NCBI GenBank assembly: GCA_037951105.1
Contig: JBAMJV010001345.1
Location: 169,602-233,601, forward strand
Length of the DNA: 64,000 bases
Direction of reading: 5' to 3'
Source of the DNA: Echinarachnius parma
Taxonomy: Eukaryota > Echinodermata > Echinoidea > Clypeasteroida > Echinarachniidae
Both the position numbers and the translations under genes were made by a program. Positions 1-64,000 of the stretch are shown in pieces; within the stretch, counting starts at the first letter, position 1, and each line of letters starts with the position of its first letter. The notes below the pieces were generated by a model. It worked only from the letters and a program-made list of their open reading frames with translations. It made no database searches and was not told the DNA's origin.

Positions 1-427
1 GGAAAAGTGGCCACTGCAGACAGGTGACCTCTATAGACAGGTTCCTTAACATTGTTTTTTTTTCTATGTTGGGGATCACTTTTGGTGGCCACTATAGACA
101 GGTTGGCGGATTTAGAGAATGGTCCCTATAACATACTTGACTGTATCATACTCATTGCCTAAGTTACAATCCAGGAGAAGTCATTTAGATTTGGGAGAAT
201 TCGGCCTCACAGCATGAGAAGGTTGGAAAGAAAGAGAGACATAGGCATAGAATGGGGAGGCAAAGTAAAGCAGAATAAATCGAGGAAGTACCGGTATCCA
301 AATTTGGATACTCACCGTGAACGATCAGGATAAAATCAGATTTTTTTCTTCTCTTTTTTATTCACTAAAAGATATCAAGTTAATGGTCGGATCACTTTAA
401 TGAATGACATTGTTTTTGAATGTGTAG

Positions 428-531
428 GTGATGAGGAGAAGGCGGAGGCAGGCAAGGAGGAGGGAGGGGAGAAGGAATCAGATACAGCAGGAGACTCCAA
501 GGCAAAGAAGAAAAAGAAACAGAAGCCTGAG
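428..531 (+). CDS. SPEF2: SPEF2 exon 1 of window (charged linker)
   Basis: The acceptor is tgtgtag and the donor is gtaatc. The exon starts with two bases of a split codon and ends in phase 0. It encodes an acidic stretch (DEEKAEAGKEEGGEKES) followed by a basic cluster (KAKKKKKQKPE), which is low complexity and probably disordered. It lies before the kinase-like segment, so it may be an insertion between the ATP-binding loop and the rest of that domain. The frame is fixed by joining exactly to the next exon, since another frame has an immediate stop. Confidence 0.75.
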
Positions 532-3500
532 GTAATCTTGCTTTTAACTCTTTGATGGCCGATTCAGCGTATAATAAACATTGTAGTTTCTAAACATGAT
601 GTTAGGAATACAATTTGTTACATGTATTGATTTGTATTATCATTATGCCTATAAAAATATACTTATAGATTGCAACTGCGCAGCTCAAACTTTGTCTTTG
701 GAATGTGACATGGTACATGACATAAGGTTGTAGATCTGCCCCCAAAACTTATACATTTTGATTGCCTGCTTCGCGAGACAATTAGTTATAATTCTATATC
801 TGTCTATAATCATTATGTCTAACCTACATATTTTGATTGTCTACTTCGTGAGACAAATGGTTAAATTTATATCTGCATTATTACTTGATGTCTAACTAAT
901 CGCAGTTTGGTTAAAGGGGACCACCAGGCAAAGAACAACAGATTATTATATGTTTTGGTACCGTTTTGTGATATCAAATAGATACCCAACTTTTGTAAAG
1001 GGTTGTGTAATTCATAAACAAAGCAATTCATTTCCACCACTTACGGAACCACTACTATTTCCTGGTTCCATACGGGCCAACCATTTGCGAGTGCGCCAAT
1101 GCTATACACTCGTACGTTTGTAGACAATAGATTCCCGGGCGATCCGTTTGCTCTGCACACATTAGTCTTCGCAATTCACACCGCATGAACGCATGCTTTA
1201 GAATGGTGATGCGTTTTCCAATTTTTTTTTCTTTTTCTGGAAACATATTTTTGTGAACTTGTTGATTGAATGGAATACTAAAGATGTTACCTTTCTTTAA
1301 TAAGAATATTATTTTTGGGTGGATGTACCTTTTAACCTTGTCTGAGTCCTAACATGCATATTTTGCTTGCTTGTGTTTGTTGTCTTAGCTGAGTGACAGA
1401 GCCAAGCTGGGTCAGAATAATTTGGATTGCCTGCTTGGCGAGACAAACAGTTCTGTATCTGTATTTGTATTATTTCTATTCAATTGTAGTTTAATTTAAT
1501 TAGTATACCTTATCTGACTCTAACATGCATATTTTGCTTGCTTGTGTTTGTTGTCTTAGCTGAGTGGCCGAGCCAAGCTGGGTCAGAAGGCCGTCAAGCT
1601 GCTACGTAAGGGTCAACCTCTCAAGGATGACCTGCTCATTGACGTCATGGTGGAGGCCGTCAGGTAAGGAAGGCACAATCTCAGGGGCCCGGCCTGTTTC
1701 TTAAAACTTTTGCAATATTATTGTTGTAAGTGTCCAATAAATTCAACTGTCATGGCAATTAAACAGCTGCAATGATCTATGCTGATTGGCTGTTGACTTA
1801 CTAGTTTTAACTAGTTTTACCATATAGAGAAACTGACCAGAAATATATAATATAAATGAAAAAAAGCAAAGAAAAAGGGAATCTTCCGGGATTTGAACCT
1901 GAGATCTCCGGATTGCTAGACGGACGCTCAACCGCCTGAGCTATAGAAAGCCCTAGTACAGTGCTTGTCCCTGAAACCCCTTATTTTTCAATGCTTGTGT
2001 GGTCAGAAGCTATATTATAAACCTGACATAAATCAACTTGGGGATATGCGAGGGATCACCAAAGTGATGCAGCTTTTTTTGACTTACTAGTTTTAATACA
2101 ATAATTAGACATTTACAACAATTGGGAATGGTTTATGAAACAGGGCCTAGCTGGGCCTATATATTCATAAACAACACACTAGCTTAGTTCCATTCTAAGT
2201 CTGTTTTAGGTGACAGCTAGTGCTAAGTAAGCAACTCGGAGTTTTCCTTGTCACTTATGTGTCAGTATTAATTAGCAACCGGCCCCCCTGAAAATTAATG
2301 TTTATTTTTTCCTCTATTTTTCAGATGTGTGCGTAATGAGCATGGTTGGTTCATGGATGCAGCATGGCTTCTAAAAAGAGATGCGGCAAAATGAGCCCCC
2401 ATAAATTTGCATATAAAGCTCAATGCAAAATGAATTTTAGAAAGCTGTTTTAATTCAGGCCTCAGGCTAAATTTAAAGATTGTTTTAATACAGGCAAGCT
2501 TGACAAGTATCCCCAAAAAATATGTTTTACGTTTTTTCTCTCCTCTTCAGACGTGTGCGTGGTTGGATCATGGACGGGTTTTCCACCTCAGAGCACCCAC
2601 AAATTTGCATATGAATCTCAATGCAAAACAAAAATTAGAAAGCTGTTTTAATGCGGGCAGTGAGCTAAATTTAAAGATTGTTTTTCAATGCAGGCAAGCT
2701 TGAAAAGTAGCCCTGAAAAATAATGTTCTATTTGATTTCTCTCCTCTTCAGACGTGTGAGGGACGAGCATGGTTGGATCATGGACGGGTTCCCCACCACC
2801 GTGGGACAGGCCAAGCTGCTGGAGAAGGCTCTCAGCGGGTACGACGCCAACGCCAAGCCCTCCAAGAACAAGCTGAGACAGAGCCGCCTGGCCCTGGACC
2901 CCAACCCTCCCAAGGACCCTCCCCCTCCGGTCAGCGGCATCGATGTGGTCATCCAACTGGACGTCCCCGATCAACTGGCCATGCGCAGGGCAGCGGGAAG
3001 GTCATGTGAGTGCAGTTTAATTATGTGTGTGTAGATTCCACTGTGAACAGATAATCATTTCAAAAGAAATCTGATTTTCAGCACTTGCGTCCATTTGTGG
3101 TTTCTTAAAACCTAAATTGTGATATTCTAATGTGAATTTGACGCAGTGTGCGTCAATGTTTATTTATTTATGTGTTTTTATTTTGTGTTATTTTTGTGTA
3201 TGTTTTTTTGACTGATGGGATTGATGGCCCTTGTCAGCTACATGCTGTTTTTCAAAGAGGTCCGAACCATGTCTGATTCCTTGTTTGATCGCGTATGGCA
3301 TGGTACGGTATGGTCTTTATAGACAGGTTTGACTGTAATTAATATATCTCCTTCCCTTTATATGTACATTATATTCTTATGTCCAATGACCTCAATTGTC
3401 CTACCAGATGCGTCCCAAGCCGAAGAGGAGTTCCACCAGGAGTTCAAGCCCCCTCCGGACGGCAGTGCCTCTGGCGTGGGCAAACAGGAGAAGGTCCAGC

Positions 3501-6500
3501 CGGTCAAAGACCCTGCCTATGACCAGGAGCAGATACAACATAGGTGAGAATGGGGGAGTACAATAACGTCGGGCGAGAGAGTTAAGAGCGTTTAGTCATT
3601 TTTCGGCATTTATTCGATCTTGTAGAATGGGGCCTATCTTTCGCAACCAACGATATATCAGTTTCATACTTATCAGTTAATCATATAGTCATGATATCTG
3701 TAAAGAAATAGAAAAGGAATTAATTGCTCTACATTTTGTGTTTGGGAAGCAGTATGATCTATGTGTAAATTTGCGCTCAAAATAATTACAGTGATTTAGA
3801 TATAAAATTGTTAAATATAAAAAACACATATTCTGATATTTACTGTCATTTTTTCCTCCAGAATCACGGGTTTCCAGGATTCTTGGAAGAAGCTAGATAA
3901 GTGGTTCTCGGGGTTCAACATCCTTCAGAAGGTGGACGTTGGTCGGGAGTGGGACGAAGCATTCCAGGCCGTCCAGGCTGTCATGGTCCAGACCAAGGAA
4001 AAGGTAATTATAATCACAACACCAGCAAATCTCTAATGAAAATTGACATATAGTAAGGCCAAGAATTATTTGGACACCTTGAAAAAATCACTTTAATTTA
4101 AATGATGCTAGAACAAATTTTGAAGAAAATGTTTGGTAAAAAGCTGCCTAAAATTCATTGTATGTGTTTATTAGATGCTGCTTTGTTGAAATCAAGATAA
4201 AATATAAGACCATTTTTGAAAAATTATCAAAATAGTTAGTTTCCTATTTTTCAGGGTGTCCAAATAATTGTTGGCTACACTGTATTTCAATTATAATACG
4301 ATCTAATACTAATACAATCAAACATGGTATATGAGAGAGGGACCAAGCATTCCAGGCCGTCCAGGCTCTCATGGTGCAGCTAGACCGAGGAAAAGGTAAT
4401 AACGTGGGAGTGTGTTTCCTAGGCAACTGGCTGCAACACTCCCTAGGGAGTGGGAAATGTGCACTTTATGTGCAGGAGTGATTGCAGTGTGTATCCGTTG
4501 AATAATAATAGTAAAATACATCATAATTATTTCAAAAGAAATCAGATTATCAGCTCTTGTGTCCATTTGTGGTTCCTCATTACCTAAATTGTGATATTCT
4601 AATGTGAATTTGACGCTCTCAATGTCACACTTACACGCAGTGTGCGTCAATGGTTTTTTTTTTATGTGTTTTTATTTTGTGTTATTTTTGTGTATGTTTT
4701 TTTGACTGATGGGATTGATGGCCCTTGTCAGCTACATGCTGTTTTTCAAAGAGGTCCGAACCATGTCTGATTCCTTGTTGATCGCGTATGGTATGGTATT
4801 GTCTTTATAGATGGGTTTGCCTGTAATTAATATATCTCCATCCCTTTATATGAACATTATATTCTTTTGCCGATTGACCTCAATTGTCCCACCAGATGCG
4901 TCCCAAAGTAAAGTGCTGTATAATACTCACATGTATAGGGCTAAATAAATAACTGTTATTATTATTATTATAACAATCTCAACATCAGCAAATCTCTAAT
5001 TAAATTTGACATATTTCAGTGGTACATGTTACTACACTAAAACAATCAAACATTGTACCGTAAACCGGGGTGACTAATTTGGCCACCGGGGTGACTTTGG
5101 CCACTTTTTGAGAAGGATGTATTTTCATCAAAATCTCACTCTTTAGAACTAATTTCTGATTCTATACATTACCCTATAGGAATATATTTGAAACAATAAG
5201 AAATTTGTTCTAAAAAGTAAGGCTTGATGAACATGCATTCATCTCAAAAAGTGGCAAAAGTCAACCCGGTTTACGGTATTAAATTGTATTGTATTATATT
5301 ATTATTGTATGTATTAATAATAAAATATTGAATTAAATTTATATAGCGAATCATATGAATAAACATCTCTTTGTGCTTTACAGTAATGCATTGATGCATT
5401 GTACACTGTTAAAATCTGACACCAACTGTCACCTTTTCGCAAGGTCTATGAAACTATCCCACATCATCTTACATAATGATATTGGTATATTGATTGAAGT
5501 CTCAAATATCACTTTAAAAATCCTAATTCTCTGTCCATCTTCTTCATCTCTTTCCCCTGAAGATTGAGAAAGCGAAGGACGATGCGTCAAAGGCCGAGGA
5601 CGAGGCATCCCGGACAGCGGAGGAACCTCCCTCCACGGCCGCCGACTCCAGCTCGGCCATGCCCACTGACGGACTGGACTCTAATGCTACCCAGCAGGCT
5701 GATACAACACAGGTACGTACGGTCGATTAAACCTGTGTTAGCAACCACCTGTCTATAGCAGCCAACGTACCTGTAGTGCATGGCCATCAAAAGTCAAACC
5801 TGTCTTAGCAGTGGCATGTCTAGCAACCAACCTGCCTAGATAGTAGCCATCAAACCCGATATTCTGCAGGAAAAAAAACATTATTGTAAATATGGTACCG
5901 GTTTACAGAGGTCACCTGTAATACACAGTGGCCACTTTTCTTTTTTCGCTTTATTAATAGGTAGTCACTAAAGACAGGTTTCACTGTATAGGGCTCCGTT
6001 ATAAAGATACTGTACTCCATTGCAAGAAGAAATTCTGCAGTTGCATGATAGTTTTCATAATAGTAAAGAGTTTGCCTTTTGGGGAATTTCGTTGACATGT
6101 ACAGCTCAAAATAATGAAATATTGTTTTTACTGTTCTTTCTGATTTATGAACCATCGTCTTCTGTAAGGTTATGATTGCGTTAACTTCTTTGCATATACA
6201 TGTACTTCCAGCAACAAAAAATATGTTATAATACTATGCTCATACTTTCTATAATATGGATGACGTATGTATCAATGTTGTTGTTTTCGCCCCAGGCCAG
6301 TGTATCTGAAGCTGACAAGTCTGCAGCGCCAGCGTCACCTGGGGGATCTAGAGCCGGTAAATATTCTCATATCATTAAAGCCCATGCACACTTCCAGATC
6401 AAACGATTAAAGATCTGAACTATATATATATACTACATGCTTTAAGTACGCTGCTTTAATTCAGATCAGATCAGAATCGGATTGTGTAGCGTGTGGTAGG

Positions 6501-9500
6501 CTTAGAATGTACTTTATAACTTAGAAGATTCTCAAAGCGACTGGCTAGAATGCTCCCTAAGGAGTGAAAAATATGCACTTTGTTTTGAGGAATGATTGCA
6601 GTGTGTATCTGTTGACTAAGTTAACAATAATGATAATAATGTAAAGTGCTATGATACTCATTCGAATAGCGCTATATTAAATTTTTAAAAACATTATTAT
6701 TATCATTGAATATCATCCTAGTGATTGCGGAATACAATTCCAACCCATGAATGCATTTTATTACATTTGCATAGGTTCGGCCAAGGGCAAGGGATCAGCG
6801 AGAGGGCGTTCACCTAAAGGAGATAAGGCTAAGCGGTCCAGCAGCAAGGGCTCGCGCAGTGGCAGCGCCAAGAGATCTGCATCCAAAGATGGTAAGGAAC
6901 GCATGACGTGATTTTGCTGTTAGGTGAAAACCTCACTTTGAGGGCCTGAACTGCGGTGTGATTTCTGAGCTCTCAAGCCTGCACCCAGTAGATTTTTATC
7001 AGGGTTGGCACTTTCTTATCACTAGCCCCTCTCTCTGCGATAGCACTGTGCCTCGGGGGCAGTTAACACAGCTGGGATTGTTGACAGTATGTGTTAAAAC
7101 TGTCAGAAACTTATAAGAATGTGACCGAGTTGATTACCACGATGGTGGAAATCAAACTAACGACAGAATCACCTAATGGTTAACCCGTGATAGGGACCTT
7201 TCCATGGGGTAAACAATATTGACCACATTCACATCAACCAGTGATAATCGTTCATCGAGTTGTTCTTTGTAGCAGCAGTTTAACCATTGAAATGTCTTTG
7301 TTCGGTTTAATGATTGTACCATATTTGTGACAAAAGGACTGTCAATCTTTAATTCATTTGACATTATAGTTATTCGGCGACTAACTTCATATGTAATTTG
7401 TAGGACTATCATCTTCTAGCTGAATAAACTAGATCAATATTACAGATAAAAATAAATGTGGATGTGCATTAAAAAATGTTTTGTGCAATAGATTGTTTGA
7501 AATAATAATAACATATGCATAATTGAAAGTGGTAAATCGTGTTCTTTGTGGTATTTGTGATCCTACAAATTATTCTGGAAAATAATGAAAATTAAGTAAA
7601 GTATTAACTATTGAATTCATGCTGTGATCATAATTTCAATGCAAGCTAAAGGAAAGAAAGAAGGCAAGGAGAAAGGCAAAGGTATATATATAGTTTGTTA
7701 AAGATTTTCACTTGATTTTGCAGTGTTTTTACTGATATGATGCATACTAACCAGAATTTGCAATGTTGCATTAACCCTAATCCCACTGGGTTATTTTGGT
7801 CACTTGAGTCCACTGGGGGGGGGGGGGGGGGGGGGGGGCCTTTTTGGCCCCCCCTCAAATCTCGGCAATGAATGGACTGATCGACTTGAAAATTGGCACA
7901 TACATAAAACAAGTCAAGTAGAATAAGAATTTGAAAAAGAAAAAAAAATTTGGACCATTATTTTTTTTTTTATAATTAATTGAAATTTTGAATATGCACA
8001 TTTTTGACGATTTTGGGAAAAAATTGGTATTTTCATCTAAAATCAAAAGAAATTACAGGATTTCTTCAGGTTTTCTGTAAAAATACTTTCAAATGATGTT
8101 ATTCATCATATCCATGTTTTTTATGGTGATAAAATATATCACTAATTTGCATAAATATGCAAATTAGTATTCCCGGATTTATCCACATTGTTTTCATTCT
8201 TATGTATTTTATTGTTTTTTGTTGTTGTTGTTTTGTTTTTTTTAGAAGAATTTATCTCTGAAGTGTATGAATTCAACTAATAACAAAGATATAATCCAAA
8301 TTATAATTAAAAGTAACAATTATAACAGATTTGGAGTTTACATGGCATCGGATATAGGAATTACATAGAAACCTGTACAAAAATTACATTTTTTTGTGAC
8401 GGACGAGCAATTATCGACCTCTAAAATCAGTTCTACAGGTCCGACCGGGGTGAATTACATATCAAAACATGTGGGAGACTTGAGAGAAAATAGTCATGAA
8501 GTTTGAACGTGAAATTCCAAGCGGTCTAGATGCACGTCGAAAAAAACGACAGGGGGGGGGCCAAAAAGGCCCCCCCCCCCCCCCCCAGTGGGATTAGGGT
8601 TAACAAATAAACAAATAAACATTTTTCGCACCTTTTACATTTCAGGCTTATATAATAGCATGCAAACAGAAACCTCCAAACTTTGCCAAATTATCTATAA
8701 TTAAATTTGTTGGTATTATTATTGCTTAGATTGTATAAAGGTGATTGATTGTTGAAATATTTATTTATAGTCCTATTGCAAGGGTATCGATCTACTCAAA
8801 GTCCACCATTCAATTTGTAGAATTGAGCTCATCCCAGCATTATTGCGTGCAGTGATTCTACAATAAAATATTAATGAAAAAGAATAACAATACATATATT
8901 TTATATAGCGCGTAACACATTGTCGATGTCGGTCCATATGTGCTTGTATTATTAACCTAGTCATTATTGCTACAATTCAAACCTGTACAATTATCTTGCG
9001 CATCATCTCAACTCCCCAAGGAGTATAATAGCTAACCGCAGCCATATGATAGTGCTCAAGATAATTTACACACAACCATGCAGGTACCCATTTATACTCC
9101 TGGGTAGAGATTTCTGATGGACATAAATACTGATCTGTTTCGAACTCTGGACCTCTAAGTTTGAAGTCAAACACCCATCAGATTGTGCCACACACCTCTA
9201 TAAACTAAACAAGTGTCAATTAATGTTAAAGATGTTGTTCCGCGTAAATAAAACGCAATGTGTGAATTATGTCAATTACTGTTTTGATGTTGGTCATTAA
9301 TAAGGCTTGCAGCACAACTTGCAACATGGTTTGCTTTTATTAAGTTAACAATAATGTGTGTGAAAAATTTCTAGGTAAATCTTGGTGTATGATTTATGGG
9401 CTTGGAGCATATGGTTTGGAATCTTTAAGTCTAAGATTAAATTCTTATAAATTCAATATTGTTGCTAGGACTTGGAGTGTGGCATATGGGTACGTCTTGA

Positions 9501-12500
9501 AGTAAATGATGAAATTCTTATAAATTCAATAATGTTGGTATAACATTTTATGGTCTCAGCCAGATCAGGAGCAGTCACAAACATGTTATGACATTTCCTA
9601 TTAACGCTTGATGATTATAATACTAATAGATACAAAGAAGTCTCATTGCCTACATCAAGCATTATGACTGAAATTCACAAACCTTTATGTAACTAACCAT
9701 GGCTTAGAATTATGAAAACTTCTTGTTGTCAAGTTAACAGTGGAAATTGCATTTGCTAATCTATAATGATACAGCTGTAAGTGTTTTCTAACCACCACCA
9801 ACAAACAAAACTCAACATCTGAGAACATAGACCTTTACTTGATGTCTTTGAACATGTGTAGCTATAACATTGTACAAAAGTAAAGAAGGCTACATTTTCT
9901 CTTCATCAGTTTACCAATGCCGCTTCATAAAGTTTTAAAAAATGGTCTAAAATCATGAATCTTTGTGTCAAGGGGCCCTGAATGATCAAAACTGCACATC
10001 TAACTTCAAATATTTTTGCTGAATGCATACAACATTTCTAGAATCATTTCATTGTCATACCCATAGTGCACTAACTTTAGTCATTTTGAATGGCAGAAAT
10101 TTTGCATTTTTAGACTATTTTACCAAAAACATAACTATTTCTTTACTTTTTTCTTTTTAAAAACAGTGTGAAACGAGGCATTTTTCCCTCATATTTTTTA
10201 CCATTTGCAGACTATTTATAGAGAAAGAAAAAAGCTTAAAAATCAATTTTTAATGGACTTTTTTTTTTTTTTTAAAGTTCAATTATTTTATTTTGAGCAG
10301 TAAAATCATGCACTCTTATTAATCCCCATTTTGATCTCTAATAATTCCAGGTGGGGCATCACCCAAGAGGAAGGGATCCCGAAGCAAGTCTCCCAAGAAG
10401 GGTCGCACCCCGACCCCTGAACCCGAACCAGAGCCAGAGCCTCCCCAGGAACCCACTGGCCCCCCTCCTCCGCAGCCTGGCTCCGAGGACTGGGTCTATG
10501 TGAATGAACCTATTGATGAGGTAGGGGAGAGAATGATTGTGAATAATGCTACTATTAATGGGGCGGTATTCTACTAAATTTCATAACCTTGGACTAACTA
10601 TTCCACACTTAAGTCCACACCTCAGATTAGTTAAACTATAGTCACTTTAGGCTGGCTTAAAGTCATAAACAGGCCTACCAGAATACAACATTTTAGTCTG
10701 GACTAAAGTTATCAACTTAGTCTTGAGAACGCCCTAGCCTCCCCCCCCCCCCCCCCCCCCCCCCCCACTCCCTTCTCTGGTACAATACAGAGGCCCTGAA
10801 CATGAGAGCCAGCAAGCATGTCTTCAGATAAATTGAATCCATCATTATTATTATTATTAATATTATTAAAAGTTCTCTCTTCCAGCATTGCTCGGCTACA
10901 GCCAGGGTAATAATAAATTATGCAGTATAATGCGCTTCTAGGTTGATGGAGCAATATAAATGCTGATCTAGTATCATTATTATTATCTGTTATTGCGAAT
11001 GCCCTAGCCCCCCACTGGGACAACACCTGGGGGCCAGCAAGCATGTCTTCAGATAAATCGATTTAGATATTATATCAAACTAATCATTACTAAAAGTTCT
11101 CTCTTCCATCTGTTATTGTCGCAGAATCTTGCGAATGCCATAGCCCCCCACTGGGACAACACAGAGGCCACGTACCTGGGGGCCAGCAAGCATGTCTTCA
11201 GATAAATCGATTTAGATATTATATCAAACTAATCATTATCATTACTAAAAGTTCTCTCTTCCATCTGTTATTGTCGCAGAATCTTGCAAATGCCATAGTC
11301 CCCCACTGGGACAACACAGAGGCCACGTACCTGGGGGCCAGCAAGCATGTCTTCAGATAAATCGATTTAGATATTATATCAAACTAATCATTATCATTAC
11401 TAAAAGTTCTCTCTTCCATCTGTTATTGTCGCAGAATCTTGCGAATGCCATAGCCCCCCACTGGGACAACACGGAGGCCACGTACCTGGGGGCCAGCAAG
11501 CATGTCTTCAGATAAATCGATTTAGATATTATATTAAACTTATCATTATCATTACTAAAAGTTCTCTCTTCCATCTGTTATTGTCGCAGAATCTTGCAAA
11601 TGCCCTAGCCCCGCACTGGGACAACACAGAGGCCACGTACCTGGGGGCCAGCAAGCATGTCTTCAGATAAATCGATTTAGATATATTAAACTTATCATTA
11701 TCATTACAGATAAATCGATTTAGATATATTAAACTTATAATTATCATTACTAAAAAGTTACTAAAAGGGGCCAGCAAGCATGTCTTCAGAAACATTTGCA
11801 CCTATCATAAATGCTGATCTATTATCATTATTATCTGTTATTGTCGCAGAATCTTGCGAATGCCCTAGCCCCCCACTGGGACAACACGGAGGCCACGTAC
11901 CTGGGGGCCAGCAAGCACGTCTTCAGGAACATCCGCCTGGAGAGGGAGGACATCTACCACTACTACTACCGCATCAGGCGCAACTTTGAGTCGTACCTGC
12001 GCCGCCCGGACAGCAAGCAAGAGTTTGTCAACATGTGGCAGCGGGAGTACAACGAGATTGCAGAGGACATGAGGGATGACGAAGAGACTAAAGCCGAGCT
12101 GCACCAGAGAGTGCAGGTGAGAGAAAAATCAGACATTAATCATAATAATTATATATTTATAATGGGCACATATCTGTCAGCAGACACTCTTGGCGCACAA
12201 CTACCAATATTACCCCTTGTGCACTTTCTCAACTCCCCGCAAAAACTCCAGCAAATTTCAGTTCAGAGAGTACAGGTAAGACAAAATCAGACTTTTCAGT
12301 AAGACTATGGCGGTTATGGAAGGGGATGTATTTAACAGGGTCATCATCTATCATCATCTTCATCATCATCATTATGAGTATTATTTATATTGTTATTATT
12401 ATTATTATTGGTATTATTTTTGTTTCTTCACAATGTTATTGCTGATTGCTGTTTGATTGCTCAGGATCTGAAGGAGCAGCTTTGGGAGATGTCCGATGAG

Positions 12501-15500
12501 AGGAAGCTGGAGGCGGAGGCAGAGCGTCAGTCGGTCATCAACGAGGGGTGGCTGGAGGATAGACTGGGACTGCTCACAAACCATTACCGTTATACAATGA
12601 TCATACATTATTTGTTTTCTGCATGCTATTTATGACTGTTTTTATTTTATTGTTTGTGAATGTTTGTGATTGTTCAGGATCTGAAGGAGCAGCTTTGGGA
12701 GATGGCTGATGAGAGGAAGCTGGAGGCGGAGGCAGAGCGTCAGTCGGTCATCAACGAGGGATGGCTGGAGGATAGACTGGGGCTGCTCACAAACCACTAC
12801 CTTTTATACAATAATGCATTATTCGTTTTCTGCATGCTAATGATCAACTGTTGTTATTCTATTTCACAATGTTTGTGATTGTTCAGGATCTGAAGGAGCA
12901 GCTTTGGGAGATGTCCGATGAGAGGAAGCTGGAGGCGGAGGCAGAGCGTCAGTCGGTCATCAACGAGGGATGGCTGGAGGATAGACTGGGGCTGCTCACA
13001 AACCACTACCTTACCATGATGCAGGTCAGTTGACTAACTATTGCTGCATAGATTTGCAATGCATGGTAGGCCAGGGATCTACAAACAATTATTTATGGCA
13101 AACTCCTAGCGTAATAGCTTGCCCAGGATCATTGTTACTTGACTGAATTTGGTACATTAGGAATTGAGCATTCAAAATGTCATTAACATGAAGAAGAATC
13201 AAGATAAATTAATAATTCCTCAATTTAAAAAAACTTGCTGTCAATATAATTATTTAATTTCTATTAACATATAATCCTGTTCAATGCAATTACATAATAA
13301 TATGTATCAAAACTCCATGCCCTTGTTGGGAAGGTGACTTCTAAATGTATTGGCCTGCAACCGATGGATGTTCACTTGTAGAACTCTGTATAGGCAGTGG
13401 TCTACATTTAACAAAATTAAAAACATTTGAAATTAAAAAATAAAAATTTAAATTAAAACAAAAATTAGAATTGAAATTGAAATTTTTAAAAAAGAGAAAG
13501 AATTGTAACAAAAATTTAAAAGCGGTTAGAATGTATTAATTTGTATGTTTGTACGCATCGGCATGTAGTGCGAGGTGGACCGCTACCAGGACACCCTGCG
13601 GCTCCTGAAGGACTACTACCAGGGCATGGAGGGAAAGATCCCAGAGGAGCTGGACGCCAACTTCGCCCGCATCCCCCTCATCGACCTGCCCCCCATGGAG
13701 CGGCCGGGATCCGGGGGCATCCCCGACGCTGAGAGTGCGGTGCCCAGTGAGAGTCAGGTGTTGACCCCAACCCCCACCACCCCCTCGGCCAAGGGCAAGA
13801 AGGGCAAGACGGAGGCGCCCGAGGACAACAGGGAGGATGACGAGCCAAAGCCAAAGTGAGTTTTTAGCTCATTTCAAACATTTGATTGGAAAATATTCGA
13901 ATTCAAGGCAGGTTTTTTGTTGTCAACTCTGTAGATTTACACCAGGGCATGGAGGGCAAGATCCCCGAGGCATTGTAACGTATATCTGTAAATAATTCAA
14001 ACATATAGGGAAACTGACCAAGAATATATTGTGATTAAAAGTGAGCAAAGAAAAATGGGATTCCAACGGGATTCGAACCCGAGACCTCCGGATTGCTAGA
14101 CCGGTGCTCTACCGACTGAGCTATAGAAAACCCTACGACGGCGTTCTTCCCAGAAACCCCTTAATTCATCATTGCTCAAGTAGTCAGAAGCTTTATAAAC
14201 CTGACATAAACCCGAAGCGGATTAAAATCAACTTGGGGATAAATGCGAGGGATCGCCGAAGCGATACAGCTTTTTGTAATAATTAATTCAAACATATAGG
14301 GAAACTGACCAAGAATATATTGTGATTAAAAGTGAGCAAAGAAAAATGTGATTCCAACGGGATTCGAACCCGAGACCTCCGGATTGCTAGACCGGTGCTC
14401 TACCGACTGAGCTATAGAAAACCCTACGACGGTGTTCTTCCCAGAAACCCCTTAATTCATCATTGCTCAAGTAGTCAGAAGTTTTATAAACCTGACATAA
14501 ACCCGAAGCGGATTAAAATCAACTTGGGGATAAATGCGAGGGATCGCCGAAGCGATACAGCTTTTTGTAATAATTAATTCAAACATATAGGGAAACTGAC
14601 CAAGAATATATTGTGATTAAAAGTGAGCAAAGAAAAATGGGATTCCAACGGGATTCGAACCCGAGACCTCCGGATTGCTAGACCGGTGCTCTACCGACTG
14701 AGCTATAGAAAACCCTACGACGGCGTTCTTCCCAGAAACCCCTTAATTCATCATTGCTCAAGTAGTCAGAAGTTTTATAAACCTGACATAAACCCGAAGC
14801 GGATTAAAATCAACTTGGGGATAAATGCGAGGGATCGCCGAAGCGATACAGCTTTTTGTAATAATTAATTCAAACATATAGGGAAACTGACCAAGAATAT
14901 ATTGTGATTAAAAGTGAGCAAAGAAAAATGGGATTCCAACGGGATTCGAACCTGAGACCTCCGGATTGCTAGACCGGTGCTCTACCGACTGAGCTATAGA
15001 AAACCCTACGACGGCATGCTTCCCAGAAACCCCTTAATTCTTCATTCATATTTTTAAAAAACAAATTTAAATTACAACTAAAAATATGTCTACAAAGAAT
15101 CAAAATCAAAAGAGAATACAAATGTGACCGGCTATAGTAAAACCCTGCACTTGTCGGTAAAAATAAAAATGTAGATTGTCATACCATTGGAAAAGCCTCA
15201 TTACAAGCTTTCATTTGATGCTTTGTTCTGACAAATTGCTCAATAATTGGCGAAGATATGATTGTTTCAATTTTACAATTATAAGTCTTTTACACACAAT
15301 ATGTGAACTAAAAATGCCCATTTCTTCAAAACATGAATTAGCAACAAGTGCATGGTTTTGCTAAAGTCGGTCACAAATCTTTAACTGTGGTGGTCATGTT
15401 ATGTGAATAAATGATGTGTATGTGACAAACTCTATATCAATTGTTAATGTGCATACTACAGTGAAGCTACAAACCCATTTGTAACATGTATTTCCCCTCT

Positions 15501-18500
15501 TTCCTACCCCCCCCCCCCCCCCTCCCCTCCCCCTACCAGGATCCCCCTGGTGCCGCGGCGACCCAGCTCCTCCCAGGGGTTCTTCCCCATCCCCACCCCA
15601 GGGGGGGAAAAGCGGGATGCGAAGGGCACCAAGAGCAGGGCGGGCAAGGGGAAGGAGAAGGAGAAGGCTGCCCCCTCTGCCAGCGCTGACGAGGAGGAGG
15701 TCCCCCAGCCCCCCACCGATCCTGATGAGAGGGTAAGGAACAGGGCAATCCTGCACGTATTTTAGGAGGATATGTTATTTTGGGTTGCTAATTTCAATTG
15801 TCATACTGCCCATAGCCAATAGCCAATATATCTAACTTATAGCCACTAAATCTGACCTATAGCCACAAAATTTAGGGTAAGGGTAAGGGTTAGGGTTAGG
15901 GTTGAAGCTATAGTAACCAAAAATAATATTTCCCCCTAGAGTGCATGATCGCCAGGAACAGTAATTGTATTTGTATTGTATTTATTTATTTTCTGAAATC
16001 AAAATGAAAAACATTACAAAGAATAGGAACAATAACTGTATGTGCATCATTCACTGTACATTATATAAATAAAAATGAATTCGGAGGGATGGCCCACTCA
16101 GCGCCGACTTTGTAGACATGGCTGGTCTTCCATGGGGTCCCATGACGACAAATATAACAGACATTGAATTTCAACAGTTGTTATATTACAATAATGAATT
16201 ATAAATTACAGGGAACAAAATTGTTATTCTCATAATTTCATGCTAAAAAGAAAAGAAGAAAAAAAGAAGCAATTAACTACATAAACACACTAATCCTATC
16301 AACATACGACTATGAGTGCAGACTACAATCTTTACTACTAAATCTATACTACTAAAGCATAGCATCACTAGGGCATGATCGAGGCATGTGTCCCTCCAAT
16401 AATTTAATAAAAAAGAATAAAAACATTATACCCAGGGGGCAAAAGGGGTTTTTCAGCTTTTGCCTGTTGTAAAAGGTTGGCCACCAGAAATGGCGTCTAG
16501 GACCTTCTGGGATCACAACCTAGGTGGACAACCTCGCGAACTAGCTACTGGAAGTCCACAGGTTGGGTTTTAAGATATTCACCAATTATGCAGCTAAATA
16601 GTGTGTTTCAGCCTTAGGGGTCATGAATACCCAGTCACATATCTTGCACAATTACACCACAATGCACTGCTGATTCCAGCTTGTCTTTTCATGGAGGTCT
16701 TCCCTAGAGTCCTGCGCAACATTTGATACCAAGTTTCAAGTTTGAGCGTATTGCATCTTTGGTTACTGCGTCACACGTCGTTACAACGTGATACATCACA
16801 TACGGACGTGAAATTCGTATACAGCACATAATAAAAAGGCAACTAAATTCTTTAAAATGAAAAATAGGCTATATTTCGATCTTTATAAATGTAATTCGCA
16901 TTTTAGATAAAACTATTAAGAGCATTATATATAATGAAACGAAGTATGTAAATTAATAAACATTACAAAACATAAGCAATAAAACAATGAAATACATAAG
17001 AATATGAGTTGCTAATGCTATAATTTGTTTAGATGTGGTTAAATTACTATATCAAATGATACAAAATATATCCACAAAATCACATATTAAGCTTATCATT
17101 TTAATGAGATACACGGGAGGAGGGAAGGGGGTGTTCAAAAGACCAGCCTTTCATCATTGGACTCCAAAAATAATTATAATCAAGGTCTACCCACCCAGTT
17201 TGGACGAAGTGTGTCTGTAGGCTTACATGACACGTTTGAGGGCGAGTCTCATTCTAGGTCTAAAGGAGATACATCGTGAAGCTTGCAAATGAGGTATATT
17301 AGACATGAACATAGTTGGCTCATGTTAAAGGTTGGGCCCCATAAATGACTCATAGGACCTTCTAGAAATACAACCTAGTTGGACAACTTCACGGACTAGC
17401 TCCTGGAAGTCCACAGGAAGCGAAACTTAAAAAGAAAGCATCTACAAAAACCCACTAAATGCAGCCATCTCTACAGACAAAGTTCAAGTGTATGCTCCCT
17501 CTATGCTGCATCTCCATTCATCCAGCCCACACCATAAATCTAGTCTGAATCGTGTCATCAGGGTTCAAGAGGTTGTAGTCAAGGTCAATGATAACCGAAC
17601 TGTCAAAGAACAGTGGTTGTTGATGCAATGTGCAGCATATGTCACTGGCCATCTCATAAAGGTGAAGCATTTGAAGCAGTCACTGAATGGCACGCAAATC
17701 TGTTGCTGGAAGAATTTTCTTTCGGTACTGATATCATACACTTTTGTAGTTACATATACAGTTAAGCCAGCCTGAAGTCTGCTGAACAGGAACAGAGGTG
17801 TGCCCTATCCAAATGAGCCAAAGTCTATGAAGTCAGTGGGAAATGCGCATGCTGCTGATCCACAGGAGTTTTTCACGATATCAAGCTACCAAAACAAACC
17901 TTTAGAGCTTCCCCTGTGAAAGATGATTATGGACAGCTTGAACCTTAGCTTGGTCAAAACCATCTGTACATTGGTGGTGGATTCAAAGAATAAATAAAAT
18001 AGTGTTGTTCTCACAGTGGGGTCTGCTATGGAGGTTCCTGCCCTTGAATCTACACAACAGGCATGAAGAGGCTGTTACAAGGGTCTTACTTCACACATTC
18101 TACAACAGAGTAGTTAACAGAGTCGACAGAGTAGTTATTCATATTAATGACACTGACGTCACAAGCACATTTCCTGGTTCAAGACGTCTCACTGATCTCT
18201 CAGAGATGTTGGTGAGGACAGCCCAGAATCAGAACATACCGACATTGCTGGTAAAAAAAACCTGCCGATGCATTAACAAATGACATTATCACTCGGACAC
18301 GAGAACCCACCATGGATGTGTACAGCACCAAAGCAGGCCAGTTTAAGGATTCCGATCTGGGAAAACTGAGAGCTTAACAGTTCTTGAACAACGAGTCAAC
18401 TCTCCTGAAGCTACTGCCTCCTAAAGAGGACGCTTTTCTCCATTGTCTCAAACGAGCTTCTCATGCCATCATTGATAAGAATGCGCATATTCCCAAGCTA

Positions 18501-21500
18501 AACATTCTATCATGTACAGAGTTTGGATAGTCCATGAATGATGGAAAAGCAGTTCTAGTTTAAACTGACAGCAAGCCTGGACAAGACAATATCATATGGA
18601 TGTGTTAAAGGGTGTCAGAATAACTGTTACTACATGAAGAAGGCGGTTCCATGCTTTGGAATTGCTTTAAATGTGTCACTTTTGTGAAAGGACCAGTGCC
18701 ATACAGCACATATTGCAGCAAGGACCACTGCTGATCTTTCTGTTATCCTAAGGCAAATCAGAAACGTTTAGGTTTGGCACTTTGGTCGCCTCTTGTAAGA
18801 ACTTCACTAGGCTAGCCTTCCTACCACTTCTCATACTGCCGCTTTCCTTGAACAGAGTAGGAGGAATATATCACCGAATTCTTGCTTTTCATATGAAGTC
18901 ATACATGTCAAGCTTTCTAACACTAGCAAAAATCAGTGTCATGCGCAGAACTTCATTGCTCTTACCTGGATGCCTGGTGCGGCTGTTTTTCCTCTTTTCT
19001 TCTTGAGATTCTTGTTAGGGTGTAAAAGGCGTTGAGTGTCATGAGTCTTGTCTTTTTCTGCTCACTGGAAAAAGACCCTGTTAGTGCCTTCAAACACCCC
19101 CTTTTCACGTTGGTGAGGTTTTATTTGACCAGAACACTGCACATTTGATATGTCCTGAAGGAATGCGCTGTTGCTGTGTACGGTTTGGCTTCCGCTACTG
19201 CCTTGACCTCGACTAAGGCTCTTTATCCCTGATGACACGACATAGATCATGATGTACGCTGGATAAACTGGTGAATGAAGGTGCAGCATATATTTCAACT
19301 CGGCAGAGATGAGTGGTTCGGTGTAGTGAGTGGTTTGGTGTAGACGTTTGTTTCTCTTCAGTTTACGCTTGATGTGGACTTCCAGCAGATAGTCCGCAAG
19401 GTTTTTCACCCAAGTTGTGTTCCTAGAAGGTCCTATAAGCCACTTCTGGGGCCAATCCTTAACAACAGTACCCCCTTCCAAGCTTCATAATGTACCTCCT
19501 TTAAGAACTAGTAAGAAACTCTGCTTTGAACTTGTCATGTTAGCCTTCAGTTACACTTCGTCCATACTGCGTGAGTAGACCTCGATTATAATTATTTTGG
19601 AGTCCACTGGTGGTCTTGTGACCCCCTCCTACCCCCTCCCCCCCCCCCCCCCCACACACACACAAATACACACACACACACACACCTACCCCCGTATCTG
19701 ATTCAAATTATGGATTGTGTATCATGTTATCGCAATCTAAACAAATGAATACATTGACAACTCATATTCTTATGTATTCTTTTGTTTAAAATTTAAAATA
19801 GACTCCTACCACATTCCTGACTATTAAAATCGTACAATACCCGTTCAGGACTGATTGATATTGATATAACATGTAGTTTACATTGACCCAAGCCAGAGTA
19901 TTCTCTGGTTAATTCCTGAATTGGTTAAGTGCCAACGAGACTATTTTGCCAAACCACGTCAAGGTGATAACCTTGATAATAAATTAGAAAGATAACTGCT
20001 ATTCTAATGTAATTAATACTCAGTAAATAGAACTCCGCGCAAATAATGGCTGTTGAAACATCACATACAAGGACGCGATTTCATAATGCTAATAAGTGTT
20101 TAAATAAATGTTCACTCTTCTGTACACATATAATTACCATTATGTATGCTCCGGGGAGGTACTGAAACTACGTTTGAAAAATATCTATGAAAACCTATGA
20201 GCGGTCGTTATGAGCAGGTGGTCGCTATAGACAGGTGGTCGCATTAGCAGGTTTGACTGTACCTCCCCCCGTATCTGATTCAAATGATGAAAAGTTATGA
20301 TGGATTTTGTATCATTTTATCGCAATCTAAACAAATTACTACATTAACAACTCATATTCTTAAATATATTCTTTTGTTTTGTATTGATTTATGAATTGAC
20401 ATAGTTGGTGTCATTGTATTATGCTCTTAATAGGTATTTCAAAGCGAATTAAGTTTTTAAAGATCAAAATGTAGCCTATTCTTAACTCTTAAGGAGTTAT
20501 TTGCATACATAAGCGCTGTATTCGAAATTCCACGTCCATGTGTGACGCATCACGTTGTAACGACGTGTGATACAGTAACCAAATATGCAATATGCTCAAA
20601 TTTTGTATCAAACGATGCACAAGACTCTAGGAAAGACCTCCATGAAATAACAAGCTGGAATCAGCAGTGCATTGTGGTGTAAATGTGCAAGATGTGTGAC
20701 TGGGTCTTCATGACCCCTAAGGCTGAAACACAATATTTAGTGCATTAGGTGTGGTTTTCTTGAAACTCATCCTGTGGACTTCCAGTAGCTAGTTTACAAG
20801 GTTGTCCACCTAGGTTGTGATCCTAGAATGTCCTAGAAGTAATTTCTGGTGGCCAACCTTTTACAACAGGCAAAAGCTGAAATCCTAAAAATATGGTGGT
20901 TTGCCCCCTGGGTATTAAGGGAAAAATCATTTGTTTATTTCCATTCACTTTACATACATTGTAGTTGCTATATTTGAAATAAACGTAAACTCTAATATCA
21001 GAAATATTTGATATAAATGAAAAATGAAAGAAGAAAATTTGGTTTTCCCCGTGATTTGAACCCGAGATCTTCTGATTGCTAGACCGTTGCTCTAGTGACT
21101 GAGCTAGGGCCCATATATGTCTGTCATTTGTCCCTAAAACCCTCTTCAATGTTCGTGATTGGAAATATTTTCTTTTATGTATTATACTGTAGAGGAAGCA
21201 GGATGTAGAATTTACGTATATTGCTTGATATGATGAGAATATGACAAAAATTGCTTTGATCTCAAAATAGCAGTTTTACACTTATATATTTTCCTTCTGC
21301 AGTTAATTTTTGAGGCATACCAGTACGGGCTTCACAAGGTTGCTGAAATGGTGAGTCCTATTTCTTAACTTTCTCAAGTTTGTATTCATTCATACGCCAT
21401 TGTCAGTCTTCTTATCATTATTTCTGACTTTGTTCATATTTGTATCTCTTCTATCTATTTCTATCTCTTTCCTTGATACCTTATTATCAAATAAGAGGGA

Positions 21501-24500
21501 AACTGTTGAATTGCTAATCTATACCCAAAAAAGGGTAATCTAAGGTTTTTTGCTTGCTAACTTCAGTTCAGGCTATATAGCCACTAAATCAAACTTATCT
21601 TTAATATAGCCACCAAATTAGGGTACGGGTTAGGTTTTTCAAGTTGGCCCGTAGCCTGAAGTTAGCGACCCAAAAATAACTAAAAATAATAGTAGCACCA
21701 GGAGTGTCACATAGTAACAGACATGACTGCGCTCTATAAGTGGCCATTATTACTATTATTATTATTATCATTATAAAATTTATCATTATAATTATCATTA
21801 TTATTGTTATTATTATTATTATTATTATTACATCTAGGCCGGTGCAAAAAGGGAAAATGATGAGGTGTCTTACTGTGAACTTTATTTGTCTGTAAAGCGC
21901 TTAGAGATGATATTGTATCATATTGTGTGCTATATAAATCAAACCTATCATTATTATTATTCCAAGGATTATCACATAGAGTTTGAGATCCTACCGGTGA
22001 GTAGCGGACATTAGGGGGCAGTATACATCTGTCCAGTCACTATCACTTATTTTTCGAGATTTTTGTTATGTTCCTGTTTTAATATGCAAGTACCTAGTTG
22101 TTCTTATTGTTGACTTTTCTCAGTTTATATAGTTACATTAAGTTCATACAGTGAAACCTCATTATAACAAGCACATTGGGTCCATTGAATTAACCTTGTC
22201 GTATCATAAATTAGTTGTATAAGGCTTAAAAACAATAGAATACTTTGAACCGAGACCTGTGAATTTACTTCTCTATATCAGGTACCTCGATATAACAGAG
22301 CTTGGTATATAGAGGTTCCACTGTATCTTCTTCTTTTATTTTTGTTTCGTTGATCATATTTTGTATTCATAGACATTACAGTTATCTAGCCTTTTTATAC
22401 ACAAGCACATCATCGTGACAACTTAATATCCATTTTTATTGAAACCATGATTCTACATTTCTTGTTACTTTTTTTAACACATAAAAATGTCTTATTCAGG
22501 AAATACTGTATGCACATCTTTGTTTATTAAGACCGATAATTTCCCTGAAGTTAGACCGACATTTTGGCCCTGTTTCATTTATCTTATAGAATTGTTGTAA
22601 GTGTCCAATTGTTGCACATGTGTAACTACCATGGCAACAGCTGCAATACTGCATGCTGATTGGCTGTTAACCTACTAGTTACAATAATTGACACTTACAA
22701 CAATTGGAAAAGTATAATGAAACATGGCCCTGTAGCCCATTTCATAAAACACTTGCAATTGTTGTAAGTGTCCAATTATTTTAACTATTTGGCCAACAGC
22801 CAATCAGCATTGAGCATTACAGCTGTTGCCGTGGTGATCGATTAACAATTTGATTGAAGCTTTATCTACTTGTGTTCTGTTACAACTGAAATAAATATTT
22901 TTGGTCAATATATTTACAGATTTTCAGTCTAGGACATTTGTATGCCTTAATTTTTTTTTTACGACAATCATTTTATATGATTATACTACTTATTTGTATA
23001 ATATATTATTTGAAATGCATGCATTCCATACATACAGTGGGATAACTTTAAGAGTGTTATACTGGTAAGTTTCTGTTGTTGTGTTAGTTGCTCTGCTTGA
23101 TCTTGTTTTTATTTGAAGCAGATGGCACTTTGTTTGTTTAAATAATAAAGCGTTGATTTGACTAACAGTGTTTGCTGCACATGCACAGAAAAATCGGTAA
23201 ATGAAAAGGGAGTTTTGTATATTTTTGCTCTTTTCTTTTGAACAAAATAAGCTATTCTTCAGCACAAATTTGTTTTCTTTAAATAACATTTCCTAGTTGA
23301 ATAAAAATTTGTAATATCAAGCCAGGTTTTTTTCCAGATCATGGAATTCAATGTTCACCACTTTGTCATTTGATATTTAAATGTCTTTACTTATACTTTA
23401 AAAAAAACTTATTGTAAACCTAGGTGACTTAATTTGGCCGCCAGATGACTTTTGCCACTTTTTTTAGATGAATGTTTTTTCATCAAGGAGAAATTGTTTA
23501 TTGTTTCAAATGTATTCTCATATAGGGTAATGTATGGAATCAGAAATTAGTCCTAAAGAGTGAGACTTGATGAAAATACATCCTTCTCAAAAGAGTGGCA
23601 AAAGTCATCCCGGTTTACGATTATATAGAAAGATTTTAATGCCATCAAGACTTTCCTACAAACATACATACATGCATACAAACAAACAAACAAACATGTA
23701 ATCATTTGTTCAAAATATTCATGTCAATTTACTCAAGAGTGAGAACGATGTTAATACCATATAATGCATAATCTATCATAGTATATGTACTGGGTTTTTC
23801 ACAGCATTCACATTTCATTATGTTTTTCTAAATATGTATGTCTTGGGCAGTTCATGGTTAATGTTTAACTAGTCCGTGTCCCATCATTCCAAATCAGGGG
23901 GTCATTGTGTCTTTACTCTATCATTTCAATTTGTGTGGGTTTTTTCTGGCATTATGGTGGAGGATTGCTTATCTGGAAAGACATTATTTCACCAAATCAC
24001 ACAATCAGATTTTATGCATATTTGAGTGTACTTTGGTTGACTACCGTAGAAATCTTTATTTTTGTTTAAATTGTGTGAAGTGCAAAATGTTCAGCCATGC
24101 AATGCTAGAAATGATTCTGTTTGCCTTTTGTCCCAGGCGGGCAAGTGAGAACAAGATTCTGAACAAGACTAGTGGCCCGAAACCTGAATCTGGTGGCCCG
24201 AAGCTAATTTTTAGTGGCCCCGCATGCGGGCCAGTGCATGGGCCTGTGCTAATTTCGAGCATAGGTTTCAGCTTACAGAAATCTTTGCATAATTCTAAGC
24301 AATTGTTTATATGAAGCTATTCCCCAAAGGTCCAAGTATTGTTTTCAAAATCAGCACGTAGCAAATGATTTTTAGTTTGTTCTCTCTTTATTAATGAAAT
24401 GGTTTGCTGTGAAAAACTCATTTTGTTCACCGCCTCTGCACACATTGACAATGAGTTAAGTTGAGTGAGTGCATTAAATATTTTGTATATATGTTTAGAC

Positions 24501-27500
24501 CTATGGTGAACACACAACTTGCTCAATATGCATACAACTTACACTTCAATATTTGGCATAATATTCACACAACCTACACTTCAATGGTCGGTATAATTAT
24601 AATATTCAAACAAGTTACACTTCAATGTTAGGTATTATATTCCCAAAACTTACCCTTCAATGTTTGGTATAATAATAATCTCCATAGAACCTAGTGGATT
24701 ATGTGGGGCACATATATACCCTTAGTGGTTTCAGTTTATTTGATATATTCAATACATTATAACTCAAAGAAAGTTCTCAAAAGAAATCAAGGAGAATGGA
24801 TGAAACTGTTTTCTTGAATGAGTTTTGACAATGAATTGACTGGTAAGTACATGTATGATGAGATAAATAATAGAATAGCTGATATTAAAGGATACTTGTA
24901 CAAATCTTACTTTATAATGATGCCACATTAATTTATTCACATGCACTCGGTTAATAAAATAAACATACATCCTTATTATAAGGAACCCCACAGAATCATG
25001 ATGCAGTGTTGCTGTACATATGTTTGTTTGTTTTTCTTATTGGTTACAAAGACATCATTGCTACTGGCCTGTGAGCTTTGAAAAGCAAAATATGGACTTA
25101 AATAACAAGGACCTTTGGGGTAGCTGATTAAGTTTTTTATGATGAGATTGAGTCATATTTGACGCTAAAGAGAAAGTGTAAAGCAAAATGAATTGAAAGT
25201 AAAGCATAACCATGTATGCTCATAAAGCGCATTGAGAATTCCTCCGGTTTTGAAATGCGCTATAAAAAGGAACATTTATGATTATCTGTAGATGTGCTGT
25301 GGCATAATTTGATGGGCATATGCCTTCCATCCAAAGGGTCCAAAGTCTGACATATATGTAGATGACCTGTCTGACGTCATACAGCAATTATAGGTATTTA
25401 AACAATATTACTGCTCTCTATAAACAGGAGTATAAAGTAAAGAGTTTTTATTAGCCTGTAGTGCTCATGTTAGCTAGTATGCTCTCCAGGAGTTGAGATG
25501 GTGCACAGGATCATTTTGTATGTTTTTGATGTACCCATGCAATAGAGTACATGTATAGTGAAGTGGGACTTCACAGCTTTTCATTGCCATGGATACTGGT
25601 TCTAAACAATGTCAGGCAAGCCAGAAATTTCTGACTGAGTGGTTGCTAAGAATCCAGCTTCAGCAAAAAGCAAAAAGCCTTATTCAACGGGCAATATAGA
25701 ATTAGAACTATTACTATGTTATAACGAAAGAGTGTATCGATCATACAGCATCATGTACTAATAAATGCACCTCAGAATAGTGCAAAATGGCACAAAATGA
25801 CTGATGAACCTTTGCAGTACATGTACACATGTATGTATCCGATGACCGGGGTTATAAACGTGATGTGCAGTGAGCATCGAAAAGACGGAATGTGCGCTAT
25901 ATATTAGTAGCCACCATTATTATTATTATTATTATTATCAAATTTCAAATTTCAATTTCAATTTCAAATTTCAAATTCTATTCAACACTAATCATATATA
26001 TACATTTAAAATACACAGATACAAAATGAAGTAACACAAGAAAATATTATGCAAATATCAATGGTCATAATAGTGTTTGGGATAGGTAGAAAGGAAGGGT
26101 TCCTTATATTAAAAAAAAACTTATCTGTGTTGCATTTGTAGACGATAGCTGAGATGTCGGCGAAGGATTTAGAGGATGAGGCAGAGCGAGCCAGGGAGCT
26201 GGAGAAGGCAGAGAAGGCTGACAAGAAGGGCAAGGGCAAGGACAAGGACAAGGGAGGAAAGAGAGCCAAGAGCAAGTCACCAACAGGTTAGTTCAATGGC
26301 AAGCAAACTCAACTATAATAGTCTCTTTATTTATTGACCATACCAGACAGAGCCAAGAGCAAGTCACCATTAAGTTTAATGGTAATTAGGACCACAAGCA
26401 AAACTTATCTATGGATTATCAATTATCAATTGATGCCATAGAATACCAAGAACGATTAGTCACCATCTGTTCAGGTTAGTAAGATGACTAGCAAAACTAA
26501 ACACTCAGGTCGGTATTCTGCTAAATTAAGACTTAGGCTGAGTCTATAAGTTTAGGTTAAAACCCAGCCTGAGTTCAACTGAACTTAGACTCGATATAAA
26601 TTGGTATTTTACTAAGTCTCAAATTACATTTTGGGCAATATCTGACACTTTACAGGTGCACCTTTATTCCAATTGTCATTTAAATTTTCATCTAAAATGT
26701 GTTCTTTTTTTTTTACACTAATTACTTTACAAATTTCCCGTTTTAAAATGACAAATAATTGTTTTGCTATTTGCTATGATAGGCAAGAAGACACCGGGGG
26801 GTAAGAAGTCTCCCAAGAAGGGTAAGAAGGCGGCCACGCCCACACCCCCTCCCACCCCTCCCCCGGTGGAGGACACCCCGGAGGAGGCGGCCCGGAAGGA
26901 GCTGAAGGAAAGGATGAAGGCAGAGTATGTGGGCGCTATCGCACTGGAAGGTAAGACATTGGAAAGCTGGTTCAGGGGAGGGAAACATGTAGTCGTTCAT
27001 AATTTGATTTGAATAGTACGGACAATCTTAAAGGGAACCAACATCCAAATATCATTTTTAAAATGAAAAAGTAAAAATTTCAATTGTAAGCATACATTAT
27101 GTGTTTTGTTGTATCCAAACTTTCATGAATCATGTTTTACTTAAGTTGTGGTTATTCCTGAGCCTTATGTAGTGCTCAAAATAGGGTGCATTATTTATGT
27201 TTCTATAGTTAGTCCACATGTCTACAGTATAGTGAAAACTACAGAAGGGGTTAGTCCTCTGGTAACTTTATGGCTAGCAAATGTGTACAGAATGAGGCTG
27301 GGGAGGGGGGGGGGGGGGCTAGAACACCCCTTTTACCATGCCATTACTTTTACAAAAATTGGGAGATTCTTAATCAACCCTGTAAATGCCAAATTACATT
27401 TCACTTATCCAAAAGTCAAGTGCCTTGTAAATTAATAATTCATCACTTTGTCTACTATGTACATCAAATTAGTAGATTCGATGAGTATTGTAACTTGAGT

Positions 27501-30500
27501 CGTCCATGGCACTTAGAGGGTTAATAGTCTGATTTACCTCCTGTCTCCCTCCTATCCAGAGTCAAGCCTGAAGACCCGCATGGAGCTGATCAAGACCCAC
27601 ACCATCCAGGTCCTGCAGGAACTCAAGGCCAAGGCAGAGGACGCATACAAGGACATGAACAATTGGCTGGGAGCCAGGTTCATCCAGGAGATGGACAGGT
27701 AGGCACCAATCACAGACAAGCTTTCAATTTATGATTTCAGAAGTAGAACAAAGCTGTTTGTATGCCTCCAGCAATTGGTTTATCCAGGAGATGGACCGGT
27801 ATGCACCAATTACAGACGAGCTTTCATAATCATAACAAAGCTGTTTTTATGCCTCTGGCCATTGGCTGGGAGCTATAGGTTTATCCAGGAGATGGACAGG
27901 CATGCACCAATCACAGACAAGCTTTCAAAATCATAACAAAGCTGTTTTTCTATGCCTCTGGCCATTGGCTGGGAGCTAGGTTCATCCAGGAGAGGGACAG
28001 GCATGCACCAATCGCAGACAAGCTTTCATTTCATGATTTCAGCATTAAAACAAAACTGTTTTATGCCTCTGATGGAGGCATTATTTTGGGGGGGTCGTCA
28101 GTCGGTCCCATTTTCGTTCAGAACAATTTGCATCATCGTACTAGTTTGAACAATTTAGTAAAAAGATTAATTCAGCACTAGTTAATTTGGGCGTGATGTA
28201 ACAATTCTAACAAATCCCTTTCGACTCGGAGATTACTCTAGTTGCATGTCCATATCTGTTTGTTTTATTTATCGTTGTTATTTATTGTTTTATACACATG
28301 AATTCAATTTATCTAACTTCTTCAAACTTGTTTGATACTATAATGTTGGATAAATATATAAATAAAAAAAGAATAATAATAAATAGGTGAGAAAATACAA
28401 GTCTTACTTCCATATGGTTATCAATGTGTTTCTTACCATTCTTTTTGTTTCATTATTTCTTTGTTCTCAGTATCAACATCTTGTGCCAGTACCTGGGAGA
28501 GTGCATTGAGAAGAGAGCCAAGATCCAGCCGGAGATGGTTATCTTCCAAGACGACTTTGCAATCAACAAGGTAAGATTCAAATTCAACCAGAGTTACTTG
28601 GAGCTTTCACCCTTCTCTTTTACCTTGTTGTTTGGCTTATGGTGACAGGAGAATGAAATGGGTTTTGATGGTTCAAATGTCTCCCTTATTATGGATATGT
28701 CTATCTTCATAGTGTCCAAATTCAGATACTTTGGGCGAACGATCAGGATATTTATGGACCATGGGTAATAATAGTATGCGCAGTAGAGTATATGTTTATA
28801 GTAGCTGCACAGTATTATTGTTCATATTATTATTATTCTATTTTGTATATTCTACATTGTCTATTTGTCTAGTTGACGAAGGTGTACCGCACCCCAAGCC
28901 CTCCCCCCAGACCAGACCCTATTGAGCTGGCCCTGAAAGATATATTCACCTTAGATAATGAAGTAGCAACTATATATATTCTACATTGTCTATTTGTCTA
29001 GTTGACGAAGGTGTACCACACCCCCAGCCCTCCTCCAGACCAGAACCAATAAGGCAGGCCTTATATTCTATATTCTATATTCTATATTCCATATTCTTCA
29101 TTGTCTATTTGTAGTTGGTGAAGGTGTACCGCACCCCCAGCCCTCCCCCAGACCCGGACCCCATGGAGCAGGCCCTGTCAGATATATCTACCTTAGATAG
29201 CAAAGTAGCAACAATATAATCTATGATCTATAATCTATGATCTATATTCTATATTCTATATTCTATACTTGTAGTTGGTGAAGGTGTACCGCACCCCCAG
29301 CCCTCCCCCAAGACCGGACCACACGGAGATGGCCCTGTCAGATATCTACCTTAGATAGTGAAGTAGCAACAATATAATCTATGATCTACATCCTATATTC
29401 TATATTCTATACTTGTAGTTGGTGAAGGTGTACCGCACCCCCAGCCCTCCCCCCAGACCAGACCCCATGGAGATGGCCCTGTCAGATATCTTCACCGTGG
29501 AGCAGATCATCAATCTGCAGAACCAGTTCATCAAGTCTGCCCACTCGGGATTCATCTCGGCCAAGGGATTCATCGACACACTGTGTGACCTGACTGCACT
29601 CACTGTGAGTACATGTAATGTACAACCCAATGCACAGAGATAAATGTTATACATGTGTATTATATATCCGTCATTAAAGGGATCTATAATGAAGAATAAA
29701 ACTGCTGAAAACTACTTATCTACTAAAAAAATGCCAGTGTAGTAAAAATGAGAGTCAATAAAGTACGTAGTCTTTATATCTTTAGATCCTAGCAGAATCT
29801 TGTTCAGGGCAAAAATTGGTTTATTTAGTAACAATTTCGACACATGTGCAAAAATTACTTTATTCTTAATAACCTAATGCAGTTTAGTTTTGTACTGGCG
29901 TTAATAGTTTCATATATTAGTTTCAATAACTAAGAGGACAACCAGACGTGAAAGAATCATTGAATAGATTTGCAAGCGAGTTTTAATAGTATATTCAGAG
30001 AGAGACGATTCTAGATCCCTTTGGATCCCAATTAGTCAAGTGTGCGTCACGTGACCCATATATCTGATTACAGTTTGGAATTCTTCTAATCTGAGCTGTG
30101 AATATTTGTACTATTAAAGGCTCCAAAGTCAAAATCATCTGTAAATAGTGTCATTCTGTTAATTACCTAATGCAGTTTAGTTTTGTACTGGTGTAAATAG
30201 TTTCATATATGTTTCATTTGTTGACGTTTTTGAAATGCTACAATTAATTTTGTTGTTTAAATTTGTGTTATTTGCAGCATGGAACAGAGGCACTGCCGGA
30301 TGGCTGGCTGAACGTCAGTATCAACCAGGTAACATGTCTATTTGCACTTATCATTCTATCAGTTGCTGGTTCTATTTGCTACCTGGGGCCCATAACATAA
30401 AAATTCACAATTAATCGTGACCCCAGATTAATCCTACGATCAAATGATTGATCGTACGATTAATTATTTAATTGTTGACAATATTTTCAATTGAAATTAT

Positions 30501-31073
30501 TATGCATACATTGCATTGCTAAAAGGAAAAAAAATACACAAATTATACTATTTGAAATGTTTGAATGAAGATTTTAGCTAGCCAGATATCCCTTGACTGA
30601 TGACAATGTTTTGATGTTTGAATGTTGTAGTTGGAGACGTTGACTAGTCAGCTGTCGCCGGACTCTGAGTACATAGACTGGAAGACGTTCCTCCTGCAAG
30701 CCTGCCAGCCCTGGCCCCTACCCTCCCAGGCCCAGCTCCTTCAGACACTGCAAGAGTTCAAGCAAGCTGATGTACTCAACACAGGATGCGTCACCAGGGA
30801 ACAGTTTGAACAGGTTAGATAATTAATACATTTATTTGAATGCCAACATGAAAATAAATTTTCCTCAATCTATCTATGGTAAATATATATAGTAGCATTA
30901 AATTATGTTACATTCACCTCAACATACTTTATTATTCTTCTTTATTGTTTATATTTTGCATGTTTGTATTTTTGCACTGTGGTACAGTAATGACCAGCGA
31001 GCCGACACGCCAGAAGACCGCATCTCCTACATCCACAGGCTCTATTTTGATATCATTATTATTGTTTTTATGT

Positions 31074-31104
<31 letters not shown>

Positions 31105-31406
31105 CATGATGTAGGTTCCACTGTGGTACAGTAATGACCAGCGAGCTGACACACCAGAAGACCCTGAGGAGCCGCGCCCATATGACCGCATCTCTCACAT
31201 CCAGAGGCTCTACTTTGATATCATTATTATTATTATGTGTATTATGTGTATTATTATTATTATTATTATCATGATGTAGGTTCCTTTGTGGAACAGTAAT
31301 GAGCAGCGAGCAGAGACACCAGAAGACCCCGAAGAGCCGCGCCCATATGACCGCATCTCTCACATCCAGAGGCTCTATTTTGATATCATTATTATTATTA
31401 TTATGT

Positions 31407-31443
<37 letters not shown>

Positions 31444-34400
31444 CATGATGTAGGTTCCACTGTGGTACAGTAATGACCAGCGAGCCGACACACCAGAAGA
31501 CCCCGAGGAGTCCCGCCCGTATGACCGCATCTCCCACATCCAGAGGCTCTACTTTGATATCTTCGCTGACTCTGTTGCCATTCCCCCTGTTCTCAACTAC
31601 ACTAACATGGTAGGTCAAGTGTCTTCATTAAAGACATCTAGTAACTTTGTTGACATGTGCAAACAATAATGAATGGTTGATAAAAATGTGCAGTTTTGTG
31701 ATTTGATATGTTCTCTTGAGTATTGTGTGAATTTCAGGTTAAATGGATTTTATATGGCCGAGTAATGAGCGAAAATACAAAGTGATATTTGCTAATGTAT
31801 TGCACTGACTTTGTACTAATTTATCTGTATCCAGTAGATAACTATAAATCGGAACACTTCAATCATACATATCTTTTTAACAGATAATAAATTTAGAAAA
31901 CCAAAAGCTGTTCCATGCTTATATTGGTAATACGAATACAATGAGGTATGTGAGAACCGTTAGAATTCATAAGTAAGATTTGAGGATTTTAACAATGTTA
32001 CTATATCCCTTTAATAGTTGTAATATCATTATCAATTGATTCTCCCAGCTGCTGTACTTCAGCACTGACCAGGACGCCCTGAATGGGTTCTACAGAGCCC
32101 TGAGTGTGGCGGCCGACAGACACATGCCCCGCCCCAAACCAGCAGAGGGGGAACCAACCAAGACTGCGCTCGATGCCCTCAAAGATGTAAGTCACATTTA
32201 CTGTAAGGCCCGCTCCCAGGCATCTTGCATTTTGCTGTTAAAGGGAAGAAAAAGTCTTTTCAAACTTATTGTTAGTAACATTAACCGGGGCATCTTGCAT
32301 TTTGCCGTTAAAGGGAGGAAAAGGTCTTTTCAAACTTATTGTTATTACCGTTAACCGGGGCATCTTACATTTTGCCGTTAAAGGGGGAAAAAAGGTCTTT
32401 TCAAACTGTTTAGAATTACTTATGATTAAAAGTGAGCAAAGAAAAATGGGATTCCAACGGGATTCGAACCCGAGACCTCCGGATTGCTAGACCGGTGCTC
32501 TACCGACTGAATTACTTATGTTACCTATTCATACTACTTTACATTATGAACAAACTAGAAAATGTCATTACTCAATTAAAACCTTAGCTCTTTAAAACAA
32601 TTGAAATTATAACAAGAAAGTTTGTTATCTTTTAATTCTGAGTGATCGATAAACATATATGCTTTGAGACTAGACTGATAATTGCGCTTCCTCATACGAG
32701 TATCATAATTACATCATAATAATCATTTAATTATTGTTTTCTCTGTTGATTCTCTTATCATACCAGACACCACAGGTTAGTTTGTATGCTGCATGTGTAT
32801 GTTATGTGTTCTCTCAGTTTCAGTAATTTATAAAAAATTGACACATCAGCAGAAAAAAGAATACCATGACTTAATTTGCATGGTGTTATCTTCAGACTGT
32901 GTTTTGTGTCTTTTATTCTCCTGGGACAGTATATTTCCAGCTTCTGGTGAATGGTGTTCTGTATCCATGACTTTCTGACTTTCTGAGAAAATGATGTGCA
33001 CTGAATCGCTTTACTTGAATGTGTCATGCATGGGCATCGAACTGTAATTGATGCCTATTACTGTAAACGTGGTAATATTCGCGGTGCTTTAATTTTCACA
33101 GATTTCGCGCTGAAGTCGGCGTCTGCGAACATTAAAACCCGCGAATATGCACTTTTGTTGATTTTCATTTTAATATAATAATATAATTTTGATGAGGGTC
33201 TTACGTTTGGCCGCGAAATTAAAACCCGCGAATTTGTTTTTGCGTCGCTCAGCGCAATATATTAATCGCGCAACAAATAACAACATTTACAGTATTCAGA
33301 GGGGGATGATCTTTTCATTCATCCCCTGCTGAACAATAGGTATAACATAAGAATCAATGGGGGGGGGGGGGGGGGGGGGGGGGGCGATGTACCAGACCAA
33401 TAAATAATAGCAACAATAATAATAAACAAAAGGGAAAATCAAGTTCTCTCTGAATCATGACTATAGACATGATTAATGATTCTGCATGATCATAGATAAT
33501 AGCATAAACCCTTTTTATAATAGAAGAGAGATTTATAAGACAGAATAGACAAGAGAGATAATTGGAAAGTAATTAAATGAATTTAATTAGAAAGTATGTT
33601 TATAGACATTTCTGTTAATTAATGCATGTTGGAAAATATAATCAAGTGTATTTGTGAAGGGTCTATACTTTCTCACTTTTTTTTCTGTTGACAGCATGTT
33701 TATTAATGTTGATTTGATTTGATTTGATTTGCATGATTTATTCTTGTTCCCACAGACTCGCAAAGCACCAAACCTACGGGTGTGTTCCGATCAAACTTTG
33801 AAATGTATCCACCTACTTTTATTTCCATCTTATAGACTAGTGTTTCTTGTAGAATCCTGGAGAATATTGAGAATATAGGAAACATTATCACGTCAGCCTA
33901 TTCAGGGCCCTTTAACTAAAGATTTATGATCAATAGTTAAAACAATTGATTGATTGAACTATCAATTAATATTATGGCATATATCAATTGATTGTACAAC
34001 CAATTAATCAGCTGTGCGATCAATTAGTTGATCATTAATCTCAACGTTACAGGGTTGTGATATGGTAATTAAATGTTATTTGTCCAGCATAGTTTTTCAT
34101 CACAATTTCATTCCATATTTGCATGTTGATAAAGTGTGAAAGTGTCACATAGTAGTAGAATATGTGACCGGCTATAGCAAAACCCTGCACTTGTCAGTAA
34201 AAATCAAAATGTAGATTTGTATACCATTAGAAAGGCCCCATCACAAGCTTTAATTTTATGCGTTGTACTTAAAAATTAGTCAATAATTGGCAAAGATATG
34301 TTTGTTTCAATTTTACAAACACAAGTCTTTAACACACATTATGTGAACTTAAATGCCAATTTCCTCAAAACATGAATTACCGACAAGTGCAGGGTTTTGC

Positions 34401-37400
34401 TATAGCCGTTCACATATAATAGCTTCTATTCACACCTTTTCTCTATTTTGTATGATGTGTTCAGTTGCACTTCTCCAGCATGCATTTTACTTGTAGTTAA
34501 ATGGAAAAGGAAACCCTGCAATTTGTGCTTGCTGTTACTGATAAGTGCATTAGTCCTGTCACTTCTAGTCGTATATTTCCTCTTGGGTATCACTAATAAT
34601 GGAAATGATAAATGTTTTTTAAACCACTATCAGCTGTTTTGACTGACCAAAGGAAACTGCCATGTTTTCTAACTACCATCATCTGACCTTGCACTAAAAA
34701 AAGGCGGGTTACGTAACAATTACTGACAAAGCAGCAGATTCAAACAACAGGGGTTACATTACTCGTTTTTGTTAGTGCATGCTCAGATCTGCGCTCAGTT
34801 GAAGTTTCATGCGGTTTCATGGCAGCCTCCAGTGGTCGTCAAAACAGTTGATCAAAAAGTTTCAAAAAAATGTTTCCATTTAAGTGATACCCAAGAGAAA
34901 ATATATGACTCGTAGTGACATGAATGATGCACTTATCAGTAACAGCAAGCAACAATTCCAGCGTTTTGTTAACATCAAGGACGGAGTCCCACATATTTGT
35001 GCATGCTTAGTTGTGGGCAGGCTTTGCCAAGTTGTTCAAAACAATTGGTTATTTCCTATTAATGACATAAGAAAGTGACATCACTACTTTGTTTTTCTAG
35101 TAACTGTTCCATAATTTGAATTGGTATCTATACATGTATCCTATTATTATATTCCTATAATTTGTAACTGAAGACAAGTGATGTAGTTATCACTTGATCT
35201 ACAAGAAGCTTTAGAAACCAGTCTACTTTGTGTATGTAAAATAATGGTTCTTTATTTATGTAACGACATTTGTTATATCCACTTAGTTTTAGAAGATAAC
35301 AATTACATTATTATTAATTGTATACATTTCCATTTAGTGTTTATAAAATGAAGGAATATTGAGACAATATTATGTATTTAGGTAGCTACAGTTATATGTT
35401 TATTCGTTATACATATTCAGTTATATCAGCAATTGATTCAAATCATGATACGTTATATTTTTCATTAGTTGAGCATTTCAGATACTAACGCAATACTTAA
35501 TATATTAGATTATAGCTCTGTCAGTTGAATTATGTAATCTAAAGTATACTACTTCATGTAGCTTGTTTTGTATGCATGCAATTTCTCAAGAATTTGATCT
35601 TTCCAATATTTTGATTCTGTGGATTAATATGCAAATATCATCTTATTTGTTGGTTATTCAATTATATAGCACGCTATATAAATCCAAAACATTTAATTGT
35701 TGAATTATTGTTGTCACATTTAAAAAAATGTATTTATATTTTTAGGGGGGTGGGGATGGGGATTGAAGAAACAAGGGAAAATCTCTAGTTGTCGGTGAAA
35801 GATATCGTACTGATTTAGATTTTAAATAATCTTAGGCCAAAAAAAAAAATTTGTTTGATTGGCGTAACGGGCAACCAAAAATTAGGGTAGGTCGGTAGGG
35901 ATTTTTTTTTCTTTTTTTTTTTTTTTTTTTTTTTCTTCGCACAAATACACAAAAACACACACATAACACATCGCAATTGCAAATTCTATTGCAATTCTTT
36001 ATTTTTTATTTTTTTTTTTTTATTATTATTTTTAAAAAAATAAAAAATCAGAAAAAACCTCTAGGGTCTGCGTGCATTAGCGCCGGTATTTTTAGGGGCG
36101 GGCGGGTTACGCCAATCCAACCATTTATTTTTCATGGCCTTATTTATATATTGATTGACATCTCAAACAAATATACAACACAATAAGGTACTTCGTACCA
36201 CGCAAAAGATATTACATACATGTGTAGTGATGGAATGCACATTTTCTAACAACTAAATGCAAATAATCCATTGTATGCATTGTGATAGTGATGCCCCACG
36301 AGCGTCAGAAGACGGAATGTGCGCTATATAAGTAGCCACCATTATTATTCTTACTACATGTATTATGATTATTATTATGTTTCCTTTTTATCTAGGTTAT
36401 TGAGAACTTTACAGGAGAGGAGTTGCCTGCGGATACCAAGCCCCTGGAGCCCAGCCTAGGCCCCCCTGAGGAAGGCATCCCTCCCTCGGCCCTCACGGCA
36501 ACTGTTCCTCTCAGTGCGCTAGTCCAGGTTAGTTATGTGTAACCCTCTCAACTCTAGACCCTAGAGCCTTAGAGCCTAGCCTAGGCCCCTCAGTCCTCAC
36601 AGCCACTGTCCCTCTCAGTGCGCTAGTCCAGGTTAGTAATATGTAACCCTCTCAACTCTAGACCCTAGAGCCTTAGAGCCAAGCCTATGCCCCTCAGCCC
36701 TTACAGCCACTGTCCCTTTCAGTGTGCTAGTCCAGGTTAGTAATATGTCACCCTCTCAACTCTAGACCCTAGAGCCTTATAGAGCCAAGCCTAGGCCCCT
36801 CAGCCCTCACAGCCACTGTCCCTCTCAGTGTGCTAGTCCAGGTTTGTAATATGTAACCCTCTCAACTCTAGACCCTAGAGCCTTAGAGCCTAGCCTAGGC
36901 CCCTCAGTCCTCACCTCCACTATCCCTTTCAGTGTGCTATAGTCCAGGTTAGTAATATGTAACCCTCTCAACTCTAGACCCTAGAGCCTTAGAGCCAAGC
37001 CTAGGCCTCCCTCAGCCCTCACAGCCACTGTCCCTTTCAGTGCACTAGTCCAGGTTAGTAATATGTAACCCTCTCAACTCTAGACCCTAGAGCCTTAGAG
37101 CCAAGCCTAGGCCCCTCAGTCCTCACAGCCACTGTCCCTCTCGGTGTGCTCGTCCAGGTTAGTGTGTGTAACCCTCTAAACTATAGGCCTTAGAGCATAG
37201 CCTAGGCCTCCCTCAGCCCTCACAGATAAACTAAATGATAACAATATATTTGTCTTCACCATGGTCAGCCATCTCTGGGTGACAGCCATCAGTTCAGCTG
37301 ACCTCTGACCCGGAGGACACCTTCAGCCTGGAGCGTCTTGCGGGGGTGTACCGGGAGCTGTGGTCAAGAGAGCTAGAACCTATACTCTTATCTTTCTCAA

Positions 37401-39140
37401 CTAATGATATGATGTTTGTTTTGTGTTTGTGCATACAGGTGCTTCACCATGGCCAGCCGTCTCTAGGTGACAGCCATCGGTTCAGCGTGACTTCTGACCG
37501 AGAAGACACCTTCAGCTAGGAGCGTCTGGCAGCGGTGTACCGGGAGCTGGGGTCAGAGGAGCTAGAACCTATACTCTTCTCTTTCTCTACTAATGATATG
37601 ATGTTTGTTTTGTGTGTGTGTTGCAGGTGTTTTACTATTGCCAGCCGTCCCTGGGTGACAGCCATCGGTTCAGTGTGACCTCTGACCCGGAGGACACCTT
37701 TAGCCAGGAGCATCTGGCTGCGGTGTACCGGGAGCTGTGCCTTTCTCTTTTCTCAACTGATGATATGTTTGTTTGTTTTGTGTTTGTGCATACAGGTGCT
37801 TCACCACGGCCAGCCGTCTCTGGGTGACAGCCATCAGTTCAGCGTGACCTCTGACCCAGAGGACACCTTCAGCCAGGAGCGCCTGGCAGCGGTGTACCGG
37901 GAGCTGGAACCTATCTCTTTCTCAACTGATAATATGTTTGTTTGTTTGTTTTGTGTGTGTGCATACAGGTGCTTCACCATGGCCAGCCGTCTCTGGGTGA
38001 CAGCCATCGGTTCAGCGTGACCTCTGACCCGGAGGACACCTTCAGCCAGGAGCGTCTGGCAGCGGTGTACCGGGAGCTGGGGTCGGAGGAGCTGGAACCG
38101 GTGCCCTTCTACACCCTGATTGAACACCCCATCATACAGGACTGCCTCACCATGTGCCATCGATTCAAGAGCCCTGTGAGTACCATGCCAGATTAAGGGG
38201 GGGGGGGGGGGGGGGGTTCTCACTAAGATAATAGTTAACTTTGTAAAAATTCGACCAAAATCACTTGGAGCTTTCACACTTCTCTTGTACCTTGTTGTTT
38301 GGCTTGTGGTAACAAAAGAATGAGGTGGGTTTTGATTTTTCAAGTGTCTCCCTAGTTATGGTGATAATTCAGATCGCATTTGAAAGCATCTGTAGACGCT
38401 TTCAACCAGAGACAAGAGTATCTGAATTGGGATACTATATCCTCCGTAGTATGCGAATTTGGATACTTCACACAAACGATCGGGATGAAATCAGACATCA
38501 AATTATTATTTTTTATTTAGATAAACATTCTTTTTCTAATAAAATCTTGCATATCATTCTCAAGAATCTTCCAATGATATTGGTTTATGATTGAAGTCTC
38601 AAATATAACTTTTCTGAAATAATATAGTTAATGGGTCACGTTAAGATGTTTGCTATGTTCACTAATTCATAAAATACATAATGAAGACTTTCCTGGTATT
38701 CACCTCCTGTGTTTGTTTGTTTTTCATTCAGTCTTTATTGAAATATGAATCTGCAACAAATAAATCAATGAAATCAAAGGGAAAAGAAATAACAATTAAC
38801 ATACAAATATTGCAATTTTCAAATAAATCAAACCAGCTCATAAAAATATTATTATATTCTACATCAACCTTCTAAAATATTATTCTACTGGGTAAAAATA
38901 TATATTTTTGTTTTCATGTCATTTCCATTTTTCATTTAAAATAGTTTGTCTATGACTGTATGATTATGATCTATTTAGAGATGATATTGTACCATATTAG
39001 GCACTATATAAATCGAACCTATTATTATTATTATTATTTTATTATTTCCATTGTATTTTTTGCAGGATTTTACCACTGTGTTCAGTGCTCCGGCCGTCTT
39101 ACCAGCAGCAGACAACGATGCTCAGAGTATCATGTCCTAA
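428..39140 (+). CDS. SPEF2: SPEF2/CPC1-like gene, 5'-truncated by the window, 27 supported exons
   Basis: Joined in phase, the exons give about 1,295 codons ending in TAA at 39138-39140. In order they encode an adenylate-kinase-like domain lacking its N-terminal P-loop part (left of the window), a Lys/Glu/Ser-rich linker, helical segments containing LKEQLWEM and WLEDRLGLL, Pro-rich tracts, and a C-terminal helical region with EF-hand-like stretches. This order and the local motifs match SPEF2, the animal counterpart of Chlamydomonas CPC1. That family sits in the C1 side of the axonemal central apparatus and is needed for sperm-tail and ciliary motility. Human SPEF2 is roughly 1,800 residues, so about two thirds is present here. 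The span includes introns; the exons are listed separately. Many introns carry partial copies of neighbouring exons. The identification rests on recognising motifs, not on an alignment. Confidence 0.9.
1326..1417 (+). repeat. Partial copy of SPEF2 exon 2 and its acceptor
   Basis: About 85 bp matches 1505-1588: the pyrimidine tract, the TTAG acceptor and the first 29 or so bases of exon 2. After that it runs into unrelated AT-rich sequence. It has no donor, so it is a broken exon copy. The surrounding intron 532-1559 otherwise holds AT-rich sequence and two diverged copies of a short repeat (about 760-860) ending in gcgagacaa. Confidence 0.85.
1560..1663 (+). CDS. SPEF2: SPEF2 exon 2, adenylate-kinase-like segment
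   Basis: The acceptor is ttgtcttag and the donor is gtaagg; the phase runs 0 to 2. The residues GQKAVKLLRKGQPLKDDLL correspond to the adenylate-kinase segment usually written G-x-x-(M/L)-x-x-G-x-x-(V/I)-x-D-E-L-(L/V), which lines the nucleoside-monophosphate side of the pocket. A damaged copy of the acceptor and first 25 or so bases lies about 170 bp upstream (1326-1417). Confidence 0.88.
1685..2148. mobile_element. MITE (CCTGTTT ends) split by a tRNA-like element
   Basis: The left end reads GGCCTGTTTCTTAAAAC with TTGTTGTAAGTGTCC inside. The right end is the inverse (ACAACAATTGG ... GAAACAGGGCC). Related copies lie at 22566-22730 and 22736-22860, and looser ones at about 41490 and 43080. A tRNA-like element sits in its middle (1811-2078). 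It is non-coding and probably a non-autonomous DNA transposon. Confidence 0.7.
1811..2078 (-). mobile_element. tRNA-like retroposon with 18-bp target duplication
   Basis: The 18-base direct repeat ttgacttactagttttaa flanks the element at 1793-1810 and 2079-2096. The body holds a tRNA-like sequence on the minus strand (about 1877-1953) with a D-arm box AGCTCAGGCGGTTGAGC and a T-arm box GGTTCAAATCC. Unlike a usual SINE, about 120 bp precede the tRNA part on the minus strand. It shares both flanks with the tandem array at 13990-15046. Confidence 0.75.
2300..2751 (+). repeat. Two partial upstream copies of SPEF2 exon 3
   Basis: Copies of the acceptor and exon start occur at 2325 and 2551, before the real exon at 2752. 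Each is followed by the same roughly 150-bp intron unit (cacaaatttgcatatgaa, aaagattgttttaat). The first copy has a changed exon sequence and the second a deletion of codons. Neither has a donor. Confidence 0.85.
2752..3005 (+). CDS. SPEF2: SPEF2 exon 3, adenylate-kinase core (DGFPTT)
   Basis: The acceptor is ctcttcag and the donor is gtgagt; one base completes a split Arg codon. The residues GWIMDGFPTTVGQAKLL match the adenylate-kinase GF-(L/V)-x-DGFPRT-x-x-QA signature, and IDVVIQLDVPDQLAMRR matches the following beta strand and helix (V-x-x-L-x-V-P-x-x-x-L-x-x-R). The Arg of DGFPRT, which contacts the monophosphate, is Thr here, so catalysis is doubtful. A Pro- and Lys-rich insertion separates the two motifs. 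Two partial copies of the exon lie at 2325 and 2551. Confidence 0.93.
3408..3543 (+). CDS. SPEF2: SPEF2 exon 4, adenylate-kinase lid-like region
   Basis: The acceptor is cctaccag and the donor is gtgaga, with split codons at both ends. The residues EEEFHQEFKPPPDG resemble the adenylate-kinase lid motif (YH-x-x-F-x-PP-K-x-x-G), and the end DPAYDQEQIQHR resembles the R-x-DD-x-x-E-x-x-x-x-R helix after it. Part of this exon and its upstream intron is duplicated at about 4525-4907. Confidence 0.88.
3862..4003 (+). CDS. SPEF2: SPEF2 exon 5, end of adenylate-kinase-like domain
   Basis: The acceptor is ttcctccag and the donor is gtaatt; one base completes the previous Arg codon and the exon ends in phase 0. 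It encodes 47 residues including ITGFQDSWKKLDKWFS and REWDEAFQAVQAVM. This fits the last helices of the kinase fold, where adenylate kinases have a helix, a short strand with a Val-Asp-(Gly/Val) pattern (KVDVG here) and a final helix. The last 60 or so bases and the donor are repeated at 4333-4395. Confidence 0.88.
4333..4395 (+). repeat. Downstream copy of the end of SPEF2 exon 5 with donor
   Basis: The last 60 or so bases of exon 5 (GAGTGGGACGAAGCATTC type) recur here, followed by gtaataac, which still looks like a donor. No acceptor lies directly in front. A one-base insertion shifts the frame near its end. Confidence 0.8.
4400..4522. repeat. Dispersed repeat (copy at 6520-6710)
   Basis: The text around ACTCCCTAGGGAGTG and GTGATTGCAGTGTGTATC is shared with 6530-6620. 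The second copy continues into a tail with GCGCTATATT and (ATT)n. This tail type occurs also at 21890-21960, 25215-25280, 25865-25940, 36300-36360 and 38980-39045, and resembles 3' tails of retroposons. Confidence 0.55.
4525..4908 (+). repeat. Copy of the intron before SPEF2 exon 4
   Basis: About 370 bp match 3055-3420: the intron text with GATGGGATTGATGGCCC, the acceptor accag and the first dozen bases of exon 4. It then continues into an (ATT)n repeat tail. It lies after exon 5, so the copied segment moved past one real exon. Confidence 0.85.
5056..5278. mobile_element. MITE with TACCGTAAACCGGG ends
   Basis: The left end taccgtaaaccggggtgac is inverted at the right end (gtcaacccggtttacggta). 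The ends suggest TA target duplication, as for mariner-type elements. A diverged copy lies at 23411-23623. It is non-coding. Confidence 0.75.
5563..5712 (+). CDS. SPEF2: SPEF2 exon 6, acidic linker
   Basis: The acceptor is cccctgaag and the donor is gtacgt, phase 0 at both ends. It encodes 50 residues rich in Glu, Asp, Ala, Ser and Thr (IEKAKDDASKAEDEA at the start), with no hydrophobic core. It is a probable disordered linker after the kinase-like domain. Support comes from the clean splice sites and the open frame joining its neighbours. Confidence 0.8.
5713..6295. repeat. Intron with 'tagcaaccaacctg'-type repeats
   Basis: The intron after exon 6 begins with imperfect short repeats of the theme tctatagcagccaac. 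At about 5890-5990 it holds a repeat of the type aaagacaggtttcactgta, also seen at 1-110, about 3305-3335 and 20155-20268. Nothing coding is visible. Confidence 0.45.
6296..6356 (+). CDS. SPEF2: SPEF2 exon 7, short linker exon
   Basis: The acceptor is ttcgccccag and the donor is gtaaat; the exon ends after the first base of a Gly codon. It encodes about 20 residues (ASVSEADKSAAPASPGG), which continue the low-complexity linker. It is supported mainly by phase continuity and by the strong acceptor. Confidence 0.75.
6775..6891 (+). CDS. SPEF2: SPEF2 exon 8, Lys/Ser/Gly-rich linker
   Basis: The acceptor is tgcatag and the donor is gtaagg, with split Gly codons at both ends. It encodes a basic Ser/Lys/Arg-rich stretch with short repeats of the type SAKGKGSARGRSPKG and SGSAKRSASKDG. 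The composition is typical of the positively charged linker in SPEF2-like proteins and gives no structural clue beyond disorder. Confidence 0.8.
6892..7645 (+). other. Intron without recognisable elements
   Basis: The sequence is AT-rich. I see no clear terminal repeats, coding similarity or RNA gene between exons 8 and 9. Confidence 0.4.
7646..7681 (+). CDS. SPEF2: SPEF2 exon 9, 36-bp Lys-rich exon
   Basis: This is a small exon between a weak acceptor (atgcaag) and donor gtatat. It encodes AKGKKEGKEKGK, which keeps the frame with the exons on both sides and continues their composition. The acceptor has little polypyrimidine tract, so inclusion may be variable. Confidence 0.6.
7771..8603. 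mobile_element. 833-bp TTAA-ended MITE with telomere-like ends
   Basis: It starts TTAACCCTAATCCCACTGGG and ends with the exact inverse. Inside each end is a long G or C run and an inverted GGCCTTTTTGGCC / GGCCAAAAAGGCC block. The interior is AT-rich without coding capacity. TTAA at both ends suggests piggyBac-type target choice, though no transposase is present. Confidence 0.8.
8604..10350 (+). other. Intron remainder before exon 10
   Basis: AT-rich sequence with no gene. A region near 8990-9190 has a repeat-like text with GTTTCGAACTCTGGACC, which could be a decayed tRNA-like T-arm box. The rest shows nothing I can name. Confidence 0.35.
10351..10520 (+). CDS. SPEF2: SPEF2 exon 10, SPKK and Pro/Glu-rich segment
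   Basis: The acceptor is aattccag and the donor is gtaggg. It encodes a basic start (ASPKRKGSRSKSPKKGR), then a PEPEPEPEPP tract, then GSEDWVYVNEPIDE, where folded sequence seems to resume. It ends in phase 0 and joins exon 11. Confidence 0.85.
10561..10734. mobile_element. Short MITE with GGGCGGTATTCT / GAACGCCC ends
   Basis: The left end gggcggtattctactaaa and right end cttgagaacgccc are partly inverted, with internal inverted text around TAGTCTGGACTAAAG. A related fragment lies at 26508-26625 (cggtattctgctaaat). It is non-coding. Confidence 0.5.
10735..11849 (+). repeat. Tandem array of SPEF2 exon 11 5' fragments (155-bp period)
   Basis: Exon-like starts occur at 11125, 11280, 11435 and 11590, spaced exactly 155 bp. 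Each has the acceptor ttgtcgcag and 77 exon bases, then ataaatcgatttag in place of the rest of the exon. Degenerate copies without acceptor lie at about 10735-10830 and 10990-11050, and a fragment at 11769-11790. An in-frame TAA follows the exon part of each complete unit, and there is no donor. Confidence 0.93.
11850..12116 (+). CDS. SPEF2: SPEF2 exon 11, helical segment
   Basis: The acceptor is ttgtcgcag and the donor is gtgaga, phase 0 at both ends, 89 codons. It starts NLANALAPHWDNTEATYLG and continues with a long charged helix region containing IYHYYYRIRRNFESYL and EFVNMWQREYNEIAEDMR. It is among the most conserved-looking parts of the gene. At least six partial copies of its first 77 bases lie in tandem directly upstream (10735-11800), all without a donor. 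Confidence 0.92.
12465..12589 (+). pseudogene. SPEF2 exon 12, upstream copy 1
   Basis: It has acceptor tgctcag and about 123 bp matching exon 12. I see three base differences, all synonymous. The last codons and the donor are replaced by other sequence (accgttatacaatg). Without a donor it should not be spliced internally, though a cryptic site or a terminal exon cannot be excluded. Confidence 0.85.
12678..12803 (+). pseudogene. SPEF2 exon 12, upstream copy 2
   Basis: The acceptor is ttgttcag and the open frame matches exon 12, except that ATGTCC is ATGGCT (Ser to Ala). After the Asn-His-Tyr codons it diverges (cttttatacaat) and has no donor. It is spaced 213 bp from copy 1 and 209 bp from the real exon. 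Confidence 0.85.
12887..13024 (+). CDS. SPEF2: SPEF2 exon 12 (third copy; the one with a donor)
   Basis: The acceptor is ttgttcag and the donor is gtcagt, phase 0 at both ends, 46 codons. It encodes a helical, coiled-coil-like segment with LKEQLWEMSDERKLEAEAER and WLEDRLGLLTNHYLTMMQ. Two nearly identical copies lie at 12465 and 12678, each with an acceptor and open frame, but only this copy keeps the last codons and a consensus donor. Confidence 0.92.
13025..13568 (+). other. Intron, AT-rich, nothing recognised
   Basis: The intron has an A-rich low-complexity patch at 13410-13520 built from aaaatt-type words. I see no other structure. Confidence 0.45.
13569..13855 (+). CDS. SPEF2: SPEF2 exon 13, helix then Pro/Lys-rich tail
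   Basis: The acceptor is cggcatgtag and the donor is gtgagt; it ends in phase 2. The first half (CEVDRYQDTLRLLKDYYQGM ... FARIPLIDLPPMERPG) looks like a folded helical segment. The second half is Pro/Thr/Lys-rich (TPTPTTPSAKGKKGK) and acidic. The exon is distinctly GC-rich compared with its introns. Confidence 0.9.
13990..15046 (-). repeat. Tandem array of a 291-bp tRNA-like element, about 3.6 copies
   Basis: The unit repeats with period 291. The tRNA-like part on the minus strand occupies 14057-14133, 14348-14424, 14639-14715 and 14930-15006. It has a D-arm box TAGCTCAGTCGGTAGAGC, a loop whose middle reads AGC (Ala), a T-arm box GGTTCGAATCCC, and TTTTTC directly after the 3' end, which could stop RNA polymerase III. 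Stem mismatches and extra bases before the D-arm suggest a tRNA-derived repeat and not working tRNA genes. Dispersed copies lie at 1811-2078, about 21040-21112 and 32425-32510. Confidence 0.8.
15123..15375. mobile_element. MITE with TGTGACCGGCTATAG ends
   Basis: The ends are inverted: tgtgaccggctatagtaaaa on the left, and ttttgctaaagtcggtcaca on the right. A second copy at 34163-34414 has better-preserved ends (about 32 bp, including ACCCTGCACTTGTC). It is 250 bp long and non-coding. Confidence 0.8.
15540..15732 (+). CDS. SPEF2: SPEF2 exon 14, Lys/Glu/Pro-rich
   Basis: The acceptor is ctaccag behind a C-rich run, and the donor is gtaagg. One base completes the previous Lys codon. It encodes IPLVPRRPSSSQGFFPIPTP, then a KGKEKEK tract and an acidic end (DEEEVPQPPTDPDER). 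It is probably disordered. A homopolymer C run directly before the acceptor makes the intron end error-prone in assembly. Confidence 0.87.
15777..15945. repeat. Repeat with interstitial TTAGGG-type run
   Basis: At 15872-15903 there is a short run of TAAGGG and TTAGGG units. It lies within a repeat with atagccac words that recurs, more decayed, at 21545-21690. The run is short and the units vary. Confidence 0.6.
15960..16230 (-). mobile_element. Probable LINE 3' tail, minus strand
   Basis: Read on the minus strand, the text ...CCCCATGGAAGACCAGCCATG... followed by CGGCGCTGAGTGGGCCATCC and a run of AAATAAATA resembles the 3' untranslated end of CR1/L2-type LINEs, which often encode such phrases. 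No coding part remains. Confidence 0.5.
16428..20916. mobile_element. 4.5-kb foldback transposon with long inverted arms
   Basis: The left end TACCCAGGGGGCAAA is inverted at the right (TTTGCCCCCTGGGTA). The outer arms of about 430 bp (16431-16850 and 20490-20914) match closely in reverse complement. Inner arm segments also match: 17110-17200 with 19575-19640, and 17320-17420 with 19385-19470. The bases next to the ends suggest a TA target. The middle contains a decayed coding region. It lies in the intron between exons 14 and 15. Confidence 0.8.
17488..18760 (+). pseudogene. Decayed ORF of a repeated invertebrate protein family
   Basis: Broken frames show HEEAVTRVLLH followed by VVIHINDTDVTST, and further on LLKLLPPKEDAFLHCLKRAS. 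I recognise this order (HEEADTR-type, then DTDV, then LPP-x-x-x-A-x-x-x-H-x-x-RA) from large families of uncharacterised, transposon-linked proteins in invertebrate genomes. Several stops and shifts interrupt it, so it is not functional. The function of the family is not known to me. Confidence 0.55.
21040..21112 (-). repeat. Diverged tRNA-like element copy
   Basis: On the minus strand, ctagtcactagagcaacgg-like D-arm text precedes a T-arm box GGTTCAAATCACG. It shares the flanking aaatgaaagaagaaaa text with the other copies. The stems are more damaged than in the array at 14-15 kb. Confidence 0.6.
21303..21350 (+). CDS. SPEF2: SPEF2 exon 15, 48-bp exon
   Basis: The acceptor is ccttctgcag and the donor is gtgagt, phase 0 at both ends. 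It encodes LIFEAYQYGLHKVAEM, an amphipathic segment. It follows a 5.6-kb intron that contains a 4.5-kb foldback transposon (16430-20915). Confidence 0.82.
21967..21996 (+). CDS. SPEF2: Candidate 30-bp SPEF2 micro-exon
   Basis: It sits between an acceptor-like ttattccaag and a perfect donor gtgagt, in phase 0 at both ends, and encodes DYHIEFEILP. It could be a real alternative exon, since phase, donor and lack of stops all agree, or a chance match just after an (ATT)n repeat tail. No conserved motif helps decide. Confidence 0.4.
22147..22325. mobile_element. MITE with TACAGTGAAACCTC ends
   Basis: The left end tacagtgaaacctc is inverted at the right (gaggttccactgta). The ends and the TA flank resemble non-autonomous pogo/mariner-type elements. 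It is 179 bp and non-coding. Confidence 0.72.
22566..22730. mobile_element. MITE with GGCCCTGTTTCAT ends
   Basis: Inverted ends GGCCCTGTTTCATTTAT and ATAATGAAACATGGCCC enclose an inverted ATTGTTGTAAGTGTCC / GACACTTACAACAAT pair. It is the uninterrupted version of the element at 1685-2148. A further half-copy follows at 22736-22860. Confidence 0.75.
23038..23064 (+). CDS. SPEF2: Candidate 27-bp SPEF2 micro-exon
   Basis: It lies between acceptor-like catacatacag and donor gtaagt, phase 0 at both ends, and encodes WDNFKSVIL. With the 30-bp candidate before it, it would extend the short segment begun by exon 15. Evidence is limited to splice signals and phase. Confidence 0.4.
26142..26286 (+). 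CDS. SPEF2: SPEF2 exon 18, charged helix to Lys-rich tail
   Basis: The acceptor is catttgtag and the donor is gttagt; it ends after one base of a Gly codon. It encodes TIAEMSAKDLEDEAERAREL, which is coiled-coil-like, followed by a KGKGKDKDKGGKRAKSKSPT tract. Confidence 0.85.
26783..26950 (+). CDS. SPEF2: SPEF2 exon 19, SPKK/Pro-rich then helix
   Basis: The acceptor is tgctatgatag and the donor is gtaaga. It encodes KKTPGGKKSPKKGKK, then TPTPPPTPPP, then a helical part (EEAARKELKERMKAEYVGAI). Split codons at both ends fit exons 18 and 20. Confidence 0.87.
27560..27698 (+). CDS. SPEF2: SPEF2 exon 20, helical segment
   Basis: The acceptor is ctatccag and the donor is gtaggc. It encodes a continuous helix (LKTRMELIKTHTIQVLQELK ... 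DMNNWLGARFIQEMD) and ends with the first two bases of a codon. Three imperfect copies of its last 40-50 bases follow downstream (27771-28010), with the donor lost in each. Confidence 0.88.
27771..28010 (+). repeat. Three downstream copies of the end of SPEF2 exon 20
   Basis: The text ATTGGCTGGGAGC ... CATCCAGGAGATGGACAG recurs near 27773, 27863 and 27963, each followed by the same intron words (tgcaccaatcacagac). In the copies the donor GT is changed (gaccggtatg, gacaggcatg), so no full donor site is kept in the expected place. Confidence 0.85.
28471..28570 (+). CDS. SPEF2: SPEF2 exon 21
   Basis: The acceptor is gttctcag and the donor is gtaaga; it completes a Ser codon and ends in phase 0. 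It encodes INILCQYLGECIEKRAKIQP and a hydrophobic end (MVIFQDDFAINK), consistent with a helix-strand element of the C-terminal part. Confidence 0.88.
28873..29418 (+). repeat. Four upstream copies of SPEF2 exon 22 start
   Basis: Acceptor-plus-exon starts lie at 28873, 29002, 29115 and 29275. Each shows GTGAAGGTGTACCGCAC or a one-to-two-base variant and the Pro-rich codons, and breaks off after 60-90 bases into tagataatgaagtagcaac-type text. They are separated by runs of tatattc words. None has the second half of the exon or a donor. Confidence 0.9.
29419..29604 (+). CDS. SPEF2: SPEF2 exon 22, EF-hand-like segment
   Basis: The acceptor is acttgtag and the donor is gtgagt, phase 0 at both ends, 62 codons. 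After a Pro-rich start (VYRTPSPPPRPDP) comes FTVEQIINLQNQFIKSAHSG followed by FISAKGFIDTLCDL. This reads like a degenerate EF-hand, a helix then a loop then (F/I)-x-x-x-x-F, without the full set of calcium ligands. Four partial copies of its first 70-90 bases lie upstream at 28873, 29002, 29115 and 29275. Confidence 0.9.
29605..30277 (+). other. Intron without recognisable elements
   Basis: A short phrase (taatgcagtttagttttgtactgg) occurs twice, near 29873 and 30170, suggesting an old local duplication. Nothing else stands out. Confidence 0.4.
30278..30328 (+). CDS. SPEF2: SPEF2 exon 23, 51-bp exon
   Basis: The acceptor is tatttgcag and the donor is gtaaca, phase 0 at both ends. It encodes HGTEALPDGWLNVSINQ, which continues the EF-hand-like region into exon 24. 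Confidence 0.85.
30631..30813 (+). CDS. SPEF2: SPEF2 exon 24, helical/EF-hand-like
   Basis: The acceptor is tgttgtag and the donor is gttaga, phase 0 at both ends, 61 codons. It encodes EYIDWKTFLLQACQPWPLPS and LLQTLQEFKQADVLNTGCVT followed by REQFEQ. The second part has the spacing of an EF-hand-like helix-loop-helix. The Trp- and Pro-rich centre is typical of the SPEF2 C-terminal region. Confidence 0.9.
30975..31453 (+). repeat. Three upstream copies of SPEF2 exon 25 with (ATT)n joints
   Basis: Copies begin at about 30975 (no acceptor), 31115 and 31280. Each ends at tttgatatc and runs directly into an (ATT)n tract, which in turn leads to catgatgtag and the next copy. The shared joint shows that one original duplication was then multiplied in tandem. 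Confidence 0.92.
31454..31609 (+). CDS. SPEF2: SPEF2 exon 25
   Basis: The acceptor is catgatgtag and the donor is gtaggt, phase 0 at both ends, 52 codons (VPLWYSNDQRADTPEDPEES ... RLYFDIFADSVAIPPVLNYT). Three partial copies lie upstream (30975, 31115, 31280). Each stops at the Phe-Asp-Ile codons and runs into an (ATT)n tract, so only this copy has the rest of the exon and a donor. Confidence 0.92.
31628..32014. mobile_element. MITE family B copy (TTAAAG...CTTTAA)
   Basis: The left end ttaaagacatctagtaactt and right end aatgttactatatcccttta are inverted with TTAA at both edges. It shares gccgagtaatgagc and ctgttccatgc words with copies at 42661, 43685, 44136/44684, 46309, 54318 and 62321. It is 387 bp and non-coding, in the intron after exon 25. 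Confidence 0.8.
32049..32186 (+). CDS. SPEF2: SPEF2 exon 26
   Basis: The acceptor is tctcccag and the donor is gtaagt, phase 0 at both ends, 46 codons. It encodes LLYFSTDQDALNGFYRALSV then a Pro/Glu-containing end. The first part looks like an EF-hand helix with a short loop (STDQDALNGFYRAL). Confidence 0.9.
32221..32410. repeat. 70-bp tandem repeat, about 2.7 units
   Basis: Units start at catcttgcattttgc (32221, 32291, 32361) with a shared aaaggtcttttcaaac word. The array lies just inside the intron after exon 26 and is followed directly by a tRNA-like fragment. Confidence 0.75.
32425..32510 (-). mobile_element. Truncated tRNA-like element with target duplication
   Basis: The 12-base direct repeat gaattacttatg flanks the fragment (32413-32424 and about 32509-32520). 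It contains the tRNA-like part from the D-arm on and the T-run beyond its 3' end on the minus strand, but lacks the leading 120 bp. The clean duplication shows movement by insertion of a short copy. Confidence 0.72.
32767..32775 (+). CDS. SPEF2: Candidate 9-bp SPEF2 micro-exon
   Basis: Nine bases encoding TPQ lie between acceptor tcataccag and donor gttagt, in phase 0. Such a short exon is easily a chance match. It is listed because both splice signals are good and it keeps the frame in the 4.2-kb intron between exons 26 and 29. Confidence 0.22.
33059..33297. mobile_element. MITE with TACTGTAAA ends
   Basis: The ends tactgtaaacgtggtaat and aacaacatttacagta are inverted. Inside are repeated ttaaaacccgcgaat words. 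It is 239 bp, probably mariner-like (TA flanks), and non-coding. Confidence 0.7.
33359..33385 (+). repeat. Poly-G run
   Basis: More than 20 G in a row lie in the intron before exon 29. Similar G or C runs occur at 7817, 10741, 15507, 19627, 38197, 44451, 48780, 62728, 63146 and 63387. Confidence 0.9.
33756..33779 (+). CDS. SPEF2: Candidate 24-bp SPEF2 micro-exon
   Basis: The acceptor ttgttcccacag has a good pyrimidine tract, the donor is gtgtgt, and the exon is phase 0 at both ends, encoding TRKAPNLR. It could be a small alternative exon before exon 29. There is no support beyond the splice signals and frame. Confidence 0.35.
34163..34414. mobile_element. MITE with TGTGACCGGCTATAG ends, second copy
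   Basis: It is the better-preserved relative of 15123-15375. Left tgtgaccggctatagcaaaa and right ttttgctatagccgttcaca are inverted almost throughout, including the internal CCCTGCACTTGTC. Flanks read ata on the left and tat on the right. Confidence 0.82.
34525..34960. repeat. Foldback repeat, arms about 140 bp
   Basis: The arms 34525-34666 and 34817-34960 are reverse complements with small differences (gcttgctgttactgataagt opposite acttatcagtaacagcaagc). About 150 bp separate them. There are no obvious terminal motifs and no coding capacity I can name. Confidence 0.65.
35832..36143. mobile_element. MITE with TTAGGCCA / TGGCCTTA ends and T-rich core
   Basis: The left ttaggccaaaaa and ttgattggcgtaacgggc have inverted partners at the right (cgggttacgccaatcc, tggccttattt). 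The middle is T-rich low complexity. It is non-coding. Confidence 0.6.
36396..36527 (+). CDS. SPEF2: SPEF2 exon 29
   Basis: The acceptor is tttatctag and the donor is gttagt, phase 0 at both ends, 44 codons (VIENFTGEELPADTKPLEPS ... TVPLSALVQ). Six tandem copies of its last 60 or so bases together with the donor follow downstream (36528-37230), with no acceptor in front of them. The first usable donor is taken as the exon end. Confidence 0.87.
36528..37230 (+). repeat. Six downstream copies of the end of SPEF2 exon 29 with donors
   Basis: Units of about 105 bp end in tagtccag followed by gttagt or a close variant (near 36632, 36735, 36841, 36951, 37056, 37157). Each keeps the Ser-Ala-Leu-type codons of exon 29 and the donor, but the 5' part of the exon and any acceptor are missing. 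The intervening text has cctctcaactctagaccc. Confidence 0.9.
37255..37968 (+). repeat. Four upstream copies of SPEF2 exon 30 start
   Basis: Copies start at about 37255 (no acceptor), 37439, 37627 and 37796. They keep tgggtgacagccatc and gaggacacctt and break off near gtgtaccgggagctg, then continue into tatctctttctcaact and the next gcatacag acceptor. The copy at 37439 has an in-frame TAG in place of the Gln codon. None has a donor. Confidence 0.92.
37969..38175 (+). CDS. SPEF2: SPEF2 exon 30
   Basis: The acceptor is gcatacag and the donor is gtgagt, phase 0 at both ends, 69 codons (DSHRFSVTSDPEDTFSQERL ... FYTLIEHPIIQDCLTMCHRF). Four partial copies of its first 110-130 bases lie upstream at about 37255, 37439, 37627 and 37796. 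Only this copy has the 3' half and a donor. Confidence 0.92.
39066..39140 (+). CDS. SPEF2: SPEF2 last coding exon (31)
   Basis: The acceptor is ttttttgcag. It encodes DFTTVFSAPAVLPAADNDAQ and SIMS and then stops (TAA at 39138-39140). The stop region is partly duplicated about 160 bp downstream (39289-39355), inside the presumed 3' untranslated region. Confidence 0.88.
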   Translation, partial: DFTTVFSAPAVLPAADNDAQSIMS

Positions 39141-41090
39141 CCACCCAACACACTGCTGCAAGTCTTATCATAGGTGGCTTACAAACAGCAGCAAAGGTTT
39201 GATCTGGAGAGTTCTGTATCATATCTCTACAGCAACCAAAAATATCAATTGCTCACTAGTAGGGTAAATGAATTAAGTTTACTTGCCCAACAGACAATGA
39301 TGCACAGAGTATCATGTCCTAACCACCCAACACACTGCTGCAAGTCTAATATCTTATGGCCTAGCTAGTCCCAATGCACCATTTATCCTTCCGTTTCCTA
39401 CCTGTTCGACATCCGGAAGGTACAAAATAATGCGGACCATGTTCGGAATGGACTAGTAGGATTACTTTTAATTCGGCTCCGTATTGCTTGAAACTAAACG
39501 TCATGGAACTTCAAAATTTGCTAGATACTGACCGTTGCGCCACATTTTTTTCGGATAGAAAACAGAAGGAGAAAAAACAGTGCAGTGGGGTTAGACCATT
39601 AGTGGTTTATAAAATAGCATCAAAGGTTTGATCTGAAAGGTTCCGTACAATTTCTATCGAGAGAAGGAAATTTTGGGGCAGTACAGAAAACATGGTAATT
39701 GTTTAGACACATGAGCTACACCAATGCTAGAAATTAGTAACCTTTTTTAATTTTCTGATGGTATGGTTTGGCAAGTGAAATAACAGTCTTATCAAATGTT
39801 TGCTTGTCCGCCGAAACCAGAATTGGGTGACACAAAACAAAGAAAAAACATTAGAAAGTTTGTTCCTTTTAGTTTCCCAGTTGGGAAACGTGCCCCAAAT
39901 AATTTAATTTAAAACTATAAAAAGATAAGGTGCAAATCCTTTATAAAAACAAAGAAATACATAGTGTGCCTCCCACAATAATTCTTGTGCCCCCAAATCA
40001 ATCCAACCAAGCAACGATATTGCACTCCACGTTGTATTTCTTTCAGCTAGATAACTTCAAAATTTCAAGAAATTGAAGATTTAGATGCTTAGATTGGTTC
40101 TAGGTGCATCTGATTGTATACAAAATATTAGTGTATAAATAATTTGATGAATTTGAATTTGAATATTGATGTATTCATCATTGCCATGCCGTCTAAAGTT
40201 ATAATTCAAAATGCTCCATTGTTGAGCTATTTATCAAAGGTTGTGCCTGGCTGGCATGGCCGCTTTCTAAAATATCATCGGTAATAACTCTCAAACTGTG
40301 AAAAGTGATAGTAATATGATGCAGTGTAATGCATAGAAACAAGGGTAGGCTATTTTACTGTACAACAATGTTTTAAGGTATAATTATGTACACGTATCAC
40401 CGACCTACAATACACAAGCAATGAATAAAACTACCAATTATTTTGTTTCAGATTTATAGAAACTTTCTTTATGTTTACATTAGTACATAGCTTTAAACAG
40501 CAATGTATAAGACATATACCCTCTATTTTTTGTTGTCTTGCTATGGAGAAATATATGCCAATGTTGGATTTGTTTTGACCAATGGTGAGCATAATTCATT
40601 ATCTTCAAATGTTTCTGAAGGTAAAAATTTGATAACTAAAAGAAAGATGTGCTTTCATGCATGGTCAATTTGAAATATCCAAAAAAATGTATGAATTGCA
40701 ACATATAAAATAAGTTAAAATGTATTGGAGAGCTATATGTAAGCCATGTGTTTGATATATATTTATTTGTACTAAACTTGTTTATTGTACATATTTAATG
40801 AATTAAATATATAGAAAATATAATGACCATTTATTTTAGTTTTTGATAACACATGATAAAAGATAATTAATGAGTATTTTAAAAGTATATGTATGTGATA
40901 TACTGTACTTGTTTTCCTGTCAATTTGAATTGCATGATGTGAGATGTTTTTTTCCTATTAAGTATTCCGTCCATAACACTGGGCACCCATTTTCTAGTAT
41001 TCTTAAGTATTCAAAAGTTAGAATTTCTAACTTTCAAATCTTATTTGAGCATTCCACACACCTTGATTACAAATGTGTATAAATAAAGAG
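39141..41090 (+). other. Presumed SPEF2 3' untranslated region
   Basis: This AT-rich stretch has no open frame of note. The direct repeat of the stop-codon region lies at 39289-39355, and a related repeat of the sequence around 39190 recurs near 39606. Possible polyadenylation signals are AATAAA at about 40424 and 41082. The true end cannot be fixed from sequence alone. Confidence 0.4.
39289..39355 (+). repeat. Copy of the SPEF2 stop-codon region
   Basis: The text gacaatgatgcacagagtat to acacactgctgcaagtct repeats 39110-39165 with few changes, including catgtcctaa. It lies in the presumed 3' untranslated region. Confidence 0.85.
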
Positions 41091-41236
41091 ATACATTTAC
41101 TTATGAATCGATATTAAATTGTCTTGTTGGTGTATTCATTTGCATGATCTGAGTGACATTTATGTTAAGTGTTTGACAGAAGCGAAAATAAAGTGAATAT
41201 GATTGCAAGCATTTGGTTAAAAAAGGGTGCTGTATG

Positions 41237-41238
41237 TA

Positions 41239-41275
<37 letters not shown>
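41237..41275 (+). repeat. (TG)n microsatellite
   Basis: A run of tg dinucleotides preceded by tatg units. Confidence 0.9.
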
Positions 41276-42660
41276 TATCTAAATTATAATGACCATCTAA
41301 TCTTAAATCCGAATATAAGATAAAAGAAAAAGCAAAGATCTTGAAAATAATAACTATGATTAATGCATTGTTAGATTTAGTTTGCAATAAGCCCAAGTTC
41401 TAATTTGTATATACATAAGAAATTCCTGTGGAAATTGCAATTACAAAAAAGGGTAATCTGAACCTTCCATTTGCTGTTTTTCTCTTCCAAGGGCTCTGTT
41501 TCATAAACATTTTCCAATAATGTAAATGTCAAGTTATTATATCTGCTTGATTGATTGCTGATACTTGGATGTTTACAACAATTGACAACGAAGCCGAGCC
41601 CTAAACAAAATCAAACTCTTGGTTTCTAAAAGTGTGATACATCGGTGCAATCTTAGAAGAAATTTAAATTTTTGCAATAGATTAACATGATCTGAAATGA
41701 ATCGGAATCTAATAAACCCCTCACAAAAAGTACCGCAATTCAAATTTGAGCGTTGATATGATCCTAATAATCGAATTTGATATACTTGACATGCCCGTTT
41801 ATTCCCCTTTATATTGATGCCCCATATGTATATGATTATGTAATTATGGAATGTGCAGTAGACCTGAATATAGAGCCGTGTCAAAAGCGAAATGTCGCAA
41901 AGTACCGTTGTTATTGTCAATGTGAATTCTTCATTTGTTTAGAGATTTACAGTACATGTGTTTTGAATGGTCACACAATAACTATGCGTTTTGCAACATT
42001 TCAATCTTGACTTGTCCCCATATTTAAGTGTAATACACATTCCATTATTACATAACCATTACATATGGGGTATCAGTGTAAAGAGGAATAAACAGGCATT
42101 TAACGATACCAAATTAATGTAAGATATAATATAGGGACAAGCGAGTTATTAACGCAATCTTCAATTGCGGAACTTGTTGTGAGGGGTGTATATTCTTAGA
42201 CTAAATAACAGATTTTGTATATAAGTAGCACTTATTTCAAATGTTATGTCCCAGGACAAAATTCCCGTTGAAACCAATTTAAATTCTAATTGGTTTCTAA
42301 TTGGTACCCATTGGTTTCAATTTGTCCAAATTGTTTAATTTTCCATATATGCATGCTCTTCGATTACCAATTGATTTCAATTGGTAATTCTTCGATTGCC
42401 AATTGATTTCAATTGGTAATAGTCGATGGGAATTTCACCCTGGGGTATAATTCATCCTAATCGTTTATAATTTCATAATTCACGAAGTATTTATTAAATC
42501 GCGTGTTTAAATATTATGACCAAATCTTAACGTGTTTGTTTCTCTGCCACGATATAATATGTCTGTATTCTGTAGTATTGGCGTATAATACTATGCATAC
42601 TTCACCCCGGTCGTTTCTGATTTCATAATTCATAATTTATGTAATAGTAGTGTCGTGAGT

Positions 42661-43024
42661 TTAAAGGGATCTAGTAACTTTGTTGACATGTGCAAAAACT
42701 GGCAAATGGTTGATAAAACGTATATTTCTGTGATCTGATAGGTCCACTGAGTGATGTGTGATTATTTCACGGTAAATGAATATCATAATTATGACCGAGT
42801 AATGAGCGTTAATTCATTGTACGCACTTTGTACACAGTTATAATCATCCTGTAGATAGTTATAAATCTGAACACTTCAATTATACCTATATTTATAACGA
42901 AAGAGAAATTTCGAAAACCGAAAACTGTTCCCTGCCTCTGTTGGTAGTACAAATACAACGATGTATTTGAGAACGGCTAGACATCTAAGTAAGTTTTGTG
43001 GATTTTGACAATGTTACTAGATTC
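42661..43024. mobile_element. MITE family B copy
   Basis: It begins ttaaagggatctagtaactt and carries the family words gccgagtaatgagc-like and ctgttccctgcc. The right end reads aatgttactag and lacks the final TTAA. Confidence 0.75.
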
Positions 43025-43684
43025 CTGTGGAAATTACGATTACAAAAAAGGGTTATCTGAAACTTCCATTTTGCTGTTTTTCTCTTTTATGGGCCCTGTT
43101 TTATAAACATTTTCCAATTAAATTGTAAATGTCAAATTACTGTATCAGCTACGTTGATTGGTTTCTGATAAAGTATATACTGTAGTTACCATACTTGGAC
43201 GCTTACAACAATTGACAACGAAGCCAAGCCCTGAACAAAATCAAAATCTTTAGATGTAGAGCATAATGGTTTCTAAAAGTGTGAAATCAAATGGCACTTC
43301 ATGATACATCGGTGCAATCTTCGAAGACATTTAAATTTTTAGAGTTGGCTATTTTTTGCAATAGATTTACATGATCTGAAAAGAATTGGAATCTTATATA
43401 ATCTTAGACCAAATAACATATTTTAACATATTTAAGTAGCACTTATTTGAAATGTTATGTATAATTCATCCCCATCGTTTATAATTTCATAATTCACGAA
43501 GTATTTATTAAATCGCGTGTTTAAATATTATGACCAAATCTTAACGTGTTTGTTTCTCTGCCACGATATGTCTGTATTCTGTAGTATTAGTGTATAATAC
43601 TGGGATAATACTATGCATACTTCGATCACCCCGGTCGTTTCTGATTTCATAATTCATAATTTATGTAAAAGTAGTGTCGTGAGT

Positions 43685-44034
43685 TTAAAGGGATCTAGTA
43701 ACTTTGTTGACATGCGCAAAAACTGGCAAATGGTTGATAAAACGTATATTTATGTGATCTGATAGGTCCACTGAGTGATGTGTGATTATTTCATGGTAAA
43801 TGAATATCATAATTACGACCGAGTAATGAGCGTTAATTCATTGTACGCACTTTGTACACAGTTATAATCATCCAGTAGATAGTTATAAATCTGAACACTT
43901 CAATTATACCTATATTTATAACGAAAGAGAAATTTCGAAAACCGAAAACTGTTCCATGCCTATAGTACAAAATACAACGATGTATTTGAGAACGGCTAGA
44001 CATCTAAGTAAGTTTTGTGGATTTTGACAATGTT
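43685..44034. mobile_element. MITE family B copy, right end lost
   Basis: It is very similar to 42661-43024, as expected from the local duplication. It ends at gacaatgtt. Confidence 0.75.
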
Positions 44035-44135
44035 CCAGTATGATCCAATCTAAATGTTTTTTGTTTCTCCGCCAGTAAACTAATTATCTATCAACAAACC
44101 GATTCTCTATAGTGTATGATATATTTCTCATCCTT

Positions 44136-44966
44136 TTAAAGGGATCTAGAATTATGTATCAATCTGAAAAAAGAATGGGGCCACCGTATTTGAGTGAACT
44201 TTTTATTAGGCGTGAATCGCATTATCAAACACGATCCGGTGAAGCCCAACTTGAATTAATTCGACCTAAAACTAATTATGGCAAGAGACGTTTTATTTAT
44301 CAGGGTGCCAAATTATGGAATTCTCTAGTAAATCGCATATCTTCCCAGACTTCATTAGCTGTCTTTAAAAAATGCTTGAATAGATTAATTGTATAAATCA
44401 AGCGCTTGTTTAATTGTTGTATTAAATATTTTATGACCGTTGTTTTTTGTGGGGGGGGGGGGGGGGTGGGGTAGGCTCTACTCCATTCTGTTCTTTTTGT
44501 TTTGTTCTGAAATGTTCAATGTATATATCGTAGGAACTGTATTAAGATGTATTACTGTAATGTAAAACGATTTAATTATGTTATGTATTTTTATTGTAAG
44601 GACCCCTACGAAAACCAGCCTGTGGCTGATAGGGTGTTCCGCCCATGAGTTTGGAAATAAATTTAAAAAATAAATTAAAAAAAGTAACTTTGTTGACAAG
44701 TGCAAAAAGTGATACGTGGTGGGTGGAATTTCAAGTTAATTGGATGTAAATATATTTTGAACGAAATGGACATTTGAAAAACCGTGATACGTGGTGGGTG
44801 GAATTTCAAGTTAATTGGATGTAAATATATTTTGAACGAAATGGAAATTTGAAAAACCGAAACCTGTCCCATGCTTCTATTCTTAATACGAATAAAACAA
44901 GGTATGAGGGATCGCTAGAATTCCAATTAGATTTTGAGGATTTGGACGATGTTACTTAGTCCCTTT
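44136..44966. mobile_element. MITE family B copy split by a LINE
   Basis: The left piece ttaaagggatctag (44136-44149) continues at about 44684 as gtaactttgttgacaagtgc after the LINE. A 78-bp internal part (gtgatacgtggtgggtgg) is doubled in tandem. The right end is gatgttacttagtccctttt. Confidence 0.78.
44150..44688 (+). mobile_element. CR1/L2-like LINE 3' end
   Basis: An open frame to 44396 encodes PPYLSELFIRRESHYQTRSG, then KRRFIYQGAKLWNSLVNRIS and FKKCLN. This is the typical C-terminal end of CR1/L2/jockey-type reverse transcriptases (Y-x-TR ... G-x-x-x-WN-x-L). A 3' untranslated region with a G run and an A-rich tail follows to 44688. The element is severely 5'-truncated and cannot move by itself. 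Confidence 0.78.
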
Positions 44967-45879
44967 TACCCTGGTATGGTCTGTAAACCTGGCAAAGAAT
45001 TATCGATCGACCAACAGATTTCAACAAGGGATCATTTTCCGTCGGGGAATCGATCCGGACTGACCCGAAACGAACATTTATTGAGGGAGTGGTCTTAGCG
45101 GTCAATAGACTAGAGGCGATAGCCCGGCGATAGCCATTCACTTTTGTCTTAGCTCATTGATTGGTCACAAGCTCCGGGTGGCAACTCGACAAGGACGTTA
45201 TTGCAGATTGGACAATTGAATGTAGTCGACCATTTATTCAAACGTTATGTTTTTGGGGCCACTTTATCGATTTATAATAATCGATAATTTAAAGAAGAAA
45301 CCAAACTAAAACAAAACCAATACAATCATGACAATAGGAAGGGATTTAAACAAACACTTTATTGAAATCGTAAGGCGTCTTGTTGCAATGTGATATAGTG
45401 AAAGAAAACATTTATCGACGGCATCATTCTTTTTGTCAGTTTATGGATCGATACAGCCGGTGAGACTGCCCCGACTAGCTACCTCCTTTTAAAACAGGGG
45501 CGGCGTTATTTGTGGGTCGATGGTCCTCGAGACTATGGTGTTGTTGTGTTGTGGTATATGTGCGTTCAATTAAATTGAATATTTACGCCATATAATAACA
45601 TATAATTCAAGAAGCCTATACATTAAAAACATTATATGTAATATTAATTTATCAATAATCAGTCATATTTTATTGAAGCTCCTCGTATGGAGCTTATACA
45701 AAATTAATGCCTGGTCATCACTCAAAATCCGACCTGAACGTGTAACATTTATAGACAGCCCAGCACATGCCCTCGTGCATGTAGGATTCTCAGCTCGGTG
45801 ACATACCTACCAGTGTGCAATTGGCCGAGCTTAGCCCATGTTAAGGCTCGAACAAATTTGTGTTGGGTACCCGTCGTTG

Positions 45880-46157
45880 TCGTCGTCGTCGTAATCTTCA
45901 TCATCAACCGCATCGTCCTCGTCATCATCATCATCTTCATCTCCAACATCTTAGCCATTATCATCATCAGCATCATCATCATCATCATCATCACCATCAT
46001 CACCATCACCATTATCATCACTATCGTCATCCTCATCACTATCGTCATCATCTTCACCATTACCATCATCATCATCATCACCATAATCATCATCAACATC
46101 ATCATCATCACCGTAATCATCATCGTCATCATCATCAACATCATTATCATATTAGCC
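45880..46157 (+). repeat. (CAT/TCA)n trinucleotide tract
   Basis: About 280 bp of imperfect cat/atc units with gtc interruptions. Open frames on both strands are by-products of the repeat. Confidence 0.9.
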
Positions 46158-46308
46158 CATAATTCACTCATAGTCCAAAGTCACTTGGATATCGTAATAA
46201 TGTATGTCAATCATTTTAATTATTGAAGCATGACCAGTGATAAGCAAATCATTGCAATGGTCGTCACGCTACGTACGTTTTATAGCCACCTGTGACTGGC
46301 AAACAAGG

Positions 46309-46650
46309 GATCTATTAACTTTGCTGACAAGTGCAAAAGGTGATGCGTGGTTCATAAAATGTGTATTGGTGTGATTTGATATTTCCAGAAAGTAATGTGT
46401 GAAAAATTCAAGTTAATTGGATGTTATTTGGCCGAGAAATGAGCGAAAATGCAAAGTGATATTCACTGCACGTAATACTCATTGCAATTACTTTGAACAT
46501 GGGTTAAAAGGTCCCGTAGATAATTTCATATCCGAACACTTCAATCGTAAATATGTTTTGAACGAAATGGAAATTTGTTAAAACGAATAAAACACGGTAC
46601 GAGGGAACCGCTAGAATTCCGATTGGATTTTGAGGATTTGGACAACTTTA
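46309..46650. mobile_element. MITE family B copy
   Basis: It starts aagggatctattaactttgc, carries ttggccgagaaatgagcg, and ends at gaggatttggacaacttta. The outermost bases are missing at both ends. Confidence 0.7.
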
Positions 46651-47276
46651 AATACATAATTTATTTTCATTGAGGATTGCACAGGTTGTCAAGAGCATTG
46701 AACAGTTTATCATTGGAAATGCGCTATAAAATAATTTATTCTTCTTATAATTTAAACAATCGTAACTATATCATAATTTATCAGAATATTAAAATCGTAA
46801 CAGAAAGAGTTGCAGTCGATTGCAAAGATGCAATTAATTGCAACTCAGAAAATATGCACTTTGAACCAATCAGATGTTCTCATTTACTCACATGATCTGA
46901 CGTGCAATTAATTGCGACTCTTTCTGCAACGTCTAAAAGTCTAAAAACATAATATTAACCTTTGCCAAAAATATCTTATAAAGTTAATGGATAATTTAAT
47001 TAGTTTACATTTTAATTAGAGTACGCAATAAATGAAGAATCAATGTCAACAATGCATGCAAGTTCATGATATTTGGTTTGCTTTAATGATTAGTGTATAA
47101 AACGTGCCGCGTCAATACAAGATTATGCCTCTTTAAAATTAAATTGTTACATAATAAACATGTGATAAAAATAAAGCACACAACACAATCCGATTGCGAG
47201 TCAAATGCGTATCCGAATTAAGACAAAACGTGTTGTTAACGCATGTATTATCTATAGTTCAGATCCATAATCGTTT

Positions 47277-47305
47277 ATCGGATCGGATCGGATCGGATCG
47301 AATCG
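47277..47305 (+). repeat. (GGATC)n pentanucleotide run
   Basis: About five units of ggatc close to the foldback satellite. Confidence 0.85.
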
Positions 47306-47465
47306 TTCAGTCATTTATAAAAATATTATTTTATGGTGCTGAATAACGCAATAAAGGTTTTTAAAAAAACCGTGCCAGTTATTTTCGGCTTAAATGAGAA
47401 ATTAGATTGAATTTACTGAACAGTTAAATCGTGTTATATACATATTTGAATATGTTCTGATGGTT

Positions 47466-48240
47466 ACAGTCCGTTATTCCGAAGGTTCGTTATTTCGAAG
47501 ATTCAGTTATTCCGAAGGTTCGTTATTCCGAAGGTTCGTTATTCCGAAGGTTCGTTATTCCGAAGGTTCGTTATTCCGAAGGTTCGTTATTCCGAGGGTT
47601 CGTTATTCCGAAGGTTCGCTATTCCTAAAACGAAATGGGGTTCGTTATTCCGAAGGTTCGTTTATCCGAAAACAAAATCGGGTTCGTTATTCCGAAGGTT
47701 CATTAGTCCGAAAATAAAATAGGGTTCGTTAATCCGAAAATTAAATCGGGTTTGTTATAATACTATAATTTGTGTTTTGTTTATTTAATTTACAGCCTGC
47801 ATTAAGCATACCCCTCCCCCTTTCCCTCCCTTGGCAAGACTAATCAAACATTTACATTTATTTTATCTCTTTATATGAAATTATAGCATTATAACAAACC
47901 CAAATTAAATTTCGGATTAACGAACCCGATTTCATTTTAGGAATAGCGAACCTTCGGAATAACGAACCCTCGGAATAACGGACCTTCGGAATAACGAACC
48001 TTCGGAATAAGATTTCATTTTAGGAATAGCGAACCATCGGAATAACGAACCCTCGGGATAACGAACCTTCGGAATAACGAACCTTCGGAATAATGCAACA
48101 AATGTTCGGATTAACGAACCCTATATTTCATTTTAGGATTACCGAACCCTCAGGTATACAAAATTTGCGTGTTCGGAATAACGAACCTTCGGAATAAAGA
48201 ACCTTCGGAATAACGAACCTTCGGAATAGCGAAGCGCACC
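47466..48240. repeat. Foldback satellite of a 16-bp unit
   Basis: The left arm (47466-47750) is built of GTTCGTTATTCCGAAG units. The right arm (47915-48240) has the same unit reversed (CTTCGGAATAACGAAC). Each unit itself contains TTCG and CGAA separated by six bases. The centre (about 165 bp) has a C-rich patch. A 16-bp unit cycles through all frames and lacks stops, which explains the apparent open frame here. Confidence 0.88.
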
Positions 48241-48535
48241 CGTTCTGATAACTTCAAATATCGTACCACTATTTAGTAAATTGTTTTAACATTTTATAAG
48301 CCTATATCATAAACTATGCAGCAGGTAAAGGCTAAGATATTAGCCTACTTGTCCCGCACGTCACAGTCATACAAACATTGTTTTAAATAGACAAATTATT
48401 TGTTTAAATAGATTTACATAAATATGTTGGAACGTTCGCAGACATGATATAATTATCGGCGCTTTCAAAAGATACAACATTGTTTAATCTCTAATGGGGG
48501 TGTAGGCACTTTAATTCTGGGGGTGGGGACAAATA

Positions 48536-48763
48536 AAGCCCTCCGCAAACAGAGCCGACTTGACCCGATCCGACTGGTTTTCAATCGGTTCAGCTCAGTA
48601 TACGTTGCCCCAGGACTCCTGTTTTGCCGGTCAAGAGCCATTCGGAGATCACTCGAGGCCGATTCAACATGTTGAATCGGTTACGACTGAGCGAAACCGA
48701 CTCTAGCCTGACTGAAAAACCAGTCGGATCGGGTCGAGTCGGCGCTGTGTGCGGAGGGTTTTA
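48536..48763. mobile_element. MITE with AAAGCCCTCCGC ends
   Basis: The ends aaagccctccgcaaacag and gtgtgcggagggtttt are inverted, and the inversion continues inwards (gacccgatccgactggtttt with aaaccagtcggatcgggtc). The unit is about 228 bp and nearly palindromic. Confidence 0.78.
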
Positions 48764-50125
48764 AATGAGCTGATTTTTACCCCCCCCCCCCCCCCCCCCC
48801 CCCTCCCCGTACGCATAATCATGTCATCTCTTTACAATACAAAGATCTAATGACTGCGATTTTTTTTTTTTTTTTTAAGTTTTCCGATCTTTGTCGTTCA
48901 ACATAAATCATATATCAGATGGGTATATGTGTGAATAACTTAGCAAGGGAAATTTAAACCAATGAAGCTTCTTAGTACATGTCTGACGGAGATCTCGAAA
49001 ACCCAGGCTCCGCGGATCCCTTTTCTCATCTAGAGGGGGACATATTATTTTATTTTACTGATGTGTATTCCTTTTTCTGTAATATCTAATTTTATTACCG
49101 TAAATACCGGCGTAATCGCCGCACCCGCGTAAATTGTTCGTTAATGGATTTGGCGGCAAGTAAAACGATGAAACTTGAAAGAAGACTTTATTTATTTCAA
49201 ATCTTAAATGGGTTTTCCTGACTTGTTCATTGTCGGAAAGCGTTCTATACTGGATCGAATCTCTGGGTTCGTATACATGGTCTTTATAGCCGAAATAAAA
49301 CAGAAATCCCACTTTCAATGCTCACAGCCTTACAGTAGCATTGATTAAAAAAAACCTTGACATTCCTAACTTTCTAATCATTCGAATATTTGGGTTCGTA
49401 TGGTCCTTATATCCGAAATAAAACAGAAAAGGTTCACCTTTCAATACTCACAGCCTCACAATGTTGTAAACAAGTTGAAATTCGAAACTCAGGGCATGTG
49501 GAGTTCATGGCATTCGAAACGAATTCCAGACATGCATTTAAAATGATTTATTTACAACTGTTGACATATGATAAACAGATTCCAAACATGCATTTAAAAT
49601 GATTTATTTCCAACTATAGAAATAAACAGAATCATATCTAATGGCAATATGTGGTAGTGTCCCATTGCAGCATGTTAGTTGAAATTTGTAAAGAGAGTTT
49701 GAAACATATCTGACCTAAATACTGTGCATATATTATATATATGGAATCATGTACAGAAATGGCCAATACCCCACGAAAGTGATCCATAATCCCTCTACAA
49801 TTTATTGGTAGAGCACTATAATATTGCAATATATTGCGAGTTCATATTATAACATTTACCTATTATAATATTGTAAACATTCTGGGGGTTCGGGTTCCCT
49901 TTAAAAAAAATTTAAAAAACATGTTGGAACATATTATTATATTATAGCTCAATTTAATTGATACATTATCCCTAAGTATATATACATAAACTCAAAATGA
50001 ATGCTAAACTCTATAACATTCTATGGGTTTTGGTTCCATTTAAAAAATTTTAAAAGTAATAATAGCTCAACTCTGAACTCAAACTGAATCAAACTTCAAA
50101 TGAGGTTCACTGGATTCGAAAATGA

Positions 50126-50686
50126 TTAAAGGGATAGTTGAGTTTTGGTAGAGAGGGCGCTAGACTACTTTTTTTTTGTGAGGTAATGAAAAACTGAGTG
50201 TAAAATTTGAAAGAGCATAATATTTAAATAATAAAATCATCTTTGTTTGATCAAAATCGGTTCTGAGACGGCTGAAATATCCATAAATCTAACAATTTGT
50301 AATAAAGCTGGGGCCCCTGGTTTATTAGAGAATTTTGAACCAGCCGTTAAAATTTCAAAAAAATGCTTCCTCTTTTCAAAAAGTTACAAAATAGGTATTT
50401 AAATAGTTGTTGGTTATTTCTCTATCTAATCACTATTTCAACAAAACATCACATGCACAATATTTTATTCAAAATGGTTGAAACCGATGAGTGTTTAGAG
50501 AGCGCCCTCTTACGTTTTAACGGCTCTTTTTTAATGATAACGTGATCTTTACTGCGTCATTTGTAATTTTGTGTTCCTTTCTAGTTATAACTATTAGTTT
50601 GTAATGTAATGATGCAGGTTTTGGTAACTAAAATTCAGTTTCACCAAAACTGTACTCTCCTTACCAGAACTCAACTATCCCTTTAA
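50126..50686 (+). mobile_element. MITE family A copy (intact)
   Basis: It begins TTAAAGGGATAGTTGAGTTT and ends with AACTCAACTATCCCTTTAA. Inside each end is an inverted-type pair gtagagagggcgc / gagcgccctct. It is 561 bp with no coding capacity and lies 152 bp past the stop of the dynein light chain gene. Other copies: 56637-57168, 58569-60129 and 60248-60805. Confidence 0.85.
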
Positions 50687-50837
50687 CATAATACATTGAT
50701 TTCAAAATATGCATGCATTTCAGAAGAAATATCAGACCCCCAATTTAGGGAGACGTATAAATATTGATATACAGTTCATCTATACTATACTGTACATAAC
50801 TATGGCTTTGCAAGCACTTCAATTAAAACAAATAGCA

Positions 50838-51461
50838 TCACTCGAAGTAGATCGCATAAACGGACGCCACGGCAAAGAGTGAAGAGTTTTGATAGGAGAC
50901 TGATGCGTGATTGTCCTGTTTATCATCCCATACACACCTACTAGCGACCTGCACCGCCTGACCTCCGAGCGGCCCGATGATGACATGGACGATGAGCTTG
51001 TGTCGAGGAAAGCCCAGCGCCTTCACTCGCAGCTTGATGTCCTCGCTCAGATCCGTGGTCATCGATCTCACCATGGTGGACGAGTAGGCGACATCGGAGA
51101 GCCTAGCCTCCAGGGTCTGCTGCGCGACGTCCTGCACGCGGCGCGTGTTGAAGCGGACGTCGGGCGTTAGCTTGTAGGTGTTCTCCTGCTGGGGCGACGC
51201 CGCGCTGGTCCGCATGCCGTCCGTGAAGTCGAGGTCCAGTCGCTTCCGTGATCGACCTCCGCCGCCCTTGCCCGCCTGGAGGGTCGAACTACGATGAGAC
51301 GCCACCGACATGATGGAGAACTTACGATTGCCGGCTCCCCCTCCTCCTCCACCTCCGTCTGGTCGGAGTCCCCCTGGGGCGCCATGCGCTGATGATTGGG
51401 TCGATCTTGTGTGCACCGTCACCGCTTCTATTTCGTCCACCTTCGTCATGTTGGTAGTCAT
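50838..51461 (-). CDS. Tctex1-type dynein light chain, intronless (DYNLT4/5-like)
   Basis: It encodes a 207-residue protein. Residues 1-90 are a low-complexity N-terminal tail with a Gly run and Ser/Arg-rich parts. About 95-207 form a Tctex1 domain: YKLTPDVRFN at its start, helices with VQDVAQQTLEARLSDVAYSS, strand KLIVHVIIG, then VASRCVWDDKQDN and the family end NSSLFAVASVYAIYFE. Tctex1-type light chains bind dynein intermediate chains or cargo and some sit in axonemal or intraflagellar dyneins. The long N-terminal tail and single coding exon resemble the Tctex1-domain-containing (TCTEX1D4/D1) subgroup. The stop follows the usual family C-terminus, so the frame is complete. It could be an old retrocopy, but the frame is intact. 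The exact paralogue is uncertain. Confidence 0.88.
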   Translation of the reverse strand: MTTNMTKVDEIEAVTVHTRSTQSSAHGAPGGLRPDGGGGGGGAGNRKFSIMSVASHRSSTLQAGKGGGGRSRKRLDLDFTDGMRTSAASPQQENTYKLTPDVRFNTRRVQDVAQQTLEARLSDVAYSSTMVRSMTTDLSEDIKLRVKALGFPRHKLIVHVIIGPLGGQAVQVASRCVWDDKQDNHASVSYQNSSLFAVASVYAIYFE

Positions 51462-54317
51462 CTTGCTAATAATTTATTCACTGTTACAAATTTCTTTTGG
51501 CAAATAATTATGTCTGTAACTTTTGCGCGAGAAACAAGTGTTTGGAAGTCCGATACGAAAACGATCACATGCACGGAAACGGTAATACAGGTTCATGTCA
51601 TACGAAACATTTTCTTGCACATTATCCCATCGATGCGGTATCAACAATTTTGAATTTCTGTTAACCTTTTATAAGGTCCTCCAACATTTCGTCACAAAAT
51701 ATGTTTCATTTTGTTGCGTGTCCAGTTAATATCAACAAATCTGTATCAGTCTGACGGCCCGTAGATCACTGAAGGAGGATTAGATTAGCTTTACCATCTT
51801 GTGTTTGATGATGTAGATATTATCGCCACTCAAATCACGATCACATTTGAATTTTGTCGTTCAATCTACAGTCACAATGTAGATCTGTCTCCATGCCAGA
51901 CGATAATGACAATTGATATGAATCCTCGTATCATTCAGTGGTTGAATGAATCATAGCTTAAATCACAATGTGCATGTAACTCGATTCAATATGTGCAAAC
52001 CTGATCCAGTTTCTAATGTGGAAGTGTCCAAGCACTATTCAATTATACCGTTTCGAGATTATAAAGTCAATAGTTTGTATAATGTTCTAAAAGGACAAAC
52101 GTATATCGATTACTAACTCGTCGGTTGTGATACAAGACAGATCGAAGGACAAATCGTTCTCTTCCAGTGGGAATACTACCGGGCTTTTTGATCGTCCCGT
52201 ATATATTTTTAGGGTTACGTGCGCCCATTCACGATACATTTTACGATCGATAGTCACCAGACGAGCCTATAGATGCCTCGGGCAAACCTTTTGGTATCGT
52301 ACGGATCGTAACCAAGACAACAAAAAGCTTTCCCGCCGCAATCTGTCTAAATAATTAAACGTGGACTATTCTAAACCACTCGTACGAATCCGTACAACAA
52401 AAAAAGTACTCTGCAAAATAGGTCGAGGGCGTTTATTTCACAATAGTTATAATAGGCAGCATTATAAGTGCTCGTAAACTAACAATAACAAGCATTGGTG
52501 TATAATTCAATTTTGCTCCGACAGTCGATAATGCTTAGCGGATGAGTGATAAGAGATAGCTCGGGGAGGATAAAACCTCAATAATGAAAAGGTACAAGTC
52601 ATTGAGCATAATAAGCCGATTGTGTATATTATTACTTCTGTGTTAAGTGGCGTACCCATTCTAGGGTGAACCCACATGCATGATGTTGGGATTTTTTAAG
52701 GGAGGGTGGGCATGGTGGGGTGGGCAAGTACATAAAATGTAATGATTGTATTTGATGTTGCGTCCACTTTGGAACATAGGAGGGAGCAAACGTTATCACA
52801 GGGGTGGGGCAGCTGCCCCTAGCACCCCTTATATCTACGTCTACGATACTGCTTCAGTCTGGAATGTAGTCTAAATAATAGATTCATGCCCTTCCACCGA
52901 TCTACTCGATGTGCCCTTCCCGTTATACTTATATAATGAGGATTGTTCATGTTACGTGCGCCAAAGACGACATGCGAAAATGCTGTCATTTGTTTAAAAG
53001 ATGTCCATGTCATTATGTGAATAGATAAGTTTACGGTATACATCTCGCAGAAATGCTTTCTTGGAACTTGGAAGATATGTGGTCCTAACAATTAGGACCC
53101 ACTCATCGCGCTCGTGTGATACACTACGTGAATAAACTGAGCAAAAGAAAACTATCAGTGCAACTTCCCCACTATTTGTCATAAACAAGACAATACAAAT
53201 TTAAAAAACACTGACTTATTTAGTTTAGTTTTGCTTCAATTTGTTTTCATGTTATTCTACCAGAGAACCGTAACTCATAGAATAGCTGTTTTTTTTAGAC
53301 GGCCCGTAAAATAGACCTACATTAATACAAACAACATCGGATGTTTTAATTGTAAACAAGAATACAAATTATGAACGGAAAACGACATAATGACAGATAA
53401 TAAAATGAAGAAAAAAGATGAAGAGATATAATATGAAATAATCCGCTACTGCATTTTCAGCAAAACTTCGATAGCGTTCATAGTTTATTACGAAGAATTG
53501 TTGTGGCAACAAATTAGTCATGTAATTGGAACCTCAATGAAATATTGTACAAAATAAAATACAAAATGCTGTGCCCCCAATAGAATGATGACGAACCCCC
53601 CAAATCAGTATACCCACAATGCTACTTCATCACTGTCTAAATTGTGTATTTGAATTGTAGTATAATAATAATACAGCAATTGGTGTATAACATCCGGGAG
53701 CTTATTGATTAGTTGTCAGGCAGCACCAATAAACACTTTGAGTGCCGGATATGTTACAGCTCTATGCTGGCATTTGTGTGTATTATGTTGTGCATATAAT
53801 TATGAGCCACTGGCACTAAATGAGTTAATACAATTATATGTTTGCATTGTATAACAAAGAATACAATTTTCTTTAGTCTATTAAGTACTAACAAAAGGTA
53901 TTATCAATTTGATTTCGCATTTGAAAAACGTTCTTCAAAGAATACATGCATCTGCATGCTGATTATTCATAGGTAACAAACAAACAAATATTTTGATTGT
54001 GTATATGATTAGGGCCTATAGAAGGGGTGGGTAAGATGCGTTGGCATTGGACTAGAATGGAAGGTATATGAACCATGGTGCACTGAACAAAGTAACTTTA
54101 TGAATGCAATGCAGGAGGTCGACTCCAGGTGACTGGTACACTCTATTAGTTAAATGTGGGCCAAGGTTATATGGTTGCCATGGCCATGGTTGCCATGTCA
54201 GCAAAACAATTAATGCTAGGTTATAAATAATCTAGATATAAATAACTATGTTAGTCGGCTTTAGCACTATTATTTTGAATCAACAGATGAACATTATTAT
54301 CATCATGAAAGTAAAAC
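51462..54317. other. Sequence upstream of the dynein light chain gene
   Basis: It should contain the promoter and 5' untranslated part of the minus-strand gene, but I see no reliable TATA box or motif. A fragment near 52650 (agtggcgtacccattctag) is related to the element at 63.1-63.5 kb. The rest is unremarkable AT-rich DNA. Confidence 0.35.
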
Positions 54318-54751
54318 TTAAAGGGATCCTGATATAGGAACATTTTCAAAATCCACTTTGAACTTTAGTGGTTCTCGCATACATTGTATTCGTATTACCC
54401 ATAGATGTATGGAACAGGTTTCGTTTTTTAATCACCTTTTCGTTAAAGAGATATTTACGATAGAAGTGTTCGGGTTTTTAAATATATCCACTAGAAGTTA
54501 CAACTGTTATCCTCCATGCAGTTAAAACTCCTATTATGTATTCAGGAGGATTGAACTATCGAAGTCAGTGGAATGAGTTAGTGGATATAACATTGCATTT
54601 TGGCTCATAACTTGGCGATATAATATCAATTTAACATGACATTTTCACACATTACTCAGTGGATATATCAGATCACAACAATACACATTGTATCAACCAT
54701 TCATCACGTTTTGCACTTGTCAACAAAGTTACTACGTTTAGTTCCTTTTAA
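54318..54751 (-). mobile_element. MITE family B copy, reversed, TTAA at both ends
   Basis: It begins ttaaagggatcctgatatag and ends aaagttactacgtttagttccttttaa. The internal words are the reverse complement of the copy at 31628 (e.g. acagattcccatgc-like text around tggaacaggttt). It is 434 bp. Confidence 0.78.
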
Positions 54752-55213
54752 TACAGTATATATTTCATTTTAACTGTTGATCCTACACTGTACTGTTGAA
54801 TCGGAATCATTATTTTCAATAATTGTTATGCAAAACCTATTCAAGTCATAGATAAAGTTTTCATCATAATATAAGTCAACATATAGTGTCTTTCGAAATA
54901 ATACCTTGCTGATTGCATATCAAAGTGTGGTTATGAAGATATGATAAATTTTGATTCATTTATTAATGCCATTGCTCTTCTCGAATATGAGTTAACATTT
55001 CTGCATCAGTTTGTATGATATAAAACCCTTTAAGTACGTTATTCCATTTGTATTACTATGATGAACATAATCATATACCATATCTTCATATGAAAAAACC
55101 GGTGCAATAATACTTGATCAATTTATTTTGTTAGTCTTGATGTTTGGTTACAATTTCGTTGCAAAACACTCATTCAAGTTGAAGTTCAAGTTTAGGTAAA
55201 CTATATCATGTCT

Positions 55214-55639
55214 GAAGAGCTCGTTTCCAAAAGAGGTTAGGTCCATTTTCCATCAAAATTCATTTTGTTTAGCTTAATCTATAGATTTTGAGCAGCTCTA
55301 TCCGGTAAAGCTAACAGAAAACTCAAATTCATACTAGAAAGTTGTTAAAATTTACAAAGAAAATTGAATTATTTTTTTAAAAAGAGGTTAGGTCCAACAC
55401 AGTGATGTTTCCAGAAAAGGTTAGGTCCCAAAAAAAAATTTTAAAATTTTTTTTAAAAAACAACAGAAGGAGCTGGGATTTTTTAAAAGAGTAATTTTAC
55501 AATCCTATTGTGATGCTCTTTCATGTAATAGAATTGTATATCCTCTCAACATTGCTAACTATATGAGAAATATAAAAAACACCTCTTTTTCTCAAAACTT
55601 ACAAAAGTGGACCTAACCTTTTTTGGAAACGAGCTCTTC
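55214..55639. mobile_element. MITE with GAAGAGCTCGTTTCC ends
   Basis: The left gaagagctcgtttccaaaag and right ttttggaaacgagctcttc are inverted over about 32 bp, including AGGTTAGGTCCA. Two further internal copies of aggttaggtcc lie at about 55384 and 55417. It is 426 bp and non-coding. Confidence 0.82.
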
Positions 55640-55904
55640 ATATATTGTGTAATCGAAAATGTGTCTCTCTATTAGTATGCGCTTTTCATAGAATTACAAT
55701 AAAATAACACATACAAACATATTCTATGAAACAAATCGACGTTTACATAAAATATAAAACAAAACAAATAAACGGATGTATGTATCAATAATTGATTAAG
55801 CAATTTATTTATAATTGATTCAACAATTTAATTTACATGTATCAGCAAAATATATAACTGCAATATTCCTAATGCTGGTCTCGTGGTCAGACCTTCTATT
55901 CGGG

Positions 55905-56290
55905 CTTGATTTGATTTGATTTGATTTTGAATTTATTTCCATATTTTACAAATAATCTTTTGAACAAGTAAATATACAAACAAAACAATATATTCAGAAA
56001 CGAAATACAATATAACATACACAGAAGACTAATATACATTTAATATTACATAATCAATCATTTGTTTGTATATGAACATAACGTGAATTATGGGGGAACC
56101 AACAAGAAGCAAAGCTTGTAAAACATTTGGTTCCCCAGGGGTAATTGTGTCTTATCAAAATGTAAAGAAAAAAACAATAAAAGAACAAAATAAAGAAGAG
56201 AAGGTGCCATGCCAAATTATGCTTCGCACTAATCGGCGCGAGATCGAACCTATATAGGCCGCGTCTCTCGGATGGTGACAATAAAATAAC
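55905..56290 (-). mobile_element. Probable LINE 3' end with (AATCA)n tail, minus strand
   Basis: On the minus strand the segment ends in repeats of aatca after an A-rich tail. Before that lies text of the form GGGGAACCAAATG ... TTGGTTCCCCCATAATTC, which looks like a non-LTR 3' untranslated region. No reverse-transcriptase coding part is visible. Confidence 0.45.
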
Positions 56291-56636
56291 GGCGTTCCCA
56301 TCAGGCGTAAATAATCATAATTATATTATTGATATAACGCGTCTGTAAAAACAAAATAACCAACCAACCGACCATTTTAAACTAACGAAACTACTTTCTG
56401 TTTTGTTTATTTGATGTTTGATATACTAAAACTAAAGCCGATATACCAATTAATGAAATAATATTCTTTAGCAGAAGATACAGTTATTCCTCGTACAAAG
56501 AATTGATCAAAGTCAATGTTGTGAATGTCATACAAATATGAAAAGCGTGTAAAAAAATGTTTGTTTTTCTTTTCTTTTTTTCCAAATGGACAATAAAATA
56601 AAAAATAAAAAATAATAAATTTGAATTTAAAGGGGT

Positions 56637-57168
56637 AGTACAGTTTCGGTAAGGCTGAACTTTAGTAACCAAACCTGGACAGTAACATTATAAACTAATA
56701 GTTATTACTCCACCATGCTCGAAAGGTATACAAAATTACAAACGACTATGTAAAAAGCCTGTTATCATTCAAAAAGAGCCATTAAAACACAAGAGGGCGC
56801 TTTCTAAAAAGGCATTGGTTTCAGCCATTTTCATACAAAACAATGCATGTGATGTTCTATTGAAATAATGATTAAGTAGATAGATCATCAACAACTATTT
56901 TAAAAACGCTTTTGAAAATTTTAGAAAAAGTGTAAGCATTTTTTAAATTATTTGAAAAAATCATCTAATTATTTGGGCCCCAAATAATTATAAGACCAAA
57001 TATATTTATTGATATTTCAGCCGTTTCTGGACCGATTTTGACCAAATAAAGTTTATTCTGCCATTAAGATTGCATGTTCTCTCAAATTCGACACTCGGTT
57101 TTTCTTTATCTCACAAAAAAATTGTGATGTGCAGCGCCCTCTCTACCAAAACTAAACTACCCCTTTAA
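56637..57168 (-). mobile_element. MITE family A copy, reversed
   Basis: It begins ttaaaggggtagtacagttt and ends accaaaactaaactaccccttta. It contains gagggcgctttct and gcagcgccctctctacc. TTAA stands at both edges. Confidence 0.82.
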
Positions 57169-57241
57169 ACTTGATGACAGTGATTGAGAAGAGCGGATAT
57201 ATTTGGTATTGATTTGATATGTTACTCATGTTACTTGTTTA

Positions 57242-57326
57242 GTGTTTGTTTGTTTGTTTGTTTGTTTGTTTGTTTGTTTGTTTGTTTGTTTGTTTGTTTG
57301 TTTGTTTTGTTTGTTTGTTTGTTTAA
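57242..57326 (+). repeat. (TTTG)n tetranucleotide tract
   Basis: About 20 units of tttg with one interruption. An open frame of Cys/Leu/Phe/Val repeats across it is not a gene. Confidence 0.93.
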
Positions 57327-58568
57327 TGTATATAATCCCGGTTTATACAATGGTAAAATGCCCGCTTTCAGCTACAAGCTGTTTTTCAGCAGGGCCGTGA
57401 ACAAAAGAATCCAGAGATACATACAAATCCATAATATTGTGGTGGGCTTGTATTTCGGTTTGGGTTCCAGTCCAGACATTTGTAGGGAACAAGAACCTAA
57501 ACCGACAAAAGCCCGACACAAGCCCGACAGCATTCGACATAGAACGAACTGAAACGGGACTGAAACCGACAGCGTAATATGATGATGATTTGATTTGGTC
57601 TGTTTCTGGTATTGCTTGTATGACTATTATTAGTGACGCTCTTTAGAGATAGCGCCATCTACAGTCAAATGCAATACAGTATTGATGTTGCTACTTGTCT
57701 ACTAACCAAGTAATTATTCCGTGCTCGTACCAATTAACCACCGATTTATTTTAATACAAACAAAAAGAAGCAGTGATAAATTATGTTAAAACGAAAAGTT
57801 TATTATTGTCATCCCCCCCAAAAAAGTTGATCAAAAATGATGTCATTGTGATACATACTCCTTTGCTCCACATTGCATCTTTTGTGGTGTACACAATGAT
57901 AGAGCTGTACGTTTTCTTATATACAGCTCTATGGGTGTACATGAGTGTATGGAGGGTTAGCAACGGTGGCGCAGCGTAGTTGGACTGACTGGGGGGGGGG
58001 GGGGCACACACTGTATCCTTATTAGTTTGTATTATTGTTCTTATTTAATGATTGGGGTCATGTATACCCCCGTGCCCCCGGCGCAACGCCACTGGCGATA
58101 TACGAACTGCCGGGTATAATACTAAATAGAAAGAAAATGAACAGTAATGAACGTAAATGAAGGTGTAAGTAAAACATATCTATATTGATATACGAAAACA
58201 AAGTACGATCATATAAAAGCATCTCAACTTCAAAAGAAAATAATCCTCTACCAAAATCCTCTTGTATAAAGATGTAACCATTCTATTTTTGACCGAGATC
58301 TGCATCATACTGCTCGGTGTCATCAGGTTATATACCGCCACCTTGTGTTAGTGTATGGAAAAGGGCCAGGCACTATAATATAAACTAATTTGTATACAAT
58401 TGTGCAGTTACTGTTTTATATAAAGACATTATAATTTATAAATAAGTATAATATAGAAATATCAATTGTTATATACATAACCTGCGACAAAGTCACCTTT
58501 TTTAATAATAGCGTAATAATAAAAATAGTAATAGTTTAGTATAAAATATTGCGCCATCAATCAAGACA

Positions 58569-60129
58569 TTAAAGGGATAGTTGAGTTCTGGTAAGGAGAG
58601 TACAGTTTTAGTGAAACTGAATTTTAGTAACCAAAACCTGCATCATTACATTACAAACTAATAGTTATAACTAGAAAGGAACACAAAATTACAAATGACG
58701 TAGTAAAGATCATTTTTTTTTTTTTCAATGATATTTATTTTATTCATTGCTCAAAACAAAATAACAATAACAAACAATAAGAGAAATCAGTACATATAAT
58801 ATAATCAGTATGTTAACTTATTTTCACATCTTAACATAATCATGTAAAATATCATTTTAAATTTACATCTAAATAATACAAACAAAATTGTATTGTTGTA
58901 CATCAAATAAAGCAGAGCATGAACATAAAAAAGGGGGGAAAAGAGGGGAAAAAAAAAAACTCTTTTCCCCTCAAAGAACACACCTATACAAGTGCTTACA
59001 TACACACACACACACACACACGCGTGCACACACCCACACACCCATCCACAGAAAACATGCCTACATCTGGTGAGAATCTCGACCCTTATGTCCGCCTTAT
59101 TAATTGTACTGCTTCTGTTTGCCTTCCTTATTCTAAATTGTCCCACTTTCTAAAATGATACGTTAGTGTACCACGGTCCCCAGCTAAATTCTTCTCCTCC
59201 TTTCTATTTTCTAATAATCTTTTCTTTATCTCCAAAGCAGTTGGTGGTTTATTTCTATTTTTACTATCTATAAATATCATGTATTTTACCAAAATTATTA
59301 TATGATTTAATAACTGTTCCTTCCCTATATTTAACTCAACTATTCCTACGTGGATATATTTCCAATTTATATTTCTAATCTCTACTAAATTAAATAAATT
59401 TCCACACGCTTCCCAAATTGGTTTTACTTTCTCACAAAGAAAAAACAAATGCTCGTAAGTTTCTTCATATTTACCACAAAAAGAACATAAATTGCTATCA
59501 ACCATTTTAAATGTATATAAATATAATTTAGTATATATAATATTATAAAGCATTTTAAATTGAAATTCTCGAAGCTTACTATTCAAAGTGCATTTTCTAA
59601 GTCTTAAGAATATTAATTGTATGTCTTTCCCATTAATATTATAAATCTGCTCTAAATTTCGTTCTGCATATGATTTTTCTACTTTTTTACTCAATAAAAA
59701 AGTATATCATATTATCATTCAAAAAGAGCCGTTAAAACGTAAGAGGGCGCTCTCTAAACACTCATCGGTTTCAACAATTTTGAATAAAATATTGTGCATG
59801 TGATGCTTTGTTGAAATAGTGATTAGATAGAGAAATAACCAACAACTATTTAAATACCTATTTTGTAACTTTTGTGAAAAGAGGAAGCATTTTTTTGAAT
59901 TTTTAACGGCTGGTTCAAAATTCTCTAATAAACCCGGGGCCCCGGGTTTATTACAAATTGTTATATTTATGGATATTTCAGCCGTTTCTGAACCGATTTT
60001 GATCAAACAAAGATGATTTTATTGTTTAAATATTATGCTCTTTCAAATTTTACACTCAGTTTTTCATTACCTCACAAACCAATTAAGTAGTCTAGCGCCC
60101 TCTCTACCAAAACTCAACTTTCCCTTTAA
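58569..60129 (-). mobile_element. MITE family A copy split by a LINE
   Basis: The left piece (58569-58712) and right piece (59709-60129) together give a reversed family A element with ends ttaaagggatagttgagttc and aactcaactttccctttaa. Comparison with the intact copy at 50126 shows the break near agtaaagatca / tatcatt. Confidence 0.83.
58713..59708 (-). mobile_element. L1/Tx1-like LINE, 5'-truncated, C-terminal ORF intact
   Basis: The minus-strand frame 59694-59128 encodes 188 residues, including LREFQFKMLYNIIYTKLYLY, the zinc-binding-like CSFCGKYEETYEHLFFLC and the end YHFRKWDNLE. This is the zinc-knuckle-bearing C-terminus (zf-RVT type) of L1/Tx1-group reverse transcriptases. A 3' region with (CA)n and a 13-base T run (the A tail) lies at 58713. 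It sits inside a MITE, so the MITE is older. Confidence 0.83.
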
Positions 60130-60247
60130 TATATTCCTAGGCGCATATAATAGTGGCATTATTGGGACATTTTGGCGAAAATTTACATTACACTAAAATG
60201 TCGCGGTCGTGGTCGACGTGGTATATCATTACTATGTCTTTAAAGTT

Positions 60248-60805
60248 TGAAGGGGTAGTTCAGTTTTGGTATAGAGGGCGCTGCACGAAATAATGTTGTG
60301 TGAAATAATGCAAACTGAGTGTAAAATTTGAAGAGCATACAATTTTAATGACAGAATAAACTTTATTCGATCAAAATCGGTTCAGAAATGGCTGAAATAT
60401 CCATAAACATAACCATTTGTAATAACTATGGGGCCCCACAATTATTCGATAATTATTTTGAACCAGCCGTTTCCTCTTTTCAACAGTTTACAAAAAAAGC
60501 CGGGTTTTTAGATAGTTGTTGATTATCTCTCTATCTAATCACTATTTCAACAAAACATCACATGCACACTTTTTTTTTTTAATGGTTGAAACCAATTAGT
60601 TTTTTAGGGAGCGCCCTCTTGAGTTTTAACGGCCTTTAAACAAATGACAACAGGCTTTTTACTTGGTCATTTGTTAGTTTGCAATAATTTCGAGCATGGT
60701 GGAGTTAAACTATTAGTTTGTAATGTAATGGTGCAAGTTTTGGTTACTAAAATTCAGTTTGACCAAAACTGTACTCTCTTTACCAAAACTCAACTATCCC
60801 TTTAA
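60248..60805 (+). mobile_element. MITE family A copy
   Basis: It starts gaaggggtagttcagttttg (the outer TTAA is lost at the left) and ends accaaaactcaactatcccttta with TTAA. It lies only 120 bp from the LINE-split copy and in the opposite direction, giving an inverted pair. Confidence 0.8.
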
Positions 60806-60834
60806 CCGAGCTGCCTGTCAGGAATCTATACTAC

Positions 60835-60905
60835 AACTGGGTTGAGGGACACACGTGCATCGACTGGGAATCGAACCCACGACCCTCGTTTTTAAAGACG
60901 CAGAA
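60835..60905 (-). repeat. Isolated tRNA-like T-arm (SINE fragment?)
   Basis: On the minus strand GAGGGTCGTGGGTTCGATTCCCAGTCG is a tRNA T-arm box with the B-box core. No D-arm box stands at the right distance, so this is at most a fragment of a tRNA-derived repeat. Confidence 0.45.
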
Positions 60906-61204
60906 CCCGAACCAATAAACAAGCCTATTTTCATTGAACAAAACAAACGAATACCAATAATAGAGAACAGAAAACAGAATGACTTGTAACCAATGTTGTT
61001 GGCTATGTGTTCATTTATTTACAATTTTTTCCGAGCCGTGTCTTTATACGGCTGTGGTGTAGCATTTAGAATAGTGCCCTCTACAGCCCCACGCATAGCA
61101 GGGGGAATTTCAAAGAAAGGGTTTAAATAATTTAGAAATCACAAACATACAGCGTATTTTCTTGGCATTCCCCCTTCATGGAAACAATTTTAAAATAAAA
61201 ATAC

Positions 61205-62319
61205 TCACTCAAATATAGATAGGGAATTAGATATGGACTTTTTAATTTTTGAAAGGGTATATTTGTTAGATCAAATTACTTCAAAAATTATATATGCATT
61301 TTTATTAAATAAGAGAGTAGAAAAATCATATGCAGAACGAAATTTAGAGCAGATTTACAACATTAATGGGAAAGATATACAATCAATATTCGTAAGACTT
61401 AGAAAATGCACTTTGAATAGTAAGCTTCGAGAATTTCAATTTAAAATGCTTTATAATATCATATATACTAAATTACATTTATATACATTTAAAATGGTTA
61501 ATAGTAATTTATGTTCTTTTTGTGGTAAATATGAAGAAACTTACGAGCATTTATTTTGTCTTTGTGAGAAAGTAAAACCAATTTGGGAAGAGTGTAGGAA
61601 TCTATTTAATTTAGTAGAGATTACAAATATAAATTGGAAAGGTATCCATGTAGGGATAATTGAGTTAAACATAGGGAAGGAACAGTTATTAAATCATATA
61701 ATAATTTTGATAAAATATATGATATTTATAGACAGTAAAAATAAAAAATAAACCACCAACTCCTTTGGAGATTAAGAAAAGATTATTAGAAAATAGAAAG
61801 GAGGAGAAAAAATTAGCTGGAGACCGAGGTACTCTAACATATCATTTTAGAAAGTGGGACAATTTAAAATAGCTTCGTGCAGAACAAAATAGGGAAGGCG
61901 AATAGAAGCAATGAAATAAACATGGCTGATAATTGGTCGAGATTCTCACAAGATGTAGGCATGTTTTCTGTGGATGTGTGTGTGGGTGTCTGTGCACGCG
62001 TGTGTATGTGTGTATGTAAGTGCTTGTATAGGTGGTTTCTTTTTTTTTTTTGGGGGGGGGGGGAATGTTTTGTTCTCTCCTATTTTCCCCTTTTTTATGT
62101 TTATGCTTTCTTCATGCATGCATGTTTCATGCTTTATTTGATGTAAATAGTAAAAGTTAATTTATACTATTTAGAAGTGAATGTAAAATCATATTATATA
62201 TAATTATGTCAACATGCAAATTATTTTATGTACTGATTTTGTTATTGATTGTTATTGTTATTTTGTTATTGTTTGTAAAAAGCAATGGAGAAAATAAATA
62301 TCTTTGAAAAAAAAAAAAC
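61205..62319 (+). mobile_element. L1/Tx1-like LINE, second copy, frameshifted
   Basis: It is the same family as 58713-59708 but slightly longer at the 5' side. The frame 61233-61751 includes CSFCGKYEETYEHLFCLC. One extra A in an A run near 61745 moves it to a stop; the other frame then continues to YHFRKWDNLK at about 61870. The (TG)n region and the A tail (62307-62318) follow. Confidence 0.82.
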
Positions 62320-62320
62320 T

Positions 62321-62583
62321 TAGTAACATTGTCCAAATCCTCAAAATCAAATTGGAGTTCTAGCGGTTCCCTCATACCTTGTTGTATTCATATTAACAAT
62401 ACAAGCATGGGACAGGTTTCTGTTTTTCAAATTTCCCTTTTGTTAAAAAGGTATTTTCGATTGAAGTGTTCAGATGTTAAATTATCCACTGGACTGCGAA
62501 AACCGTGTTCAATGTGAGTGCAATGAGTTAGTGAATATCACTTTGCATTTTTGCTCATTACTCGGCCATATAATGTCCATTTA
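62321..62583 (-). mobile_element. MITE family B fragment
   Basis: tagtaacattgtccaaatcc and ggttccctcataccttg are the reverse complement of the right half of family B. It adjoins the A tail of the LINE at its left and stops at ggccatataatgtcc. Confidence 0.7.
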
Positions 62584-63129
62584 AATTGAAATTAGATGTT
62601 AAGAGCTGTTTAGACGTGCTGTCGGCATTAGTAATAATATGGTCATATTGTTTAAGCAGTACATTCGACCACAGGCTCCGTGCATTCAAGATAAACGTTT
62701 TTTTATTGATACAACAATTTACACCCCCCCCCCCCCCCCCCCTCCCCGTAGGCTGTATAAGTGGTTTTAATATCATTTGAAACAAATATAAACATTACCA
62801 TTCCATGCATGACTAACAGACTAATGAGGATAAACTCTGTCTAATTGGCGTGTACGTATATTGATATCATGATAGTTTTTATTAATTAATTGATCGTGTT
62901 GATGTCATAATATTTTATTGATTGATTTGTCAATAATTTCAATAATTGCAACAAGTTTAATTATCTTAATTGACATTTGTATGACAACGCGTGCACTCTA
63001 TTTTATTTGCATTGCCGAGTGTAATGGCTGGTGGGGTTTAGCTGTATATTTATCATAGGCTTCCAACTGAAAACAAAATTAATACTGACAAAATGTGAAA
63101 TGTGTTTTACTGCTGTATGATACATAGGA
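62584..63129. other. Intergenic, nothing recognised
   Basis: It contains a C run at 62728-62743 and an AT-rich stretch at 62880-62960 with attgattgatt words. I see no gene. Confidence 0.4.
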
Positions 63130-63384
63130 GCATAGGCGTACCCGGGGGGGGGGGGGGGGGGTTCAAACCCCCCCCCCCCCTTTGACCAAAAATGGCTGTT
63201 TTGACCCCCCCCCCTTTTCAAATTTTTGCCGGTCTCGAGACTACTTTTAAGCGGCCTCGACTGTCTAAAACCTGGTCTCGACCGACTAAAACCCGGTCTC
63301 GGCCCCAAAATTTTGCGAAGATCTCTGGTCTCGGGCTCGAAAAATTTGAAAGTACTTGGTCTTGGCTTTGAATTTTTTGTACGG

Positions 63385-63416
<32 letters not shown>

Positions 63417-63551
63417 ACTGAGAGGGGTTCTCAACTTTGAAGGTACTTGGTCTCGAAAATTTTGAAGGTACTTGGTCTCGGCTTGGAATTTTTTACAAAA
63501 TAACCCCCCCCCCCCCCCCTTTAAAAAAAATCCTGGGTACGCCACTGCATA
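63130..63551. mobile_element. Repeat element with GCGTACCC ends and G/C runs
   Basis: Left cataggcgtacccgg and right cctgggtacgccactgcatag are inverted. Between them are five long C or G runs and several ggtctcgg / gtacttggtctcg words in direct repeat. An apparent 211-residue minus-strand frame across it is a by-product of Pro/Gly runs. Confidence 0.65.
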
Positions 63552-64000
63552 GGAGTAGGAGGCGGCGGAGGGGGGGGGGGGGGGCTGGGGGCTACAGCTC
63601 CCGGGAGTTTTGAAAGGCCACATTCGGGAAAAAAGCACCTAACATTCGGGCCAACCATGTCATAATATATTCGGGCAAATCCATGTCATATTTGGCAAAC
63701 TCACATGGCGTCATTCACGGGGAAAACGTCTCATATTCGAACAAAATCGTGTTATTTTCGGACTAAACCAAAAACAAAACATATCATTGTCAGGCATCAA
63801 AGATGCGAGGATTTTGTTTTCCTCTTCAGATGAAAAAACGGGAAGTTTTGATTAATTCGGGCAAAATACTTCAGCCCCCTGAGAAAAACGTGCCCCTATA
63901 CGTACGTCCATGGTCTGAAGCATACACGGCATGTGTGATGTATAAATGTTCCATAACATATTTATAGTGTCTTTTACATTATATGTACAAGTGAAGAACA
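63552..64000. other. Window end, repeats of 'attcggg' words
   Basis: Several short phrases (acattcgggccaa, atattcgggcaaa, atttggcaaac, attcgggcaaaat) recur with changes, so this may be a decayed tandem repeat. No gene is visible. Confidence 0.35.

Follow-up and report, generated by a model that had tools for sequence, protein, structure and literature searches.

The window, that is the whole stretch of 64,000 nucleotides of Echinarachnius parma DNA that was analysed, contains the gene SPEF2 (match to PDB 9ijj, E 2.7e-199). 24 SPEF2 exons, E02 to E24 among their names, were joined in one open reading frame that is intact throughout, and the gene would, from this frame, be spliced regularly. 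The model covers the exons inside the window, any upstream of it falling outside the model. The last coding exon likely runs from 38732 on. A 63-bp repeat (39106-39168 and 39288-39350) lies downstream of it and is non-exonic in the model; this is probably what the first-pass annotation had listed as copies of an 'exon 31'.

Partial self-copies were located by exon-by-exon BLAST at a distance of up to 1.6 kb from 12/24 exons, in 39 places, the best local partial copy in the window having an E value of 2.65e-70. About a dozen exons with some 30 copies nearby had been claimed from the letters alone, and this was borne out. Local copies were direct, with no opposite-strand copy listed by the exon-by-exon BLAST. 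Identities were 73-100%, most copies being diverged and not identical; locally, 100% identity was reached only by two short pieces of E18, 39 and 23 nt long. Arrays were detected by Tandem Repeats Finder as well as by repeat search, and seven tandem arrays reported by Tandem Repeats Finder have a unit holding an exon border or its copy (E10, E11, E16, E18, E21, E23 and E24). The exons earlier numbered 2, 3, 4, 5, 11, 12, 20, 22, 25, 29 and 30 seem to be E02, E03, E04, E05, E10, E11, E16, E18, E21, E23 and E24, matched via order and copy side. All eleven carried copies, and E12 had to be added to the list.

A second contig, C579, was collinear with the window plus ∼21 kb upstream, in blocks of 90-98.7% identity (blocks kept at identity >90% and length >200 bp). 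Collinearity and identity indicate that the two contigs are probably alleles, representing two haplotypes. The exons on C579 were 90-100% identical to those of the window, with AG and GT present at 24/24.

Acceptor-side copies in the window haplotype were present at E02, E03, E04, E10, E11, E18, E21 and E24; all regions given here and below are on the + strand. E02 (region 1335..1663, exon 1560-1663) has one upstream acceptor copy at 1369-1417 and none on the other haplotype. E03 (region 2286..3005, exon 2752-3005) has upstream acceptor copies at 2309-2357 and 2535-2587, with two on both haplotypes. E10 (region 10777..12292, exon 11850-12116) is preceded by an array with a 155-bp unit that covers the exon from about position −16 to position 77; there are seven places upstream and one short donor-side place downstream (12264-12292), against four places on the other haplotype. 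The upstream acceptor copies of E11 (region 12454..13024, exon 12887-13024) lie at 12454-12588 and 12659-12803 with a unit of ∼209 bp, and the other haplotype has none; a protein search with E11 listed only two authentic exons, one per haplotype contig, and two copies. E18 (region 28846..29604, exon 29419-29604) has an upstream array of 144-160 bp units in seven places, against one on the other haplotype. E21 (region 30929..31609, exon 31454-31609) has three upstream copies with a unit of ∼165 bp that contains an (ATT)n tract, against two. E24 (region 37254..38175, exon 37969-38175) has four upstream copies spaced 169-188 bp apart, against one.

Donor-side copies in the window haplotype were present at E05, E16 and E23. 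E05 (region 3862..4400, exon 3862-4003) has one downstream donor-side copy at 4335-4400 and three on the other haplotype. E16 (region 27560..28069, exon 27560-27698) is followed by donor-side copies at 27777-27817, 27861-27919 and 27964-28020 with a unit of ∼101 bp, and the other haplotype has none. E23 (region 36396..37225, exon 36396-36527) has six downstream donor-side copies with a unit of 104-106 bp, against two. E12 (region 13569..13970, exon 13569-13855) is followed by a 30-bp internal-exon fragment at 13941-13970, absent from the other haplotype. At E04 (region 3051..4906, exon 3408-3543) a dispersed direct duplication, 3051-3418 to 4523-4906, carries intron sequence with the acceptor plus 11 nt of exon 4 and is spread over ∼1.5 kb. 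Its acceptor copy (4876-4906) lies downstream, past exon 5; on the other haplotype three donor-side copies take its place. The described rule, acceptor copies upstream and donor copies downstream, thus held for most copies but not for this one, and E10 has places on both sides. One to six copies per exon was likewise right for most exons, but E10 has eight places and E18 seven.

The other haplotype had copies at 10/24 exons in 21 places, compared with 12/24 exons and 39 places in the window. Copies were present on one haplotype only at 6/24 exons. Over both haplotypes 14/24 exons had copies, and the number was equal in both only at E03.

SPEF2 is not special in this respect, the same copies being found beside sampled exons of other genes. 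Such copies were present at 11/28 sampled kinesin and mitochondrial-carrier exons and in 32/168 control windows (Fisher one-sided P 0.02), control windows of the same locus not being independent. By family, 9/20 kinesin and 2/8 carrier exons had copies. 23/24 kinesin copies and 2/3 carrier copies came from the expected half of the match, where the ends of sampled exons are the ends of family matches and not mapped splice sites. The kinesin exons were 20 of the 134 matches listed, hand-picked, each from a different contig and mostly from among the upper entries, and were chosen after overlapping partial matches were already visible in the match tables; C10331 and C12482 show half copies in the match table itself, and the kinesin count without both is 7/18. 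The carrier exons were 8 of the 131 matches listed, and 138 listed protein-kinase matches were left out of sampling. This small sample suggests that half-exon copies are common across the genome.

An assembly fault, in which reads were collapsed or wrongly re-used around exons, had been among the explanations offered. The assembly is fragmented, with haplotypes separated (14,790 contigs). Such a fault is nonetheless very improbable because most copies are diverged, the two contigs differ and unrelated genes show copies. Re-use of reads would not give copies with the range of identities observed, and array positions were common to both contigs at E03, E05, E10, E18, E21, E23 and E24, while array lengths mostly were not. 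The exact assembled copy numbers may be wrong.

Splice signals were scored in the copies, with the short pieces of E10, E12 and E18 left out. The exon border was reached by 18/22 acceptor-type copies examined, and AG was present in 18/18 of these, in agreement with the claim that upstream copies keep the acceptor. The scores of 16/18 exceeded the 10th percentile for real acceptors. In 18/18 acceptor copies the best GT at a distance of 25-260 nt scored lower than the 10th percentile for real donors (n = 24), as expected if they never have a consensus donor, and in 5/18 it was about equal to the weakest real donor score. Downstream copies had been said to keep a donor sometimes. This was the case: the donor was kept at E05, GT was lost in 2/3 E16 copies, and 5/6 E23 copies had a full-strength donor equal to the best-scoring class of real donors. 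Use of the retained splice sites would lead to a stop codon in 17/17 acceptor and 7/7 donor copies tested, the E04 acceptor copy being left out of this test.

The strength of these sites, both the AG and scores of the border-reaching acceptor copies and the donors of E23, is what would be seen if the copies were splice-site decoys, kept by selection, that slow or regulate SPEF2 splicing. A decoy function was not supported because not even the two alleles have conserved arrays: the haplotypes vary in how many copies an exon has and in whether it has any, with one-haplotype copies at a quarter of the exons, where regulatory decoys would have conserved presence. Exons of other genes carry such copies too, and the reading is considered highly improbable.

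The copies might also be decayed remnants of whole-exon tandem duplications that once provided alternative exons. The E11 copies come closest, extending to exon position 126 of 138. Tandem or mutually exclusive exons comprise a whole exon with both splice sites, which the copies do not, and no whole-exon copy was among those listed by exon-by-exon BLAST. A consensus-strength donor was missing within 260 nt of every border-reaching acceptor copy. Copies of one array also share their end points inside the exon, young ones included: the E10 copies (95-98% identity) end at position 77, and the E21 copies end at exon position 108 on both haplotypes. Decayed whole exons are therefore extremely improbable.

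The SPEF2 copies are most probably 'mirage' arrays, in which a local, minisatellite-like duplication has a unit lying across one exon border. They have the features of mirages, namely border-spanning tandem units, repetition of the 5' or the 3' border, and a repeat number that varies between haplotypes. The units would arise by ordinary tandem duplication, through replication slippage or repair, followed by unequal exchange, and border units would expand and shrink quickly. Duplication across an acceptor would place extra acceptor and exon-start pieces upstream of a still complete exon; duplication across a donor would place exon-end and donor pieces downstream. The upstream/downstream polarity follows because a segment straddling one border passes only the splice site of that border to its copies. 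Simple slippage does not account for every copy, because those of E02, E05 and E12 are not strictly tandem, with other sequence in between, and that of E04 is dispersed. As each half-exon would be without a partner splice site, the spliceosome would define only the complete exon and the allele would be tolerated. Tolerance by exon definition, put forward in the first-pass annotation, is thus plausible, but the polarity itself is a matter of geometry, and the copied sites, if used, would bring a stop. Duplications confined to the inside of an exon, like those of complete exons, would change the protein and are probably removed. When random placements touch an exon, 80% straddle exactly one border; one border was straddled in 11/11 border events (E12 internal fragment left out; P 0.08), which is compatible with little selection.

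Exon borders may in addition be true hot spots of duplication, through a feature of exons or splice junctions such as base composition, chromatin or transcription-coupled repair. This is a possibility to be held with some reserve. Under random unit placement, exon-touching clusters numbered 12/23 in the window haplotype against 3.5 expected (P 5e-5) and 10/18 in the other against 3.6 (P 8.5e-4), so that exons were touched by units ∼3x more often than predicted. For clusters whose best identity was 90% or more, the counts were 7/12 against 1.8 (P 7e-4) and 4/8 against 1.7 (P 0.06) on the two haplotypes. In the kinesin loci 11/28 clusters touched an exon against 3.7 expected under the same placement, and the excess of sampled exons over their non-independent control windows points the same way. 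Under a stricter null, in which the exon annotation was rotated over whole arrays, there was only a slight excess, 12/22 against 7.4 (P 0.03) and, on the other haplotype, 10/17 against 6.7 (P 0.05); counted by exons touched, the result was non-significant (P 0.07, 0.17). At divergences of 10% per lineage or less, detection was nearly equal for exon and non-exon sequence (110 vs 114 of 120), but older duplications were easier to find at exons (117 vs 87 of 120 at 15%; 102 vs 36 at 20%). The two haplotypes are not independent and the gene sample was hand-picked. Exon-free duplication clusters were also common, 11/23 and 8/18 on the two haplotypes; equal copying of random intron sequence had been named as the observation that would speak against a special process, and these clusters, though common, were fewer than random placement predicts. 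Their units were not especially G+C-rich, with G+C of 0.38 or less in 8/11 on the window haplotype and 5/8 on the other, the mean of the stretch being 0.38. Of the proposed duplication-prone process, then, it stands that it is local, reaches exon borders and acts in other genes, and it may also target those borders. A hot spot is compatible with the mirage explanation, to which it adds a targeting step.

To our knowledge, a similar oddity is known only from single amphioxus genes. Mirage minisatellites are described, in the available text of PMC3087553 (citing Canestro et al. 2002), for amphioxus Adh3 and the globins BflGb6 and BflGb9. The globin units are 150-160 bp, BflGb6 has 6 and 3 repeats on two haplotypes, many repeats keep splice signals, RT-PCR suggested undisturbed splicing, and somatic length instability is reported for the Adh3 mirage. 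The SPEF2 arrays resemble these, as far as that text goes, in unit size, in repeat number varying between haplotypes and in the splice signals kept by many copies. They differ in that the globins have one border each in two genes, whereas SPEF2 has copies at more than half of its 24 modelled exons over the two haplotypes and in an echinoderm. RNA and somatic instability were studied in amphioxus, whereas the echinoderm copies are known from genome sequence. In the lancelet gene PGBD5, according to the portion available, repeats overlap exons 3 and 4 and copy number differs between two genome-sequence versions; this is one cephalochordate gene, and a repeat had been annotated there as an exon, which the authors of that paper doubted (PMC3902484). 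Introns of amphioxus VCBP3 are mentioned, as data not shown, to hold complete or partial exon copies; in the passage available, the partial exons, some with splice sites, adjoin the coding exon they resemble, as in SPEF2, but VCBP3 is an immune gene and complete exons are included (PMC2632668). For a repeat-bearing immune gene family of a sea urchin, the available part of the account mentions no exon-border repeats (PMC5103432).

No report of such half-exons in echinoderms was found in the open-access literature. The claim that no described gene shows this pattern stands in so far as none with half-exon copies at so many exons was found there, but the kind of repeat is already known from the amphioxus mirages. 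New relative to these are the echinoderm host and the many exons of one gene. Amphioxus, the known bearer of mirages, was considered as the host and rejected. The mitochondrial contig of the assembly uses the echinoderm code, AAA standing for Asn at a conserved COX1 site, and has a gene order of the echinoid/holothuroid type; the genome also matches the family of bindin, a protein of echinoids and sea stars, at E 1.2e-33. An echinoid is thereby the most likely host. Tandem duplication is known to give rise to a new intron inside an exon. Intron gain by tandem genomic duplication, which can copy splice-site sequence, makes a new intron in the cases covered by the available text (e.g. PMC4974935), whereas the extra material of SPEF2 remains within an existing intron.

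It is conceivable, though rather doubtful, that tandem duplication targets exon borders throughout the genome of this echinoid, with ∼40% of exons beside allele-variable half-copies. These would be a steady source of spare splice sites, from which new introns and alternative exons could be made, in a process that persisted or arose independently in echinoderms and cephalochordates. Described in single genes of cephalochordates, mirages are here extended to an echinoderm, in which many exons of one gene have them. Haplotypes with none to eight half-exon places beside exons of about 96-100% identity form a natural allelic series, which could be used to test how exon definition ignores strong unpartnered splice sites and to test border duplication as a source of new introns. 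In genomes of this kind, half-exons may be mistaken for exons by automatic annotation.

The window belongs to an assembly of 1.2 Gb in 14,790 contigs. SPEF2 was modelled as 24 exons (E01 to E24) on the plus strand, from 428 to 38175, with AG and GT at every exon border and phases joining into a single open frame. Against the PDB, the modelled protein matched sperm flagellar protein 2 (9ijj; E 2.7e-199) and CPC1 (7n6g; E 5.1e-44). Positions 1-40000 of the window were searched by BLAST with every exon plus 20 nt of flanking sequence. Direct partial copies were found to adjoin 12 of the 24 exons on this haplotype, at 39 places within 1.6 kb, in agreement with the dozen or so exons named by the first-pass annotation. 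The repeat units were ∼60 to 210 bp and were composed of exon plus intron. The element annotated as 'exon 31' is probably a 63 bp direct repeat (39106-39168 and 39288-39350, 94% identity), which is noncoding in the SPEF2 model and lies just 3' of the likely end of the gene; both copies map to one stretch of the other haplotype, as if it held a single copy. Part of an intron repeat found nearby (746-896 and 1420-1468) is also present between the E02 copy and E02, which suggests an event more complex than slippage.

Acceptor-type copies (exon start with its AG side) and donor-type copies (exon end with its GT side) were examined for splice sites. AG was retained in all 18 of the 22 examined acceptor-type copies that extend to the border, and 2 of these had an acceptor score under the 10th percentile for real acceptors. 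In all 18, the best donor within 25-260 nt scored below the 10th percentile of the real ones, and in 5 it was about equal to the weakest real donor. The earlier observations that upstream copies keep the acceptor and lack a consensus donor were thus upheld, as was the occasional donor in downstream copies, which was of full strength in 5 of 6 copies at E23. Use of a copy would lead to a stop codon in 17/17 acceptor and 7/7 donor copies tested; the donor position entered for E23 was off by some nucleotides, with no effect on the outcome because the stop is no more than four or five codons from the exon end. Judged from sequence, splice sites in the copies must therefore normally be ignored.

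The proposed polarity, with acceptor-type copies upstream and donor-type copies downstream, held on this haplotype except at E04, where a dispersed copy ∼1.5 kb away breaks the rule. In a sample of other genes, 23/24 kinesin and 2/3 carrier copies derived from the half of the match expected under this rule. The polarity needs no special biology, because duplication of a segment crossing one border would leave an array that has the intact exon at one end and single-border copies on the intron side. A randomly placed unit that touches an exon crosses exactly one border in 80% of cases, falls inside the exon in 13% and contains it in 8%. The latter two classes were missing among 11 border events (P 0.08, an internal fragment of E12 being left out), which hints at selection without demonstrating it.

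A second contig, C579, was collinear over the window and the ∼21 kb preceding it, with 90-98.7% identity in retained blocks (>90% identity and >200 bp), and we take the two contigs to be alleles. C579 carried all 24 exons with AG and GT intact, and identity was 95% or more for 23 of them. A search with the 46 residues of E11 gave, among the matches listed, only the authentic exon of each contig and the two half copies on this haplotype. Copies adjoined 10/24 exons on C579 (21 places) and 14/24 on either haplotype. Six exons had copies on one haplotype only (E02, E11, E12 and E16 here; E14 and E20 on C579), and E03 alone of the 14 had equal copy number on both. Array end points within the exon were common to both haplotypes at E10 (position 77), E21 (108) and E05 (86), from which we infer that the founding duplication of several arrays predates the haplotype split and that unit number has changed since. 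The two haplotypes also differ in large insertions: the E13-E14 intron (15733-26141) spans 10,409 bp on this one and 5,314 bp on C579.

Local partial copies were also found at 9/20 kinesin and 2/8 mitochondrial-carrier exons, a small, hand-picked sample; the kinesin count was 7/18 once two exons with half copies visible in the hit table were removed. SPEF2 was indistinguishable from this sample (P 0.58). Control windows at the same loci, clear of exons and exon copies, had copies in 32/168 cases (Fisher one-sided P 0.02 against sampled exons, the windows not being independent). Clusters touched exons more often than random placement of units predicts on this haplotype (12/23, 3.5 expected), on the other (10/18, 3.6 expected) and at the kinesin loci (11/28, 3.7 expected). 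For clusters of at least 90% identity the values were 7/12 (1.8 expected) here and 4/8 (1.7 expected; P 0.06, borderline) on the other haplotype. Planted duplications with up to 10% divergence per lineage were recovered about equally at exons (114/120) and in introns (110/120), but older ones were recovered less in introns (87 versus 117 at 15% and 36 versus 102 at 20%, of 120). Under a stricter null, in which exon annotation was rotated over whole arrays and every unit was treated as if original, clusters touching exons were 12/22 (7.4 expected; P 0.03) and 10/17 (6.7 expected; P 0.05), and the number of exons touched showed no significant excess on either haplotype (P 0.07 and 0.17). True targeting of exon borders is possible but unproven.

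Other repeats were located in the window. The E12-E13 intron holds a tandem array of ∼3.6 units of 291 bp (13989-15046) that includes, in minus-strand orientation, four tRNA-Ala(AGC)-like genes; this array seems absent from the other haplotype, to judge by intron lengths of 1684 bp on this haplotype and 599 bp on that one. Positions 32457-32514 hold a weaker tRNA-like piece. Beyond SPEF2, cross-hits to the other haplotype (93%) point to a direct repeat pair of ∼570 bp each, ∼1 kb apart (42445-43015 and 43459-44034). A 16 bp minisatellite, CGTTATTCCGAAGGTT, occupies 47472-48233 within a higher-CpG region, and its reverse complement recurs at 47940-48233, giving arrays in opposite orientation. 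Elsewhere in the genome, bindin is present and the mitochondrial contig (C14600) uses the echinoderm code; its gene order reads cox1-R-nad4L-cox2-K-atp-cox3-S-nad3-nad4-H-S-nad5-nad6(opposite)-cob, with a tRNA cluster before nad1. These features point to an echinoderm host, most likely an echinoid.

In features read from DNA, the SPEF2 arrays match the mirages of amphioxus, minisatellite-like repeats whose unit straddles one exon-intron border, and would be the same kind of structure and work alike. Published accounts describe a 150-160 bp unit at BflGb6 that numbers 6 on one haplotype and 3 on another, one duplicated 3' exon border at BflGb9 and somatic instability at Adh3 (PMC3087553), name PGBD5 and troponin C as further cases (PMC3902484), and report complete or partial exons in VCBP3 introns (PMC2632668). 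Relative to the open-access literature searched, what is new is the phylum, how many exons of a single gene are affected and the comparison of haplotypes along an entire gene stretch. The small, hand-picked exon sample suggests that such copies are common across the genome, a point also new relative to that literature.
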